Below the pieces are notes generated by a model, which was not told the origin of the DNA, did not search any database, and saw nothing but the letters and a program-made list of their open reading frames with translations. Below, piece after piece: positions 1 to 64,000 of a stretch of 64,000 bases of DNA; the first letter of the stretch is position 1, and the number at the start of each line of letters is the position of its first letter. The stretch is from positions 1 to 64,000 of the forward strand of contig JAHDIQ010000006.1 in assembly GCA_020630715.1 (NCBI GenBank), read 5' to 3'. This DNA comes from Nonlabens sp. Lineage in GTDB: Bacteria > Bacteroidota > Bacteroidia > Flavobacteriales > Flavobacteriaceae. Made by a program: the position numbers and the translations under genes.

Positions 1-36
1 ACTGCTATTTTGTGGGAGAGTATGTCGCCGCCTTCT
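1..36 (+). rRNA. rrf: 5S ribosomal RNA, 3' end only
   Basis: The first ~36 bases (ending around GTCGCCGCC) match the usual 3' end of Bacteroidota 5S rRNA, where the GTGGGAGAGTA arm is followed by GTCGCCGCC. They are directly followed by a strong terminator. Only the last third of the molecule is in the window; the rest of the rRNA operon would lie to the left. The exact 3' end is estimated. Confidence 0.75.
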
Positions 37-40
37 TTTA

Positions 41-73
41 AACCCTTACTTTTAACTAAGTAAGGGTTTTTTT
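41..73 (+). terminator. Rho-independent terminator of the rRNA operon
   Basis: A perfect 11-bp stem (41-51 pairs with 58-68) with a 6-base loop is followed by a T run to 73. It lies right after the 5S end. Confidence 0.9.
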
Positions 74-183
74 ATGTCTTATTTTTAGTTGATTTAACAG
101 ATTGCAGGTTAATCATAATAAGAGCTTGCTAATCGAATAATGAACAAGCATAACTAATAATCGTATGTCAAACATTTGCACAC

Positions 184-212
184 AAAAAAACAGCCACTCT
201 TTAAGTGACTGT
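184..212 (-). terminator. Terminator of glyA
   Basis: Read on the minus strand, a 9-bp stem (204-212 with 190-198, one G-U pair) and a 5-base loop are followed by seven U. It lies 58 bases beyond the glyA stop codon. The 74-183 stretch between the two terminators shows nothing recognisable. Confidence 0.75.
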
Positions 213-269
213 CTCTATATATCGTAGTTATGAATTATTGCTAATCGCGCAACAAATCCCTGCTGATTA

Positions 270-1547
270 CTATCTTCTGAATAATGGCTTATCGATCATC
301 CAGCCTTTAATCTCTGATGAAATATTATTAAGAAGACCGTCATTAGAATGATTTATAATAGCACTGTCAATCATCTCCACGATTTTCACCATATCGTCCT
401 CGATTAATCCTCTTGTTGTTATTGCCGCTGTTCCTACCCTAATACCACTAGTTACAAAAGGAGATTCTGTGTCAAAAGGGACCATGTTTTTATTTACTGT
501 AATATGAGCTTTACCTAGAGCTTCCTCTGCAATTTTTCCGGTAATGTTTTTATTTCTTAAGTCAATAAGCATCATATGGTTATCCGTTCCATTAGAAATT
601 AAATTATAATCTAAATCGATTAATGCTTTTGCCATCGCTTGGGCATTCTTTTTTACTTGAACCATATAATGTAAAAAATCTTCTGACAATGCTTCTTTAA
701 AAGCAACCGCTTTTGCTGCGATAATATGTTCTAAAGGTCCGCCTTGATTTCCTGGGAATACGCCAGAATTGAGCAAACTTGACATCTTTTTTAATTTTCC
801 ATTCTTTAAAGTTTGACCGAAAGGATTTTCAAAATCTTTTCCCATTATTATTAAACCACCTCTAGGACCTCTTAAGGTTTTATGAGTAGTTGTCGTACAA
901 ATATGAGCATGTGGTACAGCATCTTGTAAGATACCTTTTGCAATCAATCCAGCTGGATGAGCAATATCTGCAAGCAATATAGCATTTACAGAATCTGCGA
1001 TTTCACGGAAACGAGCATAGTCTATTTCACGACTATAGGCAGAAGCACCTGCAATAATCATCTTAGGTTGTTCACTTTCGGCTATTTCTTGAATGGTATC
1101 ATAATTCAACAATCCAGTTTCTTGATCTACTCCGTAAAAAGAGGTTGTATATAATTTACCTGAAAAATTAACAGGTGAACCATGTGTTAGGTGACCACCA
1201 TGAGCTAAATCAAAACCCAAAATTTTGTCACCTGGTTGAAGACAGGCGTGAAATACTGCTGTATTAGCTTGACTTCCAGAATGCGGTTGTACATTTACGT
1301 ACTCTGCATTAAAAAGTTCTTTTGCTCTTTCAATAGCAATGTTTTCTATTTGATCCACAACCTCGCAACCACCATAGTATCGCTTTCCAGGATATCCTTC
1401 GGCATATTTGTTTGTAAGGACGGAACCAGCTGCTGCGAGTACATCGTCACTTACGTAATTTTCACTGGCTATAAGTTCTAAACCTGTGGTTTGTCTTTGG
1501 CGCTCTTCTTCTATGAGTTGAAAGATTTCTTGATCGTGAACGTTCAT
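270..1547 (-). CDS. glyA: Serine hydroxymethyltransferase
   Basis: This PLP enzyme converts serine and tetrahydrofolate to glycine and 5,10-methylene-tetrahydrofolate, the main cytosolic source of one-carbon units. The 425 residues match the usual bacterial length. The N-terminal ELIASENY and [13 protein letters not shown] motifs are present. So is the PLP-binding lysine region [14 protein letters not shown] (about residues 219-232), where the lysine forms the Schiff base. The start ATG at 1547 lies 22 bases below an exact -7 element. The gene is divergent from fahA and stands alone with its own terminator. Identification is secure. Confidence 0.98.
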
Positions 1548-1569
1548 GATAATTTAGTTAAGATTGAAA

Positions 1570-1577
1570 CAAAAATA
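1570..1577 (-). promoter_or_regulatory. glyA promoter -7 element
   Basis: On the minus strand this reads TATTTTTG, an exact match to the Bacteroidota TAnnTTTG element, 22 bases before the glyA ATG. No clear -33 TTG was found. Confidence 0.6.
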
Positions 1578-1610
1578 CTACTTAACCTTATTTAGATTAT
1601 AGTATTATGA

Positions 1611-1618
1611 TATATTTG
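1611..1618 (+). promoter_or_regulatory. fahA promoter -7 element
   Basis: TATATTTG matches TAnnTTTG exactly, 34 bases before the fahA ATG, in the 105-bp divergent spacer shared with glyA. Confidence 0.55.
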
Positions 1619-1652
1619 GTTAGTACTTTTTAACATGTAATAATTACAAATT

Positions 1653-2942
1653 ATGCCACTAAAAACTAACGACCCTAATAGACGCTCCTGGATAGGATAT
1701 AGTAATGATACTCATTTCCCTATCCAAAACATTCCTTTTGGTGTTTTTCTAACTAGAGATAATGTAATTACTATAGGTACACGTATAGGTGATTGTGCTA
1801 TAGATTTAGGAGCATTGCAGGAGCTAGGTTACTTTGATGGCGTACCACTTACAGATGATATGTTCATGCAAGATACCTTGAACGATTTTATTTCAGATGG
1901 TAAAAAGACATGGCGATTAGTACGTAATAGGATTGGAGATATTTTTGATAAAGACAATCCAATTCTTAGAGATCATAAGGAACATCGTGATCGCGTGATT
2001 TTTAATATGGACGAAGTAGAAATGCAATTACCAGTTTTAATAGGTGATTACACAGATTTTTACAGCAGTAAAGAGCATGCGACAAATGTAGGGACTATGT
2101 TCCGTGATCCTGACAATGCACTTTTACCTAACTGGTTACACTTACCAGTAGCCTATCATGGTAGGTCTAGTACAATTATTCCATCTGGAATCCCTATCCA
2201 TAGACCACAAGGACAAACGATGCCAGCTGGTGCAGATCAACCAGTATTCGGTCCAAGTAGATTAGTAGATTTTGAATTAGAAATGGCATTTATTACGACA
2301 GATGCTAATATGATGGGACATCCTATCCCTGTAAATGATGCCGAGGATTATATCTTTGGGATGGTTGTTTTTAATGACTGGAGTGCAAGAGATATTCAAA
2401 AATGGGAATATGTACCTTTAGGTCCATTTCTAGCAAAAAACTTTGCAAGTTCTATATCGCCATGGATTGTTACTTTAGACGCGTTAGAACCGTTTAGAAC
2501 AGAAAGTCCTGCGATGGAAAAACCAGTCCTAGATTATTTAAAATCTACTGGTAAAAAGTCTTATGATATTCATCTAGAAGTCGATATTACACCAGAAAAT
2601 GGTAAACCTACTACCGTATGTAAATCTAATTTTAAACATATGTACTGGAATATGTCACAACAACTAGCGCACCATACCATTAATGGATGTCGCGTAAATA
2701 GTGGTGATATGATGGGAAGTGGTACGATTTCTGGACCTACACCAGATTCTTATGGATCTATGCTAGAGTTAAGCTGGCGTGGTGAAAAACCAGTAAAATT
2801 AAATGACGGTAGTGAACGTAAATTTATTCAAGATCACGATACCGTTACCATGCGCGGTTATTGTGATAATGGTCCAGTAAGAATAGGTTTTGGAGAGGTT
2901 TCAAATCAACTATTGCCTTGTTATCAACCTAAAGAAAAATAA
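1653..2942 (+). CDS. fahA: Fumarylacetoacetase
   Basis: This enzyme hydrolyses 4-fumarylacetoacetate to fumarate and acetoacetate, the last step of tyrosine/homogentisate breakdown. The 429 residues are the full family length. The N-terminal FAH domain (IGTRIGDCAIDLGAL, residues about 41-55) is followed by the catalytic domain. Visible metal and active-site segments are DYTDFYSSKEHATNVG, VDFELEMAF, FNDWSARDIQ and GSGTISGP. No other homogentisate-pathway gene is in the window. The stop codon lies 7 bases before the next ATG, so it may be co-transcribed with the following lipoprotein gene. Confidence 0.97.
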   Translation: MPLKTNDPNRRSWIGYSNDTHFPIQNIPFGVFLTRDNVITIGTRIGDCAIDLGALQELGYFDGVPLTDDMFMQDTLNDFISDGKKTWRLVRNRIGDIFDKDNPILRDHKEHRDRVIFNMDEVEMQLPVLIGDYTDFYSSKEHATNVGTMFRDPDNALLPNWLHLPVAYHGRSSTIIPSGIPIHRPQGQTMPAGADQPVFGPSRLVDFELEMAFITTDANMMGHPIPVNDAEDYIFGMVVFNDWSARDIQKWEYVPLGPFLAKNFASSISPWIVTLDALEPFRTESPAMEKPVLDYLKSTGKKSYDIHLEVDITPENGKPTTVCKSNFKHMYWNMSQQLAHHTINGCRVNSGDMMGSGTISGPTPDSYGSMLELSWRGEKPVKLNDGSERKFIQDHDTVTMRGYCDNGPVRIGFGEVSNQLLPCYQPKEK

Positions 2943-2949
2943 AACAGAT

Positions 2950-4137
2950 ATGTTAAGACTACTACCTATAGCACTTTTTATTCTCGTAATTACTTCTTGT
3001 AATAGTGTGCGTAAAACAGAAGAAGCACTCAATACTGGAAATTTTGATCTAGCTATTGATCGTGCGGTAGAAAACTTGCGTAATGATAAGGATGCACGAC
3101 GCAAAGAAGAATTTGTCGTTTTACTAGAAAGCGCGTTTAAAAAAGCAGTGGCCGAGGATCAAATACTACTCAATCGCTTAACAGCAGATCCTAATCCTAA
3201 TGTTTTAGAGCCTATCTATGAAACCTATGTAGCAATGGAAAACAGACAGGCAAAAATCCGCCCGTTGTTGCCATTACGATTTTATTCTAGCGGAAAAGAA
3301 GCCAAATTTAAATTCAAAGATTACTCACAAAACATCATCAGCTCTAGACAGACCTTATCAAATCATTTGTTAGAACAAGCTCGTAATCAATTAACTAATG
3401 CAAATACGTTACAGGCTAGACAAATTTTTAAAGACTTAGAATATGTCAATAATATTAACCCTAATTATAGGGATGTAGGCTATTTAATGGATCAGGCCTT
3501 AGAAAAAGGAACTGATTATATTTTAGTAAGCCTGCGCAATGATACACAGCAAGTAATCCCACAACGACTAGAAGAAGAATTACTTAATTTTTCAACCTTT
3601 GGACTTAATGATCAGTGGACGGTTTATCATGTAAAACAACAAACAGACCTTTCTTATGATTATGACATGGACATCGCTTTTCGTAATATATTGATTTCAC
3701 CAGATCAGGTGTTGCAACGTGAATTGCAAAAAGAACGTAGTATAAAGGACGGCTTTAACTATGAATTAGATGCAAACGGGAATGTTAGAAAAGACAGCCT
3801 AGGAAATGACATAAAAACAGATCGATTTATTACCGTACGCGCAAATGTTTTTCAAAGCACCCAAAACAAAGAGGCTTCCATAGACGCAAATGTATTAGTT
3901 AAAAACCGTCGAGATGGTCAATTAATTGACCGTTTTCCACTAGTGAGTAACTACATCTTTTCTTATATCTATGGTAGAGTAGAAGGTGATCGTCGCGCCC
4001 TAGACGCAGATTATTTAGAAACGCTTAATCCAGTAGCAGTGCCGTTTCCTACAGATGAACAATTGATTTATAGCGCTGGCGAAGACCTAAAACTGCAACT
4101 CAAGCAATTGATCACAGGACTGCGTTTAAACCGTTAA
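2950..4137 (+). CDS. Lipoprotein of unknown function
   Basis: The 395-residue protein begins with a lipoprotein signal (MLRLLPIALFILVITSC; the lipobox cysteine is residue 17), so it is predicted to be membrane-anchored. I chose the ATG at 2950 because an upstream in-frame start at 2890 lies inside fahA and would bury the signal peptide. The N-terminal part after the cysteine looks helical and TPR-like (ALNTGNFDLAIDRAVENL, then repeated A/L-rich helices). The C-terminal half is mixed alpha/beta and contains FITVRANVF. I do not recognise a named family. Its position directly after fahA does not suggest a metabolic role. Confidence 0.85.
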   Translation: MLRLLPIALFILVITSCNSVRKTEEALNTGNFDLAIDRAVENLRNDKDARRKEEFVVLLESAFKKAVAEDQILLNRLTADPNPNVLEPIYETYVAMENRQAKIRPLLPLRFYSSGKEAKFKFKDYSQNIISSRQTLSNHLLEQARNQLTNANTLQARQIFKDLEYVNNINPNYRDVGYLMDQALEKGTDYILVSLRNDTQQVIPQRLEEELLNFSTFGLNDQWTVYHVKQQTDLSYDYDMDIAFRNILISPDQVLQRELQKERSIKDGFNYELDANGNVRKDSLGNDIKTDRFITVRANVFQSTQNKEASIDANVLVKNRRDGQLIDRFPLVSNYIFSYIYGRVEGDRRALDADYLETLNPVAVPFPTDEQLIYSAGEDLKLQLKQLITGLRLNR

Positions 4138-4170
4138 AAACTTAAGGAGTAGGATAGTTGATGTTGTTCC

Positions 4171-4184
4171 GCTTTCGCGAAAGC
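4171..4184. repeat. Dispersed palindrome copy 1 (intergenic)
   Basis: Perfect GCTTTCGCGAAAGC, extended to an 18-bp palindrome over 4169-4186. It lies in the 121-bp spacer between the lipoprotein gene and bshC. Confidence 0.97.
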
Positions 4185-4258
4185 GGAATACTTAAAACCT
4201 CAATACTCATAACCATCAATTAAGAATCATTTCACACTTCTAGAAGTATCTTTCACCC

Positions 4259-5857
4259 ATGACCATAGAAAAATTAGATTACAAAGATGCCCGTTACTTC
4301 AGTGATTTGATGTGTGATTATATGGATGGATCTGATGTGTTAAAAGGTTTTTACGGTTTTGATCCTGCACTAGAAAACTTTAAAAATCAGATCGATTTAA
4401 AAGGTGATCATTTTCCTATTGCTAATCGTAATAAGCTAGTTGATAGTTTGTTAGATCAATACAAGCAATTAGATGATAAAGAACACTCTACAGCAAATAT
4501 TAAGCTGTTAAAGGATCAAAATACCTTTACAATTACCACAGGTCATCAGCTTAATTTATTTACGGGACCATTATACTTTTTGTACAAAATCCTATCTGTA
4601 ATCAATTTATGTAAGCAATTAAAGCAACAATATCCGCAGTATGATTTTGTGCCTATTTACTGGATGGCGACAGAGGATCATGATTTTGAAGAAATCCGGT
4701 ATTTTAATTATGAAGGTAGAAAACTAGTTTGGGATCGTGAATCATCTGGTGCGGTAGGTAGGTTAGATACAAAAGGATTAGAGCTGGTTCTTAAAGAATT
4801 GAGAACGCTTTTAGGTAATAGTGATAACGCGCAATTTGTGATCGATTTATTTGAAAAATCCTATCTGCATCATGATAATTTAGCAGACGCTACACGATAT
4901 CTGGCGCATCAATTATTTGGTAACGATGGATTAGTTATAGTAGACGGTGATGACGCTAGAGTTAAAAAGTTAATGATTCCATATTTTGAAGAAGAATTAC
5001 TGAATCAGACTAGTTTTAAGCAGGTTTCAAAAACTATTGATAACTGGCCAGATAGTTATAAAGTACAAGTGAATCCGCGTGAAATCAACCTGTTTTACCT
5101 TACAGATGAATTAAGAGAACGCATCGTTTATGAAGATAACTTGTTTAAGGTTATTAATACAGACCTTTCTCTTACAAAGGATGAGATCCTACAAGAATTA
5201 AAGAATCATCCAGAACGTTTTTCACCTAATGTGATTTTAAGGCCTTTTTATCAAGAAGTAATTTTACCTAATTTGTGCTATATAGGTGGTGGCGGTGAGA
5301 TGGCGTACTGGTTAGAATTAAAAAACTATTTTGATTCACAAAAGGTTCCCTTTCCTATTTTGTTGATGCGTAATTCTGCATTGTTGATGTCCCAAAAGCA
5401 ACAACAAAAACTGAATAAACTAGACTTAAAGATTTCAGATTTGTTTTTGAAAGAGCATCAATTAGAAGAACTTATTACAAAAAAGCACAGTGAGATTACG
5501 ATTGATTTTACAAGACAACGTGATCATTTAAGGATGCAATTTGAAGAATTACATCAGCTTGCACAACAAACTGATCCATCCTTTAAAGGTGCTGTAGGTG
5601 CTCAAGAGCAAAAACAAATCAACGGTTTAAATCACCTAGAGAAGCGACTGCTTAAGGCTCAAAAACGAAAACTAAGCGACTACATTACTAGAGCAACTGC
5701 TTTACAATTAGAATTGTTTCCACAACATAACTTGCAAGAGCGCAAAGAAAACTTCGCTAGTTTCTATAAAGAGTATGGTGATCAATTGATTACTACCTTA
5801 AAGAATCAATTAGATCCTTTGGATCAGCGGTTTACGACGATTGTTTTAGAAGATTAA
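4259..5857 (+). CDS. bshC: Bacillithiol biosynthesis cysteine-adding enzyme BshC
   Basis: BshC is thought to add cysteine to GlcN-malate, the last step in making bacillithiol, a low-molecular-weight thiol used in place of glutathione. The 532 residues match the family. TGHQLNLFTGPLYFLYKI (about residues 96-113) and YWMATEDHDFEEI (about 138-150) form the Rossmann-like core signature. NLCYIGGGGEMAYWLELK lies mid-protein, and a coiled-coil region spans about 380-500. bshA and bshB are not in this window. A near-match promoter element (TATCTTTC, 4247-4254, 7 of 8) ends 4 bases before the ATG. Confidence 0.95.
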   Translation: MTIEKLDYKDARYFSDLMCDYMDGSDVLKGFYGFDPALENFKNQIDLKGDHFPIANRNKLVDSLLDQYKQLDDKEHSTANIKLLKDQNTFTITTGHQLNLFTGPLYFLYKILSVINLCKQLKQQYPQYDFVPIYWMATEDHDFEEIRYFNYEGRKLVWDRESSGAVGRLDTKGLELVLKELRTLLGNSDNAQFVIDLFEKSYLHHDNLADATRYLAHQLFGNDGLVIVDGDDARVKKLMIPYFEEELLNQTSFKQVSKTIDNWPDSYKVQVNPREINLFYLTDELRERIVYEDNLFKVINTDLSLTKDEILQELKNHPERFSPNVILRPFYQEVILPNLCYIGGGGEMAYWLELKNYFDSQKVPFPILLMRNSALLMSQKQQQKLNKLDLKISDLFLKEHQLEELITKKHSEITIDFTRQRDHLRMQFEELHQLAQQTDPSFKGAVGAQEQKQINGLNHLEKRLLKAQKRKLSDYITRATALQLELFPQHNLQERKENFASFYKEYGDQLITTLKNQLDPLDQRFTTIVLED

Positions 5858-5952
5858 AGTTTAATTTTTGATTGCTTACTAAGAAATCTTCATTTCTTAA
5901 AAACTCGTTGACAAAAGTGTGATTTACAGATTTAGGTTAGCACTTAAAAAAG

Positions 5953-5960
5953 TAAATTTG
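5953..5960 (+). promoter_or_regulatory. guaA promoter -7 element
   Basis: TAAATTTG matches TAnnTTTG exactly and ends 3 bases before the guaA ATG at 5964. With the usual 4-6 base distance from element to transcription start, the mRNA would begin at or next to the AUG. Confidence 0.6.
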
Positions 5961-5963
5961 CGC

Positions 5964-7499
5964 ATGCAACACGATAAGGTATTAATACTAGATTTTGGCT
6001 CGCAGTACACACAGTTAATTGCACGCCGCGTAAGGGAACTCAACATTTATTCAGAGATTCATCCCTATCACAAAGTTCCAGATCAGTTAGAAGATTACAA
6101 AGCGATTATCCTTTCAGGAAGTCCTATGTCTGTGCGCAGTGAAAAAGCATTTCACATAGACCTAGAACAAATCCGTGGTAAAAAGCCATTATTAGGAGTA
6201 TGCTATGGAGCGCAGTATCTAGCACATTTTCATGGTGGTGAAGTAGCGCCGTCTAACATTAGAGAATATGGTAGAGCACACCTAGAGATGATTAAAGATG
6301 ATGAAGCGCTATTTAAAAACGTTTCAAAAGGTAGTCAGGTATGGATGTCACACAGTGATACTATTAAGGAACTACCTACCGGTGGCGTTAGACTAGCCAG
6401 CACTGCAGATGTTGCAAATGCAGCGTATCGCATTGATGGTGAAGACACCTATGCGATCCAGTTCCATCCAGAAGTATATCATTCTACAGATGGAAAACAG
6501 TTGCTCGAGAATTTTTTAGTAAACATTGCACAGGTAAATCCAGACTGGACACCTAACGCATTTGTAGAAGAAACGGTAGATGCGCTTAAAGAACAAATAG
6601 GAAATGATAAAGTAGTATTAGGACTTTCTGGTGGTGTAGATTCATCTGTTGCGGCGATGTTGTTGCATAAAGCGATAGGAGAAAATCTATACTGCATATT
6701 TGTAAATAATGGATTACTACGTAAAAACGAATTCACCCAAGTGCTGGATCAGTATGAAGGAATGGGATTGAACGTAAAAGGAGTAGATGCTTCGGCACGA
6801 TTTATGGACGCACTAGCAGGACTGGACGATCCAGAGGCAAAACGTAAGGCCATAGGTCGTGTGTTCATTGAAGTTTTTGATGATGAAGCGCATCAGGTAC
6901 AGGATGTAACATGGCTAGCACAAGGAACCATTTATCCTGATGTGATAGAAAGTGTAAGTGCTACTGGTGGACCTAGTGCCACGATTAAATCACATCATAA
7001 TGTAGGTGGATTGCCAGATTTTATGAAGTTGAAAATTGTAGAACCGCTTAAGGCATTATTTAAAGATGAAGTACGTCGTGTAGGAAAATCCATGGGTATG
7101 GCTTCAGATCTTTTAGGTCGTCATCCATTTCCAGGACCAGGACTAGCGATACGTATTCTAGGAGATATCACGCCAGAAAAAGTAGCAATTCTACAAGAAG
7201 TAGATGCCATCTTCATTGATAACTTAAGAAAATGGAATTTATACGATAGCGTCTGGCAAGCTGGAGCTATCTTACTGCCAGTGAATAGTGTAGGTGTGAT
7301 GGGTGATGAACGTACTTATGAAAAATGCGTAGCTTTAAGAGCCGTAGAAAGTACAGATGGGATGACCGCAGATTGGGTAAATTTACCCTACGAGTTCCTG
7401 CAGGCGACCAGTAATGAAATAATAAATAAAGTAAAAGGCGTTAATAGAGTAGTGTATGATATTAGCTCAAAACCGCCGGCAACCATAGAATGGGAATAA
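5964..7499 (+). CDS. guaA: GMP synthase (glutamine-hydrolysing)
   Basis: GuaA converts XMP to GMP with ATP and glutamine. The 511 residues run in order: glutamine amidotransferase domain ([19 protein letters not shown]; nucleophile cysteine in [10 protein letters not shown]), ATP-pyrophosphatase domain (P-loop-like [13 protein letters not shown] at about 213-225) and C-terminal dimerisation domain ending PPATIEWE. The start at 5964 is preferred over an in-frame ATG at 5919, because homologues begin near [12 protein letters not shown] and the promoter element lies between the two. The next gene starts 1 base after the stop codon, so the two are probably one operon. Confidence 0.98.
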
Positions 7500-7500
7500 G

Positions 7501-9414
7501 ATGAAAAGATTATTGATAGTATTAGTGTTGATGTTTTTTGCTTTCGCGAAAGCGGAATCCTCAACATTCTTCCAGAATTATAAAGAGCATGTTGTAAAGC
7601 AAGACGATACCATGACCTCGCTAGCTAAGCAATATAACGTGACCGAAGCTGAGCTACTACAATTAAATCCTGATTTACGATCTGGATTGAAAGCTGGCGC
7701 TATTATATTGATACCATCTGGAGCACAAGGTTTAACACAATCACGCATTAAGGAATATAAAAAACACCGCGTACGCCGCAAGCAAACTCTTTATGGAATT
7801 GCAAAAAAATATGGTGTTACAGAATTAGATATTAAGGAAGCTAATAAAGAGTTGTATTCAAAAGGCCTGCGTAAAGGTGATCGCATACGCATTCCGGTTT
7901 TTGAAAAAGTGAAGCAAATTGACGAGCCAGCGGTAATTACTAGCAAGCCTAAGGATCCTACAACGGTATTAGAAATCCCTGCAGGAAAGCATGTTGTAAT
8001 TGCAAAAGAGACTGTTTATGGATTAAGCAAAAAATATGGAATCACGATGTCTGAATTTAAAGAGCTGAATCCAGGTGTGAATATTTTAAAACCAGGAATG
8101 CTTGTGAATGTTCCGGTACTAGATCAAGAGGTAGATACTGAACCTATTCCTGTTGCTAGAACTTTTAAAAACTATACGATTCCTGCAAAAATGACCATGT
8201 ATTCTCTAGAAAAAATGACGGGAATATCTACAGATTCATTGCTAGTGCTTAATCCATCATTAAAAGATGGTGTAAAAGCGGGAATGAGTATCAGGATTCC
8301 TAATAAACAAAATGGTGCGTTTGAAAAAGTGAGTAAGTATGCGACGTTAGTGGATAGCATAAGCAACTACAATCCACAACGTATTGCAGTGATGTTGCCT
8401 TTTTCTATGCAAAATTTGAGTGGTGAAGCATCTACATCAGATGTGTTAAAAAAAGATCGTACTTTACGTATTGCATTAGATTTTTATACTGGTATGATGA
8501 TCGCTAGAGATAGTGCTAAAGCCTTAGGACTTAATGTGGAGTTTGATGTGTATGATACTCAAAAAAGTGATAAACAAGTCTCATCTATCATTGCTTCAAA
8601 TAACTTTAGCCAGTATAATGTAGTGATAGGACCACTAGTAGGTAAAAGCGTAGTTGCTGCTGCTAGAGATTTAAAATCACTTGATGTTCCAGTGATTTCA
8701 CCACTAACTAATACAGATGTCAAATTATACAAGAATCTCTTTCAAGCCAGACCAGATAAGAATTTGCTCAAACAGCGATTGTATGAATATCTAAAACTTC
8801 ACGGTGAAGGCAAAAATATCATTATCGTTAATAATGCTAAAAAACCTCAATTGAAAAATGAAGTGCTTGCTATATTCCCAAATGCGAAAGTTTTAAAACC
8901 TAATAAAGACAATTACATCTTTAAGCAAAGCTATTTAGGTGCATTAAGCGATACGATGGAAAACTGGGTAATCCTAGCTACAAATAATGAAGGCTTTATT
9001 ACAGATGCGGTGTCGCATTACAGTGCAAAGGCTGTATCTCATAATATCACGATGTTTGGTTACGATGATTTTGAACAGTTTAGCTTGCCTAATCCTAGAT
9101 TAGCAGGTTTAAAATATACCTATCCTAGTATGAATAATACTGGTACAGATGATAATAGTTTTACCAGACGCTATTATAAACTTTATAATATATCACCTAA
9201 TGATTTTGCCACTCGTGGATTTGATGTAGCAATGGATGTTATTTTAAGACAAGCCAGTGCGTCAGACTTTTATGAAAGTGTGATGCGTAATGGACAAACG
9301 CGTATGGTCGAGAACAAATTCAATTACCATAAAAAGTTTCTTGCAGGATATTATAATGAAGCAGTTTACCTCTTACAATTTCAAGAAGATTTAAGTATTA
9401 AAGAATTAGACTAA
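7501..9414 (+). CDS. LysM-repeat protein with periplasmic-binding-protein-like domain
   Basis: The 637-residue exported protein has a signal peptide (MKRLLIVLVLMFFAFAKA, likely cut after AKA). Four LysM peptidoglycan-binding repeats follow at about 30-73, 89-133, 159-203 and 222-267 (HVVKQDDTMTSLAKQY, HRVRRKQTLYGIAKKYG, HVVIAKETVYGLSKKYG, YTIPAKMTMYSLEKMTG). The C-terminal part (about 290-637) resembles a type-1 periplasmic binding fold as in LivJ-like receptors (RIAVMLPF; NVVIGPLVGKSVVAAARDL; VISPLTN). It starts 1 base after guaA and overlaps osmC by 1 base, so it is operonic. The ligand is unknown; a wall-bound sensor or scaffold is inferred. One copy of the dispersed palindrome lies in the signal peptide. 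Confidence 0.88.
   Translation: MKRLLIVLVLMFFAFAKAESSTFFQNYKEHVVKQDDTMTSLAKQYNVTEAELLQLNPDLRSGLKAGAIILIPSGAQGLTQSRIKEYKKHRVRRKQTLYGIAKKYGVTELDIKEANKELYSKGLRKGDRIRIPVFEKVKQIDEPAVITSKPKDPTTVLEIPAGKHVVIAKETVYGLSKKYGITMSEFKELNPGVNILKPGMLVNVPVLDQEVDTEPIPVARTFKNYTIPAKMTMYSLEKMTGISTDSLLVLNPSLKDGVKAGMSIRIPNKQNGAFEKVSKYATLVDSISNYNPQRIAVMLPFSMQNLSGEASTSDVLKKDRTLRIALDFYTGMMIARDSAKALGLNVEFDVYDTQKSDKQVSSIIASNNFSQYNVVIGPLVGKSVVAAARDLKSLDVPVISPLTNTDVKLYKNLFQARPDKNLLKQRLYEYLKLHGEGKNIIIVNNAKKPQLKNEVLAIFPNAKVLKPNKDNYIFKQSYLGALSDTMENWVILATNNEGFITDAVSHYSAKAVSHNITMFGYDDFEQFSLPNPRLAGLKYTYPSMNNTGTDDNSFTRRYYKLYNISPNDFATRGFDVAMDVILRQASASDFYESVMRNGQTRMVENKFNYHKKFLAGYYNEAVYLLQFQEDLSIKELD
7540..7553. repeat. Dispersed palindrome copy 2 (in LysM gene, AFAKA frame)
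   Basis: Perfect GCTTTCGCGAAAGC inside the signal-peptide codons. It encodes AFAKA, which supplies the predicted signal peptidase I site (AKA). Confidence 0.97.
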
Positions 9415-9815
9415 TGACATCACAAGTAACTTATTTAGGAGATCTACGTACAGAATCTAAGCATTTAAAAAGTACAGATACCTTCCTAACAGATGCTCCT
9501 ACAGATAATAATGGGAAAGGTGAAGCTTTTTCTCCTACAGATACTGTTGCAACAGGTCTAGCTAGTTGTATGCTTACGGTGATGGGAATAAAAGCTCGTG
9601 ATATGGATAACGATCTTACAGGAAGTATCGCACAGGTGACTAAAGTAATGGCATCTAATCCTAGAAGAATTTCTCAAATCGACGTGGTTTTAGATATGAA
9701 AGGCAATTGTGATCAACGCACGCAGTTAATATTAGAACGTGTGGCAAATACCTGTCCAGTACATCATAGTTTACATCCTGATATTGTAAAAAACGTAACT
9801 TTTAATTGGTCATAA
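9414..9815 (+). CDS. OsmC family peroxiredoxin-like protein
   Basis: The 133-residue OsmC/Ohr-fold protein probably reduces organic or fatty-acid hydroperoxides in the cytoplasm. The two conserved redox cysteines are in GLASCMLTVMG (about residue 52) and NTCPVHHSL (about residue 113). The ATG overlaps the stop of the LysM gene by one base (TAATG). The subfamily (OsmC, Ohr or YhfA-like) was not resolved. Confidence 0.93.
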   Translation: MTSQVTYLGDLRTESKHLKSTDTFLTDAPTDNNGKGEAFSPTDTVATGLASCMLTVMGIKARDMDNDLTGSIAQVTKVMASNPRRISQIDVVLDMKGNCDQRTQLILERVANTCPVHHSLHPDIVKNVTFNWS

Positions 9816-9816
9816 A

Positions 9817-10338
9817 TTGAAATGGCTTTCACTCATAGCCGTATGTTTATTCTTCTGGAATTCTGTTCCAGAAGAGAAGTATACCTATGCAGAAAAGCCT
9901 ATTCTAGATTGGTCTGATTTTAAAGGAACGCCACCTATAAACGCCAGACATGCTGCAAACGTAAATTCAGGAATTGCTTTTTCTTATGATGTTAAAAAGA
10001 ATCGTAATAAGTATATCATTACTTATGAAGTGCGCAGTGAGTTCTATCCACAATTAAGCTGGAAACGTGATTTAAATGAGAATGACGCAGCATTGCTTAG
10101 TCATGAACAGCAGCACTGGAATATTTCTGAAGTTTACGCTCATAAATTACGCAAGGCACTTCACGGCTATAACGCCACCCGTAATTATAAAAGCGATATC
10201 AATAAGATTTTTAATACGATAGAATCACAACGACAGCAACTTCAAATGCGTTATGATCGTGAGACAAATCACGGCTTAAATAAACAAGCACAGCGTAACT
10301 GGGAAATCCGCATTGCAGAAATGCTTTTTAGGTTGTAG
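9817..10338 (+). CDS. DUF922-type secreted putative zinc protease
   Basis: The 173-residue protein starts with TTG at 9817, two bases after the osmC stop; no in-frame ATG fits the signal sequence (KWLSLIAVCLFFWNSV). The body matches my memory of the DUF922 family: ILDWSDFKG near the N-terminus and SHEQQHWNISEVYA (about residues 91-104), a HExxH zinc-protease-like motif. The substrate is unknown. It is the last gene of the guaA operon. Function is inferred from the motif only. Confidence 0.82.
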   Translation: MKWLSLIAVCLFFWNSVPEEKYTYAEKPILDWSDFKGTPPINARHAANVNSGIAFSYDVKKNRNKYIITYEVRSEFYPQLSWKRDLNENDAALLSHEQQHWNISEVYAHKLRKALHGYNATRNYKSDINKIFNTIESQRQQLQMRYDRETNHGLNKQAQRNWEIRIAEMLFRL

Positions 10339-10397
10339 CAAGAGCTTTTTAAAACGTTCCACTAAAAAATCACCATCACACATTATAGTTCGAGCGC

Positions 10398-10430
10398 TAG
10401 TCGAGAACAAGCGGTAGCGTTGCATTGAGT
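10398..10430. repeat. Dispersed intergenic repeat fragment, copy A
   Basis: This 33-base stretch aligns with 27415-27447 at 27 of 33 positions, sharing TAGTCGAGA and AGCGTTGCA. It sits in the 196-bp spacer after the DUF922 gene, which otherwise shows nothing. Similar intergenic sequences are, from memory, common in Flavobacteriaceae. Confidence 0.6.
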
Positions 10431-10534
10431 ATATCGAAGTCTCTTTAAGGTACAATTTTACTTAATTTAAATTACTGAATTATCAGAAAGTCGACATTCA
10501 TCTAAAAGAAAGAATTAAAAACAGCAAACCACAA

Positions 10535-11176
10535 TTATGGAATAACTCCTGGCGGTGGAACCTCAGGATAATGAAATCCAATTTGCATATTAAATTGAGC
10601 CTTTGGGAAATGTTTCTTTACATTCTCATATTCCGAAATGGCTAGAAGGATTCGTTGTTTTAACAAATCTATTTTTGAGTTTTTAGAAAGTTGAATATCT
10701 AAAATGGTGCTTAATCGCTTTGAGTTGAAATCACCATAGGCATCAATAGGATTGTACTGGTTTAAAAACAGCTCTTGAACTTCTTTTTCTTGAAAGCTAT
10801 TCTTTTGATTAATTATTGTAAAATCATAGTCAACAATAAATTCGTTGCTAATTGAAATTTTAGGCGTTCTTATTCCGCAATAAATAGTGCCAACATTAGG
10901 TCTGAAATTCTTTACTGGAATGATACGGTAACGATGATTCTCTACTTGGAATTCTAAAGTTACATTGTAGTCATAATGCATTTTTTTATTCATATAATCC
11001 GTAAAATCACCGTAATACTCAAAGTCATCTAAGTCTATGGTGATCTCACAATTACTGTCTGATGGGTAAACGTTTTGAGATACGTACACATGTTCTTTTA
11101 ACCCGAATTTTTCCCAACTCAACATCCCAGAACTAAAAATCAAAATACTAATAATAGAATATGCGATATATTTCAT
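10535..11176 (-). CDS. Hypothetical protein with N-terminal membrane anchor or signal
   Basis: The 213-residue protein has an N-terminal hydrophobic segment (MKYIAYSIISILIFSSGML) and is probably exported or anchored. The middle is beta-rich (ITIDLDDFEYYGDF, NVTLEFQVENHRYRIIPVKNF). A helical part follows (KIDLLKQRILLAISEYENVKKHF), and the tail is proline-rich (EVPPPGVIP). I recognise no family. The gene is visibly AT-richer than its neighbours (one 60-base line, 10801-10860, has only 12 G/C) and stands alone against the surrounding plus-strand genes. This suggests a recent acquisition or a fast-evolving orphan. Confidence 0.75.
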   Translation of the reverse strand: MKYIAYSIISILIFSSGMLSWEKFGLKEHVYVSQNVYPSDSNCEITIDLDDFEYYGDFTDYMNKKMHYDYNVTLEFQVENHRYRIIPVKNFRPNVGTIYCGIRTPKISISNEFIVDYDFTIINQKNSFQEKEVQELFLNQYNPIDAYGDFNSKRLSTILDIQLSKNSKIDLLKQRILLAISEYENVKKHFPKAQFNMQIGFHYPEVPPPGVIP

Positions 11177-11280
11177 AACCTAAATTTAGGATAAGGTATC
11201 AAACACAATACCATGAAATAAAGCTTTAGAATAACTCAATATCACTTCAAATTCCCTACTTAATTAAAACATAAAATGCC

Positions 11281-11288
11281 TACTTTTG
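11281..11288 (+). promoter_or_regulatory. pyrG promoter -7 element
   Basis: TACTTTTG matches TAnnTTTG exactly, 30 bases before the pyrG ATG. Confidence 0.6.
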
Positions 11289-11309
11289 CACCTGATTTTT
11301 AAAGTATAA

Positions 11310-12932
<1,623 letters not shown>

Positions 12933-12941
12933 TCGTGTTAC

Positions 12942-12955
12942 GCTTTCGCGAAAGC
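12942..12955. repeat. Dispersed palindrome copy 3 (intergenic)
   Basis: Perfect GCTTTCGCGAAAGC, 10 bases after the pyrG stop codon. Confidence 0.97.
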
Positions 12956-12973
12956 AAAACAAAACAACATAAC

Positions 12974-12989
12974 AGGTTCACCAGAACCT
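12974..12989 (+). other. Small hairpin between pyrG and yidC
   Basis: AGGTTC-ACCA-GAACCT forms a 6-bp stem. No T run follows directly, so it is not a standard terminator. A weaker 4-bp hairpin and a T6 run lie just before the yidC ATG. Confidence 0.4.
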
Positions 12990-13020
12990 AAATAATTACC
13001 CTAACAGTAAGGGATTTTTT

Positions 13021-14868
13021 ATGGAACAAAAACCAATAGACTGGAAATCCATCATCGGGATGTCGTTGATCTTTATGATCATTATGTACTGGATGACCTC
13101 AAACCAGCCAGAAGAATTAAAAGATGATCAAGAAGCTGTTGCAACTACAGAGCAGGTAACAACACGAGCTACAGAAACGACGCAAGCAACTGCTGTAGTA
13201 GACAGTATCGCAGTGCAACAACCAGTAGATAATGGTGTTTTTCAAACTGCTAGTGAACAAGTAGTTGATTTTGGGAATGATCTAGTACAGTTTAAATTAA
13301 ACTCACGCGGTGGTTATATTACTGAAGCCGTTTTAAGCCAATTCAAAACCTACGATTCCTTACCAGTTTATCTGGCACGTCCTGGAGTGAATGATCACAG
13401 TTTTGACTTAGAATTTGTTACTAATGATGGTCGTATTGTTCATACTAAAGATGTGGTTTTTAATGCTACAACTTCAAAAAATGGTGATAACAACGTGCTT
13501 ACATTGCGCGCTAGCGTATCCTCACAACAATTTATAGAATACCGTTACGTATTGCCACAAGGTGAATACATGATGGAATTTGATGTACGTTCTCAGGGAA
13601 TGGCTCAAGTTTTTAATAGTTCAACAGATCCTAAGATCAATTGGGAAATGATGGGTTATAAACGTTCTAAAAGTATGACTAATGAAAATCGTTATACTGA
13701 GGCGATCATAGAATACGGTAATGGTAGCGACGATTATACTGGTCAAGGTGCTGAGGCCGAAGAAATAGAAGAAGAAGTGACTTACGTTGCTTATAAACAA
13801 CACTTTTTTACATCCATCTTACTTACAGATCAGGCGTTTCCTGTTGCAACGATACGTAGTAAAAATATTGAGTCGATCAATGAAGAGCAGGATGAGCATA
13901 CTAAATCATTTGCTAGTGAGATTCAATTGCAATATACCGCTGGTGAATTAGCTTATAATATGGACTGGTATTGGGGTCCTACAGACTTTGATATTTTAGA
14001 TAAGTATGATCGTAATTTAGATGAAGTCGTTGATTTAGGTTGGGGAATTTTTGGATTCATTAATGAATGGGGAATTAGACCATTGTTCTCATTCTTAACT
14101 ACTGGACTAGGAATACCTTATGGAATTGCTATTATTCTATTAACGATATGTGTACGTATTGTATTATCACCAGTATTGTATAAGTCGTATTTAACACAAG
14201 CAAAGATGAAAATCTTGCGTCCTGAAATCAATCGCATTGCCGAGAAGTATAAGGACAATGCGATGAAGAAGCAACAGGAAACCATGAAAATTCAAAACGA
14301 AGCTGGTGCCAGTCCATTGAGTGGTTGTTTGCCGGCATTATTGCAAATGCCTGTTTTCTTTGCCTTGTTTAAATTTTTCCCTACAGCATTTGATCTCAGA
14401 CAAAAGAGCTTCTTATGGGCAGATGATTTATCTAGTCATGATGAGATTTTCAAGTTACCATTTGAGGTTCCTTTTTACGGTGATCATGTAAGTTTATTTC
14501 CGATACTGGCGTCTATAGCGATTTTCTTCTATATGCAAATGACAACTGGTCAAAACATGCAGGCAGCATCGCAACCTGGTATGCCTAACATGAAGTTCAT
14601 CATGTATCTATCGCCATTATTCATGCTGGTATTCTTTAACAACTATGCGAGTGGTTTATCCTTATACTATTTTGTATCTAACTTGATTACCATAGGAATC
14701 ATGTTAGTGATTAAAAACTTCATCATCAAAGAAGAAAAAGTACTAGCCAAAATTGAAAAGGCAAAAGCTGCTCCCAAAAAGAAAAAAGGACGCTTTGCTA
14801 AAAAAATGAGTGAGATGATGGAACAAGCTCAAGCCCAACAAGAAGCGCAAAAGAAAGGAAAGAAGTAA
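13021..14868 (+). CDS. yidC: Membrane protein insertase YidC
   Basis: YidC inserts and folds inner-membrane proteins, with or without Sec. The 615 residues include TM1 at the N-terminus (IIGMSLIFMIIMYWM). A large periplasmic beta domain spans about 60-340. The conserved insertase core starts near IRPLFSFLTTGLG, with RIVLSPVLYKSYLTQAKMKILRPEI carrying the conserved cytoplasmic helices. LSGCLPALLQMPVFFALFKFFP and the last TM helices follow. The lysine-rich tail (KAAPKKKKGRF and KKGKK) is typical of ribosome-contacting YidC proteins. A clear terminator follows. Confidence 0.97.
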   Translation: MEQKPIDWKSIIGMSLIFMIIMYWMTSNQPEELKDDQEAVATTEQVTTRATETTQATAVVDSIAVQQPVDNGVFQTASEQVVDFGNDLVQFKLNSRGGYITEAVLSQFKTYDSLPVYLARPGVNDHSFDLEFVTNDGRIVHTKDVVFNATTSKNGDNNVLTLRASVSSQQFIEYRYVLPQGEYMMEFDVRSQGMAQVFNSSTDPKINWEMMGYKRSKSMTNENRYTEAIIEYGNGSDDYTGQGAEAEEIEEEVTYVAYKQHFFTSILLTDQAFPVATIRSKNIESINEEQDEHTKSFASEIQLQYTAGELAYNMDWYWGPTDFDILDKYDRNLDEVVDLGWGIFGFINEWGIRPLFSFLTTGLGIPYGIAIILLTICVRIVLSPVLYKSYLTQAKMKILRPEINRIAEKYKDNAMKKQQETMKIQNEAGASPLSGCLPALLQMPVFFALFKFFPTAFDLRQKSFLWADDLSSHDEIFKLPFEVPFYGDHVSLFPILASIAIFFYMQMTTGQNMQAASQPGMPNMKFIMYLSPLFMLVFFNNYASGLSLYYFVSNLITIGIMLVIKNFIIKEEKVLAKIEKAKAAPKKKKGRFAKKMSEMMEQAQAQQEAQKKGKK

Positions 14869-14891
14869 TTTTTTTAAGATATCAAGAGTAG

Positions 14892-14922
14892 AAAAAGTGC
14901 ATTTGAAAGAATGCACTTTTTT
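14892..14922 (+). terminator. Terminator after yidC
   Basis: A perfect 12-bp stem (14892-14903 with 14910-14921) with a 6-base loop; the arms provide A and T runs, so it could work in both directions. Confidence 0.9.
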
Positions 14923-15000
14923 ATTTAAATAAATCGTCATTTAGTTGATGATCCTTTTCTACATCCCTAAATTAGCAATTGATCAAAAGTTAATGTTTCA

Positions 15001-15597
15001 TTGTCTGTCCTAGAAAAATACATACCACGACTAGCCGTAATGCCATTAACCGCATTACTAGAGCAACATCATGTGCATTTAAAGATTGTTAATGAACGCA
15101 AGACCAGACACGGCGACTACAGACCGTTACCAGATGGATCACATCGCATTACTATTAATGCTAACCTAAATCAATACAGGTTTTTAATTACGCTGGTACA
15201 TGAGATTGCTCATCTGGTGGCGTTTACTAAGTATGGTCGCTACATAAAACCACATGGTGTAGAGTGGAAGCATACCTTCCAGCAATTGATGTTACCCTTT
15301 TTAAGACCTGATGTATTTCCTAATGATTTATTGCCTGTACTGGCCAGACATTTTAAAAACCCAAAAGCCAGTAGCGACACAGATGCGCTCATGAGTATTG
15401 CCTTAAAGAAATATGATCCAGAGACGCATAAAAATTATATATTTGAGTTGAACCATGGCGCACTATTTATCACAGATAATGGACGCAAGTTTATGAAAGG
15501 CAATAAACTACGCAAACGCTATGAATGTAAAGAAGTGGATACGGGAAGAGTTTATTTATTCCAGCCTAATGTTCAAGTAGAATTGATAAAAGAATGA
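15001..15597 (+). CDS. SprT-like metallopeptidase domain protein
   Basis: The 198-residue cytoplasmic protein has a SprT/Spartan-like zinc-protease signature, LVHEIAHLVAF (about residues 64-74), with a further histidine in HGVEWKHTFQQLM. No in-frame ATG lies between the upstream stop (TGA at 14980-14982) and 15001, so TTG at 15001 is used; the next ATG at 15040 would remove conserved N-terminal residues. It overlaps the next gene by 4 bases (ATGA), indicating translational coupling. Eukaryotic relatives cut DNA-protein crosslinks, but the bacterial role is uncertain. Confidence 0.88.
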   Translation: MSVLEKYIPRLAVMPLTALLEQHHVHLKIVNERKTRHGDYRPLPDGSHRITINANLNQYRFLITLVHEIAHLVAFTKYGRYIKPHGVEWKHTFQQLMLPFLRPDVFPNDLLPVLARHFKNPKASSDTDALMSIALKKYDPETHKNYIFELNHGALFITDNGRKFMKGNKLRKRYECKEVDTGRVYLFQPNVQVELIKE

Positions 15598-16676
15598 CAG
15601 AAAATAATAAGTACGCAGTAATTATGGCCGGTGGCGTTGGGTCACGATTTTGGCCAGTGAGTAAACAGTCTTTTCCTAAACAGTTTCACGACATGTTAGG
15701 TATGGGAAAGTCGTTACTGCAAATGACTTTTGACAGACTTAAAAATCAGATTCCAGCATCACAGATTCTGGTCCTTACTAATGCTGCCTATGTAGATTTA
15801 GTACAACAACAACTACCAGAGATACTACCTAGCAATATCGTCGCAGAGCCTGCGATGCGTAACACCGCACCGTGTATTTTATTAGCGGCATTAAAAATTC
15901 AGAAGATGAATGAACACGCCGCGATGATTGTGGCGCCTAGTGATCATTACATTGCAGATGAGGCAATTTTTAATGAAGACCTCGCTACAGCGTTTGACTT
16001 TTGCGATATGCATCCACAAGCCTTGATGACCTTAGGAATTCAGCCTACATCGCCTAATACTGGATATGGTTACATTGAGTATGATGAGCAAGAAGCTTCG
16101 GTTAAAAAGGTAAGTCAGTTTAGAGAAAAACCAGATCTCGCTACCGCACAAGAATTCCTTAAAGCAGGGAATTTCTTATGGAACGCAGGGATTTTTATAT
16201 GGAATGTGGCTGGAGTAGTAAATGCTTTCGCGAAAGCGCAATCACAAATGACCACATTATTTAACAGTGGCGTTGAGGTATATAACACTGGTGAAGAAGT
16301 AGCGTGGCTAGAAGAAAATTATCAAAAGGCCGAAAACATATCGGTGGACTATGCCATTATGGAAAACGCGGCAAATGTATTTGTGTTACCAGCGAGATTT
16401 TCATGGAATGATTTAGGGACTTGGGGTTCTTTATATGATAAACTAGATAAAAATAGTGATGAAAACGCAGTGGTAAATGCTAGTGTTACTGCAATAAATG
16501 CTAGCGGTAATATGATACGTACGGCTAGTGGTAAAAAAGTGATTTTACAAGATCTAGAAGATTACATCGTGGTAGATCAGGATGATGTACTTATGATCAT
16601 TCCTAAAACCGCAGAACAAGAGATCAAACAAATACGCAATAATGCGATGGAACAATACGGTAATGATATAGGATAA
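15594..16676 (+). CDS. manC: Mannose-1-phosphate guanylyltransferase
   Basis: The enzyme makes GDP-mannose from mannose-1-phosphate and GTP for surface polysaccharides and fucose-type sugars. The 360-residue protein has the nucleotidyltransferase signature AGGVGSRFWPVSKQSFPKQF at residues 11-30. Further conserved segments are EPAMRNTAPC, VAPSDHYI, FREKPD and FSWNDLGTWGSLY. It lacks the C-terminal isomerase domain of long ManC/AlgA proteins, as is usual in this phylum. It overlaps both neighbours. A palindrome copy (NAFAKAQ) falls in a loop after the NAGIFIWN segment. Confidence 0.95.
   Translation: MTENNKYAVIMAGGVGSRFWPVSKQSFPKQFHDMLGMGKSLLQMTFDRLKNQIPASQILVLTNAAYVDLVQQQLPEILPSNIVAEPAMRNTAPCILLAALKIQKMNEHAAMIVAPSDHYIADEAIFNEDLATAFDFCDMHPQALMTLGIQPTSPNTGYGYIEYDEQEASVKKVSQFREKPDLATAQEFLKAGNFLWNAGIFIWNVAGVVNAFAKAQSQMTTLFNSGVEVYNTGEEVAWLEENYQKAENISVDYAIMENAANVFVLPARFSWNDLGTWGSLYDKLDKNSDENAVVNASVTAINASGNMIRTASGKKVILQDLEDYIVVDQDDVLMIIPKTAEQEIKQIRNNAMEQYGNDIG
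16224..16237. repeat. Dispersed palindrome copy 4 (in manC, AFAKA frame)
   Basis: Perfect GCTTTCGCGAAAGC encoding AFAKA within mannose-1-phosphate guanylyltransferase. Confidence 0.97.
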
Positions 16677-18136
16677 TGGAATCACAACAACCTAATAATC
16701 AATCACCAGAGGTAGATAATAGCTTAGAGGCTAATCAGCAAAAGATATCTGGTATATGGGAAAATGGAAAGTCTTTCATAACAGAATTACTCGATATACG
16801 TAAAGATTCTGATCGTGATGAAACGATCGAGTCGGTTAGAAAAGACATTTCTTTTCAAGGGCATAATGCGTGGATTTTAATATTCTCCATTTTAATTGCA
16901 TCCATAGGATTAAATGCAAATTCTACTGCGGTAGTTATAGGTGCCATGTTGATCTCACCACTTATGGGACCTATTGTAGGAATGGGTTTAGGTACGGCCA
17001 TAAATGACGACACAATGCTGCGTAGGTCATGGATTAATCTACTTGTTATGGTAGGTTTATCGTTGTTAACGGCTTCATTATATTTTTTAATTACGCCTTT
17101 TAAGGAAATTACACCAGAATTAGAAGCTCGTACGTATCCTACTTTATTAGATGTGTTGATTGCCATTAGTGGTGGACTAGCATTAATTGTTGCAAAGGCA
17201 AAGAAAGGAACGATATCAAATGCGATTGCTGGTGTAGCGATCGCTACAGCTTTAATGCCACCGTTATGTACCGCTGGTTATGGGATAGCTATTTGGAATT
17301 TGAGCTATTTTGGTGGAGCGATGTACTTGTTTTGTATCAATACGGTTTTTATTGCATTGTCTACATTTTTAGTGAGTAAGTTATTACGTTTTCCTATGGT
17401 GAAATATGCTAACCAAGCTAAACGTAAACAGGTATCAAGATGGGCTACTTTAATAGGAGTTTTGGTATTACTACCATCGGTATATTTATTCTGGCAATTA
17501 CTCCAAGATCAGGTGAGAGAAAGCGAGGCGCTAGCCTTTGCAACAGAATATGTGAAATATGATAATATGCGTTCTAATCCTGAATGGGACAAAGAAACGA
17601 ATACACTAGAAGTGGTATTAATGGGTGCGCCGGTACCAGAAGTTTTTATAGAAGACTGGACTAGTAGGTTTAAAGCGGTCAAAGAATTAGAAGGAAGTAA
17701 AATAAAATTTTATCAAGGCAGTGCTATAAAAGATTCTAGTAATGAAGATGTTGCTTTAGTTCAAGAAGAACTTATTGATCAATTAAAGGTCATCCAGGAT
17801 AAGGATACGCGTATTGTGGCACTAGAAAATGAAATCAAAAGGATGAATAATGCTCAAAACGATTTTGAGCGTATAAGTGAGGAAGTGCGATTGAACTATC
17901 CTGATATTTCTAGTATCAGTTTTGCTAATTCTGTCAACAAAGATTTTATTACCCAGCAAGTAGATACCGTTGCCGTGTACAACATACGCTTTGCAGATTC
18001 TACTCTAACCGCTGCAGATAAAAATACCGTAAAACAACGACTGGTTAACTGGTTAAGCTACCGCCTTAAAACAAATGCTATTAAGATCAATGAAGTCGCA
18101 GATGGTGTAAAGGTGAATGCTGAGGTTGTGGAGTAG
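16676..18136 (+). CDS. DUF389 (TIGR00341-like) integral membrane protein
   Basis: The 486-residue protein has a soluble N-terminus of about 60 residues. A membrane domain of several TM helices follows (WILIFSILIASIGLN, AVVIGAMLISPLMGPIVGMGLG, LLVMVGLSLLTASLYFL, VLIAISGGLALIVA, AIAGVAIATALMPPLCTAGYG, TLIGVLVLLPSVYLFW). This GAMLISPLMGPI / ATALMPPLCT pattern is typical of DUF389. The C-terminal 200 residues are soluble with a short coiled coil. The start overlaps the manC stop by one base (TAATG). The family's function is not established; transport is only a guess. Confidence 0.9.
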   Translation: MESQQPNNQSPEVDNSLEANQQKISGIWENGKSFITELLDIRKDSDRDETIESVRKDISFQGHNAWILIFSILIASIGLNANSTAVVIGAMLISPLMGPIVGMGLGTAINDDTMLRRSWINLLVMVGLSLLTASLYFLITPFKEITPELEARTYPTLLDVLIAISGGLALIVAKAKKGTISNAIAGVAIATALMPPLCTAGYGIAIWNLSYFGGAMYLFCINTVFIALSTFLVSKLLRFPMVKYANQAKRKQVSRWATLIGVLVLLPSVYLFWQLLQDQVRESEALAFATEYVKYDNMRSNPEWDKETNTLEVVLMGAPVPEVFIEDWTSRFKAVKELEGSKIKFYQGSAIKDSSNEDVALVQEELIDQLKVIQDKDTRIVALENEIKRMNNAQNDFERISEEVRLNYPDISSISFANSVNKDFITQQVDTVAVYNIRFADSTLTAADKNTVKQRLVNWLSYRLKTNAIKINEVADGVKVNAEVVE

Positions 18137-18152
18137 GTATAGTTATGATGAT

Positions 18153-18914
18153 ATGAGTAAACACGAAAATTACGAAGTACTAAATTTAATAGGCTACGGC
18201 TTAGCTAAATTTAATAATGACTTCATTAATCAATTTTCATATTCAACAAAATCATCTTTTTATCGCTTTATTGTAGAAATAGGTATTGCTGATTCCGTAG
18301 GAACGGTCAAAAATAGAATGGATTTATTTGATCATTTCTTTCCTAATAATGGTAGAAAAGGTTGGTGGCAAAAAGGCGATGCATACCTTCATAGAAAACT
18401 CTTTATTGACAGCCTTTTCGGAACTGCTAATGTTAGTGAATATGCTGAAATCGTTAAGATGTATTTACAAGGGAATTACGGTATTGAAAACCTCTCTGTA
18501 AAATCAAAACCCATTACAGAATCTAAGTTTAGAAAACTACAAGAAACAGGACTAGAAGCAGAATTGTTTTTTATGCATAATTTTAGATCTATCGATATAT
18601 TTAAGGATGGTGTAATTGAGGACGCTAGACTTTTTGGAGATGGATACGACTTTCAAATAGAATCAAATGATCATTTGTTTTTAGCGGAAGTAAAAGGTAT
18701 TCGACAAGAAAAAGGTAAATTTCGACTTACCCAAAAAGAATTCTCTAAGGCTCAAGAATATGGTAAAGATTACATAATTACAATTGTATTGAGTCTAAAT
18801 GATTCACCATATTTTTTGACCATTGATAATCCTCTAAAAAATTTAAATTTTCAAAAAAAGCTGGTAAAAACTAAAGATATAATTGAATATCATTTAACCT
18901 CAGAAATTTGTTAG
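18153..18914 (+). CDS. DUF3883 (NO VEIN C-terminal-like) nuclease-fold protein
   Basis: The protein has about 253 residues starting MSKHENYEV. An upstream in-frame TTG at 18117 lies inside the DUF389 gene, so ATG 18153 is preferred. The N-terminal half (GYGLAKFNNDFINQF; NGRKGWWQKGDAYLHRKLFID) is a module I associate with DUF3883 proteins. The C-terminal half shows a PD-(D/E)xK-like layout: GLEAE, then D in GDGYDF, then LAEVKG, then an RLTQKEFSKAQEYG helix and a beta strand. This is typical of DUF3883, often found in restriction and defence loci. AT content is clearly higher than in the flanking genes. Nuclease activity is inferred, not shown. Confidence 0.8.
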   Translation: MSKHENYEVLNLIGYGLAKFNNDFINQFSYSTKSSFYRFIVEIGIADSVGTVKNRMDLFDHFFPNNGRKGWWQKGDAYLHRKLFIDSLFGTANVSEYAEIVKMYLQGNYGIENLSVKSKPITESKFRKLQETGLEAELFFMHNFRSIDIFKDGVIEDARLFGDGYDFQIESNDHLFLAEVKGIRQEKGKFRLTQKEFSKAQEYGKDYIITIVLSLNDSPYFLTIDNPLKNLNFQKKLVKTKDIIEYHLTSEIC

Positions 18915-18916
18915 CA

Positions 18917-19108
18917 ATGAAAGAAGTTGATTTTACCACGCTTAACGTTGCGTCTGTTTCAGAGGAGTCTGTGGTTCTTAAAGATATAGCATATAACTGT
19001 CCTGTTTGCGATTACGGAATTGAATTAAATCTTATTTTAACTACACCAGAATTTGTTGTTTGTGAGAATTGTAATCACAAAATAAAACTGATAATCAAAT
19101 TAGTCTAA
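18917..19108 (+). CDS. Small zinc-ribbon protein
   Basis: The 63-residue protein carries a CPVC...CENC four-cysteine zinc ribbon (cysteines at about residues 28, 31, 49 and 52), with hydrophobic strands before and after. ATG 18917 is two bases after the DUF3883 stop codon, so the two genes are almost surely co-transcribed; a TTG nine bases upstream is possible but less likely. I know no named family. It may be a partner or regulator of the nuclease-fold protein, which is inference from the tight spacing and shared AT-rich composition. Confidence 0.75.
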   Translation: MKEVDFTTLNVASVSEESVVLKDIAYNCPVCDYGIELNLILTTPEFVVCENCNHKIKLIIKLV

Positions 19109-19155
19109 GCGTTTCGCTTTTGTTAAGTTGAAACTTCTTTGTCAATCAAAATCCC

Positions 19156-19920
19156 CTAAAACCCTTCATTCTGCGCAATGCGCACCTTTTTAAACAGGTC
19201 TGAGCTGTAGACAAAATCTGTAACTGCTTCATTATCCGTTTTAAAGATCTCTTGATTTGTTCCTTCCCATGCGATATGACCATCTTTTAAGAAAACGATA
19301 GTTTCACCTATTTCCATCACGCTATTCATATCATGAGAAATAATTACAGTGGTGATATTACGCTCGTGTGTGATCTCTTGAATCAGCTGATCGATTACCG
19401 TAGCCGTTTTAGGATCCAGACCACTATTAGGTTCATCACAAAAGAGGTAATTAGGATTATTTGCCACAGCGCGAGCTAGGGCAACCCGTTTTTGCTGTCC
19501 ACCAGAAATCTCACTAGGCATTTTGTGATTCAAGTTGACTAAGTTGACACGTTCTAGGATTTCGTTAGCACGTTCACGACGTTCGGCTAGTTTAATTTTA
19601 GAAAACATGCGTAATGGGAACATCACATTTTCTTCTATCGTCATAGAATCAAACAAAGCACTATGCTGAAACAGCATGCCCATTTCTTTACGCAAGTCAC
19701 TTTTGCGTTCTATGTTCATATCGTTCAATCGTTCACCAGCATAAATGATCTCACCGCTATCCGGTTCAAATAAGCCTAGCATATTTTTAAGCCATACACT
19801 TTTACCAGATCCACTGGCGCCTATGATCATATTTGTTTTTCCCTTTTGAAAGGTCGCGTCTATGCCTTTAAGGATTTCCTCACCGTTAAAAGATTTGCGT
19901 AATGCATTAATTTCTATCAT
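19156..19920 (-). CDS. ABC transporter ATP-binding protein, MlaF-like
   Basis: The 254-residue ATPase has Walker A GASGSGKSVWLKNM (about residues 33-46), Q-loop MGMLFQHSALFDSMT, signature EISGGQQKRVALARA, Walker B YLFCDEPNSGLDP and the switch histidine in VIISHDMNSV. The pattern fits the MlaF/Mkl family, which powers phospholipid movement between outer and inner membrane. It overlaps the permease gene by 4 bases (ATGA), so the two are coupled. No MCE-domain (MlaD) gene is next to it in this window. Confidence 0.92.
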   Translation of the reverse strand: MIEINALRKSFNGEEILKGIDATFQKGKTNMIIGASGSGKSVWLKNMLGLFEPDSGEIIYAGERLNDMNIERKSDLRKEMGMLFQHSALFDSMTIEENVMFPLRMFSKIKLAERRERANEILERVNLVNLNHKMPSEISGGQQKRVALARAVANNPNYLFCDEPNSGLDPKTATVIDQLIQEITHERNITTVIISHDMNSVMEIGETIVFLKDGHIAWEGTNQEIFKTDNEAVTDFVYSSDLFKKVRIAQNEGF

Positions 19921-20657
19921 GCCGCTAGTAACAATTTAGTGAGTATAAAGTTTGCGATGATAATCGCTACACAAGTCCATACAAAAGATGTGGTAGATGC
20001 CTTTCCTACTTCTAGCGCGCCACCTTTCATATAATAGCCGTGATAGCTAGGAATAGTGGCTAGCAACATACCAAAAACCATCGTTTTAATAAACGCATAC
20101 ACCACATGATAAGGAATAAAGGTATCCTGTAGTCCAGTCACAAATTCTTCTAGACTTACCAGGTTTCCATAAACACTCGCCATAAAACCGCCGAAAATCC
20201 CTACAAACATGATAATCGCAATCAAAAAGGGATAAAATAACAAGGCAATAATTTTAGGATAAATCAAATAATTTAAGGAGTTAATTCCCATTACTTCCAG
20301 CGCGTCAATTTGTTCTGTCACGCGCATTGTTCCTATACTGGATGTGATGTAAGAACCTACCTTTCCTGCCATAATTACACTAATGAAGGTAGGTGCAAAT
20401 TCTAGGATAATAGACTGTCTAGTGGCAAATGCAATTAGCGTTTTAGGAATTAAGGGATTGTCTAGATTTAAGGCTGTTTGTAAAGCTACAACTGCACCCA
20501 TAAAAAACGAGATAAATGCCGTAATTCCCAGTGATCCTATCACTAAATCATCGATCTCTTTAAGGATCAATTCCCGCAATACAGATGTTTTTGTAGGTCG
20601 TCTAAAAACTCCTGCCAGCATCATCATGTACCTGCCTATGTGTTCTAAGAATTTCAT
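19917..20657 (-). CDS. ABC transporter permease, MlaE-like
   Basis: The 246-residue integral membrane protein of the MlaE/YrbE family has the conserved EFAPTFISVIMAGKVGSYITSSIGTMRVTEQIDALEVMGIN segment (about 85-125), which includes the family's EQIDAL loop. Several TM helices precede and follow it. With the downstream ATPase it would form the core of a lipid transporter in the inner membrane. A near-match promoter element (minus-strand TACTTTTA, 7 of 8) lies just upstream, in the divergent spacer shared with pafA. Confidence 0.93.
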   Translation of the reverse strand: MKFLEHIGRYMMMLAGVFRRPTKTSVLRELILKEIDDLVIGSLGITAFISFFMGAVVALQTALNLDNPLIPKTLIAFATRQSIILEFAPTFISVIMAGKVGSYITSSIGTMRVTEQIDALEVMGINSLNYLIYPKIIALLFYPFLIAIIMFVGIFGGFMASVYGNLVSLEEFVTGLQDTFIPYHVVYAFIKTMVFGMLLATIPSYHGYYMKGGALEVGKASTTSFVWTCVAIIIANFILTKLLLAA

Positions 20658-20729
20658 GGACTGTAAAAGTAGACATTTTTTTGGCTATGGATTTAATGCA
20701 ATCTTAAACTTTAGCGGTAGATCATTGAC

Positions 20730-20737
20730 TATTTTTG
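20730..20737 (+). promoter_or_regulatory. pafA promoter -7 element
   Basis: TATTTTTG matches TAnnTTTG exactly, 18 bases before the pafA ATG. Confidence 0.6.
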
Positions 20738-20755
20738 CTGTAAAATAGACCAGCT

Positions 20756-22429
20756 ATGAAAATGCGTATCGTCCTCTTTTTATTAGTAGCAGTAATGGTG
20801 AGCTGTGCCTCGCTTTCGCGAAAGCGAGATTACCAGCAACCTACTACTTCACAGCAGCTATCTACTGTAGAGAAGCCTAAGTTAGTCGTGGGAATTGTAG
20901 TCGACCAAATGCGCTACGATTATTTGACCAGATTCAATGATCGCTATACAGATGATGGATTTAAACGATTAATGCGCGATGGTTTTAATTGTAAAAACAA
21001 TCACTACAATTTTGTTCCTACTTATACCGCACCAGGACATGCTAGTATTTATACAGGAACATCGCCTATGAATAACGGTATTATAGGAAACAACTGGTAC
21101 GATAAATTTGAGTCTAAGTCTATTTACAATGCTTCAGATGATAGTGTAGATCCAGTAGGAACAACCAGTGATGACGGGAAAATGTCGCCACGACGATTAC
21201 TCACCACTACTGTTACAGATGAATTAGAGTTACATACACAAGGACGTGCAAAAGTCGTAGGAATTTCCATTAAAGATCGTGGTGCGATCCTACCAGCTGG
21301 TCACGCCGCAGATGCTGCTTACTGGTTTGAAGGTGGCGATGCAGGAAATTTTATATCTAGTACATTTTATATGAATCAATTACCACAATGGGTGAATGAT
21401 TTTAATGCTTCTGGAGTTTTAGCATCATATATGAAAGAATGGAATACCTTATTTCCTATAAATACCTATACCGCAAGTGGATCTGATTTAAACGAATTTG
21501 AAAAACCACCCAAAGGCAAGGAAACAGCCACCTTTCCGTATGAATTACAACGCTTAAGCAAGAAAAATGGCGGTTACAGCTTATTAAAAGGCACACCTTA
21601 TGGCAATAGCATCGTCGCAGATTTTGCTATACAAGCATTGAAGAACGAAAACATGGGAATGGATGAAATCACAGATTTCCTAGCCGTAAGTTTTTCTAGC
21701 ACAGATTATGTAGGACATCAATATGGTGTGAATAGTGTGGAATTAGAAGACACCTATTTACGACTAGATCGTGATATCGCCCGATTATTAAAAGCACTAG
21801 ATGATCAAGTAGGTGCAGGGAATTATACCGTATTCCTTACCGCAGATCACGGTGCTGTGAATAATCCAGCCTATTTACAATCTCGTGGTGTGAACGCAGG
21901 ATATTTTAACAGTAGAGATTTAGAAAAATTCTTAAAAGAGCAACTAGCAACTGATTTAGGAAATGAAGCTATTTTAAAAGAAGTCTCTAACGGTCAATTG
22001 TTTCTAGATTATGAAATTTTAAAATCATCTCGAATGGAACAAAATTACGTACAACAATACCTAGCAGATCTAATGGTGAATTATCCTCAAATAGATAAAG
22101 TATACACTAGAAATGCGTTGATGAATACACAGTTTACTACAGGAACAGGCGCACTAGTGCAAAATGGTTTTCATCACAAGCGCAGTGGTGATGTCGTTTA
22201 TATTCTTGAACCTGGTGTAATAAGCTATTCCAGAACTGGATCTACACACGGTAGTTCGCAATCTTATGATACGCATGTACCATTGTTATTTTATGGAGCA
22301 GGAATACAAAACGGTAGTACCGCAGATCGTACGCATATCATCGATATTGCCCCTACGATTTCTAGTTTATTAGGCATTAGTTTTCCTAATGGAGCTACAG
22401 GAAATCCTATCGTACCTGTTTTAAAATAA
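20756..22429 (+). CDS. pafA: PafA-type alkaline phosphatase (lipoprotein)
   Basis: The 557-residue alkaline-phosphatase-superfamily enzyme releases phosphate from phosphomonoesters outside the cytoplasm. It has a lipoprotein signal ending VSCAS. Metal site one is in VVGIVVDQMRYDY. The threonine nucleophile lies in YTAPGHASIYTG, the phosphate-contacting asparagine in IIGNNWYD, and the PafA-specific lysine and arginine in SIKDRGAIL. Further metal ligands are in SSTDYVGHQYG, TADHGA and STHGSS. The KxR pair separates PafA from classical PhoA. A palindrome copy follows the lipid-attachment cysteine directly, encoding LSRKR. Confidence 0.93.
   Translation: MKMRIVLFLLVAVMVSCASLSRKRDYQQPTTSQQLSTVEKPKLVVGIVVDQMRYDYLTRFNDRYTDDGFKRLMRDGFNCKNNHYNFVPTYTAPGHASIYTGTSPMNNGIIGNNWYDKFESKSIYNASDDSVDPVGTTSDDGKMSPRRLLTTTVTDELELHTQGRAKVVGISIKDRGAILPAGHAADAAYWFEGGDAGNFISSTFYMNQLPQWVNDFNASGVLASYMKEWNTLFPINTYTASGSDLNEFEKPPKGKETATFPYELQRLSKKNGGYSLLKGTPYGNSIVADFAIQALKNENMGMDEITDFLAVSFSSTDYVGHQYGVNSVELEDTYLRLDRDIARLLKALDDQVGAGNYTVFLTADHGAVNNPAYLQSRGVNAGYFNSRDLEKFLKEQLATDLGNEAILKEVSNGQLFLDYEILKSSRMEQNYVQQYLADLMVNYPQIDKVYTRNALMNTQFTTGTGALVQNGFHHKRSGDVVYILEPGVISYSRTGSTHGSSQSYDTHVPLLFYGAGIQNGSTADRTHIIDIAPTISSLLGISFPNGATGNPIVPVLK
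20812..20825. repeat. Dispersed palindrome copy 5 (in pafA, LSRK frame)
   Basis: Perfect core inside the longest palindrome seen here, CTCGCTTTCGCGAAAGCGAG (20809-20828). It lies in the linker just after the lipobox cysteine of PafA. Confidence 0.97.
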
Positions 22430-22444
22430 ACTAAGAACAATTCA

Positions 22445-22452
22445 TATCTTTG
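22445..22452 (+). promoter_or_regulatory. Promoter -7 element of the beta-barrel protein gene
   Basis: TATCTTTG matches TAnnTTTG exactly, 25 bases before ATG 22478. Its position favours 22478 over the in-frame ATG at 22463. Confidence 0.55.
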
Positions 22453-22477
22453 CAAGCCAATTTTGAAATTAGAAATT

Positions 22478-22969
22478 ATGAGAAATATATTAGTAGTAGT
22501 AGCGTTTTTTGTAGCAACAGCTATGAGTGCACAGGTGTACACAGGTAAAGGTGATCAAAAATTCAACATAGGAGCAGATTTTCAATCTGGTGCTACGGGA
22601 ATTCAAGCAACCTATGATTATGGAATAGGAGAGAACATCTCTTTTGGTCTTACAGCTGGTTATGCATTAGGATTATCAGATGATATAGATGCAAATTTTG
22701 GTGAGCGTGCCCTGATACGTGCTCGCTTTAATGCAAACATAGGTAGTGTACTTAACATCGATCCTAATTTTGATATTTTTCCAGGACTAGGATTTTCTAA
22801 TAAGAATTTTGGTGGTCATTTAGGAATGCGTTATTTCTTTTCAGATGGATTTGGTTTATTTACAGAAGCTCAAGTACCATTTGCACAGTATAAAACAGAA
22901 AACCTAACTCCAGCCGAAGAAATTTACAATCAGTTTAATGTGAGTTTAGGAATGTCTTTTAATTTCTAA
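22478..22969 (+). CDS. Small outer-membrane beta-barrel-like protein
   Basis: The 163-residue protein has a clear signal peptide (MRNILVVVAFFVATAMSAQ). Alternating hydrophobic strands follow (KFNIGADFQSGATGIQATYDYG, ISFGLTAGYALG, GGHLGMRYFFSD), ending in phenylalanine (LGMSFNF), typical of an 8-strand outer-membrane barrel. It may belong to the flavobacterial DUF6646 family, recalled with moderate certainty. Its substrate or role is unknown. It has its own promoter element and a strong terminator, so it is monocistronic. Confidence 0.85.
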   Translation: MRNILVVVAFFVATAMSAQVYTGKGDQKFNIGADFQSGATGIQATYDYGIGENISFGLTAGYALGLSDDIDANFGERALIRARFNANIGSVLNIDPNFDIFPGLGFSNKNFGGHLGMRYFFSDGFGLFTEAQVPFAQYKTENLTPAEEIYNQFNVSLGMSFNF

Positions 22970-23012
22970 AAGCTCCAATAGATACTCAGCAGACTTAGGT
23001 CTACCGTTTTAA

Positions 23013-23051
23013 AACCTTGAATCAATGATCATTTGATTCAAGGTTTTTTTT
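23013..23051 (+). terminator. Terminator after the beta-barrel protein gene
   Basis: A perfect 13-bp stem (23013-23025 with 23033-23045) is followed by a T run to 23051. Confidence 0.93.
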
Positions 23052-23070
23052 GTTTGATAAGGTAAATATT

Positions 23071-23100
23071 TGTCATTCAGAGCAAAGCGAGGAATCTAAT
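23071..23100. repeat. Intergenic repeat fragment (TCATTCAGAGC type)
   Basis: TGTCATTCAGAGCAAAGCGA continuing into GGAATCTAAT resembles a short sequence that, from memory, recurs between genes in Bacteroidota (CATTCTGAGC...GAATCT). It gives rise to a spurious reading frame. Only one copy is in this window. Confidence 0.5.
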
Positions 23101-23205
23101 TTTTTACTTGAGATTCTAAATGAGATAATAGTTTTTAGTTCTCCCAATACTTTGAGATCTAGCAATGGCAAAAATGAACAAGCCTATAGAATTAAAATGG
23201 TATTA

Positions 23206-24060
23206 TTAAATCCCAAATTTAGAACGAATTCCTTTCCAGCGATACGATCTAATAAATTTACCTTGATCTACCGTAACCAGTGGTTTGAGGTTTTTTTGTT
23301 GTGCCAGTTGATAACCTTTTAGGTAATCTGTAAAAAGCTTCCAGTTCTTTTTATTCCATGCCATTTTTGCACCAGTAATTGCTGTAAGCCACCATCCGTA
23401 GCGCATTTTGTAAAACGCTTCTCCTTGAAGGTATTTTGCATTTGCATTATAAGCCGCACCGGTAGGTTTTAGATGTTTTACATGTAATTCTGGAATGGTG
23501 ATAACTTCCCAATGATAATACCTGGCTAGCATCTCATCTATGGTGTCCCAACCTATACTGGGTTGTAGTCCGCCTATTTGTTCAAAGCATTCACGGCTGT
23601 AGGCTTTTAAAGCACCACGTATGTGATCTTTATTTGTACCTTTTTCAAGAATCCAGTTGCCGTTATTCTCAATCGTGCAATGTCCAGCGACCATTCCTGA
23701 TTTTTCGCTTTCGCGAAAGCGAGATACGATCATCTCTATATAGTTTTTTGGAAAAATAAGATCTGCATCAAATTTACAGATCAGGTCAAAGTCTGATGAT
23801 TGTACCTGTTGTAATCCGTAGGTAAAAGCACGAATCACCTTTGATCCAGGTAGATTCTGATCACTAGATTGATGGGTGACGACTTTTATGTTAGTATGAG
23901 TTTCTTGGTATTGGGTTGCTATATTAAGCGTACCATCAGTAGAGTTATCATTGACCACGATAATTTGATCTACTGGTGTGGACTGATGTAATAAACTATC
24001 CAATGTTCCAGCGATAAATCGCTCTTCATTATAACTAGGTATGATGATTAAGATTTTCAA
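23206..24060 (-). CDS. Family 2 glycosyltransferase
   Basis: The 284-residue GT-A enzyme has N-terminal ILIIIPSYNEERFIAGTLDSLL, the nucleotide-sugar segment IIVVNDNSTDGT, and the DxD metal motif in CKFDADLIFP. A substrate-binding domain follows, with a conserved GWDTIDEML. It probably adds a sugar to a cell-surface glycan; donor and acceptor cannot be told. The gene lies 6 bases after a methyltransferase gene on the same strand, so they are probably co-transcribed. A palindrome copy encodes RFRES after the DxD region. Confidence 0.92.
   Translation of the reverse strand: MKILIIIPSYNEERFIAGTLDSLLHQSTPVDQIIVVNDNSTDGTLNIATQYQETHTNIKVVTHQSSDQNLPGSKVIRAFTYGLQQVQSSDFDLICKFDADLIFPKNYIEMIVSRFRESEKSGMVAGHCTIENNGNWILEKGTNKDHIRGALKAYSRECFEQIGGLQPSIGWDTIDEMLARYYHWEVITIPELHVKHLKPTGAAYNANAKYLQGEAFYKMRYGWWLTAITGAKMAWNKKNWKLFTDYLKGYQLAQQKNLKPLVTVDQGKFIRSYRWKGIRSKFGI
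23707..23720. repeat. Dispersed palindrome copy 6 (in glycosyltransferase, RFRES frame)
   Basis: Perfect GCTTTCGCGAAAGC, symmetric out to 18 bp (23705-23722). On the minus-strand gene it reads RFRES. Confidence 0.97.
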
Positions 24061-24066
24061 ATGCCG

Positions 24067-24594
24067 TTAGGATTTATTTCGTTCACAATAAACCAAATAA
24101 TAACGATCTGTAAAATTGCGTAACAGTGGTCGTATCCCTAGTTTTTTAACTGGATTTGTAAACTTCACGCTATCGATCACCTTCCAGCCAGCTTTTTCTA
24201 AAACATAATCCAGTTGCCATGATTCAAATTCATGGTAGTGTTGGTCTCTAATATCATTTTTATTGCGATACGCACCAGCAAACCATAGTTTAAGCGGTAC
24301 ACTTATTACCGCACGATCACATGGAATAGCTTTTAAAGAAGTATATGGACTTACTAAATGTTCAAAAATTTCAAATGCAGTAACTACGTCACCGTCAAAA
24401 CTAGTAATCTCACTTACATCATCATCCAGATCAATACCGCTAGTGTTTTGAACCTCGTAACCAGCATCTCTCATGATTTTTGAAAATGGATTTGTAACAC
24501 CTAGATCTAGAATAGAAGCATCTTTAGGAACATGCTTTTCTAGAAAGTCTAGTGTGATTTTAAATCGTTTTTTAGGGAAATTAGCTTCGTACAA
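24067..24594 (-). CDS. SAM-dependent methyltransferase
   Basis: The 175-residue class I methyltransferase-like protein has DASILDLGVTNPFSKIMRDAGYEV as a divergent SAM-binding motif I (DLGV rather than DxGxG). VVTAFEIFEHL follows as motif II, with AVISVPLKLWF later. There is no in-frame ATG near the N-terminus, so TTG at 24594 is the likely start; the upstream in-frame stop is at 24619-24621. It is paired with the downstream glycosyltransferase, suggesting a joint role in glycan modification. The substrate is unknown. Confidence 0.8.
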   Translation of the reverse strand: MYEANFPKKRFKITLDFLEKHVPKDASILDLGVTNPFSKIMRDAGYEVQNTSGIDLDDDVSEITSFDGDVVTAFEIFEHLVSPYTSLKAIPCDRAVISVPLKLWFAGAYRNKNDIRDQHYHEFESWQLDYVLEKAGWKVIDSVKFTNPVKKLGIRPLLRNFTDRYYLVYCERNKS

Positions 24595-24672
24595 AGAGGA
24601 TTGAATTATCGAGTTAAATTAAAATGAACTTTAGGATGCTAAATCAGAATATCCTAAGCAATTGATTATTTG

Positions 24673-25044
24673 TTATTTTACATTAAGCTGATAATTATGA
24701 ACTAAAACAGAGGCCGAAATTTGTAGGGTTTGTTCTAATTTACGAATCATCTCTACGGTTAATCGTTTTTTCTTATTTAGGATTTCAGAAACACGGCTTT
24801 TACCACCTATGATACCTATTAAATCTTTTTGCCGCATATTCAATTCTTCCATTCTGATTTTGATAGCTGCAATAGGATCTGGTGCTTCAATAGGATGAAA
24901 TTCATTTTCATAATTTTCAATTAAGAGCGATAGTATTTCTGCTTCATCACCATCTTTACTATTAACAGGTGCATCAAAAATATGTTCTAAACGTTCTAGT
25001 GCGTTATGATAATCTTCTTCAGATTTGATAGGTTTTAAATTCAT
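24673..25044 (-). CDS. higA: Type II antitoxin, HigA family (HTH)
   Basis: The 123-residue protein starts MNLKPIKSEEDYHNALERLEHIF, the usual HigA/YgjM N-terminus. Its C-terminal XRE-type helix-turn-helix includes MRQKDLIGIIGGKSRVSEILNKKKRLTVEMIRKL. ATG 25044 is preferred, since longer in-frame starts run into the toxin gene. It follows the toxin gene by 10 bases on the same strand, the toxin-first order typical of higBA. It would neutralise HigB and repress the operon. Confidence 0.93.
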   Translation of the reverse strand: MNLKPIKSEEDYHNALERLEHIFDAPVNSKDGDEAEILSLLIENYENEFHPIEAPDPIAAIKIRMEELNMRQKDLIGIIGGKSRVSEILNKKKRLTVEMIRKLEQTLQISASVLVHNYQLNVK

Positions 25045-25054
25045 TTCATTTTTT

Positions 25055-25351
25055 TTAAATAATGTCAGCGTTGATCTTATCATATGCAGCATGTGTGCCT
25101 ATAAACCTTATAAATGCCCATTGTCTCTCGTAATTAAATTTTACAATAAGTCTATATGAATTTCCCTTGATGTTGAAAACCACACGATTATTTTTAAGAA
25201 CACTTGCGTTGATATAAGTTTGTTTCACATCATTAGGAGAAAACCATTGAGCATTCTTAGCTGTGTCATACCATGTTTTAAGATATTGCTCAGAGTCTGC
25301 ATGTTTTTCCCAAAATGTTCGCAGAGTACTTTTTGCAATTATTCTTTTCAT
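25055..25351 (-). CDS. higB: Type II toxin, HigB family mRNA interferase
   Basis: The 98-residue RelE/HigB-fold toxin is expected to cut mRNA on the ribosome. Family features are the N-terminal MKRIIAKSTLRTFWEKH, the WYDTAKNAQWFSPNDVKQTY helix, and the strand block VVFNIKGNSYRLIVKFNYERQWAFIRFIGTHAAYDKI, which carries the catalytic basic and aromatic residues. It looks intact. An exact -7 element lies 17 bases upstream, with an inverted repeat just beyond. Confidence 0.94.
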   Translation of the reverse strand: MKRIIAKSTLRTFWEKHADSEQYLKTWYDTAKNAQWFSPNDVKQTYINASVLKNNRVVFNIKGNSYRLIVKFNYERQWAFIRFIGTHAAYDKINADII

Positions 25352-25368
25352 TAAGCTTACAATAAAAA

Positions 25369-25376
25369 CAAATTTA
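25369..25376 (-). promoter_or_regulatory. higBA promoter -7 element
   Basis: On the minus strand this is TAAATTTG, an exact TAnnTTTG match 17 bases before the higB ATG. Confidence 0.65.
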
Positions 25377-25383
25377 CAGTAAA

Positions 25384-25400
25384 GTTCTCAAATAAAGAAC
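25384..25400. promoter_or_regulatory. Candidate HigA operator
   Basis: GTTCT-N7-AGAAC is a perfect inverted repeat starting 8 bases upstream of the higBA -7 element, covering where RNA polymerase would sit. Autoregulation by HigA is known for the family; use of this site is inferred. Confidence 0.45.
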
Positions 25401-25690
25401 ATCTTTACTTGTTTTTTTTAACGCTATGTTTTAACCGTGATAAAACTTTTACTAGTCTTATTTGTCTGTAATTCCTAATTTTTTGTTCCATCTTATAGGT
25501 CGCATTTTAGACGTAAATACTTATCAACTTACAATTCAGTAGTGTAAGAATTATCCATGTTTTTGTTTCCTATAGATTTAGACTATGCGAGCAAAAATAT
25601 TACACTTATTAACAGGTTATCATCAATAAAATTTAGAACTTTGTTCACTACTGTAAGACAACCTAAATTCTTGCTACTCATATTATCCAC

Positions 25691-25698
25691 TACTTTTG
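25691..25698 (+). promoter_or_regulatory. dnaB promoter -7 element
   Basis: TACTTTTG matches TAnnTTTG exactly and ends 6 bases before the dnaB ATG, implying a very short or absent leader. Confidence 0.6.
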
Positions 25699-25704
25699 AT
25701 CTCT

Positions 25705-27255
25705 ATGGAAAAAATTCAATCACTTGCTTCAACTAAAACTGTAAAAGGTGCTGTAATACCTCTTGAAAAAGGTAAAATACCACCTCAAGCAGTTGATCTT
25801 GAGAAAGTTGTGTTAGGAGCATTAATGATTGATGGTAAAGGTGTAGATGAGGTTATTGACCTTTTAACACCAGATGTTTTCTATACAAAAGCGCACCAAT
25901 TCATCTTTGACGCGATTGATAAGCTCTTTAAAAGCGGTAGTCCTGTAGACTTATTAACCGTAAGTGCTCAACTGCGTAAGGATGAGAAAATTGAAGCTGC
26001 TGGTGGTGATCATTACCTAGTACAATTATCACAATTAGTGAGTTCAACAGCGCATATTGAATTTCACGCTAGAATCATCCAGCAAAAATTCATTCAGCGA
26101 TCGCTTATTAAATTATCTACAGAGATTATTCAGGATTCCTATGAGGAATCTACAGATGTTTTTGATCTACTAGATAAAGCCGAATCTAAACTGTATGAAG
26201 TTACACAAGGTAACATTAGAAAAAGTACAGAAACAGCAATGGATCTCGTAAAACAAGCAAAACAGCGCATTGAAGACATCGCAAATCGCGATGGATTAAG
26301 TGGTGTTCCTACTGGATTTACGGATTTAGATAAATTGACCTCTGGATGGCAACCTAGTGATTTAATAATCATTGCTGCACGTCCTGGTATGGGAAAAACT
26401 GCATTTACCTTATCCATGGCGCGTAATATCGCAGTAGGTTCAAACCTACCAGTAGCGTTTTTCTCGCTAGAGATGAGTAGTGTGCAGTTAATCACACGCT
26501 TGATATCGTCAGAAACTGGATTGAGTAGTGAAAAATTACGTACTGGTAAACTAGAACCTTTTGAATGGGAACAACTCAATGTAAAGGTTAAGGATTTAGA
26601 ACAAGCACCTATTTTTATTGATGATACGCCATCGCTATCCATTTTTGATTTACGTGCTAAATGTAGACGACTAGCTTCTCAACATGGTATTAAGCTCATC
26701 ATGATAGATTACTTGCAATTGATGACTGCTCAAACTAATGCAAAAGGTGGAAACCGTGAGCAAGAAATATCTACCATATCTCGTAATCTTAAAGCACTAG
26801 CAAAAGAATTAAGCGTTCCTGTAATCGCCCTATCACAGCTTTCTCGTGCCGTAGAAACTCGTGGTGGTAGTAAGCGTCCATTATTATCTGATTTACGTGA
26901 ATCTGGAGCGATAGAACAAGATGCAGATATTGTATCATTTATCTATAGACCAGAATATTACAACCTTGAAGAATGGGATGACGATGACCGCAGTCCTACC
27001 GCAAATCAGGCGGAATTTATTGTTGCAAAACACCGTAACGGTGCAACAGATTCTATACGTATGAAATTCCTTGGGCAGTTCGGTAAGTTTGATAATTTGG
27101 ATGATTTCTCAACACCTTATGAATTCGGTTCAAAGATGAACGCGGCAAACGATGATACGCTTAAACCTGATGCGTTAGATCCACGTAGTTTGCCTAGTGC
27201 AAAAGATGCTTTTGGTGATTTCCCATCAAATCCAGAGGACGACGTTCCGTTTTAA
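25705..27255 (+). CDS. dnaB: Replicative DNA helicase DnaB
   Basis: DnaB is the hexameric helicase that unwinds DNA at the replication fork. The 516 residues comprise an N-terminal primase-binding domain (PPQAVDLEKVVLGALMID) and a RecA-like C-terminal domain. Walker A is ARPGMGKTAFTLSMARN (about 225-241), Walker B is LIMIDYLQLM, and the DnaB signature LSQLSRAVETRGGSKRPLLSDLRESGAIEQDAD is followed by AKHRNG. No intein interrupts it. ATG 25705 is taken as the start; an in-frame TTG nine bases upstream falls within the promoter element. Confidence 0.98.
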   Translation: MEKIQSLASTKTVKGAVIPLEKGKIPPQAVDLEKVVLGALMIDGKGVDEVIDLLTPDVFYTKAHQFIFDAIDKLFKSGSPVDLLTVSAQLRKDEKIEAAGGDHYLVQLSQLVSSTAHIEFHARIIQQKFIQRSLIKLSTEIIQDSYEESTDVFDLLDKAESKLYEVTQGNIRKSTETAMDLVKQAKQRIEDIANRDGLSGVPTGFTDLDKLTSGWQPSDLIIIAARPGMGKTAFTLSMARNIAVGSNLPVAFFSLEMSSVQLITRLISSETGLSSEKLRTGKLEPFEWEQLNVKVKDLEQAPIFIDDTPSLSIFDLRAKCRRLASQHGIKLIMIDYLQLMTAQTNAKGGNREQEISTISRNLKALAKELSVPVIALSQLSRAVETRGGSKRPLLSDLRESGAIEQDADIVSFIYRPEYYNLEEWDDDDRSPTANQAEFIVAKHRNGATDSIRMKFLGQFGKFDNLDDFSTPYEFGSKMNAANDDTLKPDALDPRSLPSAKDAFGDFPSNPEDDVPF

Positions 27256-27360
27256 AAATTTCCTATAACCCATCATTTTAATCCGTGAGTTCTTTATTTT
27301 AGCAGTAAGTCTAGTTATGGCTTTATTGTTGATATCAAGATGTCGTGTTTGTTTTATTTC

Positions 27361-27374
27361 GCTTTCGCGAAAGC
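27361..27374. repeat. Dispersed palindrome copy 7 (intergenic)
   Basis: Perfect GCTTTCGCGAAAGC (16-bp symmetric, 27360-27375), in the 238-bp spacer after dnaB. Confidence 0.97.
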
Positions 27375-27414
27375 GTAATTCAAAATAATTTAAACGATTT
27401 CCACCATCCAATGA

Positions 27415-27447
27415 TAGTCGAGATGGAGCGACAGCGTTGCACTGAGT
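27415..27447. repeat. Dispersed intergenic repeat fragment, copy B
   Basis: Aligns with 10398-10430 at 27 of 33 bases. It lies in the same spacer as palindrome copy 7. Confidence 0.6.
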
Positions 27448-27493
27448 TAACAAAAGGCTGAGAATAAAGCAGAATAGCTAGCAGAAAAAGAAT

Positions 27494-28756
27494 ATGATGA
27501 AGAACTTTCTAGTACTACTTACCTTTTTATGCATGGCGCAATTTAGCGCCTCGCAATATCTCTTCATCCCTATGGATGCAGAAACACAGAACGATCATTT
27601 AAAAGCCTACGGAATTTCTTATTGGGTATTAAGTAAAGGAACGAAAGTAAAATGGTTACTCAATTATCGTGGTGGATCATTTGTATTACCAGACGTAGAA
27701 GAGATACGTAAAGAATTAGTCGTACGTGGCGTGAGTTATGAAGCGATGAATGAATCTGAAATTAATCAGATTTTGGAATTAGTATCTAGTCCATCACAAA
27801 ATATGCAAGAGGTAATGCTAGAAAAAGCACCTAAAATTGCGGTTTACACACCTACTGGAAAATTACCATGGGATGATGCCGTGACGATGGTACTTACCTA
27901 TGCCGAGATTCCTTATGAAAAAGTATATGATAAAGAAGTCCTGGCAGATGAGTTGTTGCTTTACGACTGGTTGCACCTGCACCATGAAGATTTTACAGGA
28001 CAGTACGGAAAATTTTACCGCAGTTTTAAAACCGCACCATGGTACATTCAAGAAAAAAAAGAAGCAGAAGAACGTGCTAAATCACTAGGCTATGATAAAG
28101 TAAGTGAGGCAAAACGTGATGTGGCTCTTAAAATAAGAGATTACGTAGTAGGTGGCGGATTCATGTTTGCCATGTGCAGTGCGACAGATAGTTTTGATAT
28201 AGCCCTAGCGGCAGAAGGCGTTGATATTTGTGAATCCATGTTTGACGGTGATCCTAGTGAAGCGGCTTATCAGTCAAAAATAGATTACACAAAGACCTTT
28301 GCTTTTACAGATTTCACTCTAGAACGTTCTCCTAATGTGTATGAATTTAGTTCTATTGACATGACGCGTAAGCGTAAAATTAAAAAGGAACTGGATTATT
28401 TCTCTTTAATGGATTTTAGTGCAAAATGGGATCCTATTCCTACCATGTTATGTCAGAATCATACGAGTCTAGTTAAAGGTTTTATGGGACAAACAACTAG
28501 TTTTGAACGTAACGAAGTAAAAAAGAACGTGCTAGTAATGGGTGAAAATCGTACCAATGGCGAGGCTAAATACGTCCATGGAATACGTGGAAAAGGATTT
28601 TTTACATTTTACGGCGGTCATGATCCAGAAGATTACCAGCATAGAGTAGGAGATCCACCTACAGAATTGAGTCTACATCCTAATAGTCCTGGATATCGTT
28701 TGATATTGAATAATATTCTATTTCCAGCGGCGCGTAAAAAGAAGCAAAAAACCTGA
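27494..28756 (+). CDS. Secreted protein of unknown function
   Basis: The 420-residue protein has a signal peptide (NFLVLLTFLCMAQFSASQ). LEKAPKIAVYTPTGKLPWDDAVTMVLTYAEIPYEKVYDKEV suggests a Rossmann or class I amidotransferase-like fold. VVGGGFMFAMCSATDSFDIALAA would place a cysteine near the elbow. VLVMGENRTNGEAKYVHGIRGKGFFTFYGGHDPEDY lies near the C-terminus. I recall flavobacterial relatives annotated as asparagine synthetase B, but no asparagine synthetase motif is visible, so that name should not be trusted. It overlaps tlpA by one base. Confidence 0.8.
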   Translation: MMKNFLVLLTFLCMAQFSASQYLFIPMDAETQNDHLKAYGISYWVLSKGTKVKWLLNYRGGSFVLPDVEEIRKELVVRGVSYEAMNESEINQILELVSSPSQNMQEVMLEKAPKIAVYTPTGKLPWDDAVTMVLTYAEIPYEKVYDKEVLADELLLYDWLHLHHEDFTGQYGKFYRSFKTAPWYIQEKKEAEERAKSLGYDKVSEAKRDVALKIRDYVVGGGFMFAMCSATDSFDIALAAEGVDICESMFDGDPSEAAYQSKIDYTKTFAFTDFTLERSPNVYEFSSIDMTRKRKIKKELDYFSLMDFSAKWDPIPTMLCQNHTSLVKGFMGQTTSFERNEVKKNVLVMGENRTNGEAKYVHGIRGKGFFTFYGGHDPEDYQHRVGDPPTELSLHPNSPGYRLILNNILFPAARKKKQKT

Positions 28757-29439
28757 TGAAGCAGTTTTTAATTTTAATAGGTTTATTATGTACTATTTCA
28801 CTATCTGCACAGATTACGTATTATGAGGTAGAGAACGGTGATATTCTAGATGTTTTTGCTTTAGAACGTTTAAAGAAAAAATTGTCTGAAAAAGGTCAGG
28901 TAATTCATAATACCATATCCCAGCGTGAGGCACAAGATTCTTTGATTAAAAAGGTAAAAATTCAAATCATAGAAAGCAATCCTAGTGGTAGCTATTTTGA
29001 TCCTTTTGCGGTACATCGTAAGCGTATAGGCGAGCGTTTTCCTATTGAAGAGTTTTTATCCAGTGATAGCTCTGGATTACAGGATATTGCCATAAATGGA
29101 AAACCTACACTAATCAACTTCTGGTTTACAAGTTGTGGACCGTGCGTGATGGAAATTCCTATTCTTAATGAGATGGTTACAGAATTTGATGGTGAGGCTA
29201 ATTTTGTCGCGATTACCTTTGATCGTACCAGTAGAGTAGAACAGTTTTTAAAGCTTAGAAAATTTGATTTTGATCACATTACAGATGTAAGACCAGCCAT
29301 AGATAAAATGGGCGTTCAGGCATTTCCTATGAATGTGTTATTAGATAAAAACGGCGTTATTGTAAAAGTCTACGGCGATGTATTTGCAGATCGTTATAAT
29401 CTATCTGCCTTAATACGTAAGATGATTAATGAAGGTTAA
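28756..29439 (+). CDS. TlpA-like thiol-disulfide oxidoreductase
   Basis: The 227-residue exported protein has a signal peptide (MKQFLILIGLLCTISLSAQ), an N-terminal region of about 80 residues, and a thioredoxin/TlpA domain. The active site is FTSCGPCVMEIPILNEM (CxxC at about 127-130). The cis-proline region is QAFPMNVLLDKNG. It probably reduces disulfides in exported proteins. The start overlaps the previous stop (TGATG), so the two secreted proteins are translationally coupled and may be partners. Confidence 0.93.
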   Translation: MKQFLILIGLLCTISLSAQITYYEVENGDILDVFALERLKKKLSEKGQVIHNTISQREAQDSLIKKVKIQIIESNPSGSYFDPFAVHRKRIGERFPIEEFLSSDSSGLQDIAINGKPTLINFWFTSCGPCVMEIPILNEMVTEFDGEANFVAITFDRTSRVEQFLKLRKFDFDHITDVRPAIDKMGVQAFPMNVLLDKNGVIVKVYGDVFADRYNLSALIRKMINEG

Positions 29440-29612
29440 GATTCTTTGTTACGTTCTTCACGTTTACGCTCTACACGATCTTTAAAGCGTTCTCTTTTTG
29501 ATCCTTTTCTACTAGCTTGTTGTTTTTTATTCCATATTAGAAAGGCAAAAAAGGCGACGATCACTCCTACGATATAAATCCAGTCTGATGTATTTGATGA
29601 GAAAAAGTCCAT
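29436..29612 (-). CDS. 58-residue single-pass membrane protein
   Basis: The minus-strand frame starts at ATG 29612 and ends with TAA at 29436. The protein starts MDFFSSNTSDWIYIVGVIVA, has one TM helix (about residues 11-27, WIYIVGVIVAFFAFLIW), and then a strongly basic tail (SRKGSKRERFKDRVERKREE). This inside-positive tail is typical of a real small membrane protein. It overlaps the end of tlpA by 4 bases tail to tail, and its start is 76 bases beyond the ABC-F stop codon, with the same orientation. Function is unknown. Confidence 0.75.
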   Translation of the reverse strand: MDFFSSNTSDWIYIVGVIVAFFAFLIWNKKQQASRKGSKRERFKDRVERKREERNKES

Positions 29613-29652
29613 GATTAAGTTTAAAGTATGAAGTTATGAATTTTATAGATTC

Positions 29653-31536
29653 CTAAGAAATCTGATCCATTAATTCCAGCCATTCCATTTCTGTTTCTTC
29701 TAGTTCTTTTTTGGTCTTTTCTAAAGCTATGGAGTTTTCTGTTAGTTGGTCTGGTGATAGGTCGGTGTTGAGAAATGATTTTTGAAGCTCGTCACGTTGC
29801 TCTTCTAACTTTTTGATTTTGTTTTCTAGTCTAGAAACAGTTTTCTGTTGTTCACGAGTAGGTCCTAAAGGAGCGGTAGCGACGACTGGCACTTCAGTTT
29901 TAGGTGTTTCCTTTTCGCCTTGAGCGGTATCATCATCTTTATCTAAAGCAATATCTGTATTCCCTACATAAGCGCGAAAATCACTGTAATTACCAGGGAA
30001 ATCTGTGATGTTACCAGACTGGTTAAACACAAATAAATGATCTACAATTTTATCCATAAAATAACGGTCGTGACTCACCACCACGAGACAACCTGGAAAA
30101 TCCATCAAGAAATTTTCTAGCACATTAAGCGTAGGAATGTCTAAATCATTAGTAGGTTCATCTAGAATTAAGAAATTAGGATTCTGGATGAGAACGGTAC
30201 ATAAATACAATCGCTTGCGCTCGCCACCACTTAGTTTTTCTACAAAATCATGTTTCTTTTTACTGTCAAATAAGAATCGCTCTAGCAACTGGCTAGCACT
30301 GATGATTTTACCTTTGGTTAGCGGAATATACTCACCATATTCTTTAACGACGTCTATAACTTTCTGTCCAGGTTTGATATCCATTCCTGCTTGCGTATAG
30401 TAACCTATTTTAACCGTTTCACCTACTACGATTTTACCGTTATCTGGTTGTAACCTATTAGTAATTAGGTTTAAGAACGTAGATTTTCCAGTTCCGTTTT
30501 TACCTATGATTCCTACGCGTTCTCCTTTTAAGAAATTGTAAGAGAAGTTATTGATCAAATTTTTACCAGGAAATGATTTAGAAACTTTATGTAGCTCTAC
30601 GACCTTAGTACCTAAGCGTTCCATATTAATTTCTAACTCTACTTGATGGTCTTTACGGCGGTTGTGTGCAGCTTCTTTTATTTTATAGAAGTCGTCTATA
30701 CGTGATTTTGATTTTGTAGTACGTGCCTTAGGCTGGCGACGCATCCATTGTAATTCTTTTTTATAAAGCTGTTGTGTTTTTTCTTGCGTGGTTTGTTCTA
30801 CCGCTAAGCGTTCTTCTTTTTTCTCTACGTAGTAGGAATAGTTTCCTTTATACGTATATAATTTTCCACTATCTAATTCTATAATCTCGTTACACACACG
30901 ATCTAGAAAATAACGGTCGTGAGTCACCATTAGAATGGTATAATCTTCTTGTTTAAAATAAGCTTCTAGCCATTCTATCATTTCTAGATCCAGATGGTTA
31001 GTAGGCTCATCCATGATAAGTAGTTGTGGATCTGATAATAACGCCATCGCCATAGCGATACGCTTTTTTTGTCCACCGCTTAGCGTTCCTATCTTTTGCT
31101 CTAGATCATCCAGTCGCAGTTTAGATAGAATTTGCTTGTATTTAGTTTCAAAATCCCACGCGTTATGGCGTTCCATTGCGTCAAAAGCTTTCTGGTAAGC
31201 CTCTGAATCATCCATGTTTTTAAGCGCACGCTCATAATTAGCGATTACTTTCATGGTAGGAATATCAGAGTCTAGGATCGCATCTTCAATGGTGATGTTA
31301 GGATTAAGATCTGGTTCTTGAGATAAAAACGCCATGCGCAAATCATTGCGCTTATTCACCGCACCGCTATTAGGTAATTCTGCACCAGTAATAATGTTGA
31401 GTAATGATGATTTTCCAAAACCATTTTTTGCCACAAAGCCTATTTTCTGACCTTGATTGATACCTAATGAAATGTTTTCAAAAAGTATTTTTTCACCATA
31501 AGATCGTGACACATTTTCTACCGACAAATAATTCAT
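29653..31536 (-). CDS. ABC-F family ATPase (Uup-like)
   Basis: The 627-residue protein has two ABC ATPase domains and no membrane domain, typical of ABC-F proteins acting on ribosomes or in DNA metabolism. Domain 1 has Walker A GFVAKNGFGKSSLLN, signature LSGGQKKRIAMA and Walker B LLIMDEPTNHLDL. Domain 2 has GIIGKNGTGKSTFLN, LSGGERKRLYL and FLILDEPTNDLDI. A basic linker with KARTTKSKSRIDD joins them. A C-terminal coiled coil (about 560-625) supports the Uup subfamily. No resistance role can be assigned. Confidence 0.94.
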   Translation of the reverse strand: MNYLSVENVSRSYGEKILFENISLGINQGQKIGFVAKNGFGKSSLLNIITGAELPNSGAVNKRNDLRMAFLSQEPDLNPNITIEDAILDSDIPTMKVIANYERALKNMDDSEAYQKAFDAMERHNAWDFETKYKQILSKLRLDDLEQKIGTLSGGQKKRIAMAMALLSDPQLLIMDEPTNHLDLEMIEWLEAYFKQEDYTILMVTHDRYFLDRVCNEIIELDSGKLYTYKGNYSYYVEKKEERLAVEQTTQEKTQQLYKKELQWMRRQPKARTTKSKSRIDDFYKIKEAAHNRRKDHQVELEINMERLGTKVVELHKVSKSFPGKNLINNFSYNFLKGERVGIIGKNGTGKSTFLNLITNRLQPDNGKIVVGETVKIGYYTQAGMDIKPGQKVIDVVKEYGEYIPLTKGKIISASQLLERFLFDSKKKHDFVEKLSGGERKRLYLCTVLIQNPNFLILDEPTNDLDIPTLNVLENFLMDFPGCLVVVSHDRYFMDKIVDHLFVFNQSGNITDFPGNYSDFRAYVGNTDIALDKDDDTAQGEKETPKTEVPVVATAPLGPTREQQKTVSRLENKIKKLEEQRDELQKSFLNTDLSPDQLTENSIALEKTKKELEETEMEWLELMDQIS

Positions 31537-31621
31537 AACAACACCATTTTTCTAAGGTTGCAATATTAAGGAAAAAGAAGCGATGAAGATGATTCTATAG
31601 CTATGCTTTCATGATAATGTT

Positions 31622-31635
31622 GCTTTCGCGAAAGC
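31622..31635. repeat. Dispersed palindrome copy 8 (intergenic)
   Basis: Perfect GCTTTCGCGAAAGC in the 213-bp divergent spacer between the ABC-F gene and the peroxidase gene. Confidence 0.97.
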
Positions 31636-31749
31636 GAAATAATTTCATCCCATTACCCATCAATTAACTCTTGTTTAATAATAAAAGCTTACAATTGTTA
31701 AACTTTTTAACATTTAAGGAGTCTTACAATTAAATCCACCTATCATATT

Positions 31750-32925
31750 ATGAATAAATGCTCCATCTTAACTTGTCTTTTAGTTCTTTTTACATTTCTC
31801 GTATCCTGTGAAAATGATGATTATCAACCTGTTGATGAATCAGCAACTCTGTTAGATCTTCCGGCAGTTGCCTTTGACTATGAAACCTTAAATCTGCCTA
31901 ACCATTTTACCGTTGATGCGATGGGTGCACTTCCTACATCAATAAATGGTATTGATAACACACCTAGTGATAATCCGGTTACAGATGCAGGTGCAACATT
32001 AGGACGTGTGTTGTTTTATGATAAAAAGTTGAGCGCTAATGGTACCATTGCCTGTGCATCCTGTCATATTCAAGAGAAAGGTTTTTCTGATGATGAGGTT
32101 CTAAGTATAGGTTTTGATGGTGGATTAACCAGACGTCATTCTATGACATTAATAAATGCAAGATATTACCAGCGAGGTCGATTCTTCTGGGATGAAAGAG
32201 CAGCTACGCTAGAAGATCAAGTTCTAGAACCGTTTCAAGATCCTGTAGAAATGGGAATGACACTAGATGATATTGTGTCTACTATTGAAATGCAAAGTTA
32301 TTACAGCGATTTATTTGTAGCAGCCTATGGTACAGAAGAAGTAACCACAGATCGTGTTGCTAGAGCCTTATCCCAATTTGTGCGCAGTATTGTAAGTTAT
32401 ACTAGTAAGTATGATGAAGGTAGAGCACAATTAAGTGGACCGTTAGGTCCTTTCCCAAATTTTACTGCTCAAGAAAATATGGGCAAAAATTTATTCTTTA
32501 CAGATATATCTAATGGCGGTGGTTCTTGTTTTAATTGTCATACTAAAGAAGCTTTTGTAAGTTCTAATCCAGGACCATTAAACAATGGACTAGATGCTGT
32601 ATCAATAACTGATCTAGGAGCAGGCGAAGTTTTTCCAAATTCTATTTTTGAAGGTAGATTTAAAACGACTACGTTACGTAACATTGAGCTAACTGCGCCT
32701 TATATGCACGATGGTAGATTTGCAACTTTAGAGGAAGTAGTAGAGCATTATAATAGTGGTATTCAGGCACATCCTACCTTATCACCAGCTCTAACAGATG
32801 CAAATGGTAATCCGATTCAATTGAACTTTACAGACGCTCAAAAAGCGGCATTGGTGGCTTTTATGAAAACGCTCACAGATCCATCTATTGCAACAGAAGA
32901 GAAGTGGAGTGATCCATTTGATTAA
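31750..32925 (+). CDS. Di-haem cytochrome c peroxidase (lipoprotein)
   Basis: The 391-residue exported enzyme of the CcpA/MauG family would reduce hydrogen peroxide with electrons from cytochrome c. It has a lipoprotein signal (LVLFTFLVSCEND) and two haem-c motifs: CASCHIQEKGFSD (about residue 101) and CFNCHTKEAF (about 262). TLRNIELTAPYMHDGRFATLEEVVEHYN supplies the conserved C-domain ligand region. The stretch after the stop (32926-33071) has a small hairpin (32980-32996) and no gene. Confidence 0.95.
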   Translation: MNKCSILTCLLVLFTFLVSCENDDYQPVDESATLLDLPAVAFDYETLNLPNHFTVDAMGALPTSINGIDNTPSDNPVTDAGATLGRVLFYDKKLSANGTIACASCHIQEKGFSDDEVLSIGFDGGLTRRHSMTLINARYYQRGRFFWDERAATLEDQVLEPFQDPVEMGMTLDDIVSTIEMQSYYSDLFVAAYGTEEVTTDRVARALSQFVRSIVSYTSKYDEGRAQLSGPLGPFPNFTAQENMGKNLFFTDISNGGGSCFNCHTKEAFVSSNPGPLNNGLDAVSITDLGAGEVFPNSIFEGRFKTTTLRNIELTAPYMHDGRFATLEEVVEHYNSGIQAHPTLSPALTDANGNPIQLNFTDAQKAALVAFMKTLTDPSIATEEKWSDPFD

Positions 32926-32979
32926 AACCGTTGAACTTGAAAGAATATCGAATTTTGAATTGACGAAAGACGAGCTCGC

Positions 32980-32996
32980 TATTTGCTACGCAAATA
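32980..32996. other. Small hairpin after the peroxidase gene
   Basis: TATTTGC-TAC-GCAAATA is a 7-bp perfect inverted repeat in the convergent spacer. No T run follows directly, so its role is unclear. Confidence 0.35.
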
Positions 32997-33071
32997 TCTT
33001 GCTTACAAGCGACGGTTGATTTTTTTAACTGAATATAAAGTCCTTTCCGCTGGAAGGGATTTAGGGATGGC

Positions 33072-35561
33072 CTAATTCTCCATCAACCCATTCAACGTCT
33101 TATACTTAAAAACAGGAACAGTTTCACTATCAGTTTCAAAAATGATGGTCTTTTTAGTGTTATGTTCTAGGTTAAAGAAGTTATCTATGAAATGTCCTTT
33201 CGTGTCGGTGTAGAGGAAAACATCTTTTGCAAAAGCATTTGATTCTAGAGTTATTTTAAATCCATTTTCAACTGATTCTGTTGTCATATTCATGGTTACA
33301 GGTTGCAGAACCAGATTTTTGGGTTTCTCTAAAAAAGACATCAATTCGTTTTTACCATACTTGGTAACTACATAGACCTCATTAACATTGATATTTATTG
33401 AATTCAAATCAATGGTGTTTACTAGTTCGCTAGTGCCAGCATCTATAGATGCCGTGCTACTGTCTTCAAATTCTCTGTGTAATACCTTACCATGAAAATC
33501 TTTTATGAGTAACTCAAAGTCCCCAACTTCAGTTTTAAGTTTATCATTCACCACATAAGTTTTCAACGTATCATTCTCCACGACATTACTGATCAATACA
33601 TTCTCAAAATCACGTTTAGCTTGATAATGCAAGGCTTTCCAGTTGCCAAAATGATCAATACTACTCCAGCTCACCACAGGCCAGCAATCGTTCAACTGCC
33701 AGTATAGTGTTCCCATATTATAAGGCCTAGCTCTACGGTGCGCTTGTATTCCTTTAGACATTCCATAGGCTTGCAGTAGCTGACTTATATAAACGTAGTC
33801 CTCATCATTAGTCGGTACAGGGAAATCGCGTTCCATGTATTCTCGTATTAATTCATTTCCACGAGCATGTTTTTGATGCGAGGCATAATCTTTAGACTTA
33901 ATGTTTATAGTTTCATCTTCATTTATATATCGTATCGCCTCATAAGATGGATGTGATTGAAAACCGAACTCACTCATAAATCGCGGTACGTGTGCTTCAA
34001 AATGCTCAAACGGATACGCATCGTGCCACACATGCCAGTCGTGCGCATCGCCTTCAAATTCATATCGAGGATTACCACGACCTAATTGCGGCGAGCTTTC
34101 CCAGTAGGGTTCTTTGCTGAGTTCGCTCACGTATTTAGGCATAGCGATTTGAAAAACGGCACGATAATCTTTCCAAATACTATCGCGTTCAGCTTGTGAT
34201 CTTCCTTCTTGCCAGCCCCAATTATGCCATGCCTCACTGGTTTCATTATTTCCACACCATAGGGCAATGCTACTGTGATTACGTAGTCTAGTAATTTGAT
34301 GTGTGATCTCGTTGGTTACGCTTTCGCGAAAGCGTGCATCACCAGGATACATCGCACAAGCAAACATAAAGTCCTGCCATACCAGGATTCCTTTCTCGTC
34401 GCATTTTTCATAAAAAATATCATTCTCATAAATCCCGCCGCCCCAAATACGAAGCATATTCATATTGGCATCTTTTACATCACTTAATAAATCCTCATAA
34501 TGTTGATCAGTCACAAGGTCCTGCATCGAGTTTTGCGGAATGTAATTAGCACCTTTCATATAAACAGGTACTTGGTTTACTTTAAAATAAAAAGATGTGC
34601 TGAGATCGTCGGGCTCGTTGACCAGTTCTATAGTGCGTATTCCAGTTTTAAGCGTTTTAGAATCTATGAGTTCATCATTTTTAGAAACCAAAACCTCGAT
34701 ATCATATAAATAAGGTTCACCTATGTTGTGTGGCCACCAGAGTTTTGCTTCAGGAATTTCAAAGTGAATTTCAAACTCATCTTCTTGAGCCTTGGGCTGG
34801 TAATCTTGTTCCCAGTACAAACTATCATTGACCTTGATTTGAAATTTTAATAATTCGGTACATTTTTCTGATAGCTTAATTTGAGCCGTAAGATTTGCGA
34901 TAGAATCTTTTATAAAATTTTGCTTGATATAAAGATCTTCGATTTTAAAATCATTATAAGCTTCAAGATATACCGGTTTCCAAATTCCCATTGTATTGAG
35001 TCGCGGTCCCCAATCCCAACCGTATTGATACTGTGCTTTACGAGTATAAACACGGTTTCCTTCTGGTAAGCTGTACGGATTTGCAGCTGCTTTTTTCGCC
35101 TCAATTTCTAGTGGTGATTCAAAGGTAACGTAAAGCTCATTTTCTTTCTCTAAAAATGGTTTTACGTCTTGTTGCCAACTCAAAAAAGCATTATCAGTTT
35201 CTAGAATCTGGTGACCGTTGAGTTCTATACTAGCATACGTGTCTATTCCTTCAAAGTTTAAAGTGATGTGTTCTTTGGAAAGTGTTTTTTCATCGAGTGT
35301 AAAAATCGTTTCATAAATCCAATTCTCCTCGGTAATCCATTGTAAGCTGTCCTCATGATTTCCCTTAAATGGATGCTTTATCAATGGTAATAATTCTTTG
35401 TGAACCGTTGATGGAATAGTAACAGAATCTGAAACCAAACTATAATCTGCTGCCTTATGAAGCGACCAATTGCTTTCTAAATACTGTCGTTCTACGTTAG
35501 GTGCTTTTTCATGACAAGAAGTAATGAGAACTAATAAAACCAATAAGAAACTATATCTCAT
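33072..35561 (-). CDS. Beta-mannosidase (GH2), lipoprotein
   Basis: The 829-residue glycoside hydrolase family 2 enzyme removes terminal beta-mannose from oligosaccharides. It has a lipoprotein signal (LLVLLVLITSCHE), a sugar-binding-like N-terminal domain with WITEENWIYETIF, and the beta-mannosidase marker YGWDWGPRLNTMGIWKPVYLE. The acid/base glutamate is in IALWCGNNETSEAW and the nucleophile glutamate in PRFMSEFGFQSHPS, with YWQLNDCWPVVSW later. It overlaps cutC by 11 bases (cutC is upstream), so they form one operon. A palindrome copy encodes RFRES before the catalytic acid. Confidence 0.95.
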   Translation of the reverse strand: MRYSFLLVLLVLITSCHEKAPNVERQYLESNWSLHKAADYSLVSDSVTIPSTVHKELLPLIKHPFKGNHEDSLQWITEENWIYETIFTLDEKTLSKEHITLNFEGIDTYASIELNGHQILETDNAFLSWQQDVKPFLEKENELYVTFESPLEIEAKKAAANPYSLPEGNRVYTRKAQYQYGWDWGPRLNTMGIWKPVYLEAYNDFKIEDLYIKQNFIKDSIANLTAQIKLSEKCTELLKFQIKVNDSLYWEQDYQPKAQEDEFEIHFEIPEAKLWWPHNIGEPYLYDIEVLVSKNDELIDSKTLKTGIRTIELVNEPDDLSTSFYFKVNQVPVYMKGANYIPQNSMQDLVTDQHYEDLLSDVKDANMNMLRIWGGGIYENDIFYEKCDEKGILVWQDFMFACAMYPGDARFRESVTNEITHQITRLRNHSSIALWCGNNETSEAWHNWGWQEGRSQAERDSIWKDYRAVFQIAMPKYVSELSKEPYWESSPQLGRGNPRYEFEGDAHDWHVWHDAYPFEHFEAHVPRFMSEFGFQSHPSYEAIRYINEDETINIKSKDYASHQKHARGNELIREYMERDFPVPTNDEDYVYISQLLQAYGMSKGIQAHRRARPYNMGTLYWQLNDCWPVVSWSSIDHFGNWKALHYQAKRDFENVLISNVVENDTLKTYVVNDKLKTEVGDFELLIKDFHGKVLHREFEDSSTASIDAGTSELVNTIDLNSININVNEVYVVTKYGKNELMSFLEKPKNLVLQPVTMNMTTESVENGFKITLESNAFAKDVFLYTDTKGHFIDNFFNLEHNTKKTIIFETDSETVPVFKYKTLNGLMEN
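34320..34333. repeat. Dispersed palindrome copy 9 (in beta-mannosidase, RFRES frame)
   Basis: Perfect GCTTTCGCGAAAGC; the minus-strand gene reads RFRES here. Confidence 0.97.
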
Positions 35562-36282
35562 TATTTAAGTTTTTGAGGATGGTTTCTATGTTTTTTTGGC
35601 TGGAAAAAACTTCCACATTTTCTTGAAGAAATTTAGGCGAATTCATAGAAACTTTTTCTTCACTAGTTTGCTCCATAATTTCTGTGGCGCTGGCGTGGAT
35701 TTCTTTGAAATTCGCTTTCGCGAAAGCGTAACAATTACCAGCATTAATTCCACCACCAGGCATGATAGTTAGTTCTTTTCCCGCTAACTTTTGATACTGT
35801 TTTAAGTTTTCTATTCGGTCTATGGCTTTAGCATGTTGACCAGAAGTAAGGATGCGTTTTGCACCTAGATTCACTAAATCCACAACGGCTTCTTCTGGAT
35901 TCACTACATGGTCAAATGCTCTATGAAAAGTAAAGGGTAGTGGTCTAGAAAGTTCAATTAACTCACTCGTACGTCTGATGTCAATTTTAAAGTCTGAAGT
36001 CAACACACCAGAAACAATTCCAGCGCAACCTAGTTCTTTACACAACTCAATATCGCGTTTCATAATGTCAAAATCAGCAGCGCTGTACACAAAATTCCCA
36101 GAACGTGGACGTATCAAAACCATGACCGGAATCGTCAATTCTTCCATCACTTTTTTAAGCAATCCATAACTAGGTGTGATCCCACCTACGGCGAGTTCGC
36201 TACATAATTCTATCCGATGTGCGCCAGCTTTTTGAGCGTTTACAGCACTTTGATAATTTGATGCGCAGATTTCTAGGAGCAT
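35551..36282 (-). CDS. cutC: CutC family protein
   Basis: The 243-residue TIM-barrel protein starts MLLEICASNYQSAVNAQKAGAHRIELCSELAVGGITPSYG and contains VMVLIRPRSGNFVYS, FHRAFDHV, RILTSGQ and IMPGGGIN, all standard CutC segments. CutC was named for copper homeostasis, but its biochemical role is disputed. Here it is translationally coupled to a beta-mannosidase and lies near a hexosaminidase, so a role in glycan use is possible. A palindrome copy encodes YAFAKANF. Confidence 0.93.
   Translation of the reverse strand: MLLEICASNYQSAVNAQKAGAHRIELCSELAVGGITPSYGLLKKVMEELTIPVMVLIRPRSGNFVYSAADFDIMKRDIELCKELGCAGIVSGVLTSDFKIDIRRTSELIELSRPLPFTFHRAFDHVVNPEEAVVDLVNLGAKRILTSGQHAKAIDRIENLKQYQKLAGKELTIMPGGGINAGNCYAFAKANFKEIHASATEIMEQTSEEKVSMNSPKFLQENVEVFSSQKNIETILKNLNNEI
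35714..35727. repeat. Dispersed palindrome copy 10 (in cutC, AFAKA frame)
   Basis: Perfect GCTTTCGCGAAAGC encoding AFAKA on the minus-strand cutC gene. Confidence 0.97.
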
Positions 36283-36324
36283 ATTAGTATTTAATTGTTG
36301 AATTTACCATAATGATCGCATTTT

Positions 36325-36448
36325 TAAACTTAAACTTAAATCAAAACCACCACAGAACTTTAAAATACTTAAAAAATAGATTAGAAACTTCACCCTTTAG
36401 GGTTGGGGAAAAGTTTCGGAATTATTAAACTTAAACTAAAATCAAAAC
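36325..36448. repeat. Direct repeat pair and hairpin upstream of cutC
   Basis: Two similar stretches, TAAACTTAAACTTAAATCAA (from 36325) and TAAACTTAAACTAAAATCAA (from 36426), flank a hairpin whose arms GAAACTT (36384-36390) and AAGTTTC (36411-36417) enclose CCCTTTAGGG. The element lies in the 224-bp spacer between the hexosaminidase gene and cutC. A decayed mobile or regulatory element is possible. Confidence 0.4.
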
Positions 36449-36506
36449 AAAGAGTTAGAAAAAGTTACATTTAGAATTGAGTAAAAGGTTTTACATTTTA
36501 TAGGTA

Positions 36507-38792
36507 CTACCTAATAATAATCTCATCAATAAAAGTCCAAGCTTTATTTCCTGCGCCTTGATTGCTGTCTGGAATGGTGCCGTAGTTAGGGATTACAAGT
36601 CGCAATTTAGAAAACTTCAAGTCTTCATATCCCTTGAACCGTTCGCTGTTATAATTTGAAATTACTAGATTTTCGTTTTCTTTTGGTGTTGTAATCAAGT
36701 CGGATATTATGCCTTTTTCAGTTTCTAGTTTCAAATAATATTTCTCAGGCGCATAAATCCATTGACCAGGCGCATGATAAAATCGTAACTCAATTTCATT
36801 CACTTCAACTTCGGTTTCAAATTCAATTTCGATTTCTATGTCTTCTCCCCAAAACCCTAACCACTCGCTATCACCATAACGAGAATCACTTCCTTTAATT
36901 CCGTTAATTAATCCGGCTGCGCCACTACCAGCATAGGATTTATGTGGTTCTTTATTAATGCTAATGGTTGCGCCTACACCTTTATGGAAGATGAATTCTT
37001 GTGTAAAGAGTTTTCCTAAAAGCTTTTCATCCTTAAAAACGCCAGCTTTTATGGTAAGATCATCCGTAAAAGGAATAGGCTGGTCGTACAGAGTAGAAGT
37101 AGAATTTGGTACAGATCCATCGGTTGTGAATCTGATTTCCTTACCTAATGTTTTGGTGCTTAATTCATATTGTTGCTGGTCATTCAATTTACCTTCTACT
37201 TCGTATAAATGATTTGCGTAATTAATATCTAGCACATCCAGTCGCTGGTGGAAGTATTCTAATCTATTTATAAAATTATCATAGTTTTTATGTGCTGGTT
37301 GCGTCCAAGCTACTTCGCTCATGGCAAGCATACGTGGGAAAGCCATGTATTCTACTTGGTCTGCAGTCGTCATATATTCTGTCCAGACATTTCCTTGAAC
37401 GCCTTTTATGAATTTGCTTTCTTCTTCGTTCAACTCATCAGGAATAGGATTGAAATGATAGACTTTTTCTAAAGGAAGAAATCCGCCTATAGCCAGTGGT
37501 TCGTTGTCGTTTTCACTTTGATAGTAGTCAAAATAACAATGCGAAGTAGGCGTCATGATCACATCGTGACCAGCTTTTGCAGCTTCTACAGCACCTTTTG
37601 TACCACGCCAGCTCATGACCGTAGCATTAGGCGCAAGTCCACCTTCTAGAATCTCATCCCAACCTATGATTTGGCGTCCTTTTGAGTTCAGGTATTTCTC
37701 TATGCGCTGTATGAAGTAGGATTGTAATTCGTGCTCGTCTTTTAATCCGTTTTCTTGGATGACTTTTTGGGCAACAGCACTGGTTTTCCATTGGGTTTTT
37801 GGCGCTTCATCGCCACCTATGTGAATATATTTTGATGGGAATAATGCTACGACTTCGTCTAGTACATTTTCTAAGAATGTAAAGGTTTCCTCACTAGGAC
37901 AATAAATGTTTTCAAAAACGCCCCATTTTGTTGCTACGTTGACTTTTTGGCCAGCGCAACCTAATTCTGGATAGGCGGCGATAGCGGCTTGTGCATGACC
38001 AGGTAGTTCTATTTCTGGGATGACGGTGATGTGTCTCGCTTTTGCGAAAGCGATCACCTCACGAACTTCTTCCTGTGTATAAAAACCGCCGTATCTCTTA
38101 CCGTCATATTGCTGTGGTGTGTCGTTATAATGACCTATCAAAGTGCTGTCACGATAGGCGGCAACTTCTTGAAGTCTTGGATATTTCTTGATCTCGATGC
38201 GCCAGCCCTGATCATCTGTAAGATGCCAGTGAAAATTATTCATTTTGAGCATAGCCATCGCGTCGATGTATTTTTTGATGAAGTCCACATCAAACATATG
38301 TCTTGAAACGTCCAAGTGCATACCACGATAGGCAAATCCAGGTTGATCCTTTATTGTGACTGCTGGAATGTGAACTCCACTTTGGTAATTTTCTAAAGGA
38401 ATCAACTGAATTAAAGATTGTACGCCATAAAATGCTCCTGCGTCAGTACTCGCTTTAATGGTAATATTTCTGTCTTTACTGATAATGCTATAACCTTCTT
38501 TAGAAGAGATTTGAGCGTCATATTCCAGTATTATTGCATTATTATCACTGTATTTAGTTTCCCATTCACGACCTGTTACTTGTTCTAAATAGTTGATTAG
38601 AAAGTCATGTGAGGCTGTAAAATCATCATTATTACTTACCGTAGTCGCCTCATTTATGGTGAAATAACCTGGGTTTACCTGAAGTGACTGCGGCGCTGGA
38701 ATAATACTAGGACTGATTAGTTCAACCTTTTTTTTCTCACATGAAAACAGTGTTAATATCAAACTGAGAAGGATTAGAAATCTAGCGCTCAT
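36507..38792 (-). CDS. Beta-N-acetylhexosaminidase (GH20), lipoprotein
   Basis: The 761-residue enzyme removes terminal GlcNAc or GalNAc. It has a lipoprotein signal (LILTLFSCEKKK) and a small N-terminal alpha/beta domain (IIPAPQSLQVNPG). The GH20 barrel has GMHLDVSRHMF, NNFHWHLTDDQGWRIE and the catalytic Asp-Glu pair in YIHIGGDEAPKTQW (about residues 323-336). A C-terminal FN3/discoidin-like region starts near residue 540. One decayed palindrome copy (IAFAKAR) lies in the barrel. It is probably involved in N-glycan or chitin-oligomer use with the nearby mannosidase. Confidence 0.95.
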   Translation of the reverse strand: MSARFLILLSLILTLFSCEKKKVELISPSIIPAPQSLQVNPGYFTINEATTVSNNDDFTASHDFLINYLEQVTGREWETKYSDNNAIILEYDAQISSKEGYSIISKDRNITIKASTDAGAFYGVQSLIQLIPLENYQSGVHIPAVTIKDQPGFAYRGMHLDVSRHMFDVDFIKKYIDAMAMLKMNNFHWHLTDDQGWRIEIKKYPRLQEVAAYRDSTLIGHYNDTPQQYDGKRYGGFYTQEEVREVIAFAKARHITVIPEIELPGHAQAAIAAYPELGCAGQKVNVATKWGVFENIYCPSEETFTFLENVLDEVVALFPSKYIHIGGDEAPKTQWKTSAVAQKVIQENGLKDEHELQSYFIQRIEKYLNSKGRQIIGWDEILEGGLAPNATVMSWRGTKGAVEAAKAGHDVIMTPTSHCYFDYYQSENDNEPLAIGGFLPLEKVYHFNPIPDELNEEESKFIKGVQGNVWTEYMTTADQVEYMAFPRMLAMSEVAWTQPAHKNYDNFINRLEYFHQRLDVLDINYANHLYEVEGKLNDQQQYELSTKTLGKEIRFTTDGSVPNSTSTLYDQPIPFTDDLTIKAGVFKDEKLLGKLFTQEFIFHKGVGATISINKEPHKSYAGSGAAGLINGIKGSDSRYGDSEWLGFWGEDIEIEIEFETEVEVNEIELRFYHAPGQWIYAPEKYYLKLETEKGIISDLITTPKENENLVISNYNSERFKGYEDLKFSKLRLVIPNYGTIPDSNQGAGNKAWTFIDEIIIR
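38038..38051. repeat. Decayed palindrome copy (one mismatch, in GH20 gene)
   Basis: GCTTTTGCGAAAGC differs from the perfect element at one base. It still encodes AFAKA on the minus-strand gene. Confidence 0.8.
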
Positions 38793-38820
38793 TATTGTAA
38801 TTTAGAATCGTATAATTTGA

Positions 38821-40896
<2,076 letters not shown>

Positions 40897-40903
40897 AGTG
40901 TAA

Positions 40904-40957
40904 ATTCTCAACCTCTATACTTTATAAAACATAAAGGTTAAGAATCATAATTTTTTT
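40904..40957 (+). terminator. Terminator after ligA (convergent with FISUMP gene)
   Basis: An 11-bp stem with one mismatch (40904-40914 with 40935-40945) and a long loop is followed five bases later by a T run (40951-40957). Confidence 0.5.
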
Positions 40958-40973
40958 GATATTAAGTATTCTG

Positions 40974-41699
40974 TTATTCTTTAATCAGTCTTATCGCTCC
41001 ACAAAAGCGATTGTCTTCTACAGAAAACAACATTTCATCTGATGATGAAACAAGTTGTACCAGTGTATGTTGTGTTGCGCTTAAATCATCACTAGTTGAA
41101 AAAGTAGAAATAGCAGGTGCGCCAGTAGCACTTCCTGTAATTACAGTATAACCATTAGGTAATACCGTGAACCCAGATTCATTTGTGGTTAAATCATTAG
41201 GGAACCAGTCTGTTTGAGATCTTAAAGATTTGCTAACATTTTCAGCACCATAAGTTGTAGTGAGGTGAGATTCTAGTAATTGAAAATCGGCTAGAGTAGG
41301 TACTCGCCATCCTGCTGGTGCTAGTTTGCCTGAATTAATAGTACCACGACTATAAGTATACCCATAAAAATCTGCAGGCAATGGGTCTGGATAGTTATTT
41401 CCTAGGTCAGCAGTAAATGGTAAGGCATACATACTGGTTGTTCTAGAATTAAAAAACCAGTTGTCATCACCAGGAGTAAATTCAAAAAACTCTATAGGAG
41501 TACCATCATTTAATTGAGTGGCTTTAAAGTTTGAAGTAGTCCATACTTGAGTTCCGACGGTAACAGTTTCATAAACATTGCCATTAATGTCTGTAACGCT
41601 TATAGGATCTGGAGTATTTGGAGAGTCATCATCATTATCACAAGAATGAAAAGTGAAAAGAATGCCTATTAGAAAGATAATTTTAAAAAGGGTTTTCAT
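40974..41699 (-). CDS. FISUMP-domain lipoprotein
   Basis: The 241-residue lipoprotein (signal ending FHSCDNDDD) has a Fibrobacter succinogenes major paralogous (FISUMP) domain: ITDINGNVYETVTVGTQVW-type start (here VTDINGNVYETVTVGTQVWT), then NFKATQLNDGTPI, YGYTYS, and LAPAGWRVPTLADFQLLESHL. The protein is probably cell-surface; its function is unknown. It begins 9 bases after the amtB stop codon on the same strand, so it may be co-transcribed with the ammonium transporter. Confidence 0.9.
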   Translation of the reverse strand: MKTLFKIIFLIGILFTFHSCDNDDDSPNTPDPISVTDINGNVYETVTVGTQVWTTSNFKATQLNDGTPIEFFEFTPGDDNWFFNSRTTSMYALPFTADLGNNYPDPLPADFYGYTYSRGTINSGKLAPAGWRVPTLADFQLLESHLTTTYGAENVSKSLRSQTDWFPNDLTTNESGFTVLPNGYTVITGSATGAPAISTFSTSDDLSATQHTLVQLVSSSDEMLFSVEDNRFCGAIRLIKE

Positions 41700-41708
41700 G
41701 GATAATAG

Positions 41709-42995
41709 TTAGTTAGAAACTGTTTCCCCGTGCTGGCTTGCGTCTAGACCACGTTCTTCTTGGTCTTGTCTCACTCTAATAGGGATTAAAATGTCTACGA
41801 ATTTATACAAAAATAAACTTCCACCAAAAGTAAATACACTTACCGCTATTAATGCAACGATGTGCCATATAAAGGTTTCGGTTTCACTACTGGTTAAACC
41901 TAGGTCTTTTGCAAAAACTGCGGTCAGTATCATCCCTACTATTCCACCTACACCATGACTAGGGAATACGTCTAAAGTGTCATCTACTCCAGTCTTTGAA
42001 AAAAGCGAGATCGCAATATTACTGGTAATAGCAGCAATAAACCCTATGACGATACTTTCTGATATTGTGACAAAGCCAGCTGCTGGAGTTATGGCTACAA
42101 GACCTACTATTGCTCCTATGCAAGCTCCTACAGCGCTCATTTTGCGATTGCGGAATCGTTCATAGAACATCCAGGTAATCATAGCTGTTGCACTAGCAAT
42201 ATTTGTGTTTGCAAATGCTATGGCGGCATCAGCATTTGCGGCTAGAGCGCTACCAGCGTTAAACCCAAACCATCCAAACCATAGTAGACCTGTTCCTAGA
42301 ATAATATATGGAACGTTAGCTGGGTCATGTGTAATTTTTTTGCGCTTACCTAAGTAAACAGCACCGGCTAAGGCAGCAAAACCTGCACTCATGTGAACAA
42401 CGGTTCCTCCAGCAAAATCAAGAACACCTAAATTACGTAACAAACCATCTGGATGCCAAGTCATGTGAGCTAATGGTGTGTAAATAAACAAGGTAAATAA
42501 CACCATAAACAGAATGTAGCTTCTAAATCGCACACGCTCTGCAAAACTACCTGTTATTAAAGCTGGCGTGATAATGGCAAATTTTAATTGAAATAATGCA
42601 AACACTAAAAAAGGAACCGTTCCTGCAAAATCTGGATTAGGAGCAAGGCCTACATTCCTAAAATTGAAATAGGTCATTGGGTTACCTATAATCCCATGCC
42701 AGCTTTCACCAAAGGCTAACGAAAAACCTACAATCACCCATAAAATACTCACCACACCTAATGCCACAAAACTTTGTAGCATGGTAGAAATCATGGATTT
42801 TTTATTTACCATACCACCATAGAAAAAAGCGAGTCCTGGAGTCATTAATAATACAAATGCAGATGCGATAAGCATCCACGCAGTATCACCACTATCAATA
42901 GCGCTTAAATCTCCATTTTCTGTATAAGGATTACTAAAAACTAGACTTATAATTACTAGAACAGCAAGAACGACGAAATTAACTTTTTTACCCAT
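41709..42995 (-). CDS. amt: Ammonium transporter
   Basis: The 428-residue Amt/MEP/Rh-family channel has about 11 TM helices after an N-terminal signal-like segment. Typical motifs are MTPGLAFFYGGMVNKK, DFAGGTVVHMSAGFAALAGA (first pore histidine), WFGFNAGSALAAN and FPSHGVGGIVGMILTA (second pore histidine). A GlnK/PII gene, often next to amtB, is absent here; a FISUMP lipoprotein follows instead. Two inverted repeats lie upstream. Confidence 0.97.
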   Translation of the reverse strand: MGKKVNFVVLAVLVIISLVFSNPYTENGDLSAIDSGDTAWMLIASAFVLLMTPGLAFFYGGMVNKKSMISTMLQSFVALGVVSILWVIVGFSLAFGESWHGIIGNPMTYFNFRNVGLAPNPDFAGTVPFLVFALFQLKFAIITPALITGSFAERVRFRSYILFMVLFTLFIYTPLAHMTWHPDGLLRNLGVLDFAGGTVVHMSAGFAALAGAVYLGKRKKITHDPANVPYIILGTGLLWFGWFGFNAGSALAANADAAIAFANTNIASATAMITWMFYERFRNRKMSAVGACIGAIVGLVAITPAAGFVTISESIVIGFIAAITSNIAISLFSKTGVDDTLDVFPSHGVGGIVGMILTAVFAKDLGLTSSETETFIWHIVALIAVSVFTFGGSLFLYKFVDILIPIRVRQDQEERGLDASQHGETVSN

Positions 42996-43026
42996 GTTGA
43001 ATTGATTTGGAGTAAAAATATGGAAT

Positions 43027-43049
43027 CAACCCTAAAAATTATAGGGTTG
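43027..43049. promoter_or_regulatory. Inverted repeat 1 upstream of amt
   Basis: CAACCCTA-N7-TAGGGTTG, a perfect 8-bp inverted repeat 32 bases before the amt start codon. It could be a leader hairpin or a protein site. Confidence 0.4.
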
Positions 43050-43074
43050 TTAGGTGAATAAGTGTATTTATTAT

Positions 43075-43094
43075 TAACTATACCGTTATAGTTA
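43075..43094. promoter_or_regulatory. Inverted repeat 2 upstream of amt
   Basis: TAACTATA-CCGT-TATAGTTA, a perfect 8-bp inverted repeat, 12 bases after the end of the metallophosphatase gene. It lacks a T run, so it could be an operator rather than a terminator. Confidence 0.4.
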
Positions 43095-43106
43095 TGGGGT
43101 GTGGTG

Positions 43107-44033
43107 TTAAATTTCGTAAATCACATCTGTGCCTTTGTCTAATTTACCATCCTTTAAATAAAAATCAATTCGTCCTAAATTAATACCATAACAGCCTACC
43201 TGATTTACCATAACCTCTTTACCGGAAGCGTTTTTTACAATTTCTGGCGCGTCCAGAAACGTATGTGTGTGTCCACCTATAATTAAATCAATACCACTGG
43301 TAGCGGTCGCTAGTGATATATCAGAAACCTTGTCACCGCGATATTGATAACCTAAATGCGACATACAGATTACGATATCACAGTTTTTCTCTTCGCGCAG
43401 GATACGCGATTGATCTTTGGCAATTTCTATAGGATCTAGGTATTTCGTTTCCTTGTACATGCTTTTATTTACTAAACCATCTAGTTCAATCCCTACACCG
43501 AATAACCCTATGCGTACACCATCTTTTACAATTACTTTGTGATCCATAGAATGACCATCCATTATAGTATTAGTAAAATCATAATTACTGATTACAAAAT
43601 CAAAATTAGCATGAGGAAGTTGCTTGTATAATCCATCAATACCATTGTCGAAATCGTGATTTCCTAGTGTTGCTGCGTCATATCCTAACATGGACATTAA
43701 TTTGATCTCTAGCTCACCACCATAGAAATTAAAATAAGGTGTTCCCTGAAAAATATCACCACAATCTAGCAGTAAGGTGTTAGGGTTTTCTTCCCTTACT
43801 TTATTTACGATTGCCGCACGTCTAGCAACACCACCACGGCCATCATTGCGTCCACCAGTAATAGGTTCAATATGTGAATGCGTATCATTAGTATGTAAAA
43901 TGGTGATTTTTTTTGTTCCAGCTTCTGATTCAGGACCCGTAAAAATGTTGTTAGCAAGAGCGTAATTAGACCACAATGCGGCACCAGCAATGATTCCTGA
44001 ACTAGAGTTTTTTATAAACGTTCTTCTTTTCAT
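43107..44033 (-). CDS. Metallophosphatase half of a split 5'-nucleotidase
   Basis: The 308-residue calcineurin-like metallophosphoesterase matches the N-terminal domain of UshA-type 5'-nucleotidases. ILHTNDTHSHIEP carries the first metal ligands, LLLDCGDIFQGTPYFNFYGG, TLGNHDFDNG and IGGHTHTFL the rest. A twin-arginine start (MKRRTFIKNSSSGIIAGAALW) suggests Tat export. It lacks the C-terminal substrate-binding domain, which is encoded by the gene just upstream, 3 bases away on the same strand. Together they should hydrolyse nucleotides outside the cytoplasm. Confidence 0.92.
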   Translation of the reverse strand: MKRRTFIKNSSSGIIAGAALWSNYALANNIFTGPESEAGTKKITILHTNDTHSHIEPITGGRNDGRGGVARRAAIVNKVREENPNTLLLDCGDIFQGTPYFNFYGGELEIKLMSMLGYDAATLGNHDFDNGIDGLYKQLPHANFDFVISNYDFTNTIMDGHSMDHKVIVKDGVRIGLFGVGIELDGLVNKSMYKETKYLDPIEIAKDQSRILREEKNCDIVICMSHLGYQYRGDKVSDISLATATSGIDLIIGGHTHTFLDAPEIVKNASGKEVMVNQVGCYGINLGRIDFYLKDGKLDKGTDVIYEI

Positions 44034-44036
44034 AGC

Positions 44037-44810
44037 TTAATTTTTATAGGTAAAACGGTCATCGTGCTCAAATCGTAAGGTGTCTACTTTCTTAAAGTAA
44101 TCAATCATCGCATTACGTATTTTATAGTCTAGTTTCACTACTGGAGCGTCTTTGAAAAAGCTCATATTATCACCACTATTGTATAAATAGTCACTGGTAG
44201 CAACGTAATAAAATTCTTTTTCTTCAATGGTTACCTTATGATCACCATCTGGCGATAATTCAATTTTAAGTCCTTCAAAAGGATGCGCACGTTCACGATC
44301 TGTGAGGTATGTAATCAATCCATTCATTTGTTTTTTATCAAGTGTGGCAACTACCATTTCATTTTCAAAAGGCATTATTTCATAAGCCGTGCGCATAGTA
44401 ACAGGACCAGCTTTCATAGGTGCTCTAATTCCACCATGATTTAGTAGTACTACATCGATGTCATTACCTGTACGCTGTTTAAATACAGGATTACCTTGTT
44501 CCATAACTGTGTGCGCCATCATATTTCCTATCGGTGTGTTGAGTTTATAGTCATTTTTATGCATGCGTTTAGGATTGTAAGAAAGCATCTCATCCATTTG
44601 TGCATCTAGACTTTTTTTGAATGGAGCGATAAATTCGTTAATCTCTGTAACACCGCTAATGGTAGTGTCTACGACTATTTTTGATCCTGTAACTTTCTGT
44701 AACTGTGATGGTGATGGTTTGCAGGATGATAATAGTAATGCCGCTTTCGCGAAAGCGAAATAAAACAGCCATGATTGCCACCTATAATTTAAGTTCATTT
44801 TTATATGCAT
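44037..44810 (-). CDS. 5'-nucleotidase C-terminal domain lipoprotein
   Basis: The 257-residue lipoprotein (lipobox LLLSSC) consists of the 5'-nucleotidase C-terminal domain: TPIGNMMAHTVMEQG, VLLNHGGIRAPMKAGPVTMRTAYEIMPFENEMV and YYVATSDYLYNSGDNMSFF. It is the first gene of a two-gene operon with the metallophosphatase half. ATG 44798 is an alternative start. A palindrome copy lies within the signal peptide (FAFAKAA). Its divergent promoter region overlaps that of the DUF6913-like gene. Confidence 0.9.
   Translation of the reverse strand: MHIKMNLNYRWQSWLFYFAFAKAALLLSSCKPSPSQLQKVTGSKIVVDTTISGVTEINEFIAPFKKSLDAQMDEMLSYNPKRMHKNDYKLNTPIGNMMAHTVMEQGNPVFKQRTGNDIDVVLLNHGGIRAPMKAGPVTMRTAYEIMPFENEMVVATLDKKQMNGLITYLTDRERAHPFEGLKIELSPDGDHKVTIEEKEFYYVATSDYLYNSGDNMSFFKDAPVVKLDYKIRNAMIDYFKKVDTLRFEHDDRFTYKN
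44743..44756. repeat. Dispersed palindrome copy 11 (in 5'-nucleotidase C gene, AFAKA frame)
   Basis: Perfect GCTTTCGCGAAAGC in signal-peptide codons of the minus-strand gene. Confidence 0.97.
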
Positions 44811-44815
44811 TATGC

Positions 44816-44823
44816 TACCTTTG
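44816..44823 (+). promoter_or_regulatory. Promoter -7 element of the DUF6913-like/dapA unit
   Basis: TACCTTTG matches TAnnTTTG exactly, 18 bases before ATG 44842. Confidence 0.6.
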
Positions 44824-44841
44824 TATGGTTAGTAAAAGTAA

Positions 44842-45351
44842 ATGATTTTTAACGGAATTAAGCGCAGATGGATGCGCAAAGTAGTAACAAAAAAAGCGCG
44901 AGAAGATCGCAGTACGGTAATATGGCCACAATCCATGGTGGTGATTTGTGAAGTTGATCAAATTAAACTCCTAGAGACGTTTAAAGACTGGGCAAGTGCA
45001 TTAAAAATAAAAGCTATAAATGTTACGGTTTTGTGTCTGGTAAACGATGTAAAAAAAGAGACTATTGATGGAGTGATTACCTTTGATCAAAAAGCGATTA
45101 AATGGTCTGGCGGATTCAATAATGTAGATTATGAGAACGTATTAGATCAACCAGCAGATCTACAAATTAATTACTTTAAAGACTCAAATGAACTATTAGA
45201 TTTTACATCAAATTACATGAGATCTAGGTTAAAAGTAGGTTTTGGGAATGAAGAAGATTCCATCAATGACCTCACCATTAAAATGGATCAAAATGATCAT
45301 CAATTATTTATAAAAGAATTAAAAAAATATCTATCTATATTAACTCAATAA
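44842..45351 (+). CDS. Hypothetical protein (DUF6913-like), upstream of dapA
   Basis: The 169-residue cytoplasmic protein starts with a basic segment ([22 protein letters not shown]). An alpha/beta domain follows ([72 protein letters not shown]). I associate it with DUF6913, a Bacteroidota family commonly found before dapA, with moderate certainty. The stop codon is one base before the dapA ATG, so the genes are co-expressed. Function is unknown. Confidence 0.82.
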
Positions 45352-45352
45352 T

Positions 45353-46237
45353 ATGCAGGAATTAATAGGAACTGGAGTAGCATTAATCACACCTTTTGAT
45401 GCAAATGGAAGTGTAGATCATAATGCATTAGAGAATGTGGTTAATTACCAAATCGATAATGGCATAGACTATCTGGTAGTGTTAGGAACCACAGGAGAAA
45501 GCGCTACGCTAACTAAAGAGGAAAAAGAAGCTGTAAAAGCCACCATATCCAAAACAAATGCAGGTAGATTGCCTATGGTTTTAGGGATAGGTGGTAGTAA
45601 TACTGTAGCAGTTGTTGATGAAATTAAGACTACTGATTTAAGCGATTACACAGCGGTTTTATCGGTCTCACCAGCTTATAATAAACCTACTCAAGAAGGG
45701 ATTTACCAGCATTTTAAAGCGGTAGCACGGGCGACAGATAAACCTATTATTTTATACAATGTTCCAGGAAGAACAGCCTCAAATATGGCGGTAGAAACGG
45801 TAGTGAAATTAGCTCATGAATGTGAAAATATCATAGGTATTAAAGAGGCGGCTGGTGACATCGTTCAAGCGATGAAGATGATTCAGTATTCTCCTAAAGA
45901 TTTTCTAGTGATTTCAGGTGATGATATGATAACCCTAGCGATGGTGCTGGCTGGTGGAGCAGGAGTAATCTCTGTCATAGGTCAGGGAATTCCGCAAGAT
46001 TATAGTGACATGGTACGTTATGGATTAAATGGCGATGTAGAAGAAGCTTATGAGTTGCACTATAAAATTGCAGCTAGTATAGATATGATTTTTGAACAAG
46101 GGAATCCAGCGGGAATTAAATCTATACTTGCGTATCGTGGACTGATTCATGAAGAATTGCGTTTACCTTTAGTTCCGGTTAATGATGATCTGAAAAATCG
46201 AATTAAAAACTTTTTAGATCAATACCAGAACGATTAA
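45353..46237 (+). CDS. dapA: 4-hydroxy-tetrahydrodipicolinate synthase
   Basis: DapA condenses pyruvate and aspartate semialdehyde in the lysine/diaminopimelate pathway. The 294-residue TIM-barrel protein has [32 protein letters not shown] (substrate-binding TTGES), [10 protein letters not shown] (catalytic tyrosine), and the Schiff-base lysine in [10 protein letters not shown] (about residue 164). [21 protein letters not shown] lies near the C-terminus. Diaminopimelate is needed for the cell wall. Confidence 0.97.
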
Positions 46238-46282
46238 TCTTACGTTAGTCTACTGTAATATTTAAAAAATGGATAAAAAACG

Positions 46283-46290
46283 TACCTTTG
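46283..46290 (+). promoter_or_regulatory. bamD promoter -7 element
   Basis: TACCTTTG matches TAnnTTTG exactly, 20 bases before ATG 46311. An in-frame ATG at 46269 lies upstream of this element and so is unlikely to be the real start. Confidence 0.65.
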
Positions 46291-46310
46291 CGTCTTTGTT
46301 AAAAACACAA

Positions 46311-47120
46311 ATGAAAAACATATTTACACTTGTAGTTGTAATCGTAATTCTTACCAGCTGTGGTCCATACCAGAAGGCACTTAAAGCCACAGATCCAGAA
46401 GTTAAACTAGGCGTTATAGATACCTTATTAATGCAGGAGAAGTATACTAAAGCGGTGAACCTTTTTGAGCAAATAGTTCCCGTTTATCGTGGAACTGATA
46501 AAGCAGAAGGTCTAGCCATTAAATATGCTAAGGCGCTTTATGAAACAAAGGATTTTGTTAATAGTGCCTATCAATATGAACGTTTTGTGAATTCTCACCC
46601 TAAAAGTGAGGATAAAGAATTTGCGATGTTCATGGCTGCAAAAAGTCATTATGAAATGTCTAATGTATACTCACGTGACCAGCGTGATACTAAAAGAGCT
46701 ATGACAAAAGTACAGGATTATATAGATGTCTATCCTAGTGGAAAGTATGCGATAGAAGGAAACATGATGATTAGTGAATTGCGTCTTAAATTAGATCGTA
46801 AGGCTTATGAAATCGCAAAAAATTACCACCATAGAAACAAATATATTCCTGCACTTGCTACTTTTGAAAATTTTATTGCAGATCATCCTGGTTCTGAATA
46901 CCTAGATGATGCACAGTTTTACATGCTAGATTCCCAATACAGCTATGCCATTAAAAGTACTGCAGAGCTAGTGCCAGAAAGATTAGAAAAAGCAAAGGAA
47001 TTATATGATATCTTTGTAAGTCGTTATCCTGAGAGTGAATACCTAAAGGATGCAGAAAAAATCAAAGAAAAAATAGATAACTTTAAGTTAGAAGAGATAC
47101 AGATTAATTATGGATACTAA
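46311..47120 (+). CDS. bamD: Outer membrane protein assembly factor BamD
   Basis: The 269-residue lipoprotein (MKNIFTLVVVIVILTSCGPYQK) has TPR repeats: LLMQEKYTKAVNLFEQIVPVYRGTDKAEGLAIKYAKALYE, then FVNSAYQYERFVNSHPKSEDKEFAMFMAAKSHY, then FENFIADHPGSEYLDDAQFYMLDSQYSYA. It would serve the BAM complex that inserts outer-membrane beta barrels. It overlaps rpoZ by 11 bases, heading the operon bamD-rpoZ-coaBC-porD. Confidence 0.95.
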   Translation: MKNIFTLVVVIVILTSCGPYQKALKATDPEVKLGVIDTLLMQEKYTKAVNLFEQIVPVYRGTDKAEGLAIKYAKALYETKDFVNSAYQYERFVNSHPKSEDKEFAMFMAAKSHYEMSNVYSRDQRDTKRAMTKVQDYIDVYPSGKYAIEGNMMISELRLKLDRKAYEIAKNYHHRNKYIPALATFENFIADHPGSEYLDDAQFYMLDSQYSYAIKSTAELVPERLEKAKELYDIFVSRYPESEYLKDAEKIKEKIDNFKLEEIQINYGY

Positions 47121-47436
47121 AAACATCAATGCACCAGCTAGTACAATTACCTATGATAGAGATCAATTAACTAATCCTACAGGTAATATGTATGAAGCTA
47201 TTTCTATCATAGCAAAGCGTGCAGATCAAATCAATTCTCAAGTAAAAGAAGAATTAATTGAGAAGTTAGAGGAATTTGCAACGCACAATGATTCTCTTGA
47301 AGAGATCTTTGAAAATAAAGAGCAAATAGAAGTTTCTAAATTTTACGAGCGTTTACCTAAACCGCATCAGATTGCTGTACAAGAATGGTTAGAAGGTAAA
47401 ATCTATTTTAGAGATACTACTCAACCAGTACAATAA
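47110..47436 (+). CDS. rpoZ: RNA polymerase omega subunit (Bacteroidota type)
   Basis: The 108-residue protein contains NPTGNMYEAISIIAKRADQI (about 24-43), matching the omega core that chaperones the RNA polymerase beta' subunit. It has the longer acidic C-terminal half seen in Bacteroidota (EELIEKLEEFATHNDSLEEIFENKEQIEVSKFYE). It is translated from within the end of bamD (11-base overlap), and the coaBC start is 3 bases after its stop codon, the same order as in other bacteria where rpoZ neighbours coaBC. Confidence 0.92.
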   Translation: MDTKNINAPASTITYDRDQLTNPTGNMYEAISIIAKRADQINSQVKEELIEKLEEFATHNDSLEEIFENKEQIEVSKFYERLPKPHQIAVQEWLEGKIYFRDTTQPVQ

Positions 47437-47439
47437 CTC

Positions 47440-48648
47440 ATGTCATATTTAAGCGGTAAAAAAATATTACTAGGAGTTACTGGTGGTATTGCTGCTTATA
47501 AAACTACTTACCTAGTGCGCCTGCTCGTTAAAGCAGGCGCAACTGTTAAGGTGGTAATGACGCCTGCTTCTAGAGAATTTGTCACGCCACTTACACTATC
47601 CACACTTTCTAAAAATCCCGTACTTTCTCATTTTACTAATGAAGAAGATGAGAATGATACATGGAATAATCATGTAGATCTAGGCCTATGGGCAGATTAT
47701 ATGATCATTGCTCCAGTTACAGCAAATACGATGAGTAAAATGGTGGGTGGTACCATAGATAATTTACTACTTGCCGTTTATTGTAGTGCAAAATGTCCAG
47801 TATTCTATGCGCCAGCAATGGATCTAGACATGTATAAACATCCATCTACACAACATAATTTTAAGCAATTAGAATCTTATGGAAATCATATGATTCCTGC
47901 CGGTGTTGGCGAGTTAGCCAGTGGTTTGTCTGGTGAAGGTCGCATGGCCGAGCCTGAGGAGATCGTCAGCTATGTAGAAGACTATATTTCTGATAAATTA
48001 CCTCTTAAAAGTAAAAGTGCACTCATTACCGCTGGACCTACTTACGAGCCTATAGATCCTGTGCGTTTTATAGGAAATCACAGTAGTGGGAAAATGGGTG
48101 GTGCGCTGGCCATGGAATTGGCTCATTTAGGAGCACAGGTTGTACTTATTATGGGTCCTAGCCATGTTATAACTAATCATAATAACATTGATAGACAGAA
48201 TGTGACCACCGCGCAACAAATGTATGATGCCGTTCATAAGCATATTGACAGTGTGGATATAGCGATTTTTAGCGCTGCAGTTGCAGATTATCGTCCTGTA
48301 AATAGAGCAGATCAGAAAATAAAAAAGAGTGCAGATACGTTATCTATAGAGCTAGTTAAAAATCCAGATATATTAGCTAGTGTAGGAGCAATGAAGCTAC
48401 GACCGTTTCTTGTGGGATTTGCGCTAGAGACAGATAATGAATTAGATTACGCTTTCGCGAAAGCAGAAAAGAAAAATACCGACTTACTTATATTAAACTC
48501 ACTAAGAGACAAAGGAGCAGGTTTTAAAAAGGATACGAATAAAATAACGATTATAGATCGCCAAAAAAATGTCATACCTTTTGACACGAAATCAAAAACA
48601 GAAGTTGCAAAGGATATCATTAATGAAATTATTAAACGTACATCTTAA
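47440..48648 (+). CDS. coaBC: Bifunctional CoaBC (phosphopantothenoylcysteine decarboxylase / phosphopantothenate-cysteine ligase)
   Basis: The 402-residue enzyme does two steps of coenzyme A synthesis. The N-terminal CoaC flavoprotein has GKKILLGVTGGIAAYK, the catalytic-type histidine in NHVDLGLWAD and PAMDLDMYKHP. The C-terminal CoaB has ALITAGPTYEPIDPVRFIGNHSSGKMG and ELVKNPDILA with its lysine. A palindrome copy (YAFAKAEKK) lies near the C-terminus. coaE is also in this window at 61217. Confidence 0.96.
   Translation: MSYLSGKKILLGVTGGIAAYKTTYLVRLLVKAGATVKVVMTPASREFVTPLTLSTLSKNPVLSHFTNEEDENDTWNNHVDLGLWADYMIIAPVTANTMSKMVGGTIDNLLLAVYCSAKCPVFYAPAMDLDMYKHPSTQHNFKQLESYGNHMIPAGVGELASGLSGEGRMAEPEEIVSYVEDYISDKLPLKSKSALITAGPTYEPIDPVRFIGNHSSGKMGGALAMELAHLGAQVVLIMGPSHVITNHNNIDRQNVTTAQQMYDAVHKHIDSVDIAIFSAAVADYRPVNRADQKIKKSADTLSIELVKNPDILASVGAMKLRPFLVGFALETDNELDYAFAKAEKKNTDLLILNSLRDKGAGFKKDTNKITIIDRQKNVIPFDTKSKTEVAKDIINEIIKRTS
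48451..48464. repeat. Dispersed palindrome copy 12 (in coaBC, AFAKA frame)
   Basis: Perfect GCTTTCGCGAAAGC encoding AFAKA, placed between conserved CoaB segments. Confidence 0.97.
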
Positions 48649-49528
48649 ATTAGTCACAGCTTTACTGCTGGTGTTTTCATGCATTTCTAATGCACAAGAG
48701 TTTAATGCTGTTGTACAAGTGAATGCAGATAATGTGGCGCAGCCAGATCTTTCTATTTTTAGAACACTAGAAACATCTGTACAGGAGTTTATTAATAATA
48801 CAGAATGGACTAATAAAGAATTTGAAGATGAAGAACGTATAGATTGCTCGTTTGTATTTGTAATTACAGAATACAATAACGATCGTTTTAGAGGGAATTT
48901 ACAAGTATCTGTAAATCGTCCTGTCTATAATTCAACCTACAGCAGTCCTATTTTTAATTTTAAAGATCAAAATATAGCTTTTGAATATTTAGAATACGCA
49001 CCTTTATTTTACAATGATAATCAGTATGAAAACAACCTAATTTCATTGATTAGTTTTTATGTTTTTACTAGCCTAGGTATCGATGCAGACACTTTTGAGC
49101 TTAAGGGTGGTGATGAATATCATGCTACAGCACAACGTATTGTGAATTTATCTTCTCAAAATCAGTCTGTAGGATGGAAAGCAAGTGATGGTCCTTCATC
49201 ACGATTTCAACTAAATGATGATATGCTTTCTAACACTTTTAAGGAGTACCGCGAGCTACTTTACAGCTATCATGTTAAAGGAATGGATACCTTTGCAGAG
49301 GATCAAAAGAAAGCAAAAACCTTTTTAAGTAAAGAAATTCTCAAGCTTAAAGAGTTGAATAGTCGCCGTCCTAATAGTTTATTGCAACGACTGTTTTTTG
49401 ATGCAAAGGCAGATGAGATCGCGAGTATATTTTCTGGTGGTCCACCAGTAGATATTAGAGAACTTAAAGCAGCACTTCAACAATTGTCTCCTAATCAATC
49501 CTCAAAGTGGAGATTGATTAAAGTATAG
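48623..49528 (+). CDS. porD: PorD-like T9SS-associated protein (DUF4835)
   Basis: The 301-residue exported protein starts MKLLNVHLKLVTALLLVFSC and has signal peptidase-type ISNAQEFNAVVQVNA. The body (FRGNLQVSVNRPVYNSTYSSPIFNFKDQNIAFEY; LISLISFYVFTSLGIDADTFELKGG; NRRPNSLLQRLFFDAKADEI-like end) matches the DUF4835/PorD family linked to type IX secretion. ATG 48623 is used, since longer frames lose the signal peptide; the gene overlaps coaBC by 26 bases. It fits the presence of a T9SS-sorted protein at 52359. The exact role of PorD is not settled. Confidence 0.88.
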   Translation: MKLLNVHLKLVTALLLVFSCISNAQEFNAVVQVNADNVAQPDLSIFRTLETSVQEFINNTEWTNKEFEDEERIDCSFVFVITEYNNDRFRGNLQVSVNRPVYNSTYSSPIFNFKDQNIAFEYLEYAPLFYNDNQYENNLISLISFYVFTSLGIDADTFELKGGDEYHATAQRIVNLSSQNQSVGWKASDGPSSRFQLNDDMLSNTFKEYRELLYSYHVKGMDTFAEDQKKAKTFLSKEILKLKELNSRRPNSLLQRLFFDAKADEIASIFSGGPPVDIRELKAALQQLSPNQSSKWRLIKV

Positions 49529-49543
49529 CCATAAAGTATCCAT

Positions 49544-49551
49544 TAAATTTG
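49544..49551 (+). promoter_or_regulatory. recN promoter -7 element
   Basis: TAAATTTG matches TAnnTTTG exactly and ends 7 bases before the recN ATG, implying a 0-3 base leader. Confidence 0.55.
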
Positions 49552-49558
49552 ATTCTAG

Positions 49559-51238
49559 ATGTTATCTCACATTCATATTGAGAATTTCATATTGATTGAT
49601 CAGCTATCGCTGGATTTATCAAAAGACCTTACCATGATTACTGGTGAGACTGGTGCAGGTAAGTCCATACTTCTAGGAGCAATAGGTCTTATTCAGGGAA
49701 ATCGAGCAGATCTCAGTTCCATTAGAGATATAGATCGTAAATGTATTGTCGAGGCACATTTTGATATTAGCAACTTAGGTTTAAAACCTTTTTTTGACAC
49801 TTATGATTTAGATTATGAAAAGATCACCATCATACGTCGCGAGATTCTACCTAGCGGCAAGAGTAGAGCGTTTGTTAATGATACGCCTGTAAAACTATCT
49901 GTTTTAAGTGATTTAGGTTCCTATTTGATAGATGTTCATTCACAACATCAAACATTAGATCTAGGCAAGGATACCTTTCAAATGGATGTACTACACTCTT
50001 ATGTAACACATTGCACTAAGGATCATGAAGTATCTGCCGCAGTTCTTTTAAATAATTATCAAACGGAATTAAAGCATTTAAAAGCATCTGTTAAATTGTT
50101 AAACCAATTAAAGGAAGATGAAGCAAGACTGAACAGAGAATCAGATTATAATCAGTTCCTATTAGAAGAATTAGATAACGCACAGCTAGATCAAATAGAT
50201 ATTACCGCGTTAGAAACAGAAAATGATCAGTTGAGTAATGTAGAATTGATCAAAGAGAAAATAGAGCATTCTCAGGCTTTACTTAATAATGATGAGTTAG
50301 GAGTTTTAGAACAACTACGATCGATAAATAATAATTTACAATCCATCAGTTCTTTTAACACATCTTATAAAGATACTGTTAGCCGTGTTCATAGTGTTTT
50401 ATTAGAATTAGAAGATCTGAATGTGGAGATCACTAATCAATCAGATGTATTAGAAATTAATCCTGAGCGACTAGAGCAAATCAATGATATATTAGGAAGC
50501 GTTGAGAATTTGCTTAAAAAACATCAAAAGCAATCTGTTGATGAATTAATTCTATTAAGAGATCAATTAGCAGATGCTGTTTTTGAATCTCAAGGGATAA
50601 CTGGTAAAATTGAAAAATTAGAAGAACAGATTAAGACATCAGAGATAGAGCTGAATAGAGTAGGAGAAGAGCTATCTAGCTTGAGAATGATACACGCACC
50701 GCAATTATCCCAACAGATTATGCAGCTGGTGCATCAATTAGGAATGCCAGATGCAGTTTTTGAAATCCAAATTCTTAAATCAGATCAATTCATGGTGGAT
50801 GGAATGGATCAAGTGCAGTTCAAATTCAGCGCTAACAAAGGCATGGAATTGCAATCTTTACAAAAAGCAGCTTCTGGTGGTGAATTATCCAGATTAATGC
50901 TAGCTATTAAATCTTTATTTTCTGGATACAAAAAATTACCTACTATTATTTTTGATGAGATAGATACTGGTGTTAGCGGTGTCATTGCAAATCAAATGGC
51001 CCAGATCATGAAAAACATGAGTCATAAGATGCAAGTGATAGCGATTACACACTTACCACAGATTGCAGCTGCAGGAAACACCCATTTAAAAGTTGCCAAA
51101 ACCACTTTAGATCAATCTACTATTTCAAAAATAACAGCCTTATCTACACTAGAGCGTATTGAAGAAATAGCTCAGATGCTTAGCGCTGGTAATGTAAGCG
51201 AGGCAGCCAGAGAAAATGCACGCGTATTATTAGGATAA
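49559..51238 (+). CDS. recN: DNA repair protein RecN
   Basis: RecN is an SMC-like ATPase that acts in double-strand-break repair. The 559 residues start with MLSHIHIENFILIDQLSLDL. Walker A is MITGETGAGKSILLGAIGLI (about residues 26-45), followed by DVHSQHQTLDLG. A long coiled coil follows (about 155-370). The C-terminal half has SGGELSRLMLAIKSLF, Walker B TIIFDEIDTGVSG and VIAITHLPQIAA. Full length is retained. Confidence 0.97.
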   Translation: MLSHIHIENFILIDQLSLDLSKDLTMITGETGAGKSILLGAIGLIQGNRADLSSIRDIDRKCIVEAHFDISNLGLKPFFDTYDLDYEKITIIRREILPSGKSRAFVNDTPVKLSVLSDLGSYLIDVHSQHQTLDLGKDTFQMDVLHSYVTHCTKDHEVSAAVLLNNYQTELKHLKASVKLLNQLKEDEARLNRESDYNQFLLEELDNAQLDQIDITALETENDQLSNVELIKEKIEHSQALLNNDELGVLEQLRSINNNLQSISSFNTSYKDTVSRVHSVLLELEDLNVEITNQSDVLEINPERLEQINDILGSVENLLKKHQKQSVDELILLRDQLADAVFESQGITGKIEKLEEQIKTSEIELNRVGEELSSLRMIHAPQLSQQIMQLVHQLGMPDAVFEIQILKSDQFMVDGMDQVQFKFSANKGMELQSLQKAASGGELSRLMLAIKSLFSGYKKLPTIIFDEIDTGVSGVIANQMAQIMKNMSHKMQVIAITHLPQIAAAGNTHLKVAKTTLDQSTISKITALSTLERIEEIAQMLSAGNVSEAARENARVLLG

Positions 51239-51242
51239 CAAT

Positions 51243-51250
51243 TATATTTG
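51243..51250 (+). promoter_or_regulatory. fabI promoter -7 element
   Basis: TATATTTG matches TAnnTTTG exactly, 18 bases before the fabI ATG. Confidence 0.6.
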
Positions 51251-51268
51251 CCACTTACTTAAATAGAT

Positions 51269-52075
51269 ATGTCATACAACTTACTTAAAGGAAAAAGAGG
51301 AATTATTTTTGGAGCGCTAGATGAAAATTCGATCGCCTGGAAAACCGCAGAGCTTGCTCATGCAGAAGGAGCAACATTTGTTCTTACTAACGCACCTATA
51401 GCAATGCGCATGGGAAGTATCAAGCAACTAGCAGAAAAAACGGGTAGTGAAATCATCCCAGCAGATGCTACCAGTCTAGAAGATTTAGAAAATCTAGTTT
51501 CTAAATCCGTAGAAATCTTAGGTGGTAAAATAGATTTCGTATTGCACTCTATCGGGATGAGTGTTAATGTGCGTAAAGGAAAAGCTTATACAGATCAAAA
51601 TTATGACTGGACCCAGAAAGGTTGGGACGTAAGCGCAGTTTCATTTCATAAAGTAATGCAAACCTTATATAAGCACGATGCCATGAGTGAATGGGGAAGC
51701 ATCCTAGCACTTACCTATATGGCGGCACAACGTACATTCCCAGATTATAATGATATGGCAGATAATAAAGCATATTTGGAATCTATTGCTCGTAGCTTTG
51801 GGTACTTTTTTGGTAAAGATAAAAAGGTACGTGTGAATACCATTTCTCAATCACCTACTCCTACGACTGCCGGTCAAGGTGTAAAAGGTTTTGATGGTTT
51901 TATAAGCTATGCAGAAAAAATGAGCCCTTTAGGAAACGCTACCGCTCAAGAATGTGCGGAATACAGTATCACATTGTTTTCTGATTATACTAAAAAAGTA
52001 ACCATGCAAAATTTATTTCATGATGGTGGTTTTTCTAATACTGGTGTTAGTCAGGATGTTATAGAAAAGTTCTAA
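51269..52075 (+). CDS. fabI: Enoyl-ACP reductase (NADH)
   Basis: FabI performs the last step of each fatty-acid elongation cycle. The 268-residue SDR protein starts LLKGKRGIIFGALDENSIAW (divergent nucleotide-binding loop typical of FabI). It has DFVLHSIGMS and the FabI Y-x6-K catalytic pair in PDYNDMADNKAYLE (Y and K spaced by six). VNTISQSPTPTTAGQG follows as the substrate loop. It is the target family of triclosan-type inhibitors. A strong terminator follows. Confidence 0.96.
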   Translation: MSYNLLKGKRGIIFGALDENSIAWKTAELAHAEGATFVLTNAPIAMRMGSIKQLAEKTGSEIIPADATSLEDLENLVSKSVEILGGKIDFVLHSIGMSVNVRKGKAYTDQNYDWTQKGWDVSAVSFHKVMQTLYKHDAMSEWGSILALTYMAAQRTFPDYNDMADNKAYLESIARSFGYFFGKDKKVRVNTISQSPTPTTAGQGVKGFDGFISYAEKMSPLGNATAQECAEYSITLFSDYTKKVTMQNLFHDGGFSNTGVSQDVIEKF

Positions 52076-52095
52076 AAATCCTAAAATTTTAAGAT

Positions 52096-52127
52096 AAAGC
52101 TTCTGCATCTTGTAGAAGCTTTTTTTT
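52096..52127 (+). terminator. Terminator after fabI
   Basis: A 9-bp stem (52096-52104 with 52114-52122) and a 9-base loop, followed by a T run to 52127. Confidence 0.88.
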
Positions 52128-52133
52128 GTTTAC

Positions 52134-52147
52134 GCTTTCGCGAAAGC
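52134..52147. repeat. Dispersed palindrome copy 13 (intergenic)
   Basis: Perfect GCTTTCGCGAAAGC directly after the fabI terminator, in the 283-bp spacer before the giant gene. The rest of the spacer is AT-rich; a near-match -7 element (TAAATTTA, 52337-52344, 7 of 8) ends 14 bases before the next ATG. Confidence 0.97.
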
Positions 52148-52358
52148 ATAATCCTGTAATAACTTTAAGTTCTTGTAAGTCAGATACTTGTATGAATGTA
52201 GCTTGTTTACTACATAAAAAACGAATTTCAAAAAAAAGTATATTAAGCGTGTTTCATCTAGTTAAAAAGTAATACATCGATTTTAAGACTAAAAAAAATT
52301 GTTAAGATGATCTAAATACTTATTTTCATCAACTTATAAATTTAACCTAAACTTAACT

Positions 52359-55300
52359 ATGAGAAATTTTTACATGACAATGTTAGCGTTGCTTTCCTTC
52401 TCTGTAGCTGTAGCACAGTGTGACTACACTTTAGAGCTAACGGATGGCTTCGGTGACGGATGGGCAGGTGGTGCTACAATCACCGTTACAGTAGGTGCTG
52501 GAACACCACAAGTGTTTTCCATACCGGTCGATGCGACAAATATGTCTTTTTCGCAAACCGAAACAATAACTGTTAATACCGGTGATAATATAGTCCTAGA
52601 CTATAATCAAAACGGGACATTGTCTCCTGGTGAAAATAGTTTTATTTTAAGGGATTCAGAAGGGATTATTGTCTTTGATGCTGGTTTTAGTCCAGCAACT
52701 GCTGTTAATAATTTTACAGCGGCTTGTCCTACGTGTCCAGCAGTTTCTGCGATTAATGCTCCTACTATAGGTGGAGATAATGTTGACATCGCTTGGACAG
52801 CAGGTGGTGCAGAAACAGAGTGGATAATAGAGTATGGTGTTAGTCCATATACATGTGGATCTGGTGGTACTCAAATTACTACGACCACAAATCCTACTAA
52901 TGTTCCAGGATTATCTCCTTTAACAACTTATGATTTTTACGTAATTGCAGTTTGCTCTACTACAGATCAAAGTGCCTGTCAAGGTCCAGTTCAAGTAACA
53001 ACTAGTTCTTTATGTCCTGAACCTTTTAATTTTGCTCCTATTGATAATTTACCTCGCGAAATTCAATTCGGATGGGATACTAACGGTAACGCAGGTGGTA
53101 CTGTAACAATAGAATATGCACCAGATGGTGTAATTACCACTCCAGGAACTGGTCAAGGAACCACGTTAACTGGTCAACTTTCTGGTTTTGCCTTCATTAG
53201 TGGTTTAACTCCAGAAACTTGTTATGATTTTTATGTACAGAATGATTGTGCAAATGGATTCTCAAGTATCTGGTCTGCAGAGTATGAGGCTTGTACTACA
53301 ATATCTTGTCCTGCTCCTACATCAGTAACTGCAAGTGCTATATCTTTTGATAGTATGAATATCGATTGGACTGCAGGAATGTCAGAAACAGAATGGGAAT
53401 TAGAATACGCTCCAGCTGGGACAATCACAACGCCTTTTGATACAACACCACAAGGAACGGTTCTCAATGTTATGACAACACCTTCACAACCATTATCAGG
53501 TCTTACTGATGCTACAACTTATGATGTGTATGTGAGAGCGGTATGTGATCGTAGTATTTCAGACTTTAGTGCAGCGGTGCAGATAACACCTACAACATTG
53601 TGTTTGCCACTTCCTGCTCCTTACACAGAAAGTTTTGATACAGCAGCACTTCCTAACTGTTGGTCATCTTCTGCAGATGATGGAGCATGGGCTTATGGTG
53701 GTGCAACGAATACAACGCAATGTAGCGCAGCGGCGTCAGACTTTAATGCTAATGGTGGTTCTTATGCATGGGTTGATTTTTCAGGTACGGATAATAATGT
53801 TTTATTAAGCTCACCGTTGATCGATGTGTCTTCATTGACTGTACCTTATTTATCATTCCAGCAATGGATGTGTACAACAGGTTATTCTCCTGCTAATGAA
53901 TTATATGTAGAAGCAAACGATGGAACAGGTAATTTTGTTCAAGTTGCTTTAATTAACACAGGTGATGCAGCATGGACAGAATTTGGTTTTTCTTTAGCTC
54001 CTTATGTGTCTGCAAATAATACAGTACAATTTAGATTTAGAGCAGAATCTGGTGGTTCAACTAGTGATTTTGTAGGTGATTTAGCTTTAGACAATATTGT
54101 TCTAGATGAGGCTCCTTCTTGTATTAACCCAACAAATTTAGGTGTTACTAATGTTACTGCATTTTCAGCTGACCTAGTATGGCAAGAAAACAATGTTCCT
54201 CCAGGAACAGACTGGACTGTAGAATATGCAGAAGTTGGTGTTATTACTACACCAGGAACTGCTCAAGGTACAGAAGTCCTTATGGCTTCAAACCCTTTAC
54301 CTATAACTTCATTAACAGCTGCTACAGGTTACGAATTTTATGTTAAAACGATTTGTGCAGTAGGAGATGAAAGTGAATATGTTGGTCCATTTACATTCGC
54401 TACTCAATGTGATGTTTTTGCTGTGCCGTTTTTAGAGACATTTGATGCTGGAAGCAGCACTCAACAATGCTGGACGGTTATTGATGAAAACGCAGATGGT
54501 GACGCATGGGATTTAGATTATGCATTTAACCCATTTGGAGGTGCAGGAGAAGTAGCCGCTATTACTACTGATTTTAATGCTGGTAATAACGATGATTACT
54601 TAGTTTCACCAGCGATCACTCTAACAGGTAATGAAAGATTAGTTTATCAGTACAGAGTACAAAGTGCTAATGAGCCAGATGATTTTGAGGTGTTACTTTC
54701 TACTACTACGCCTGATGCAGCTGGGTTTACTAACGTAATTTTACCACAAGCGACCTATTCTAATGTAGCATATCAAGAACAAATCATTGATATATCTGCT
54801 TTTACAGGAGATGTTTACATAGCATGGAGAATTCCACCAAATGGTCCTGATGGCTGGAGAATGTATATTGATGAGGTAGTAGTTGAAGCTATTCCTTCAT
54901 GTCCTAGACCAGTGAATTTTGTGGTTAATTCAAATGATGATGTTTCCATAGATATGACTTGGGATGCAGGAGGTTCTGAAACTGAGTGGATCGTAGAATA
55001 TGCAACACCAGATTTTGCGACTGGTACGCTACAACAAGAACTAGCTGTTACAAACAATGTGAATTATATATTAGGCGGATTAACACCTAATACGCCTTAT
55101 GAAGTGCGTATAGTTGCAGCTTGTGCTCCTGGTGACTTAAGTACACCTACAGCTACTACAGCAGTTAGAACATCACCACAAGGTCCACAAGGTGTTACTT
55201 GTCCTAATAACGATGCAGCTTTTGCATGGGAAGAATCATTTGATAACGGTTTTAATGGATGGACTGGTGACGTAGGTACTGGTAGTGGTCAATGGGACTT

Positions 55301-58300
55301 CACTGGTGGTAATGCAGCTAATGGAGGTACTGGTTCTACTGGTACTGGTCCATTTGCTCCTGCGCAGGGAACAAATTATGTGTTCTTTGAAACATCAGGA
55401 ACTAATGTAGGTCCTAGGTCTATGGTTTCACCAGCGATCGATTTAACTAATGCAACGGATGAAGCAGAATTATCATTCTTTTTCCACTCTATAGGTGGTG
55501 ACTTAACCACTTTTGAAGTTGGAGTGGGAACGGATCCTGCAGGTCCTTTTACAAACGTATTTACTTTTGTAGGACCACTACAATTGGATCAAAATGATGC
55601 TTATGCATTAGTGGGTGCTTCTTTACCAGCATCTGTTTTAGGATCTGCTACAGTGCACATCCAGATTACAGGTACGGAAGAGGCAGGAAATGAAACTGGT
55701 TTTGTAGGTGATGTAGCGATTGATTTAATGCGTATTGAAACCTGTGGTAATTTCTGTAGTAATCCTGATATGTTAGATGTTACTAATATTACGACGACTA
55801 CTGCTGATTTAACGTTTAATGATACCAGTGGTACTCCTACTGGAAACTATGAGTATGTGTTGCAACCAGTAGGTACTGGTGTTCCTACAGGAGCAGGAAC
55901 AGCAACTACTTTAACGACCGTTCCTCTTGGTCCTTTAACCACTGCCACTTTCTACGAGGTTTATGTAAGAAATGTTTGTGGAGGTACTGCCGGATTTAGC
56001 GATTGGGTTGGTCCTTTAGAATTTGCAACGGAGTGTGATATTTTTACGGTACCGTTTTATGAAAGTTTTGATCCAGGCAGTGGTAGCCAGCAGTGCTGGA
56101 CTGTTTTAAATGAAAATGCAGATTTTGATGAGTGGAATTTAGACTATGCGTTTAATCCATTTGGAGGATCAGGTGAGGTAGCTGCCATCACTACAGATTT
56201 CAATGGTGGAGCAAATGATGATTATTTAATTACTCCTCAAATTACCCTTACAGGTAACGAGAGATTAGTTTATCAATACAGAGTGCAAAGTGCCGCTGAG
56301 CCAGATGATTTTGAAGTGTTGTTATCTACAACGACTCCAGACGCTGCAGGATTGACTAATGTTATCCTTCCTCAAGCAACTTATTCTAACGTAACTTATG
56401 TGGAAGAAGTTATTGACCTATCTGCTTTTACAGGTAATGTATACATCGCATGGAGAGTTCCTCCTGGAGGTCCTGATGGATGGAGATTATATATAGATGA
56501 TGTGTTAGTAGAGACTATTCCAGCTTGTCCTAATATATCAGATATTAGTGCTGATCAGATAACAAGTACTGGTGCTAACCTTTCATGGACTGAAAACGAT
56601 GTTGCAACAGCTTGGGAATTTGAATATGACCTTGCAGGATTTGCTCAAGGATCTGGTGCTAATGGTATTGTTTCAACAAATGACAACTCTGTAAATGCTG
56701 TCTCTGGTCTTACACCGGATACGAACTACGATGTTTATGCAAGATCTGTATGTCCAGGTGGAACGACGTTCTCTAACTGGGTTGGGCCATTTACATTCTC
56801 GACTCGTTGTGCACCTTTAACAGCTCCTTACTTTACTGATTATGAATCAGATCCTTTAAATGGATTGAATAATTGTGACAGTAATATTGTTATAGGTTCT
56901 GGAACTGGTACTGCTCCAGAAGTAAGAGTGGATGATCTAATTGCTAATTCTGGTAATCAACATATTTATATGTACAGTGGTTCAACTGGTGCTACTGCTG
57001 AGTTGTACTATGTGATGCCTGAATTCTCTGATTTAGATGCCGCTAAACGTGTTCGTTTCTTTGCTTATGATAGAGATCTAGGTGGATTAGAAGTAGGTAC
57101 AATGACAGATCCTGCTGATCCTGCTACATTTTCAGTAGCACAAGCATTTACTAATGCAGATTTACCAGATGATCAGTATGTAGAGCAAACAGTCAATTTT
57201 ACATCTTTAACAACTACAGGTGGTTGGATAGCATTTAGATTCCTACCAGCGGGAACGTTTGATGCTATGTACTTAGACGATATCAACTATGAGGATATTC
57301 CTAGTTGTCCACAGCCTACTTCTGTTTCAACGGCTAACTTAACAGACACTTCTGTTGAATTGACATGGCAAGCAGGTGGTTCAGAGACTGAATGGACTGT
57401 AGAATACGGTACACCTGGATTCACTCCTGGTGGTACAGGTTCTTTAGGTGTTAGAAATGGTGTAACTGTGAATACTAACTTCGTGTTGGATATGCTTTCA
57501 GCAAATACAGAGTATGAAATTAGAGTCTTTGCAGTATGTGCTCCTACTGATATAAGTCCATCTGCTAATCCTGTTACGATTAGAACATTCCCTACAGGTC
57601 CTCAAGGTGCTAACTGCGCAACAGGATCTCCTGCGGTAGTGTTTACAGAGAGTTTTGAAAATGGAGGTGCTGGCTGGACTGGTACTACTTTTACAGGTAA
57701 TGGTGGTGACTGGGATATTTCAGGCGGTAATGCTAACAGTACAGGTACAGGACCGTTCTCATCTTTTGATGGTGCAAATCATATGGAGTATGAAGCTACC
57801 GGTGGTAATAGTGCTACTGCATCAGCTATAACTCCTGCGATTGATTTATCTACAGGTATGGGTGAGGCTGAGTTGTCTTTCTATATGCATGCTTTTGGTA
57901 ATGAAATAGGAGATTTAACAGTAGGTGTTTCGACTTCTGCGACAGGTCCATTTACACCTGAATTTACATGGACGGGTGGTCTACAATCAAGCGATACTGA
58001 TGCTTGGGCTCCTATAGGTGTAGATTTAACGGCTTATAATGGTCAGATAATATTTATTGAATTCTCATATACGATGGGACCTGTAGGTTTTGAAGGTGAC
58101 TTGTCTATCGATTTAATTGAGGTTGCTGCTTGTGGAAGTTTCTGTCCAGATGTATCTCAATTAGACGCTACTGCCATTACTTCTACCGGTGCTAACTTAA
58201 GCTGGACTGAAAATGGTTCTGCTACTGAGTGGGAATATGAAGTTGATGTTACTGGATTCACACAAGGTTCTGGTGCTAATGGTATAGTTAGTACTATGGA

Positions 58301-59207
58301 TAATACAACTAACGCAGTATCAGGTCTACTACCTGCTACTAGCTACGACTATTATGTTAGAGCTGTTTGTGGTGCAACGCAAACTAGCGCATGGGTAGGG
58401 CCGTTAACATTTACAACTGAATGTGCTGTCTTTGTAGCTCCATTTAATGAGCCGTTTGACAATACCTCTATACCTAATTGCTGGTCTAGTAGTGCGACTA
58501 CAGGTGGTCCATGGTTATTTAGCGGTGCAACTAACAGTGCTACTACAGGATGTTCTGGTGTGCCTTCTTTTGATTTTAATGGAACAGGTGGTTCACATGC
58601 ATGGATGGACTTCTCAGGTACTGATGTTGGTGTAGTATTGGAGATGCCAGAAATAGATGTAACGGCATTAACTGATCCGTTCTTACAATTCCAGCAATGG
58701 ATGTGTACTACTGGACAAACTGTATTTAATGAGCTGTATGTAGAGGCTATAGATCCTGCTACTGGTAATTATGTTCAAATAGCATTAATCAATACAGGTA
58801 CAGCTGCTTGGACAGAGTATGGTTACTCTTTGACTCCTTACGTTTCTGGTACTGGTACAGTTCAGATTAGATTCCGCGCAGAAAGTGGGAATGATACTAA
58901 CGATTTCTTAGGTGATATTGCGTTAGATGATGTAAGCGTAATTGAAGAGCCTGCTGCAAGTGTAGATTCATCTGATGTTTTAGGTTTCTCTTATTATCCT
59001 AACCCTACTCAAGATGTAGTTACATTTAATGGTAATGAAACTATTGACAGTATTACAGTAAATAATATGTTAGGTCAGGAAGTTATTAAATTAACTCCTG
59101 GAACTGAACAAGCTCAGATAGATTTAGCTACTTTCACTACAGGTGTTTACCTTGTAACAGTGCAAACTGGAGATCGTAGTTCAACGGTTAAAATTGTTAA
59201 GGAGTAA
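52359..59207 (+). CDS. Giant modular fn3 / adhesion-type protein with T9SS type A sorting domain
   Basis: The 2282-residue secreted protein has a signal peptide (MRNFYMTMLALLSFSVAVAQ), then a domain with DGFGDGWAGG. About nine fibronectin type III-like repeats follow (each with a W-T-xGG-xETEW and YDxYVRAVC pattern), alternating with jelly-roll modules of about 170 residues. Module start residues are: A 413, B 681, C 947, B' 1224, D 1482, C' 1752, A' 2021. The C-terminal 80 residues (LGFSYYPNPTQDVVTFNG, NMLGQEV, TGVYLVTVQTG) are a T9SS type A sorting signal. It is probably a surface adhesin or a carrier protein. It is isolated between two strong terminators. Confidence 0.94.
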   Translation: MRNFYMTMLALLSFSVAVAQCDYTLELTDGFGDGWAGGATITVTVGAGTPQVFSIPVDATNMSFSQTETITVNTGDNIVLDYNQNGTLSPGENSFILRDSEGIIVFDAGFSPATAVNNFTAACPTCPAVSAINAPTIGGDNVDIAWTAGGAETEWIIEYGVSPYTCGSGGTQITTTTNPTNVPGLSPLTTYDFYVIAVCSTTDQSACQGPVQVTTSSLCPEPFNFAPIDNLPREIQFGWDTNGNAGGTVTIEYAPDGVITTPGTGQGTTLTGQLSGFAFISGLTPETCYDFYVQNDCANGFSSIWSAEYEACTTISCPAPTSVTASAISFDSMNIDWTAGMSETEWELEYAPAGTITTPFDTTPQGTVLNVMTTPSQPLSGLTDATTYDVYVRAVCDRSISDFSAAVQITPTTLCLPLPAPYTESFDTAALPNCWSSSADDGAWAYGGATNTTQCSAAASDFNANGGSYAWVDFSGTDNNVLLSSPLIDVSSLTVPYLSFQQWMCTTGYSPANELYVEANDGTGNFVQVALINTGDAAWTEFGFSLAPYVSANNTVQFRFRAESGGSTSDFVGDLALDNIVLDEAPSCINPTNLGVTNVTAFSADLVWQENNVPPGTDWTVEYAEVGVITTPGTAQGTEVLMASNPLPITSLTAATGYEFYVKTICAVGDESEYVGPFTFATQCDVFAVPFLETFDAGSSTQQCWTVIDENADGDAWDLDYAFNPFGGAGEVAAITTDFNAGNNDDYLVSPAITLTGNERLVYQYRVQSANEPDDFEVLLSTTTPDAAGFTNVILPQATYSNVAYQEQIIDISAFTGDVYIAWRIPPNGPDGWRMYIDEVVVEAIPSCPRPVNFVVNSNDDVSIDMTWDAGGSETEWIVEYATPDFATGTLQQELAVTNNVNYILGGLTPNTPYEVRIVAACAPGDLSTPTATTAVRTSPQGPQGVTCPNNDAAFAWEESFDNGFNGWTGDVGTGSGQWDFTGGNAANGGTGSTGTGPFAPAQGTNYVFFETSGTNVGPRSMVSPAIDLTNATDEAELSFFFHSIGGDLTTFEVGVGTDPAGPFTNVFTFVGPLQLDQNDAYALVGASLPASVLGSATVHIQITGTEEAGNETGFVGDVAIDLMRIETCGNFCSNPDMLDVTNITTTTADLTFNDTSGTPTGNYEYVLQPVGTGVPTGAGTATTLTTVPLGPLTTATFYEVYVRNVCGGTAGFSDWVGPLEFATECDIFTVPFYESFDPGSGSQQCWTVLNENADFDEWNLDYAFNPFGGSGEVAAITTDFNGGANDDYLITPQITLTGNERLVYQYRVQSAAEPDDFEVLLSTTTPDAAGLTNVILPQATYSNVTYVEEVIDLSAFTGNVYIAWRVPPGGPDGWRLYIDDVLVETIPACPNISDISADQITSTGANLSWTENDVATAWEFEYDLAGFAQGSGANGIVSTNDNSVNAVSGLTPDTNYDVYARSVCPGGTTFSNWVGPFTFSTRCAPLTAPYFTDYESDPLNGLNNCDSNIVIGSGTGTAPEVRVDDLIANSGNQHIYMYSGSTGATAELYYVMPEFSDLDAAKRVRFFAYDRDLGGLEVGTMTDPADPATFSVAQAFTNADLPDDQYVEQTVNFTSLTTTGGWIAFRFLPAGTFDAMYLDDINYEDIPSCPQPTSVSTANLTDTSVELTWQAGGSETEWTVEYGTPGFTPGGTGSLGVRNGVTVNTNFVLDMLSANTEYEIRVFAVCAPTDISPSANPVTIRTFPTGPQGANCATGSPAVVFTESFENGGAGWTGTTFTGNGGDWDISGGNANSTGTGPFSSFDGANHMEYEATGGNSATASAITPAIDLSTGMGEAELSFYMHAFGNEIGDLTVGVSTSATGPFTPEFTWTGGLQSSDTDAWAPIGVDLTAYNGQIIFIEFSYTMGPVGFEGDLSIDLIEVAACGSFCPDVSQLDATAITSTGANLSWTENGSATEWEYEVDVTGFTQGSGANGIVSTMDNTTNAVSGLLPATSYDYYVRAVCGATQTSAWVGPLTFTTECAVFVAPFNEPFDNTSIPNCWSSSATTGGPWLFSGATNSATTGCSGVPSFDFNGTGGSHAWMDFSGTDVGVVLEMPEIDVTALTDPFLQFQQWMCTTGQTVFNELYVEAIDPATGNYVQIALINTGTAAWTEYGYSLTPYVSGTGTVQIRFRAESGNDTNDFLGDIALDDVSVIEEPAASVDSSDVLGFSYYPNPTQDVVTFNGNETIDSITVNNMLGQEVIKLTPGTEQAQIDLATFTTGVYLVTVQTGDRSSTVKIVKE

Positions 59208-59228
59208 CACTTCTTAAATATTAAATAG

Positions 59229-59262
59229 AAAGGTCATTCCTTAATTGGAATGACCTTTTTTT
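59229..59262 (+). terminator. Terminator after the giant secreted protein gene
   Basis: A perfect 12-bp stem (59229-59240 with 59247-59258) with a 6-base loop and a T run. Confidence 0.93.
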
Positions 59263-59280
59263 ATTGCCTATTTTTACTCA

Positions 59281-60282
59281 ATGAAGTTACAGCAGTTTTC
59301 TTTTGTTATCCCTGTTTTTAATAGACCTCAAGAGGTTGAAAACTTATTATTGTCTATTTCTAAGTTAGAACATACAGATCCATTTGAAGTGGTTATCGTA
59401 GAAGACGGTTCAAGTGAAACTTGTAAGGATGTTTGTTTACGCTTTCGCGAAAGCATAAATATTACCTACTTATATAAAGAGAATAGTGGACCTGGCGATT
59501 CTAGGAATTACGGAATGTCAAGAGCTAACGGTGATTATTTCATTATTTTAGATAGTGATTGTGTATTGCCAGCTCATTATTTAACAGAGGTAAGGTCTTA
59601 TTTAAACAACAGCTATGTGGATTGCTATGGCGGTCCTGATGCTGCTCATGAGCGCTTTTCTAATTTACAGAAGGCGATCAATTATTCTATGACGTCTTTT
59701 TTAACTACAGGAGGAATACGTGGTGGAAGCGAACGATTAGGTAAATTTCAACCTCGCAGTTTCAATATGGGAATAAGTAAGAAAGCTTTTCTTGCTACTG
59801 GCGGTTTTAGCAAGATTCATCCTGGAGAAGATCCAGATTTAAGTATTAGATTATGGAGACTAGGTTTTGAAACGGCTTTGATATCAAATGCCTTTGTATA
59901 TCATGAGCGACGTATTTCATGGAGACTATTTTTTAAACAGGTCAATAAATTTGGTAAAGTACGTGTAATACTTAATAAATGGTATCCTGATACGCGTAAA
60001 TTCTCGTACTGGTTTCCTTTTTTATTTCTTGTTTTCTTAGGACTAGGTGTTTTGTTTTTGTTTTTGGGAGAGCCGTTGTTGATTTCTCTATTTGTCTGTT
60101 ACTTTATTGCTGTTTCAATAGATAGTGTTTTAAAAAACGGATTGATTGTAGGTGTGATGTCTATCCTTGCAGTGGCTATTCAATTTGCAGGCTATGGAAT
60201 GGGTTTTATACATTCATGGATTCAATTAGTGGTATTAAGAAAGGAAGAGCAAAAAGCTTTTCCCTATTTATTTTTTAGCTAG
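59281..60282 (+). CDS. Family 2 glycosyltransferase with C-terminal membrane segments
   Basis: The 333-residue enzyme has an N-terminal GT-A domain: FVIPVFNRPQEVENLLLSI, VVIVEDGSSETC, the DxD-type motif ILDSDCVLP, then RSFNMGISKKAFLATGGFSKIHPGEDPDLSIRLWRLG (acceptor and catalytic region). Two to three hydrophobic helices follow (about 240-310), so it is likely membrane-bound. The sugar and acceptor are unknown. A palindrome copy encodes RFRES between the two nucleotide motifs. The next gene starts 2 bases after its stop codon. Confidence 0.92.
   Translation: MKLQQFSFVIPVFNRPQEVENLLLSISKLEHTDPFEVVIVEDGSSETCKDVCLRFRESINITYLYKENSGPGDSRNYGMSRANGDYFIILDSDCVLPAHYLTEVRSYLNNSYVDCYGGPDAAHERFSNLQKAINYSMTSFLTTGGIRGGSERLGKFQPRSFNMGISKKAFLATGGFSKIHPGEDPDLSIRLWRLGFETALISNAFVYHERRISWRLFFKQVNKFGKVRVILNKWYPDTRKFSYWFPFLFLVFLGLGVLFLFLGEPLLISLFVCYFIAVSIDSVLKNGLIVGVMSILAVAIQFAGYGMGFIHSWIQLVVLRKEEQKAFPYLFFS
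59441..59454. repeat. Dispersed palindrome copy 14 (in glycosyltransferase, RFRES frame)
   Basis: Perfect GCTTTCGCGAAAGC encoding RFRES. It is the last copy in the window; none lies in the preceding 7.3 kb, which is mostly the giant gene. Confidence 0.97.
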
Positions 60283-60284
60283 AA

Positions 60285-61217
60285 ATGACCTATAATTTAA
60301 GAAAATACGGTACTTTTTTAATTTTTGTGCTTCTAGCGTTTACCTTATGGTTTGTTTACCGCTATCAAGATGTTTACGCTAAGAATACAATTATATTCAT
60401 AGAATTCACTAATGTACCAGATCATATCTTGTTTGATAATAATGGTCTAGTCCCTGTAGAATTAGTGTTACAATCATCTGGTTTTAATCTGTTAAAGGCT
60501 TCTTATTTTCCACCTACTATTCCGTTAGATTATTCCTTATCCACAACTATGGTGAATGACGAATTAGTTTTAGATCTTAAAAATAATTTACAGAATTTAA
60601 GTGATAACCTTAACGGAGTTTATTCTATAGAGCGGCTAAATCAGGATTATATAGCTTTACCAGTTAGAATCCTAGATCGCAAGAAAATAAAACTTCATTA
60701 CGATCCAGAGGTTGTTTTTGAAAACAATCTTGTTCTAATAGAGAAGAATTTTGTTGATGGTGACAGTATTATGATATCTGGTGATGTAAATCTTTTAAAA
60801 ACTATCGACAGTATAAGATTAGATAATCAAAGAATTGTGATCAATGATAGTTTACAAAAAATGAATATTAATATTCAAAATAAACTACCAGAAGGAGTAA
60901 CTTCTTCAACATCTGAAGTAGTTTATGAAGTTAGATCTACGCAAATGACAGAAGGAGTCATGGAACTTAAAGTAATTATTACTGATGTGCCAGAGGATGT
61001 TGCCATTAAGACCATTCCTTCAACGGTAAGCGTGACCTATACAGTTCCTTTATCATCTTATAATTCTATAATCGCTAATGACTTTTATTTTAAAATTCCA
61101 TTTGACCAATTAACAGAATCTGAGAATATCATACCGGTAATGGTTAAAAGTTCTAATGATGAAGTGCATAGCGTAAGAACAGTACCTAGTCAAATTAAAA
61201 TTTTAGTGATTAGATAA
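60285..61217 (+). CDS. YbbR-like domain protein
   Basis: The 310-residue protein has one N-terminal TM helix (YGTFLIFVLLAFTLWFVY), then a periplasmic region with YbbR-like repeats: IEFTNVPDHILFDNNGLVPVELVLQSSGF and later LKVIITDVPEDVAIKTIPSTVSVTYTVP. In Firmicutes YbbR (CdaR) controls a cyclic-di-AMP cyclase; no such cyclase is seen here. It overlaps coaE by one base, forming a glycosyltransferase-YbbR-coaE operon. Its role in Bacteroidota is unclear. Confidence 0.87.
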   Translation: MTYNLRKYGTFLIFVLLAFTLWFVYRYQDVYAKNTIIFIEFTNVPDHILFDNNGLVPVELVLQSSGFNLLKASYFPPTIPLDYSLSTTMVNDELVLDLKNNLQNLSDNLNGVYSIERLNQDYIALPVRILDRKKIKLHYDPEVVFENNLVLIEKNFVDGDSIMISGDVNLLKTIDSIRLDNQRIVINDSLQKMNINIQNKLPEGVTSSTSEVVYEVRSTQMTEGVMELKVIITDVPEDVAIKTIPSTVSVTYTVPLSSYNSIIANDFYFKIPFDQLTESENIIPVMVKSSNDEVHSVRTVPSQIKILVIR

Positions 61218-61810
61218 TGAAAGTCATAGGTTTAACAGGCGGAATAGGAAGTGGTAAGACTACCGTTGCAAAAGAATTTGAAAAATTAGGTGTCCCAGTT
61301 TATATAGCAGATGAGCGTTCTAAATATCTACTTGCAACTGATGCATCTGTTATGGAAAAAGTTTCTGAATTGTTAGGAGATAAGGCTTATATAAATGATA
61401 ATAGTAGATCCATACCGGATAAAGAATATATCGCTTCAAAAGTTTTCAATGACGCTGAATTGCTAAAAGCGCTAAACGCCATTTTGCATCCAGCAGTACG
61501 CAAAGATTTTGAGCAATTTATGCTGAATCAGTCTAAGGTGTATGTGATTTACGAGGCTGCAATTCTATTTGAATCAGGCGGTGATAGTCGCTGTGACCAC
61601 GTTATACTAGTCACTGCACCAGAGCAGGAACGTATTAACAGAGTGCTTAAAAGAGATGACGTTACAGAATCTCAAGTGCGCTCTAGGATGAGTCATCAAT
61701 TACCAGAGCTACAGAAGTTACAAAGATCAGATTTTGTTATTGAAAATATAGATTTCAATAAAATTCATAAATATGTTTATACTATTAATGAATTTTTGTT
61801 AAAAAATTAA
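61217..61810 (+). CDS. coaE: Dephospho-CoA kinase
   Basis: CoaE phosphorylates dephospho-CoA, the last step of coenzyme A synthesis. The 197-residue P-loop kinase starts MKVIGLTGGIGSGKTTVAKEF (P-loop at about 8-16). It contains VYIADERSKYLL, the CoA-substrate segment ILHPAVRKDFEQF, YVIYEAAILFESGG (DVPLL-like region replaced by EAAILFE, as in many Bacteroidota) and the lid RVLKRDDVTESQVRSRMSHQLP. Confidence 0.96.
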   Translation: MKVIGLTGGIGSGKTTVAKEFEKLGVPVYIADERSKYLLATDASVMEKVSELLGDKAYINDNSRSIPDKEYIASKVFNDAELLKALNAILHPAVRKDFEQFMLNQSKVYVIYEAAILFESGGDSRCDHVILVTAPEQERINRVLKRDDVTESQVRSRMSHQLPELQKLQRSDFVIENIDFNKIHKYVYTINEFLLKN

Positions 61811-61873
61811 TTAATTACTATTTTAAGCGTCCTTGTTAACATTTGGTTAATTCCTTTTTAACAGTTTGACTAA

Positions 61874-63469
61874 ATGTTAAATTTGAACGTGCAAAAGAAT
61901 TTACTACATATTCTCATAGGTTTAATGAGTCTATCTTTAATAGGTGTGATGGCGGTTCAGATATACTGGATCGTTAATAGTATTCAGGATAAAGAAGAAC
62001 AATTTGGTTTTGCCGTCGCGCAAACCCTAGCTAGCGTTTCAAAGGAAATTGAAAACCAAGAGGTAGAGCGATATTACAACGCGGTAGAGCGACTTGCAGA
62101 TAGTCTAGGAACAAAACCTCAAATAAGCACTATTAGATCTTTTCTAATCAGAAGTTATGATAGTGAATCAGATATCATAACCACTTACAGTAATGATATT
62201 TTACAGGAGAATTATAAACTCAATTCCAACTTAATGGAAATTGAGATGGATAGTCTCACCTTTACAAAGTTATTTAATAGAGAATCTCGATTAGAACAAC
62301 GACAAGCTGGAATTGAAGGTAGGCCAGTTGATATTCAAGATTCTTATGAAAACTTAAGCCAACTAGATGATCTAAATAAACGTAAATTTAGTCAGGCTAT
62401 TAGCAGTATATCTGCGTCCTTGCCTATTACAGAACGTGTTAATGCGCAATTAGTAAACGACTTACTTAAGCAAGAGCTAGAGAAACGTCGCATCGATTCA
62501 GATTTTGAATTTGCTATATATCAGGACGGCTTCCCTACTAGAATACAATCTAATAATTTTGATTTAAATGCAGAAGCTAACTGGAGTTATCCTGTTTTTA
62601 CCTCAGATGATAATTCTGTTGATGCTTACAATTTATATGTGAACCTTCCAGGTCGTAAGAAATTCATCCTTTCTTCTATTTGGGGAATGGCTGCTTTATC
62701 ATTTTTATTTACGGCGATTATTGTAGTGGCTTATTCCAGTGCGATATCGCAACTATTTAAACAAAGGCAGATTTCTCAAATCAAGACAGACTTTATCAAT
62801 AATATGACGCATGAGTTTAAAACTCCTATCGCGACTATTAATCTAGCTCTAGATTCTCTTAAGAATCCTAAGATTAGTACAGATCCTGATCGAGTAAAAA
62901 ATTACTTGCGTATGATCAGAGAAGAAAATAAACGCATGCATGCTCAGGTTGAGAATGTATTACGCATTTCTAAGTTAGAAAAACGCAATCTAGACCTTGA
63001 AAAAGAAGATACAGATCTCATTGATGTTCTAGAAGATAGTATCAGTCATGTATGGTTAATTCTAGAGCAACGCAATGGAGTGTTGAACACGCATTTCGGT
63101 TCTTTACGTAATACAGTATTAGCAAATGAAAGTCATTTATCTAACGTTTTTGTTAATATTTTAGAGAATGCTATTAAATATACAGATGAGTCAGAAGCTC
63201 CACAAATAGATGTTTATACAGAAAATGCTCGTGATAAAGTAGTCGTAAAAATTAAAGACAAAGGTGTAGGAATGTCAAAATCTGCACAGAAAAAAATCTT
63301 CCAAAAGTTCTTTAGAGAACACACCGGTGACATTCACAATGTAAAAGGACATGGTCTAGGTCTTGCTTATGCAAAACGTATTGTAGATGACCACCACGGC
63401 TCTATTTATGTAGAAAGTGTCAAAGGAGAAGGAAGCACATTTATAATCAATTTACCCTTAATAAATTAA
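61874..63469 (+). CDS. Sensor histidine kinase
   Basis: The 531-residue two-component sensor has TM1 (about 10-32, LLHILIGLMSLSLIGVMAVQIYW). A periplasmic sensor region of about 230 residues follows, then TM2 (SIWGMAALSFLFTAIIVVAYSS). The H-box histidine is in FINNMTHEFKTPIATI (about residue 314). The catalytic domain has N-box NVFVNILENAIKYTDE, G1 KDKGVGMS and G2 GHGLGLAYAKRIVDDHHG. The response regulator starts 3 bases after its stop codon. The layout resembles the RprX/RprY pair of Bacteroides; the signal is unknown. Confidence 0.94.
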   Translation: MLNLNVQKNLLHILIGLMSLSLIGVMAVQIYWIVNSIQDKEEQFGFAVAQTLASVSKEIENQEVERYYNAVERLADSLGTKPQISTIRSFLIRSYDSESDIITTYSNDILQENYKLNSNLMEIEMDSLTFTKLFNRESRLEQRQAGIEGRPVDIQDSYENLSQLDDLNKRKFSQAISSISASLPITERVNAQLVNDLLKQELEKRRIDSDFEFAIYQDGFPTRIQSNNFDLNAEANWSYPVFTSDDNSVDAYNLYVNLPGRKKFILSSIWGMAALSFLFTAIIVVAYSSAISQLFKQRQISQIKTDFINNMTHEFKTPIATINLALDSLKNPKISTDPDRVKNYLRMIREENKRMHAQVENVLRISKLEKRNLDLEKEDTDLIDVLEDSISHVWLILEQRNGVLNTHFGSLRNTVLANESHLSNVFVNILENAIKYTDESEAPQIDVYTENARDKVVVKIKDKGVGMSKSAQKKIFQKFFREHTGDIHNVKGHGLGLAYAKRIVDDHHGSIYVESVKGEGSTFIINLPLIN

Positions 63470-63472
63470 CTT

Positions 63473-64000
63473 ATGGAAACAGTAAACAAAAAAATTCTAC
63501 TTGTAGAAGACGACCCTAACTTTGGTACCGTATTAAAGGATTACCTTCAGATGAATGACTTTGATGTGGTTCATGCAAAAAACGGTATGGAAGGTTTTGA
63601 AAAATTCAAAAAAGACAATTACGATCTATGTATTCTAGATGTAATGATGCCTTATAAAGATGGATTTACACTAGCAAAAGAAATCAGAGAAAAGGATCAA
63701 GAAATCCCTATCATTTTCCTTACTGCAAAAGCAATGAAAGAAGATGTGTTACGAGGTTACAAAGTAGGAGCAGACGACTATTTGAATAAACCATTTGATA
63801 GTGAGGTGCTTCTTATGAAGATCAAAGCCATTATGCAACGTAAAGGAACAGACTCCATCGCAGATTCTAAAGAATTTGAATTCCAGATAGGTAACTTCCA
63901 CTTAAATTCAAAATTACGTTTCTTAACCCTAGATAGCCAGGATCCTATTAAACTTTCTCCTAAAGAAAACGAGTTATTGAGACTACTCGCATTACATTTA
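63473..64000 (+). CDS. OmpR-type response regulator, 3' end missing
   Basis: 176 codons are visible and the frame runs off the right edge. The receiver domain has VEDDPN (acidic pocket), the phospho-acceptor aspartate in LCILDVMMP, the threonine in IIFLTAKA and the lysine in DYLNKPF. The start of an OmpR-type winged-helix DNA-binding domain follows (IKLSPKENELLRLLAL). It is the partner of the histidine kinase just upstream. RprY-like, by analogy. Confidence 0.93.
   Translation, partial: METVNKKILLVEDDPNFGTVLKDYLQMNDFDVVHAKNGMEGFEKFKKDNYDLCILDVMMPYKDGFTLAKEIREKDQEIPIIFLTAKAMKEDVLRGYKVGADDYLNKPFDSEVLLMKIKAIMQRKGTDSIADSKEFEFQIGNFHLNSKLRFLTLDSQDPIKLSPKENELLRLLALHL

Follow-up and report, generated by a model that had tools for sequence, protein, structure and literature searches.

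Chi is a short, asymmetric sequence that is read on one strand, and the sites bound by chromosome-organising proteins, among them parS, the Noc-binding sites, matS, and the SlmA-binding sites, are palindromic. We know of no DNA uptake signal of the DUS or USS kind that is palindromic. A paper on HIPs names Chi, uptake sequences, and HIP1 as three kinds of motif iterated across genomes; it describes HIP1 as a highly iterated, GC-rich palindrome, lineage-specific and present in coding and non-coding DNA, and gives around 500–2500 copies per megabase for HIPs (PMC4390886). DUS are described as strongly conserved and permissively placed, with fragment-matched spacing, absence from recently acquired genes, and rarity in the accessory genome (PMC2397512); USS are described as a core with flanking tracts, present at ~1 per kb (PMC7811141). 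A palindrome of 14 bp, GCTTTCGCGAAAGC, that recurs throughout a Nonlabens genome has traits of Chi, uptake sequences, and HIP1, and is not shown to fit the definition of any of them.

The palindrome in the window and its arms

The window, which is the whole 64-kb stretch of Nonlabens DNA analysed here, has a GC content of 33–39 % by 4-kb tile and contains 14 perfect copies (Table 1). A sequence-only reading had listed these copies with every start correct, and its hand-estimated chance expectation of ~1/10,000 per 64 kb agrees with the computed ~0.8/10,000. No copy occurred in 100 dinucleotide-preserving shuffles of the window, and the zero-order expectation is 0.00048 per 397 kb of the same genome. 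The five copies described as intergenic do lie outside ORFs of 90 aa or more, and 10 of the 13 gaps fall within the proposed 2.7–5.4 kb (full range 1.4–9.0 kb). Symmetry beyond 14 bp was also confirmed, the adjacent outer base on the 5′ side being C in 87 % of half-sites.

Table 1. Positions and contexts of the palindrome cores in the window, with one complete element
Feature	Position	Context
Core 1	4171–4184	Spacer, ORF 2890–4137 / bshC 4259–5857
Core 2	7540–7553	Start of LysM-type gene 7501–9414, frame AFAKA
Core 3	12942–12955	pyrG–yidC spacer
Core 4	16224–16237	Within gene 15594–16676, residue 211 (AFAKA)
Core 5	20812–20825	Residue 20, near start of pafA alkaline phosphatase gene 20756–22429
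Core 6	23707–23720	Within minus-strand ORF 23206–24060
Core 7	27361–27374	Spacer, ORF 25696–27255 / ORF 27494–28756
Core 8	31622–31635	Divergent spacer, ORF 29653–31536 (−) / ORF 31750–32925 (+)
Core 9	34320–34333	Within minus-strand ORF 33072–35561 (glycosidase-like; matches under curated cut-offs)
Core 10	35714–35727	Within minus-strand ORF 35551–36282
Core 11	44743–44756	Minus-strand ORF 44037–44810, near its start
Core 12	48451–48464	ORF 47440–48648, toward its end; AFAKA frame
Core 13	52134–52147	Spacer upstream of T9SS protein gene 52359–59207 (2282 aa)
Core 14	59441–59454	Within ORF 59281–60282; first copy past the giant T9SS gene
Whole element, example	12907–12990	Core between two mutually inverted 35-bp arms, both poor in C and rich in G/T

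The core is flanked by dyad-symmetric arms of ~30 bp, carrying 6.8 bits per arm when averaged over copies. An arm profile, built in three genomes from sites at least 60 bp from the ends of their stretches, scored +10.4 (sd 7.0) at 110 sites from further Nonlabens genomes, some of which share loci with the training sites, and −17.4 (sd 7.7) at random places. The core itself holds 27.6 bits, where 12.3 bits would be enough to specify 609 places. Few sites miss the core narrowly: in 1.33 Mb there are 254 perfect sites, but only 30 one-off and 18 two-off. The commonest one-off forms are the transitions T>C (10 out of 30) and C>T (9 out of 30), at half-site positions 5 and 6. A 10-bp periodicity of the arms was at first apparent and was rejected by a permutation test (p 0.93); DNA wrapping is therefore unsupported, since the arms have no significant helical periodicity.

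Number, spacing, and conservation of sites

In the 2.98-Mb genome from which the window comes there are 609 copies, 1 per 4.9 kb, and none of a reversed-pattern control. The palindrome is thus far above expectation, as HIPs are. The proposal of a chromosome-wide, HIP1-like iterated palindrome is supported by this number, which is neither near expectation nor accounted for by the window, the two outcomes named in advance as refuting it, and there is agreement that the palindrome is distinct from the parS consensus. All 23 Nonlabens genomes searched have between 288 and 857 copies. In 393 other Flavobacteriaceae genomes drawn, hundreds of copies were present in two, 1–19 in 74, and none in 317. 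Leeuwenhoekiella is nearly without the palindrome, although trees group it with G250 and G234 (a PyrG tree using 50 of 92 rows, and a concatenated tree of 11 genomes having at least two of three genes, in which the ComEC frame of G250 is shortened at its start). An essential function is hard to square with so patchy a distribution, and its scattered occurrence in three genera would suggest that a putative reader can be transferred or lost as a module. In nine groups without the system (28–166 kb each, some of this being orthologous loci), every k-mer scored far below the palindrome, the k=10 score being at most 36 there vs 80–146 for G009, G234, and G250. The sample from Aquimarina has seven occurrences of TTTGCGCAAA, and a single Gillisia locus has six of TTCCGGAA.

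Copies are evenly spaced. In a 232-kb contig the coefficient of variation (CV) of the 43 gaps is 0.45 vs 0.97 for random placement, none of 5000 simulations being as even, and counts in 20-kb tiles (n=38, three species) are under-dispersed (p = 4.7e-6). In G234 the arms are weaker and the counts show no under-dispersion (variance/mean 0.98). No position effect was seen in eight stretches across the single 3.9-Mb contig of G002, with 3–5 copies per stretch, and each of six stretches of G009 likewise has 3–5; confinement to, or exclusion from, a chromosome region, in the manner of matS or SlmA-binding sites, was not found in these sampled stretches. Spacers are enriched: as delimited by a simple ORF caller they make up 11.7 % of the sequence, yet 32 of the 76 sites lie in them. 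Convergent spacers hold only two of these 32, therefore there is no sign of a terminator role, which was rejected.

When the window was compared with four relatives at 74 % identity, 17 out of 24 site comparisons were shared, vs 132 out of 4158 for random 14-mers, with gapped alignments in G001 scored as unshared. Core 2 is occupied in all 18 Nonlabens regions compared and core 3 in 15 out of 18 (empty in G002, G005, and G009), the latter also being occupied in G250, of another genus. The copy in the spacer before bshC (core 1) is found in nine other Nonlabens regions; four close relatives instead have a copy ~1 kb upstream, within the preceding gene. Where the gene was found, core 4 lies at the identical residue in 10 out of 11 regions and core 5 in 6 out of 11, with a two-mismatch form of core 5 in G016. 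Core 6 is present in two of four close relatives, and the other two have a one-mismatch form in common.

Species alleles of sites within genes are substitutions in place, even where these alter the protein. Genes that have the palindrome and genes that lack it align gap-free at the site, for example GCGTTTAAAAAAGC vs the palindrome, which contradicts insertion of an element at sites in genes and does not support the suggestion of a self-spreading palindrome. No gene showed a unit inserted where the sequence had been continuous, as with REP or MITE-like elements; some spacer loci vary in length as well as in presence, and such differences are ambiguous, spacers being less clear than genes. A mobile or self-copying short element, a terminator hairpin, or an assembly artefact would explain one sequence in many copies and the spacer loci that differ in length and presence. 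The sharp 14-bp identity, the substitution-type alleles in genes, the identical sites across species and assemblies, and the paucity of copies in convergent spacers all argue against these explanations, which are the least probable of those considered here.

Phages, rival explanations, and a candidate reader

Viral records were retrieved by searching for the palindrome, therefore neither its share nor its typical density on phages is given. Among records so retrieved, 17 out of 20 with host-like or intermediate arms have 2–7 copies, and none of four with poor arms exceeds one. Lysogeny or transposition genes were seen in five of eight phage records examined; in the other three (G441, G444, and G445) no integrase was found by motif screen or among the proteins tested. 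Two isolated Nonlabens phages, P12024S and P12024L, have no copies and are annotated with their own ERF and YqaJ recombination domains. As these phages are related, with 71 % of 20-mers in common, their lack of the palindrome is little more than one observation. The palindrome is present on transferred metal-resistance DNA in G033, and G380, found by the palindrome, has five copies in 14.5 kb; some temperate phages and transferred DNA, found in the same way, reach near-host density. Against named phages and plasmids, a 34-base consensus gave only chance-like matches, at an E-value limit that a bare 14-base match would fail. The palindrome may also trace DNA that was once in a motif-bearing host, since clusters of it are found on transferred metal-resistance DNA of other genera.

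A sequence that owes its origin or persistence to DNA methylation and methylation-dependent repair, as in Elhai's model for HIP1, would fit a highly iterated, lineage-specific, GC-rich palindrome in coding and non-coding DNA, the predominance of T>C and C>T among one-off forms, and the PF02384 matches seen in 11 of the 12 Nonlabens genomes checked. However, none of four methyltransferase families is common to all Nonlabens tested. PF01555 is absent from the genome of the window and 10 of 22 congeners, PF00145 from 9 of 22 congeners, PF02086 from 9 of 12 Nonlabens tested, and PF02384 from G009 and G234. Thus, within these four families, no cognate methyltransferase accompanies every motif-rich genome: G009, with 563 copies, has no match to any of the four at E <= 0.001. 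A HIP1-type cause is therefore disfavoured and very unlikely; methylation-driven origin was rejected on these four families, and the suggestion of a methyltransferase site is not upheld by them.

A Chi-like recombination signal is somewhat less improbable. Here, a palindromic site, orientation-free because of its symmetry, would switch an end-resecting nuclease to repair mode, would have to lie no more than a few kb from a break wherever it occurs, and would be borne by resident elements. The density of the palindrome, which is similar to that of E. coli Chi, its even spacing, and the recombination domains of the two phages that lack it are in keeping with this. Against it, the palindrome, with its core of 14 bp and symmetric arms of 30 bp, does not resemble Chi, and a separate, asymmetric sequence, CTGGTG, is over-represented in the same genome (465 observed vs 99 expected). 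So is GCTGGTGG, the Chi octamer of E. coli (36 observed vs 3.7 expected).

A close rival to a protein-binding site is a DNA uptake signal, in which a surface or periplasmic receptor would prefer element-bearing DNA, and transformation and recombination would spread the element by molecular drive, as for DUS and USS. DUS too are described as stringently conserved, spaced to match fragments, and permissively sited, and USS as having tracts that flank a core, but the dyad is unlike either as we know them. Carriage by some temperate phages and transferred DNA, up to near-host density in these motif-retrieved sequences, would be contrary to what is described for DUS. ComEC, the sole competence gene checked, has no internal stops in 14 out of 14 genomes tested, yet it is equally present in those without the system. 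Natural competence is reported for Riemerella, placed by its authors in the same family, but in that report the condition used did not make Flavobacterium johnsoniae competent. Uptake is possible, at something under one chance in three.

ParB-family proteins offer no clear candidate reader. Fifteen genomes have one ParB_N match each, in a frame of ~300–320 aa, so no ParB/Noc-family reader specific to motif genomes was seen. A second ParB is absent from six of seven motif-rich genomes tested; a second, 616-aa ParB-like frame occurs in G019, which is motif-rich, and also in the motif-poor G033 and G188, and a Noc-like paralogue was rejected as reader on these grounds. Altered ParB specificity was likewise rejected, the DNA-binding region being alike in nine aligned genomes with and without the system. 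A scan of stretches that cover part of the genomes gave no parS match, two mismatches being allowed.

A genome-wide palindrome that is kept in place over long evolution and is also on some phages points to a housekeeping or self-recognition system. Of the readings considered, the one tentatively favoured, though at less than even chances, is that the palindrome is the binding site of a putative dimeric protein acting on resident DNA, likeliest for chromosome maintenance. In it, GCTTTCGCGAAAGC would be the invariant core of a dyad-symmetric genomic signal of ~75 bp, read by a putative homodimeric DNA-binding protein. Every position on long-resident DNA, whether chromosome, integrated elements, or prophages, would have to have a copy no more than a few kb away, and the copies would most likely serve to anchor the DNA at even intervals when the nucleoid is organised or segregated. 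The number, even spacing, arms, site conservation, substitution alleles, occurrence on some temperate phages and on transferred metal-resistance DNA, absence from P12024S and P12024L, and lack of a common methyltransferase among four families are observed; the protein reader, its dimeric state, resident DNA as its target, and its function we infer. Because the phage records were retrieved by the palindrome, confidence in the maintenance reading was lowered slightly and that in uptake raised slightly. At about one chance in four stands a new class of self-DNA signal, in which a putative protein system would survey resident DNA for the dyad and maintain, organise, or spare its carriers; prophages and integrated elements would evolve the signal, virulent phages would do without it, and the reader would be transferable or losable.

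Comparison with known systems

With more than 20 genomes, aligned sites, presence/absence alleles, near-motifless relatives, and phages with and without the palindrome, the question of why bacteria keep such motifs is now testable. Like HIP1 and the alternate HIPs of cyanobacteria (GCGATCGC and others), the palindrome is genome-wide, GC-rich, lineage-shared, and found in genes and spacers. It differs from them in its length (14 bp vs 5–8), its long symmetric arms, its lower density (~200 per megabase), and the lack of a genus-wide methyltransferase among the four families tested. It resembles Chi in density and in a putative function needed all over the chromosome, and is unlike Chi in being long, palindromic, and provided with arms. 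In common with the sites of parS, Noc, matS, and SlmA it is palindromic, but it is present in hundreds of copies with no regional restriction in the stretches sampled; motif genomes are without a Noc-like chromosomal ParB paralogue, and their ParB DNA-binding region is like that of genomes without the system. From the DUS of the Neisseriaceae and the USS of the Pasteurellaceae it is set apart by perfect dyad symmetry, occurrence on some temperate phages, and a different phylum, and from USS by a density of 1 per ~5 kb. It is like them in being characteristically spaced, stringently conserved, and permissive in position, and in having tracts that flank a core, a likeness in sequence features only.

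Copy number and taxonomic distribution

All 14 copies of the palindrome that a sequence-only reading had placed in the window were found exactly at their positions, compared with none in 100 shuffles. The suggestion that the motif is chromosome-wide was borne out by the full-genome count, with 609 copies in the genome holding the window (G000; 2.98 Mb, 17 contigs), or 1 per 4.9 kb, versus none for the reversed pattern. Imperfect forms are rare: 1.33 Mb contains 254 perfect, 30 one-mismatch, 18 two-mismatch, and 26 three-mismatch copies. Proteins encoded in the window include BshC, GuaA, PyrG, YidC, PafA, RecN, and a giant protein carrying a T9SS tail. The gene for this 2282-aa protein, which has five choice-of-anchor J stretches, has no copies within its 6.8 kb and is flanked by palindromes, one just upstream and one just downstream. 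Neither the 14-mer nor its 12-bp core was present in the open-access papers retrieved with them or with the 10-bp core, and no open-access title or abstract start on such a motif was found for Nonlabens with palindromes or Dokdonia/Nonlabens with repeats and competence.

The window's genome is assigned to Nonlabens because its YidC has, as its three closest named matches, Nonlabens xylanidelens, strain BBFL7, and a Nonlabens MAG. In a search of 59 genomes, all 23 Nonlabens (the window's own and 22 congeners) have 288-857 copies and 35 of the 36 others have none, the exception being G033, with six, all on one contig. Counting in related genera, as the sequence-only reading had proposed, identified at least one copy in 80 of 397 drawn Flavobacteriaceae genomes: four Nonlabens, two that are about as rich (G250 of genus g225, 857 copies; G234 of genus g209, 408 copies), and 74 with 1-19. 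G250 and G234 group with Leeuwenhoekiella in the PyrG tree (support 99/97) and in a three-gene tree (support 100/100), neither of which settles their placement relative to Nonlabens. Since both drawn Leeuwenhoekiella genomes have few copies (nine in G188, six in G372), this group has seen at least one loss or gain of the trait. In comEC, a copy is present at identical codons in G250 and G234, with no trace of this site in either Leeuwenhoekiella genome. The PyrG match of G234 is in two pieces inside one 595-aa open frame, which looks as though it carries an insertion near residue 410.

Spacing, arms, and maintenance of individual sites

Along contig C1 (232 kb), the 43 gaps have a mean of 5.2 kb and a CV of 0.45, versus 0.97 at random; none of 5000 simulations was as even, and one gap is below 1.5 kb against 10.7 expected. 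Counts in 20-kb tiles are under-dispersed in G000, G002, and G009 (38 tiles, p = 4.7e-6) and also in G250 (variance/mean 0.38, 8 tiles), with no under-dispersion in G234 (variance/mean 0.98, 11 tiles). The single contig of G002 has 3-5 copies in each of eight stretches spread along it. Such even spacing suggests that what is needed is a copy within a few kb.

Outward from the core, the arm consensus is C at -1 (87 % of half-sites), TT at -3/-4, and A at -5, beyond which the arms are G/T-rich and C-poor to about -30; each arm carries 6.8 bits of information. At 110 sites from Nonlabens genomes not used for training, some of them orthologous to training sites, the arm score averages +10.4, versus -17.4 at random places. 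Based on the dyad symmetry, the long symmetric arms, and the stringency, the palindrome would be read by a dimeric protein.

Spacers hold 32 of 76 sites in the window's own genome, yet make up 11.7 % of the sequence (simple ORF caller). Of these sites, 20 are in tandem, 10 in divergent, and 2 in convergent spacers, therefore a terminator model fails. Within genes, all three frames are used (21, 13, and 10 sites) and 10 of 44 sites are in the first tenth of the gene.

Positions are conserved between relatives, the sequence-only reading having proposed such a check between strains: 17 of 24 site comparisons between the window and four relatives at ~74 % identity are shared, versus 132 of 4158 random 14-mers. 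The site in the LysM gene is present in all 18 Nonlabens regions (in G003 just beyond the aligned part, where it was seen separately), and that in the pyrG-yidC spacer in 15 of 18. Gene 15594 was found in 11 of the regions and has the copy at residue 211 in 10 of them; for the pafA copy at residue 20, the count is 6 of 11. The spacer upstream of bshC has a copy in ten regions, including the window; four close relatives have one at codon 82 of the preceding gene, ~1 kb away from the spacer position, G014 has one inside bshC, and G006, G017, and G020 have none near bshC within the stretches examined. These alternative positions look like the replacement of one copy by another. At codon 82, the window has GCGTTTAAAAAAGC where the relatives have the palindrome, encoding AFKKA versus AFAKA in a gap-free alignment, and GCTTTCGCGGAAGC is common to G011 and G001, among the probable losses of the site. 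In-gene alleles differ by substitution, therefore an insertion model fails for sites in genes, which likewise give no support to the early idea of a self-spreading palindrome; differences in spacers are less clear. Site sharing across species and the gap-free alleles argue that sites are maintained individually.

Methyltransferases and ParB

Use as a methyltransferase site, also suggested from the sequence, is not supported by the four families searched, none of which is common to the genus: there is no PF01555 in G000 or in 10 of 22 congeners, no PF00145 in 9 of 22 congeners, no PF02086 in 9 of 12 genomes tested, and no PF02384 in one of 12, G009, which has 563 copies yet lacks all four. On the strength of these four families, a mechanism of the type of the highly iterated palindromes of cyanobacteria, which needs a cognate methyltransferase, is considered very unlikely. 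Genus-wide variation of PF00145 and PF02086 is as expected from restriction-modification turnover. Several DNA methyltransferase matches (PF00145, PF02384, PF02086) are on contigs C7, C8, C10, C11, C13, C14, and C16 of G000.

A single ParB of chromosomal type is present in all 15 genomes compared, and the ParB DNA-binding region is similar in genomes with and without the palindrome system, so a Noc-like reader is unlikely. An additional 616-aa frame with a ParB_N match, in three genomes, is perhaps the gene of a mobile element; in G033, the cluster's first palindrome is ~6.5 kb away from this frame, and 20 kb around the frame in G019 (L280, chosen for another reason) contains two copies.

Locations of palindrome clusters and associated features
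Feature	Genome, contig or record	Stretch or position
Palindrome cluster, genus without the system	G033 C18	L241, L242
Palindrome cluster, genus without the system	G380 C5	L266
Palindrome clusters, genera without the system		L263, L264, L265
616-aa ParB_N frame	G019 C1	1269093
616-aa ParB_N frame	G033 C18	76088
616-aa ParB_N frame	G188 C2	302059
PyrG frame	G234 C1	2005986-2007671
2282-aa T9SS protein gene and flanking palindromes	window	52134-59454
Tyrosine integrases	viral records G439, G440	
Serine recombinase	viral record G443	
Mu-like transposases and CI-like repressors	viral records G453, G456	

Copies on transferred and viral DNA, and possible function

Of the 74 genomes with 1-19 copies, four were inspected (G033, G145, G131, and G380) and have clustered copies. 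In G033, genes for RND efflux pumps, heavy-metal P-type ATPases, and a multicopper oxidase are located in the clustered region (five proteins tested). The flanks of a pair of copies at a distance of 933 bp are identical between G145 and G131, and this spacing recurs in G122 and G259. From the metal genes, identical flanks, and recurring pair, we infer that the cluster-bearing DNA of these motif-poor genera is mobile, and the clusters may mark DNA that has been in a motif-bearing host.

A scan of viral contigs by motif returned at least 120 stretches; among the matches listed, 32 of 132 sites have arm scores above 0 and 88 below -10. Twenty-four records, several closely related to each other, were searched whole. 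Of the 20 picked for good or intermediate arms, 17 have 2-7 copies and three have one, as do all four picked for poor arms; the densest have 7 in 37.4 kb, 5 in 36.4 kb, and 5 in 27.0 kb. Among the proteins tested from nine records are portal, head, terminase, tape-measure, and primase proteins, and some that had no match. Lysogeny or transposition genes are present in five of eight records read in pieces, with none identified by the screens used in G441, G444, and G445. The isolated Nonlabens phages P12024S and P12024L, which have 71 % of 20-mers in common and no annotated integrase, have no copies, the nearest having at least three mismatches (35.0 of 35.65 kb covered for P12024L), against ~seven expected arithmetically in each at host density; the two sets, one collected by motif and the other by host, allow examples to be contrasted but give no rate.

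Copies on temperate phages and transferred DNA, with none on the isolated phages, suggest a benefit that would attach to DNA remaining resident in the cell. A chromosome-maintenance signal is therefore tentatively favoured. A Chi-like role would fit the copy density and is considered improbable. Separately, the asymmetric hexamer CTGGTG is over-represented in the window (83 versus 15.5 expected) and in 437 kb of the same genome (465 versus 99), with ratios of 2.4-3.4 in other Nonlabens sets and 1.3-2.2 in other genera; the octamer GCTGGTGG, which contains it and is E. coli Chi, occurs 36 times versus 3.7 expected. CTGGTG is possibly a Chi candidate, or a codon effect.

A DNA uptake signal, a close rival and only somewhat less probable, would also explain the spacing, the conservation, and the permissive placement, all three being reported for DNA uptake sequences in Treangen-type analyses (PMC2397512). 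The same source reports such sequences to be absent from recently acquired genes (PMC2397512), with which the phage examples of the Nonlabens palindrome, found by motif, seem at odds.
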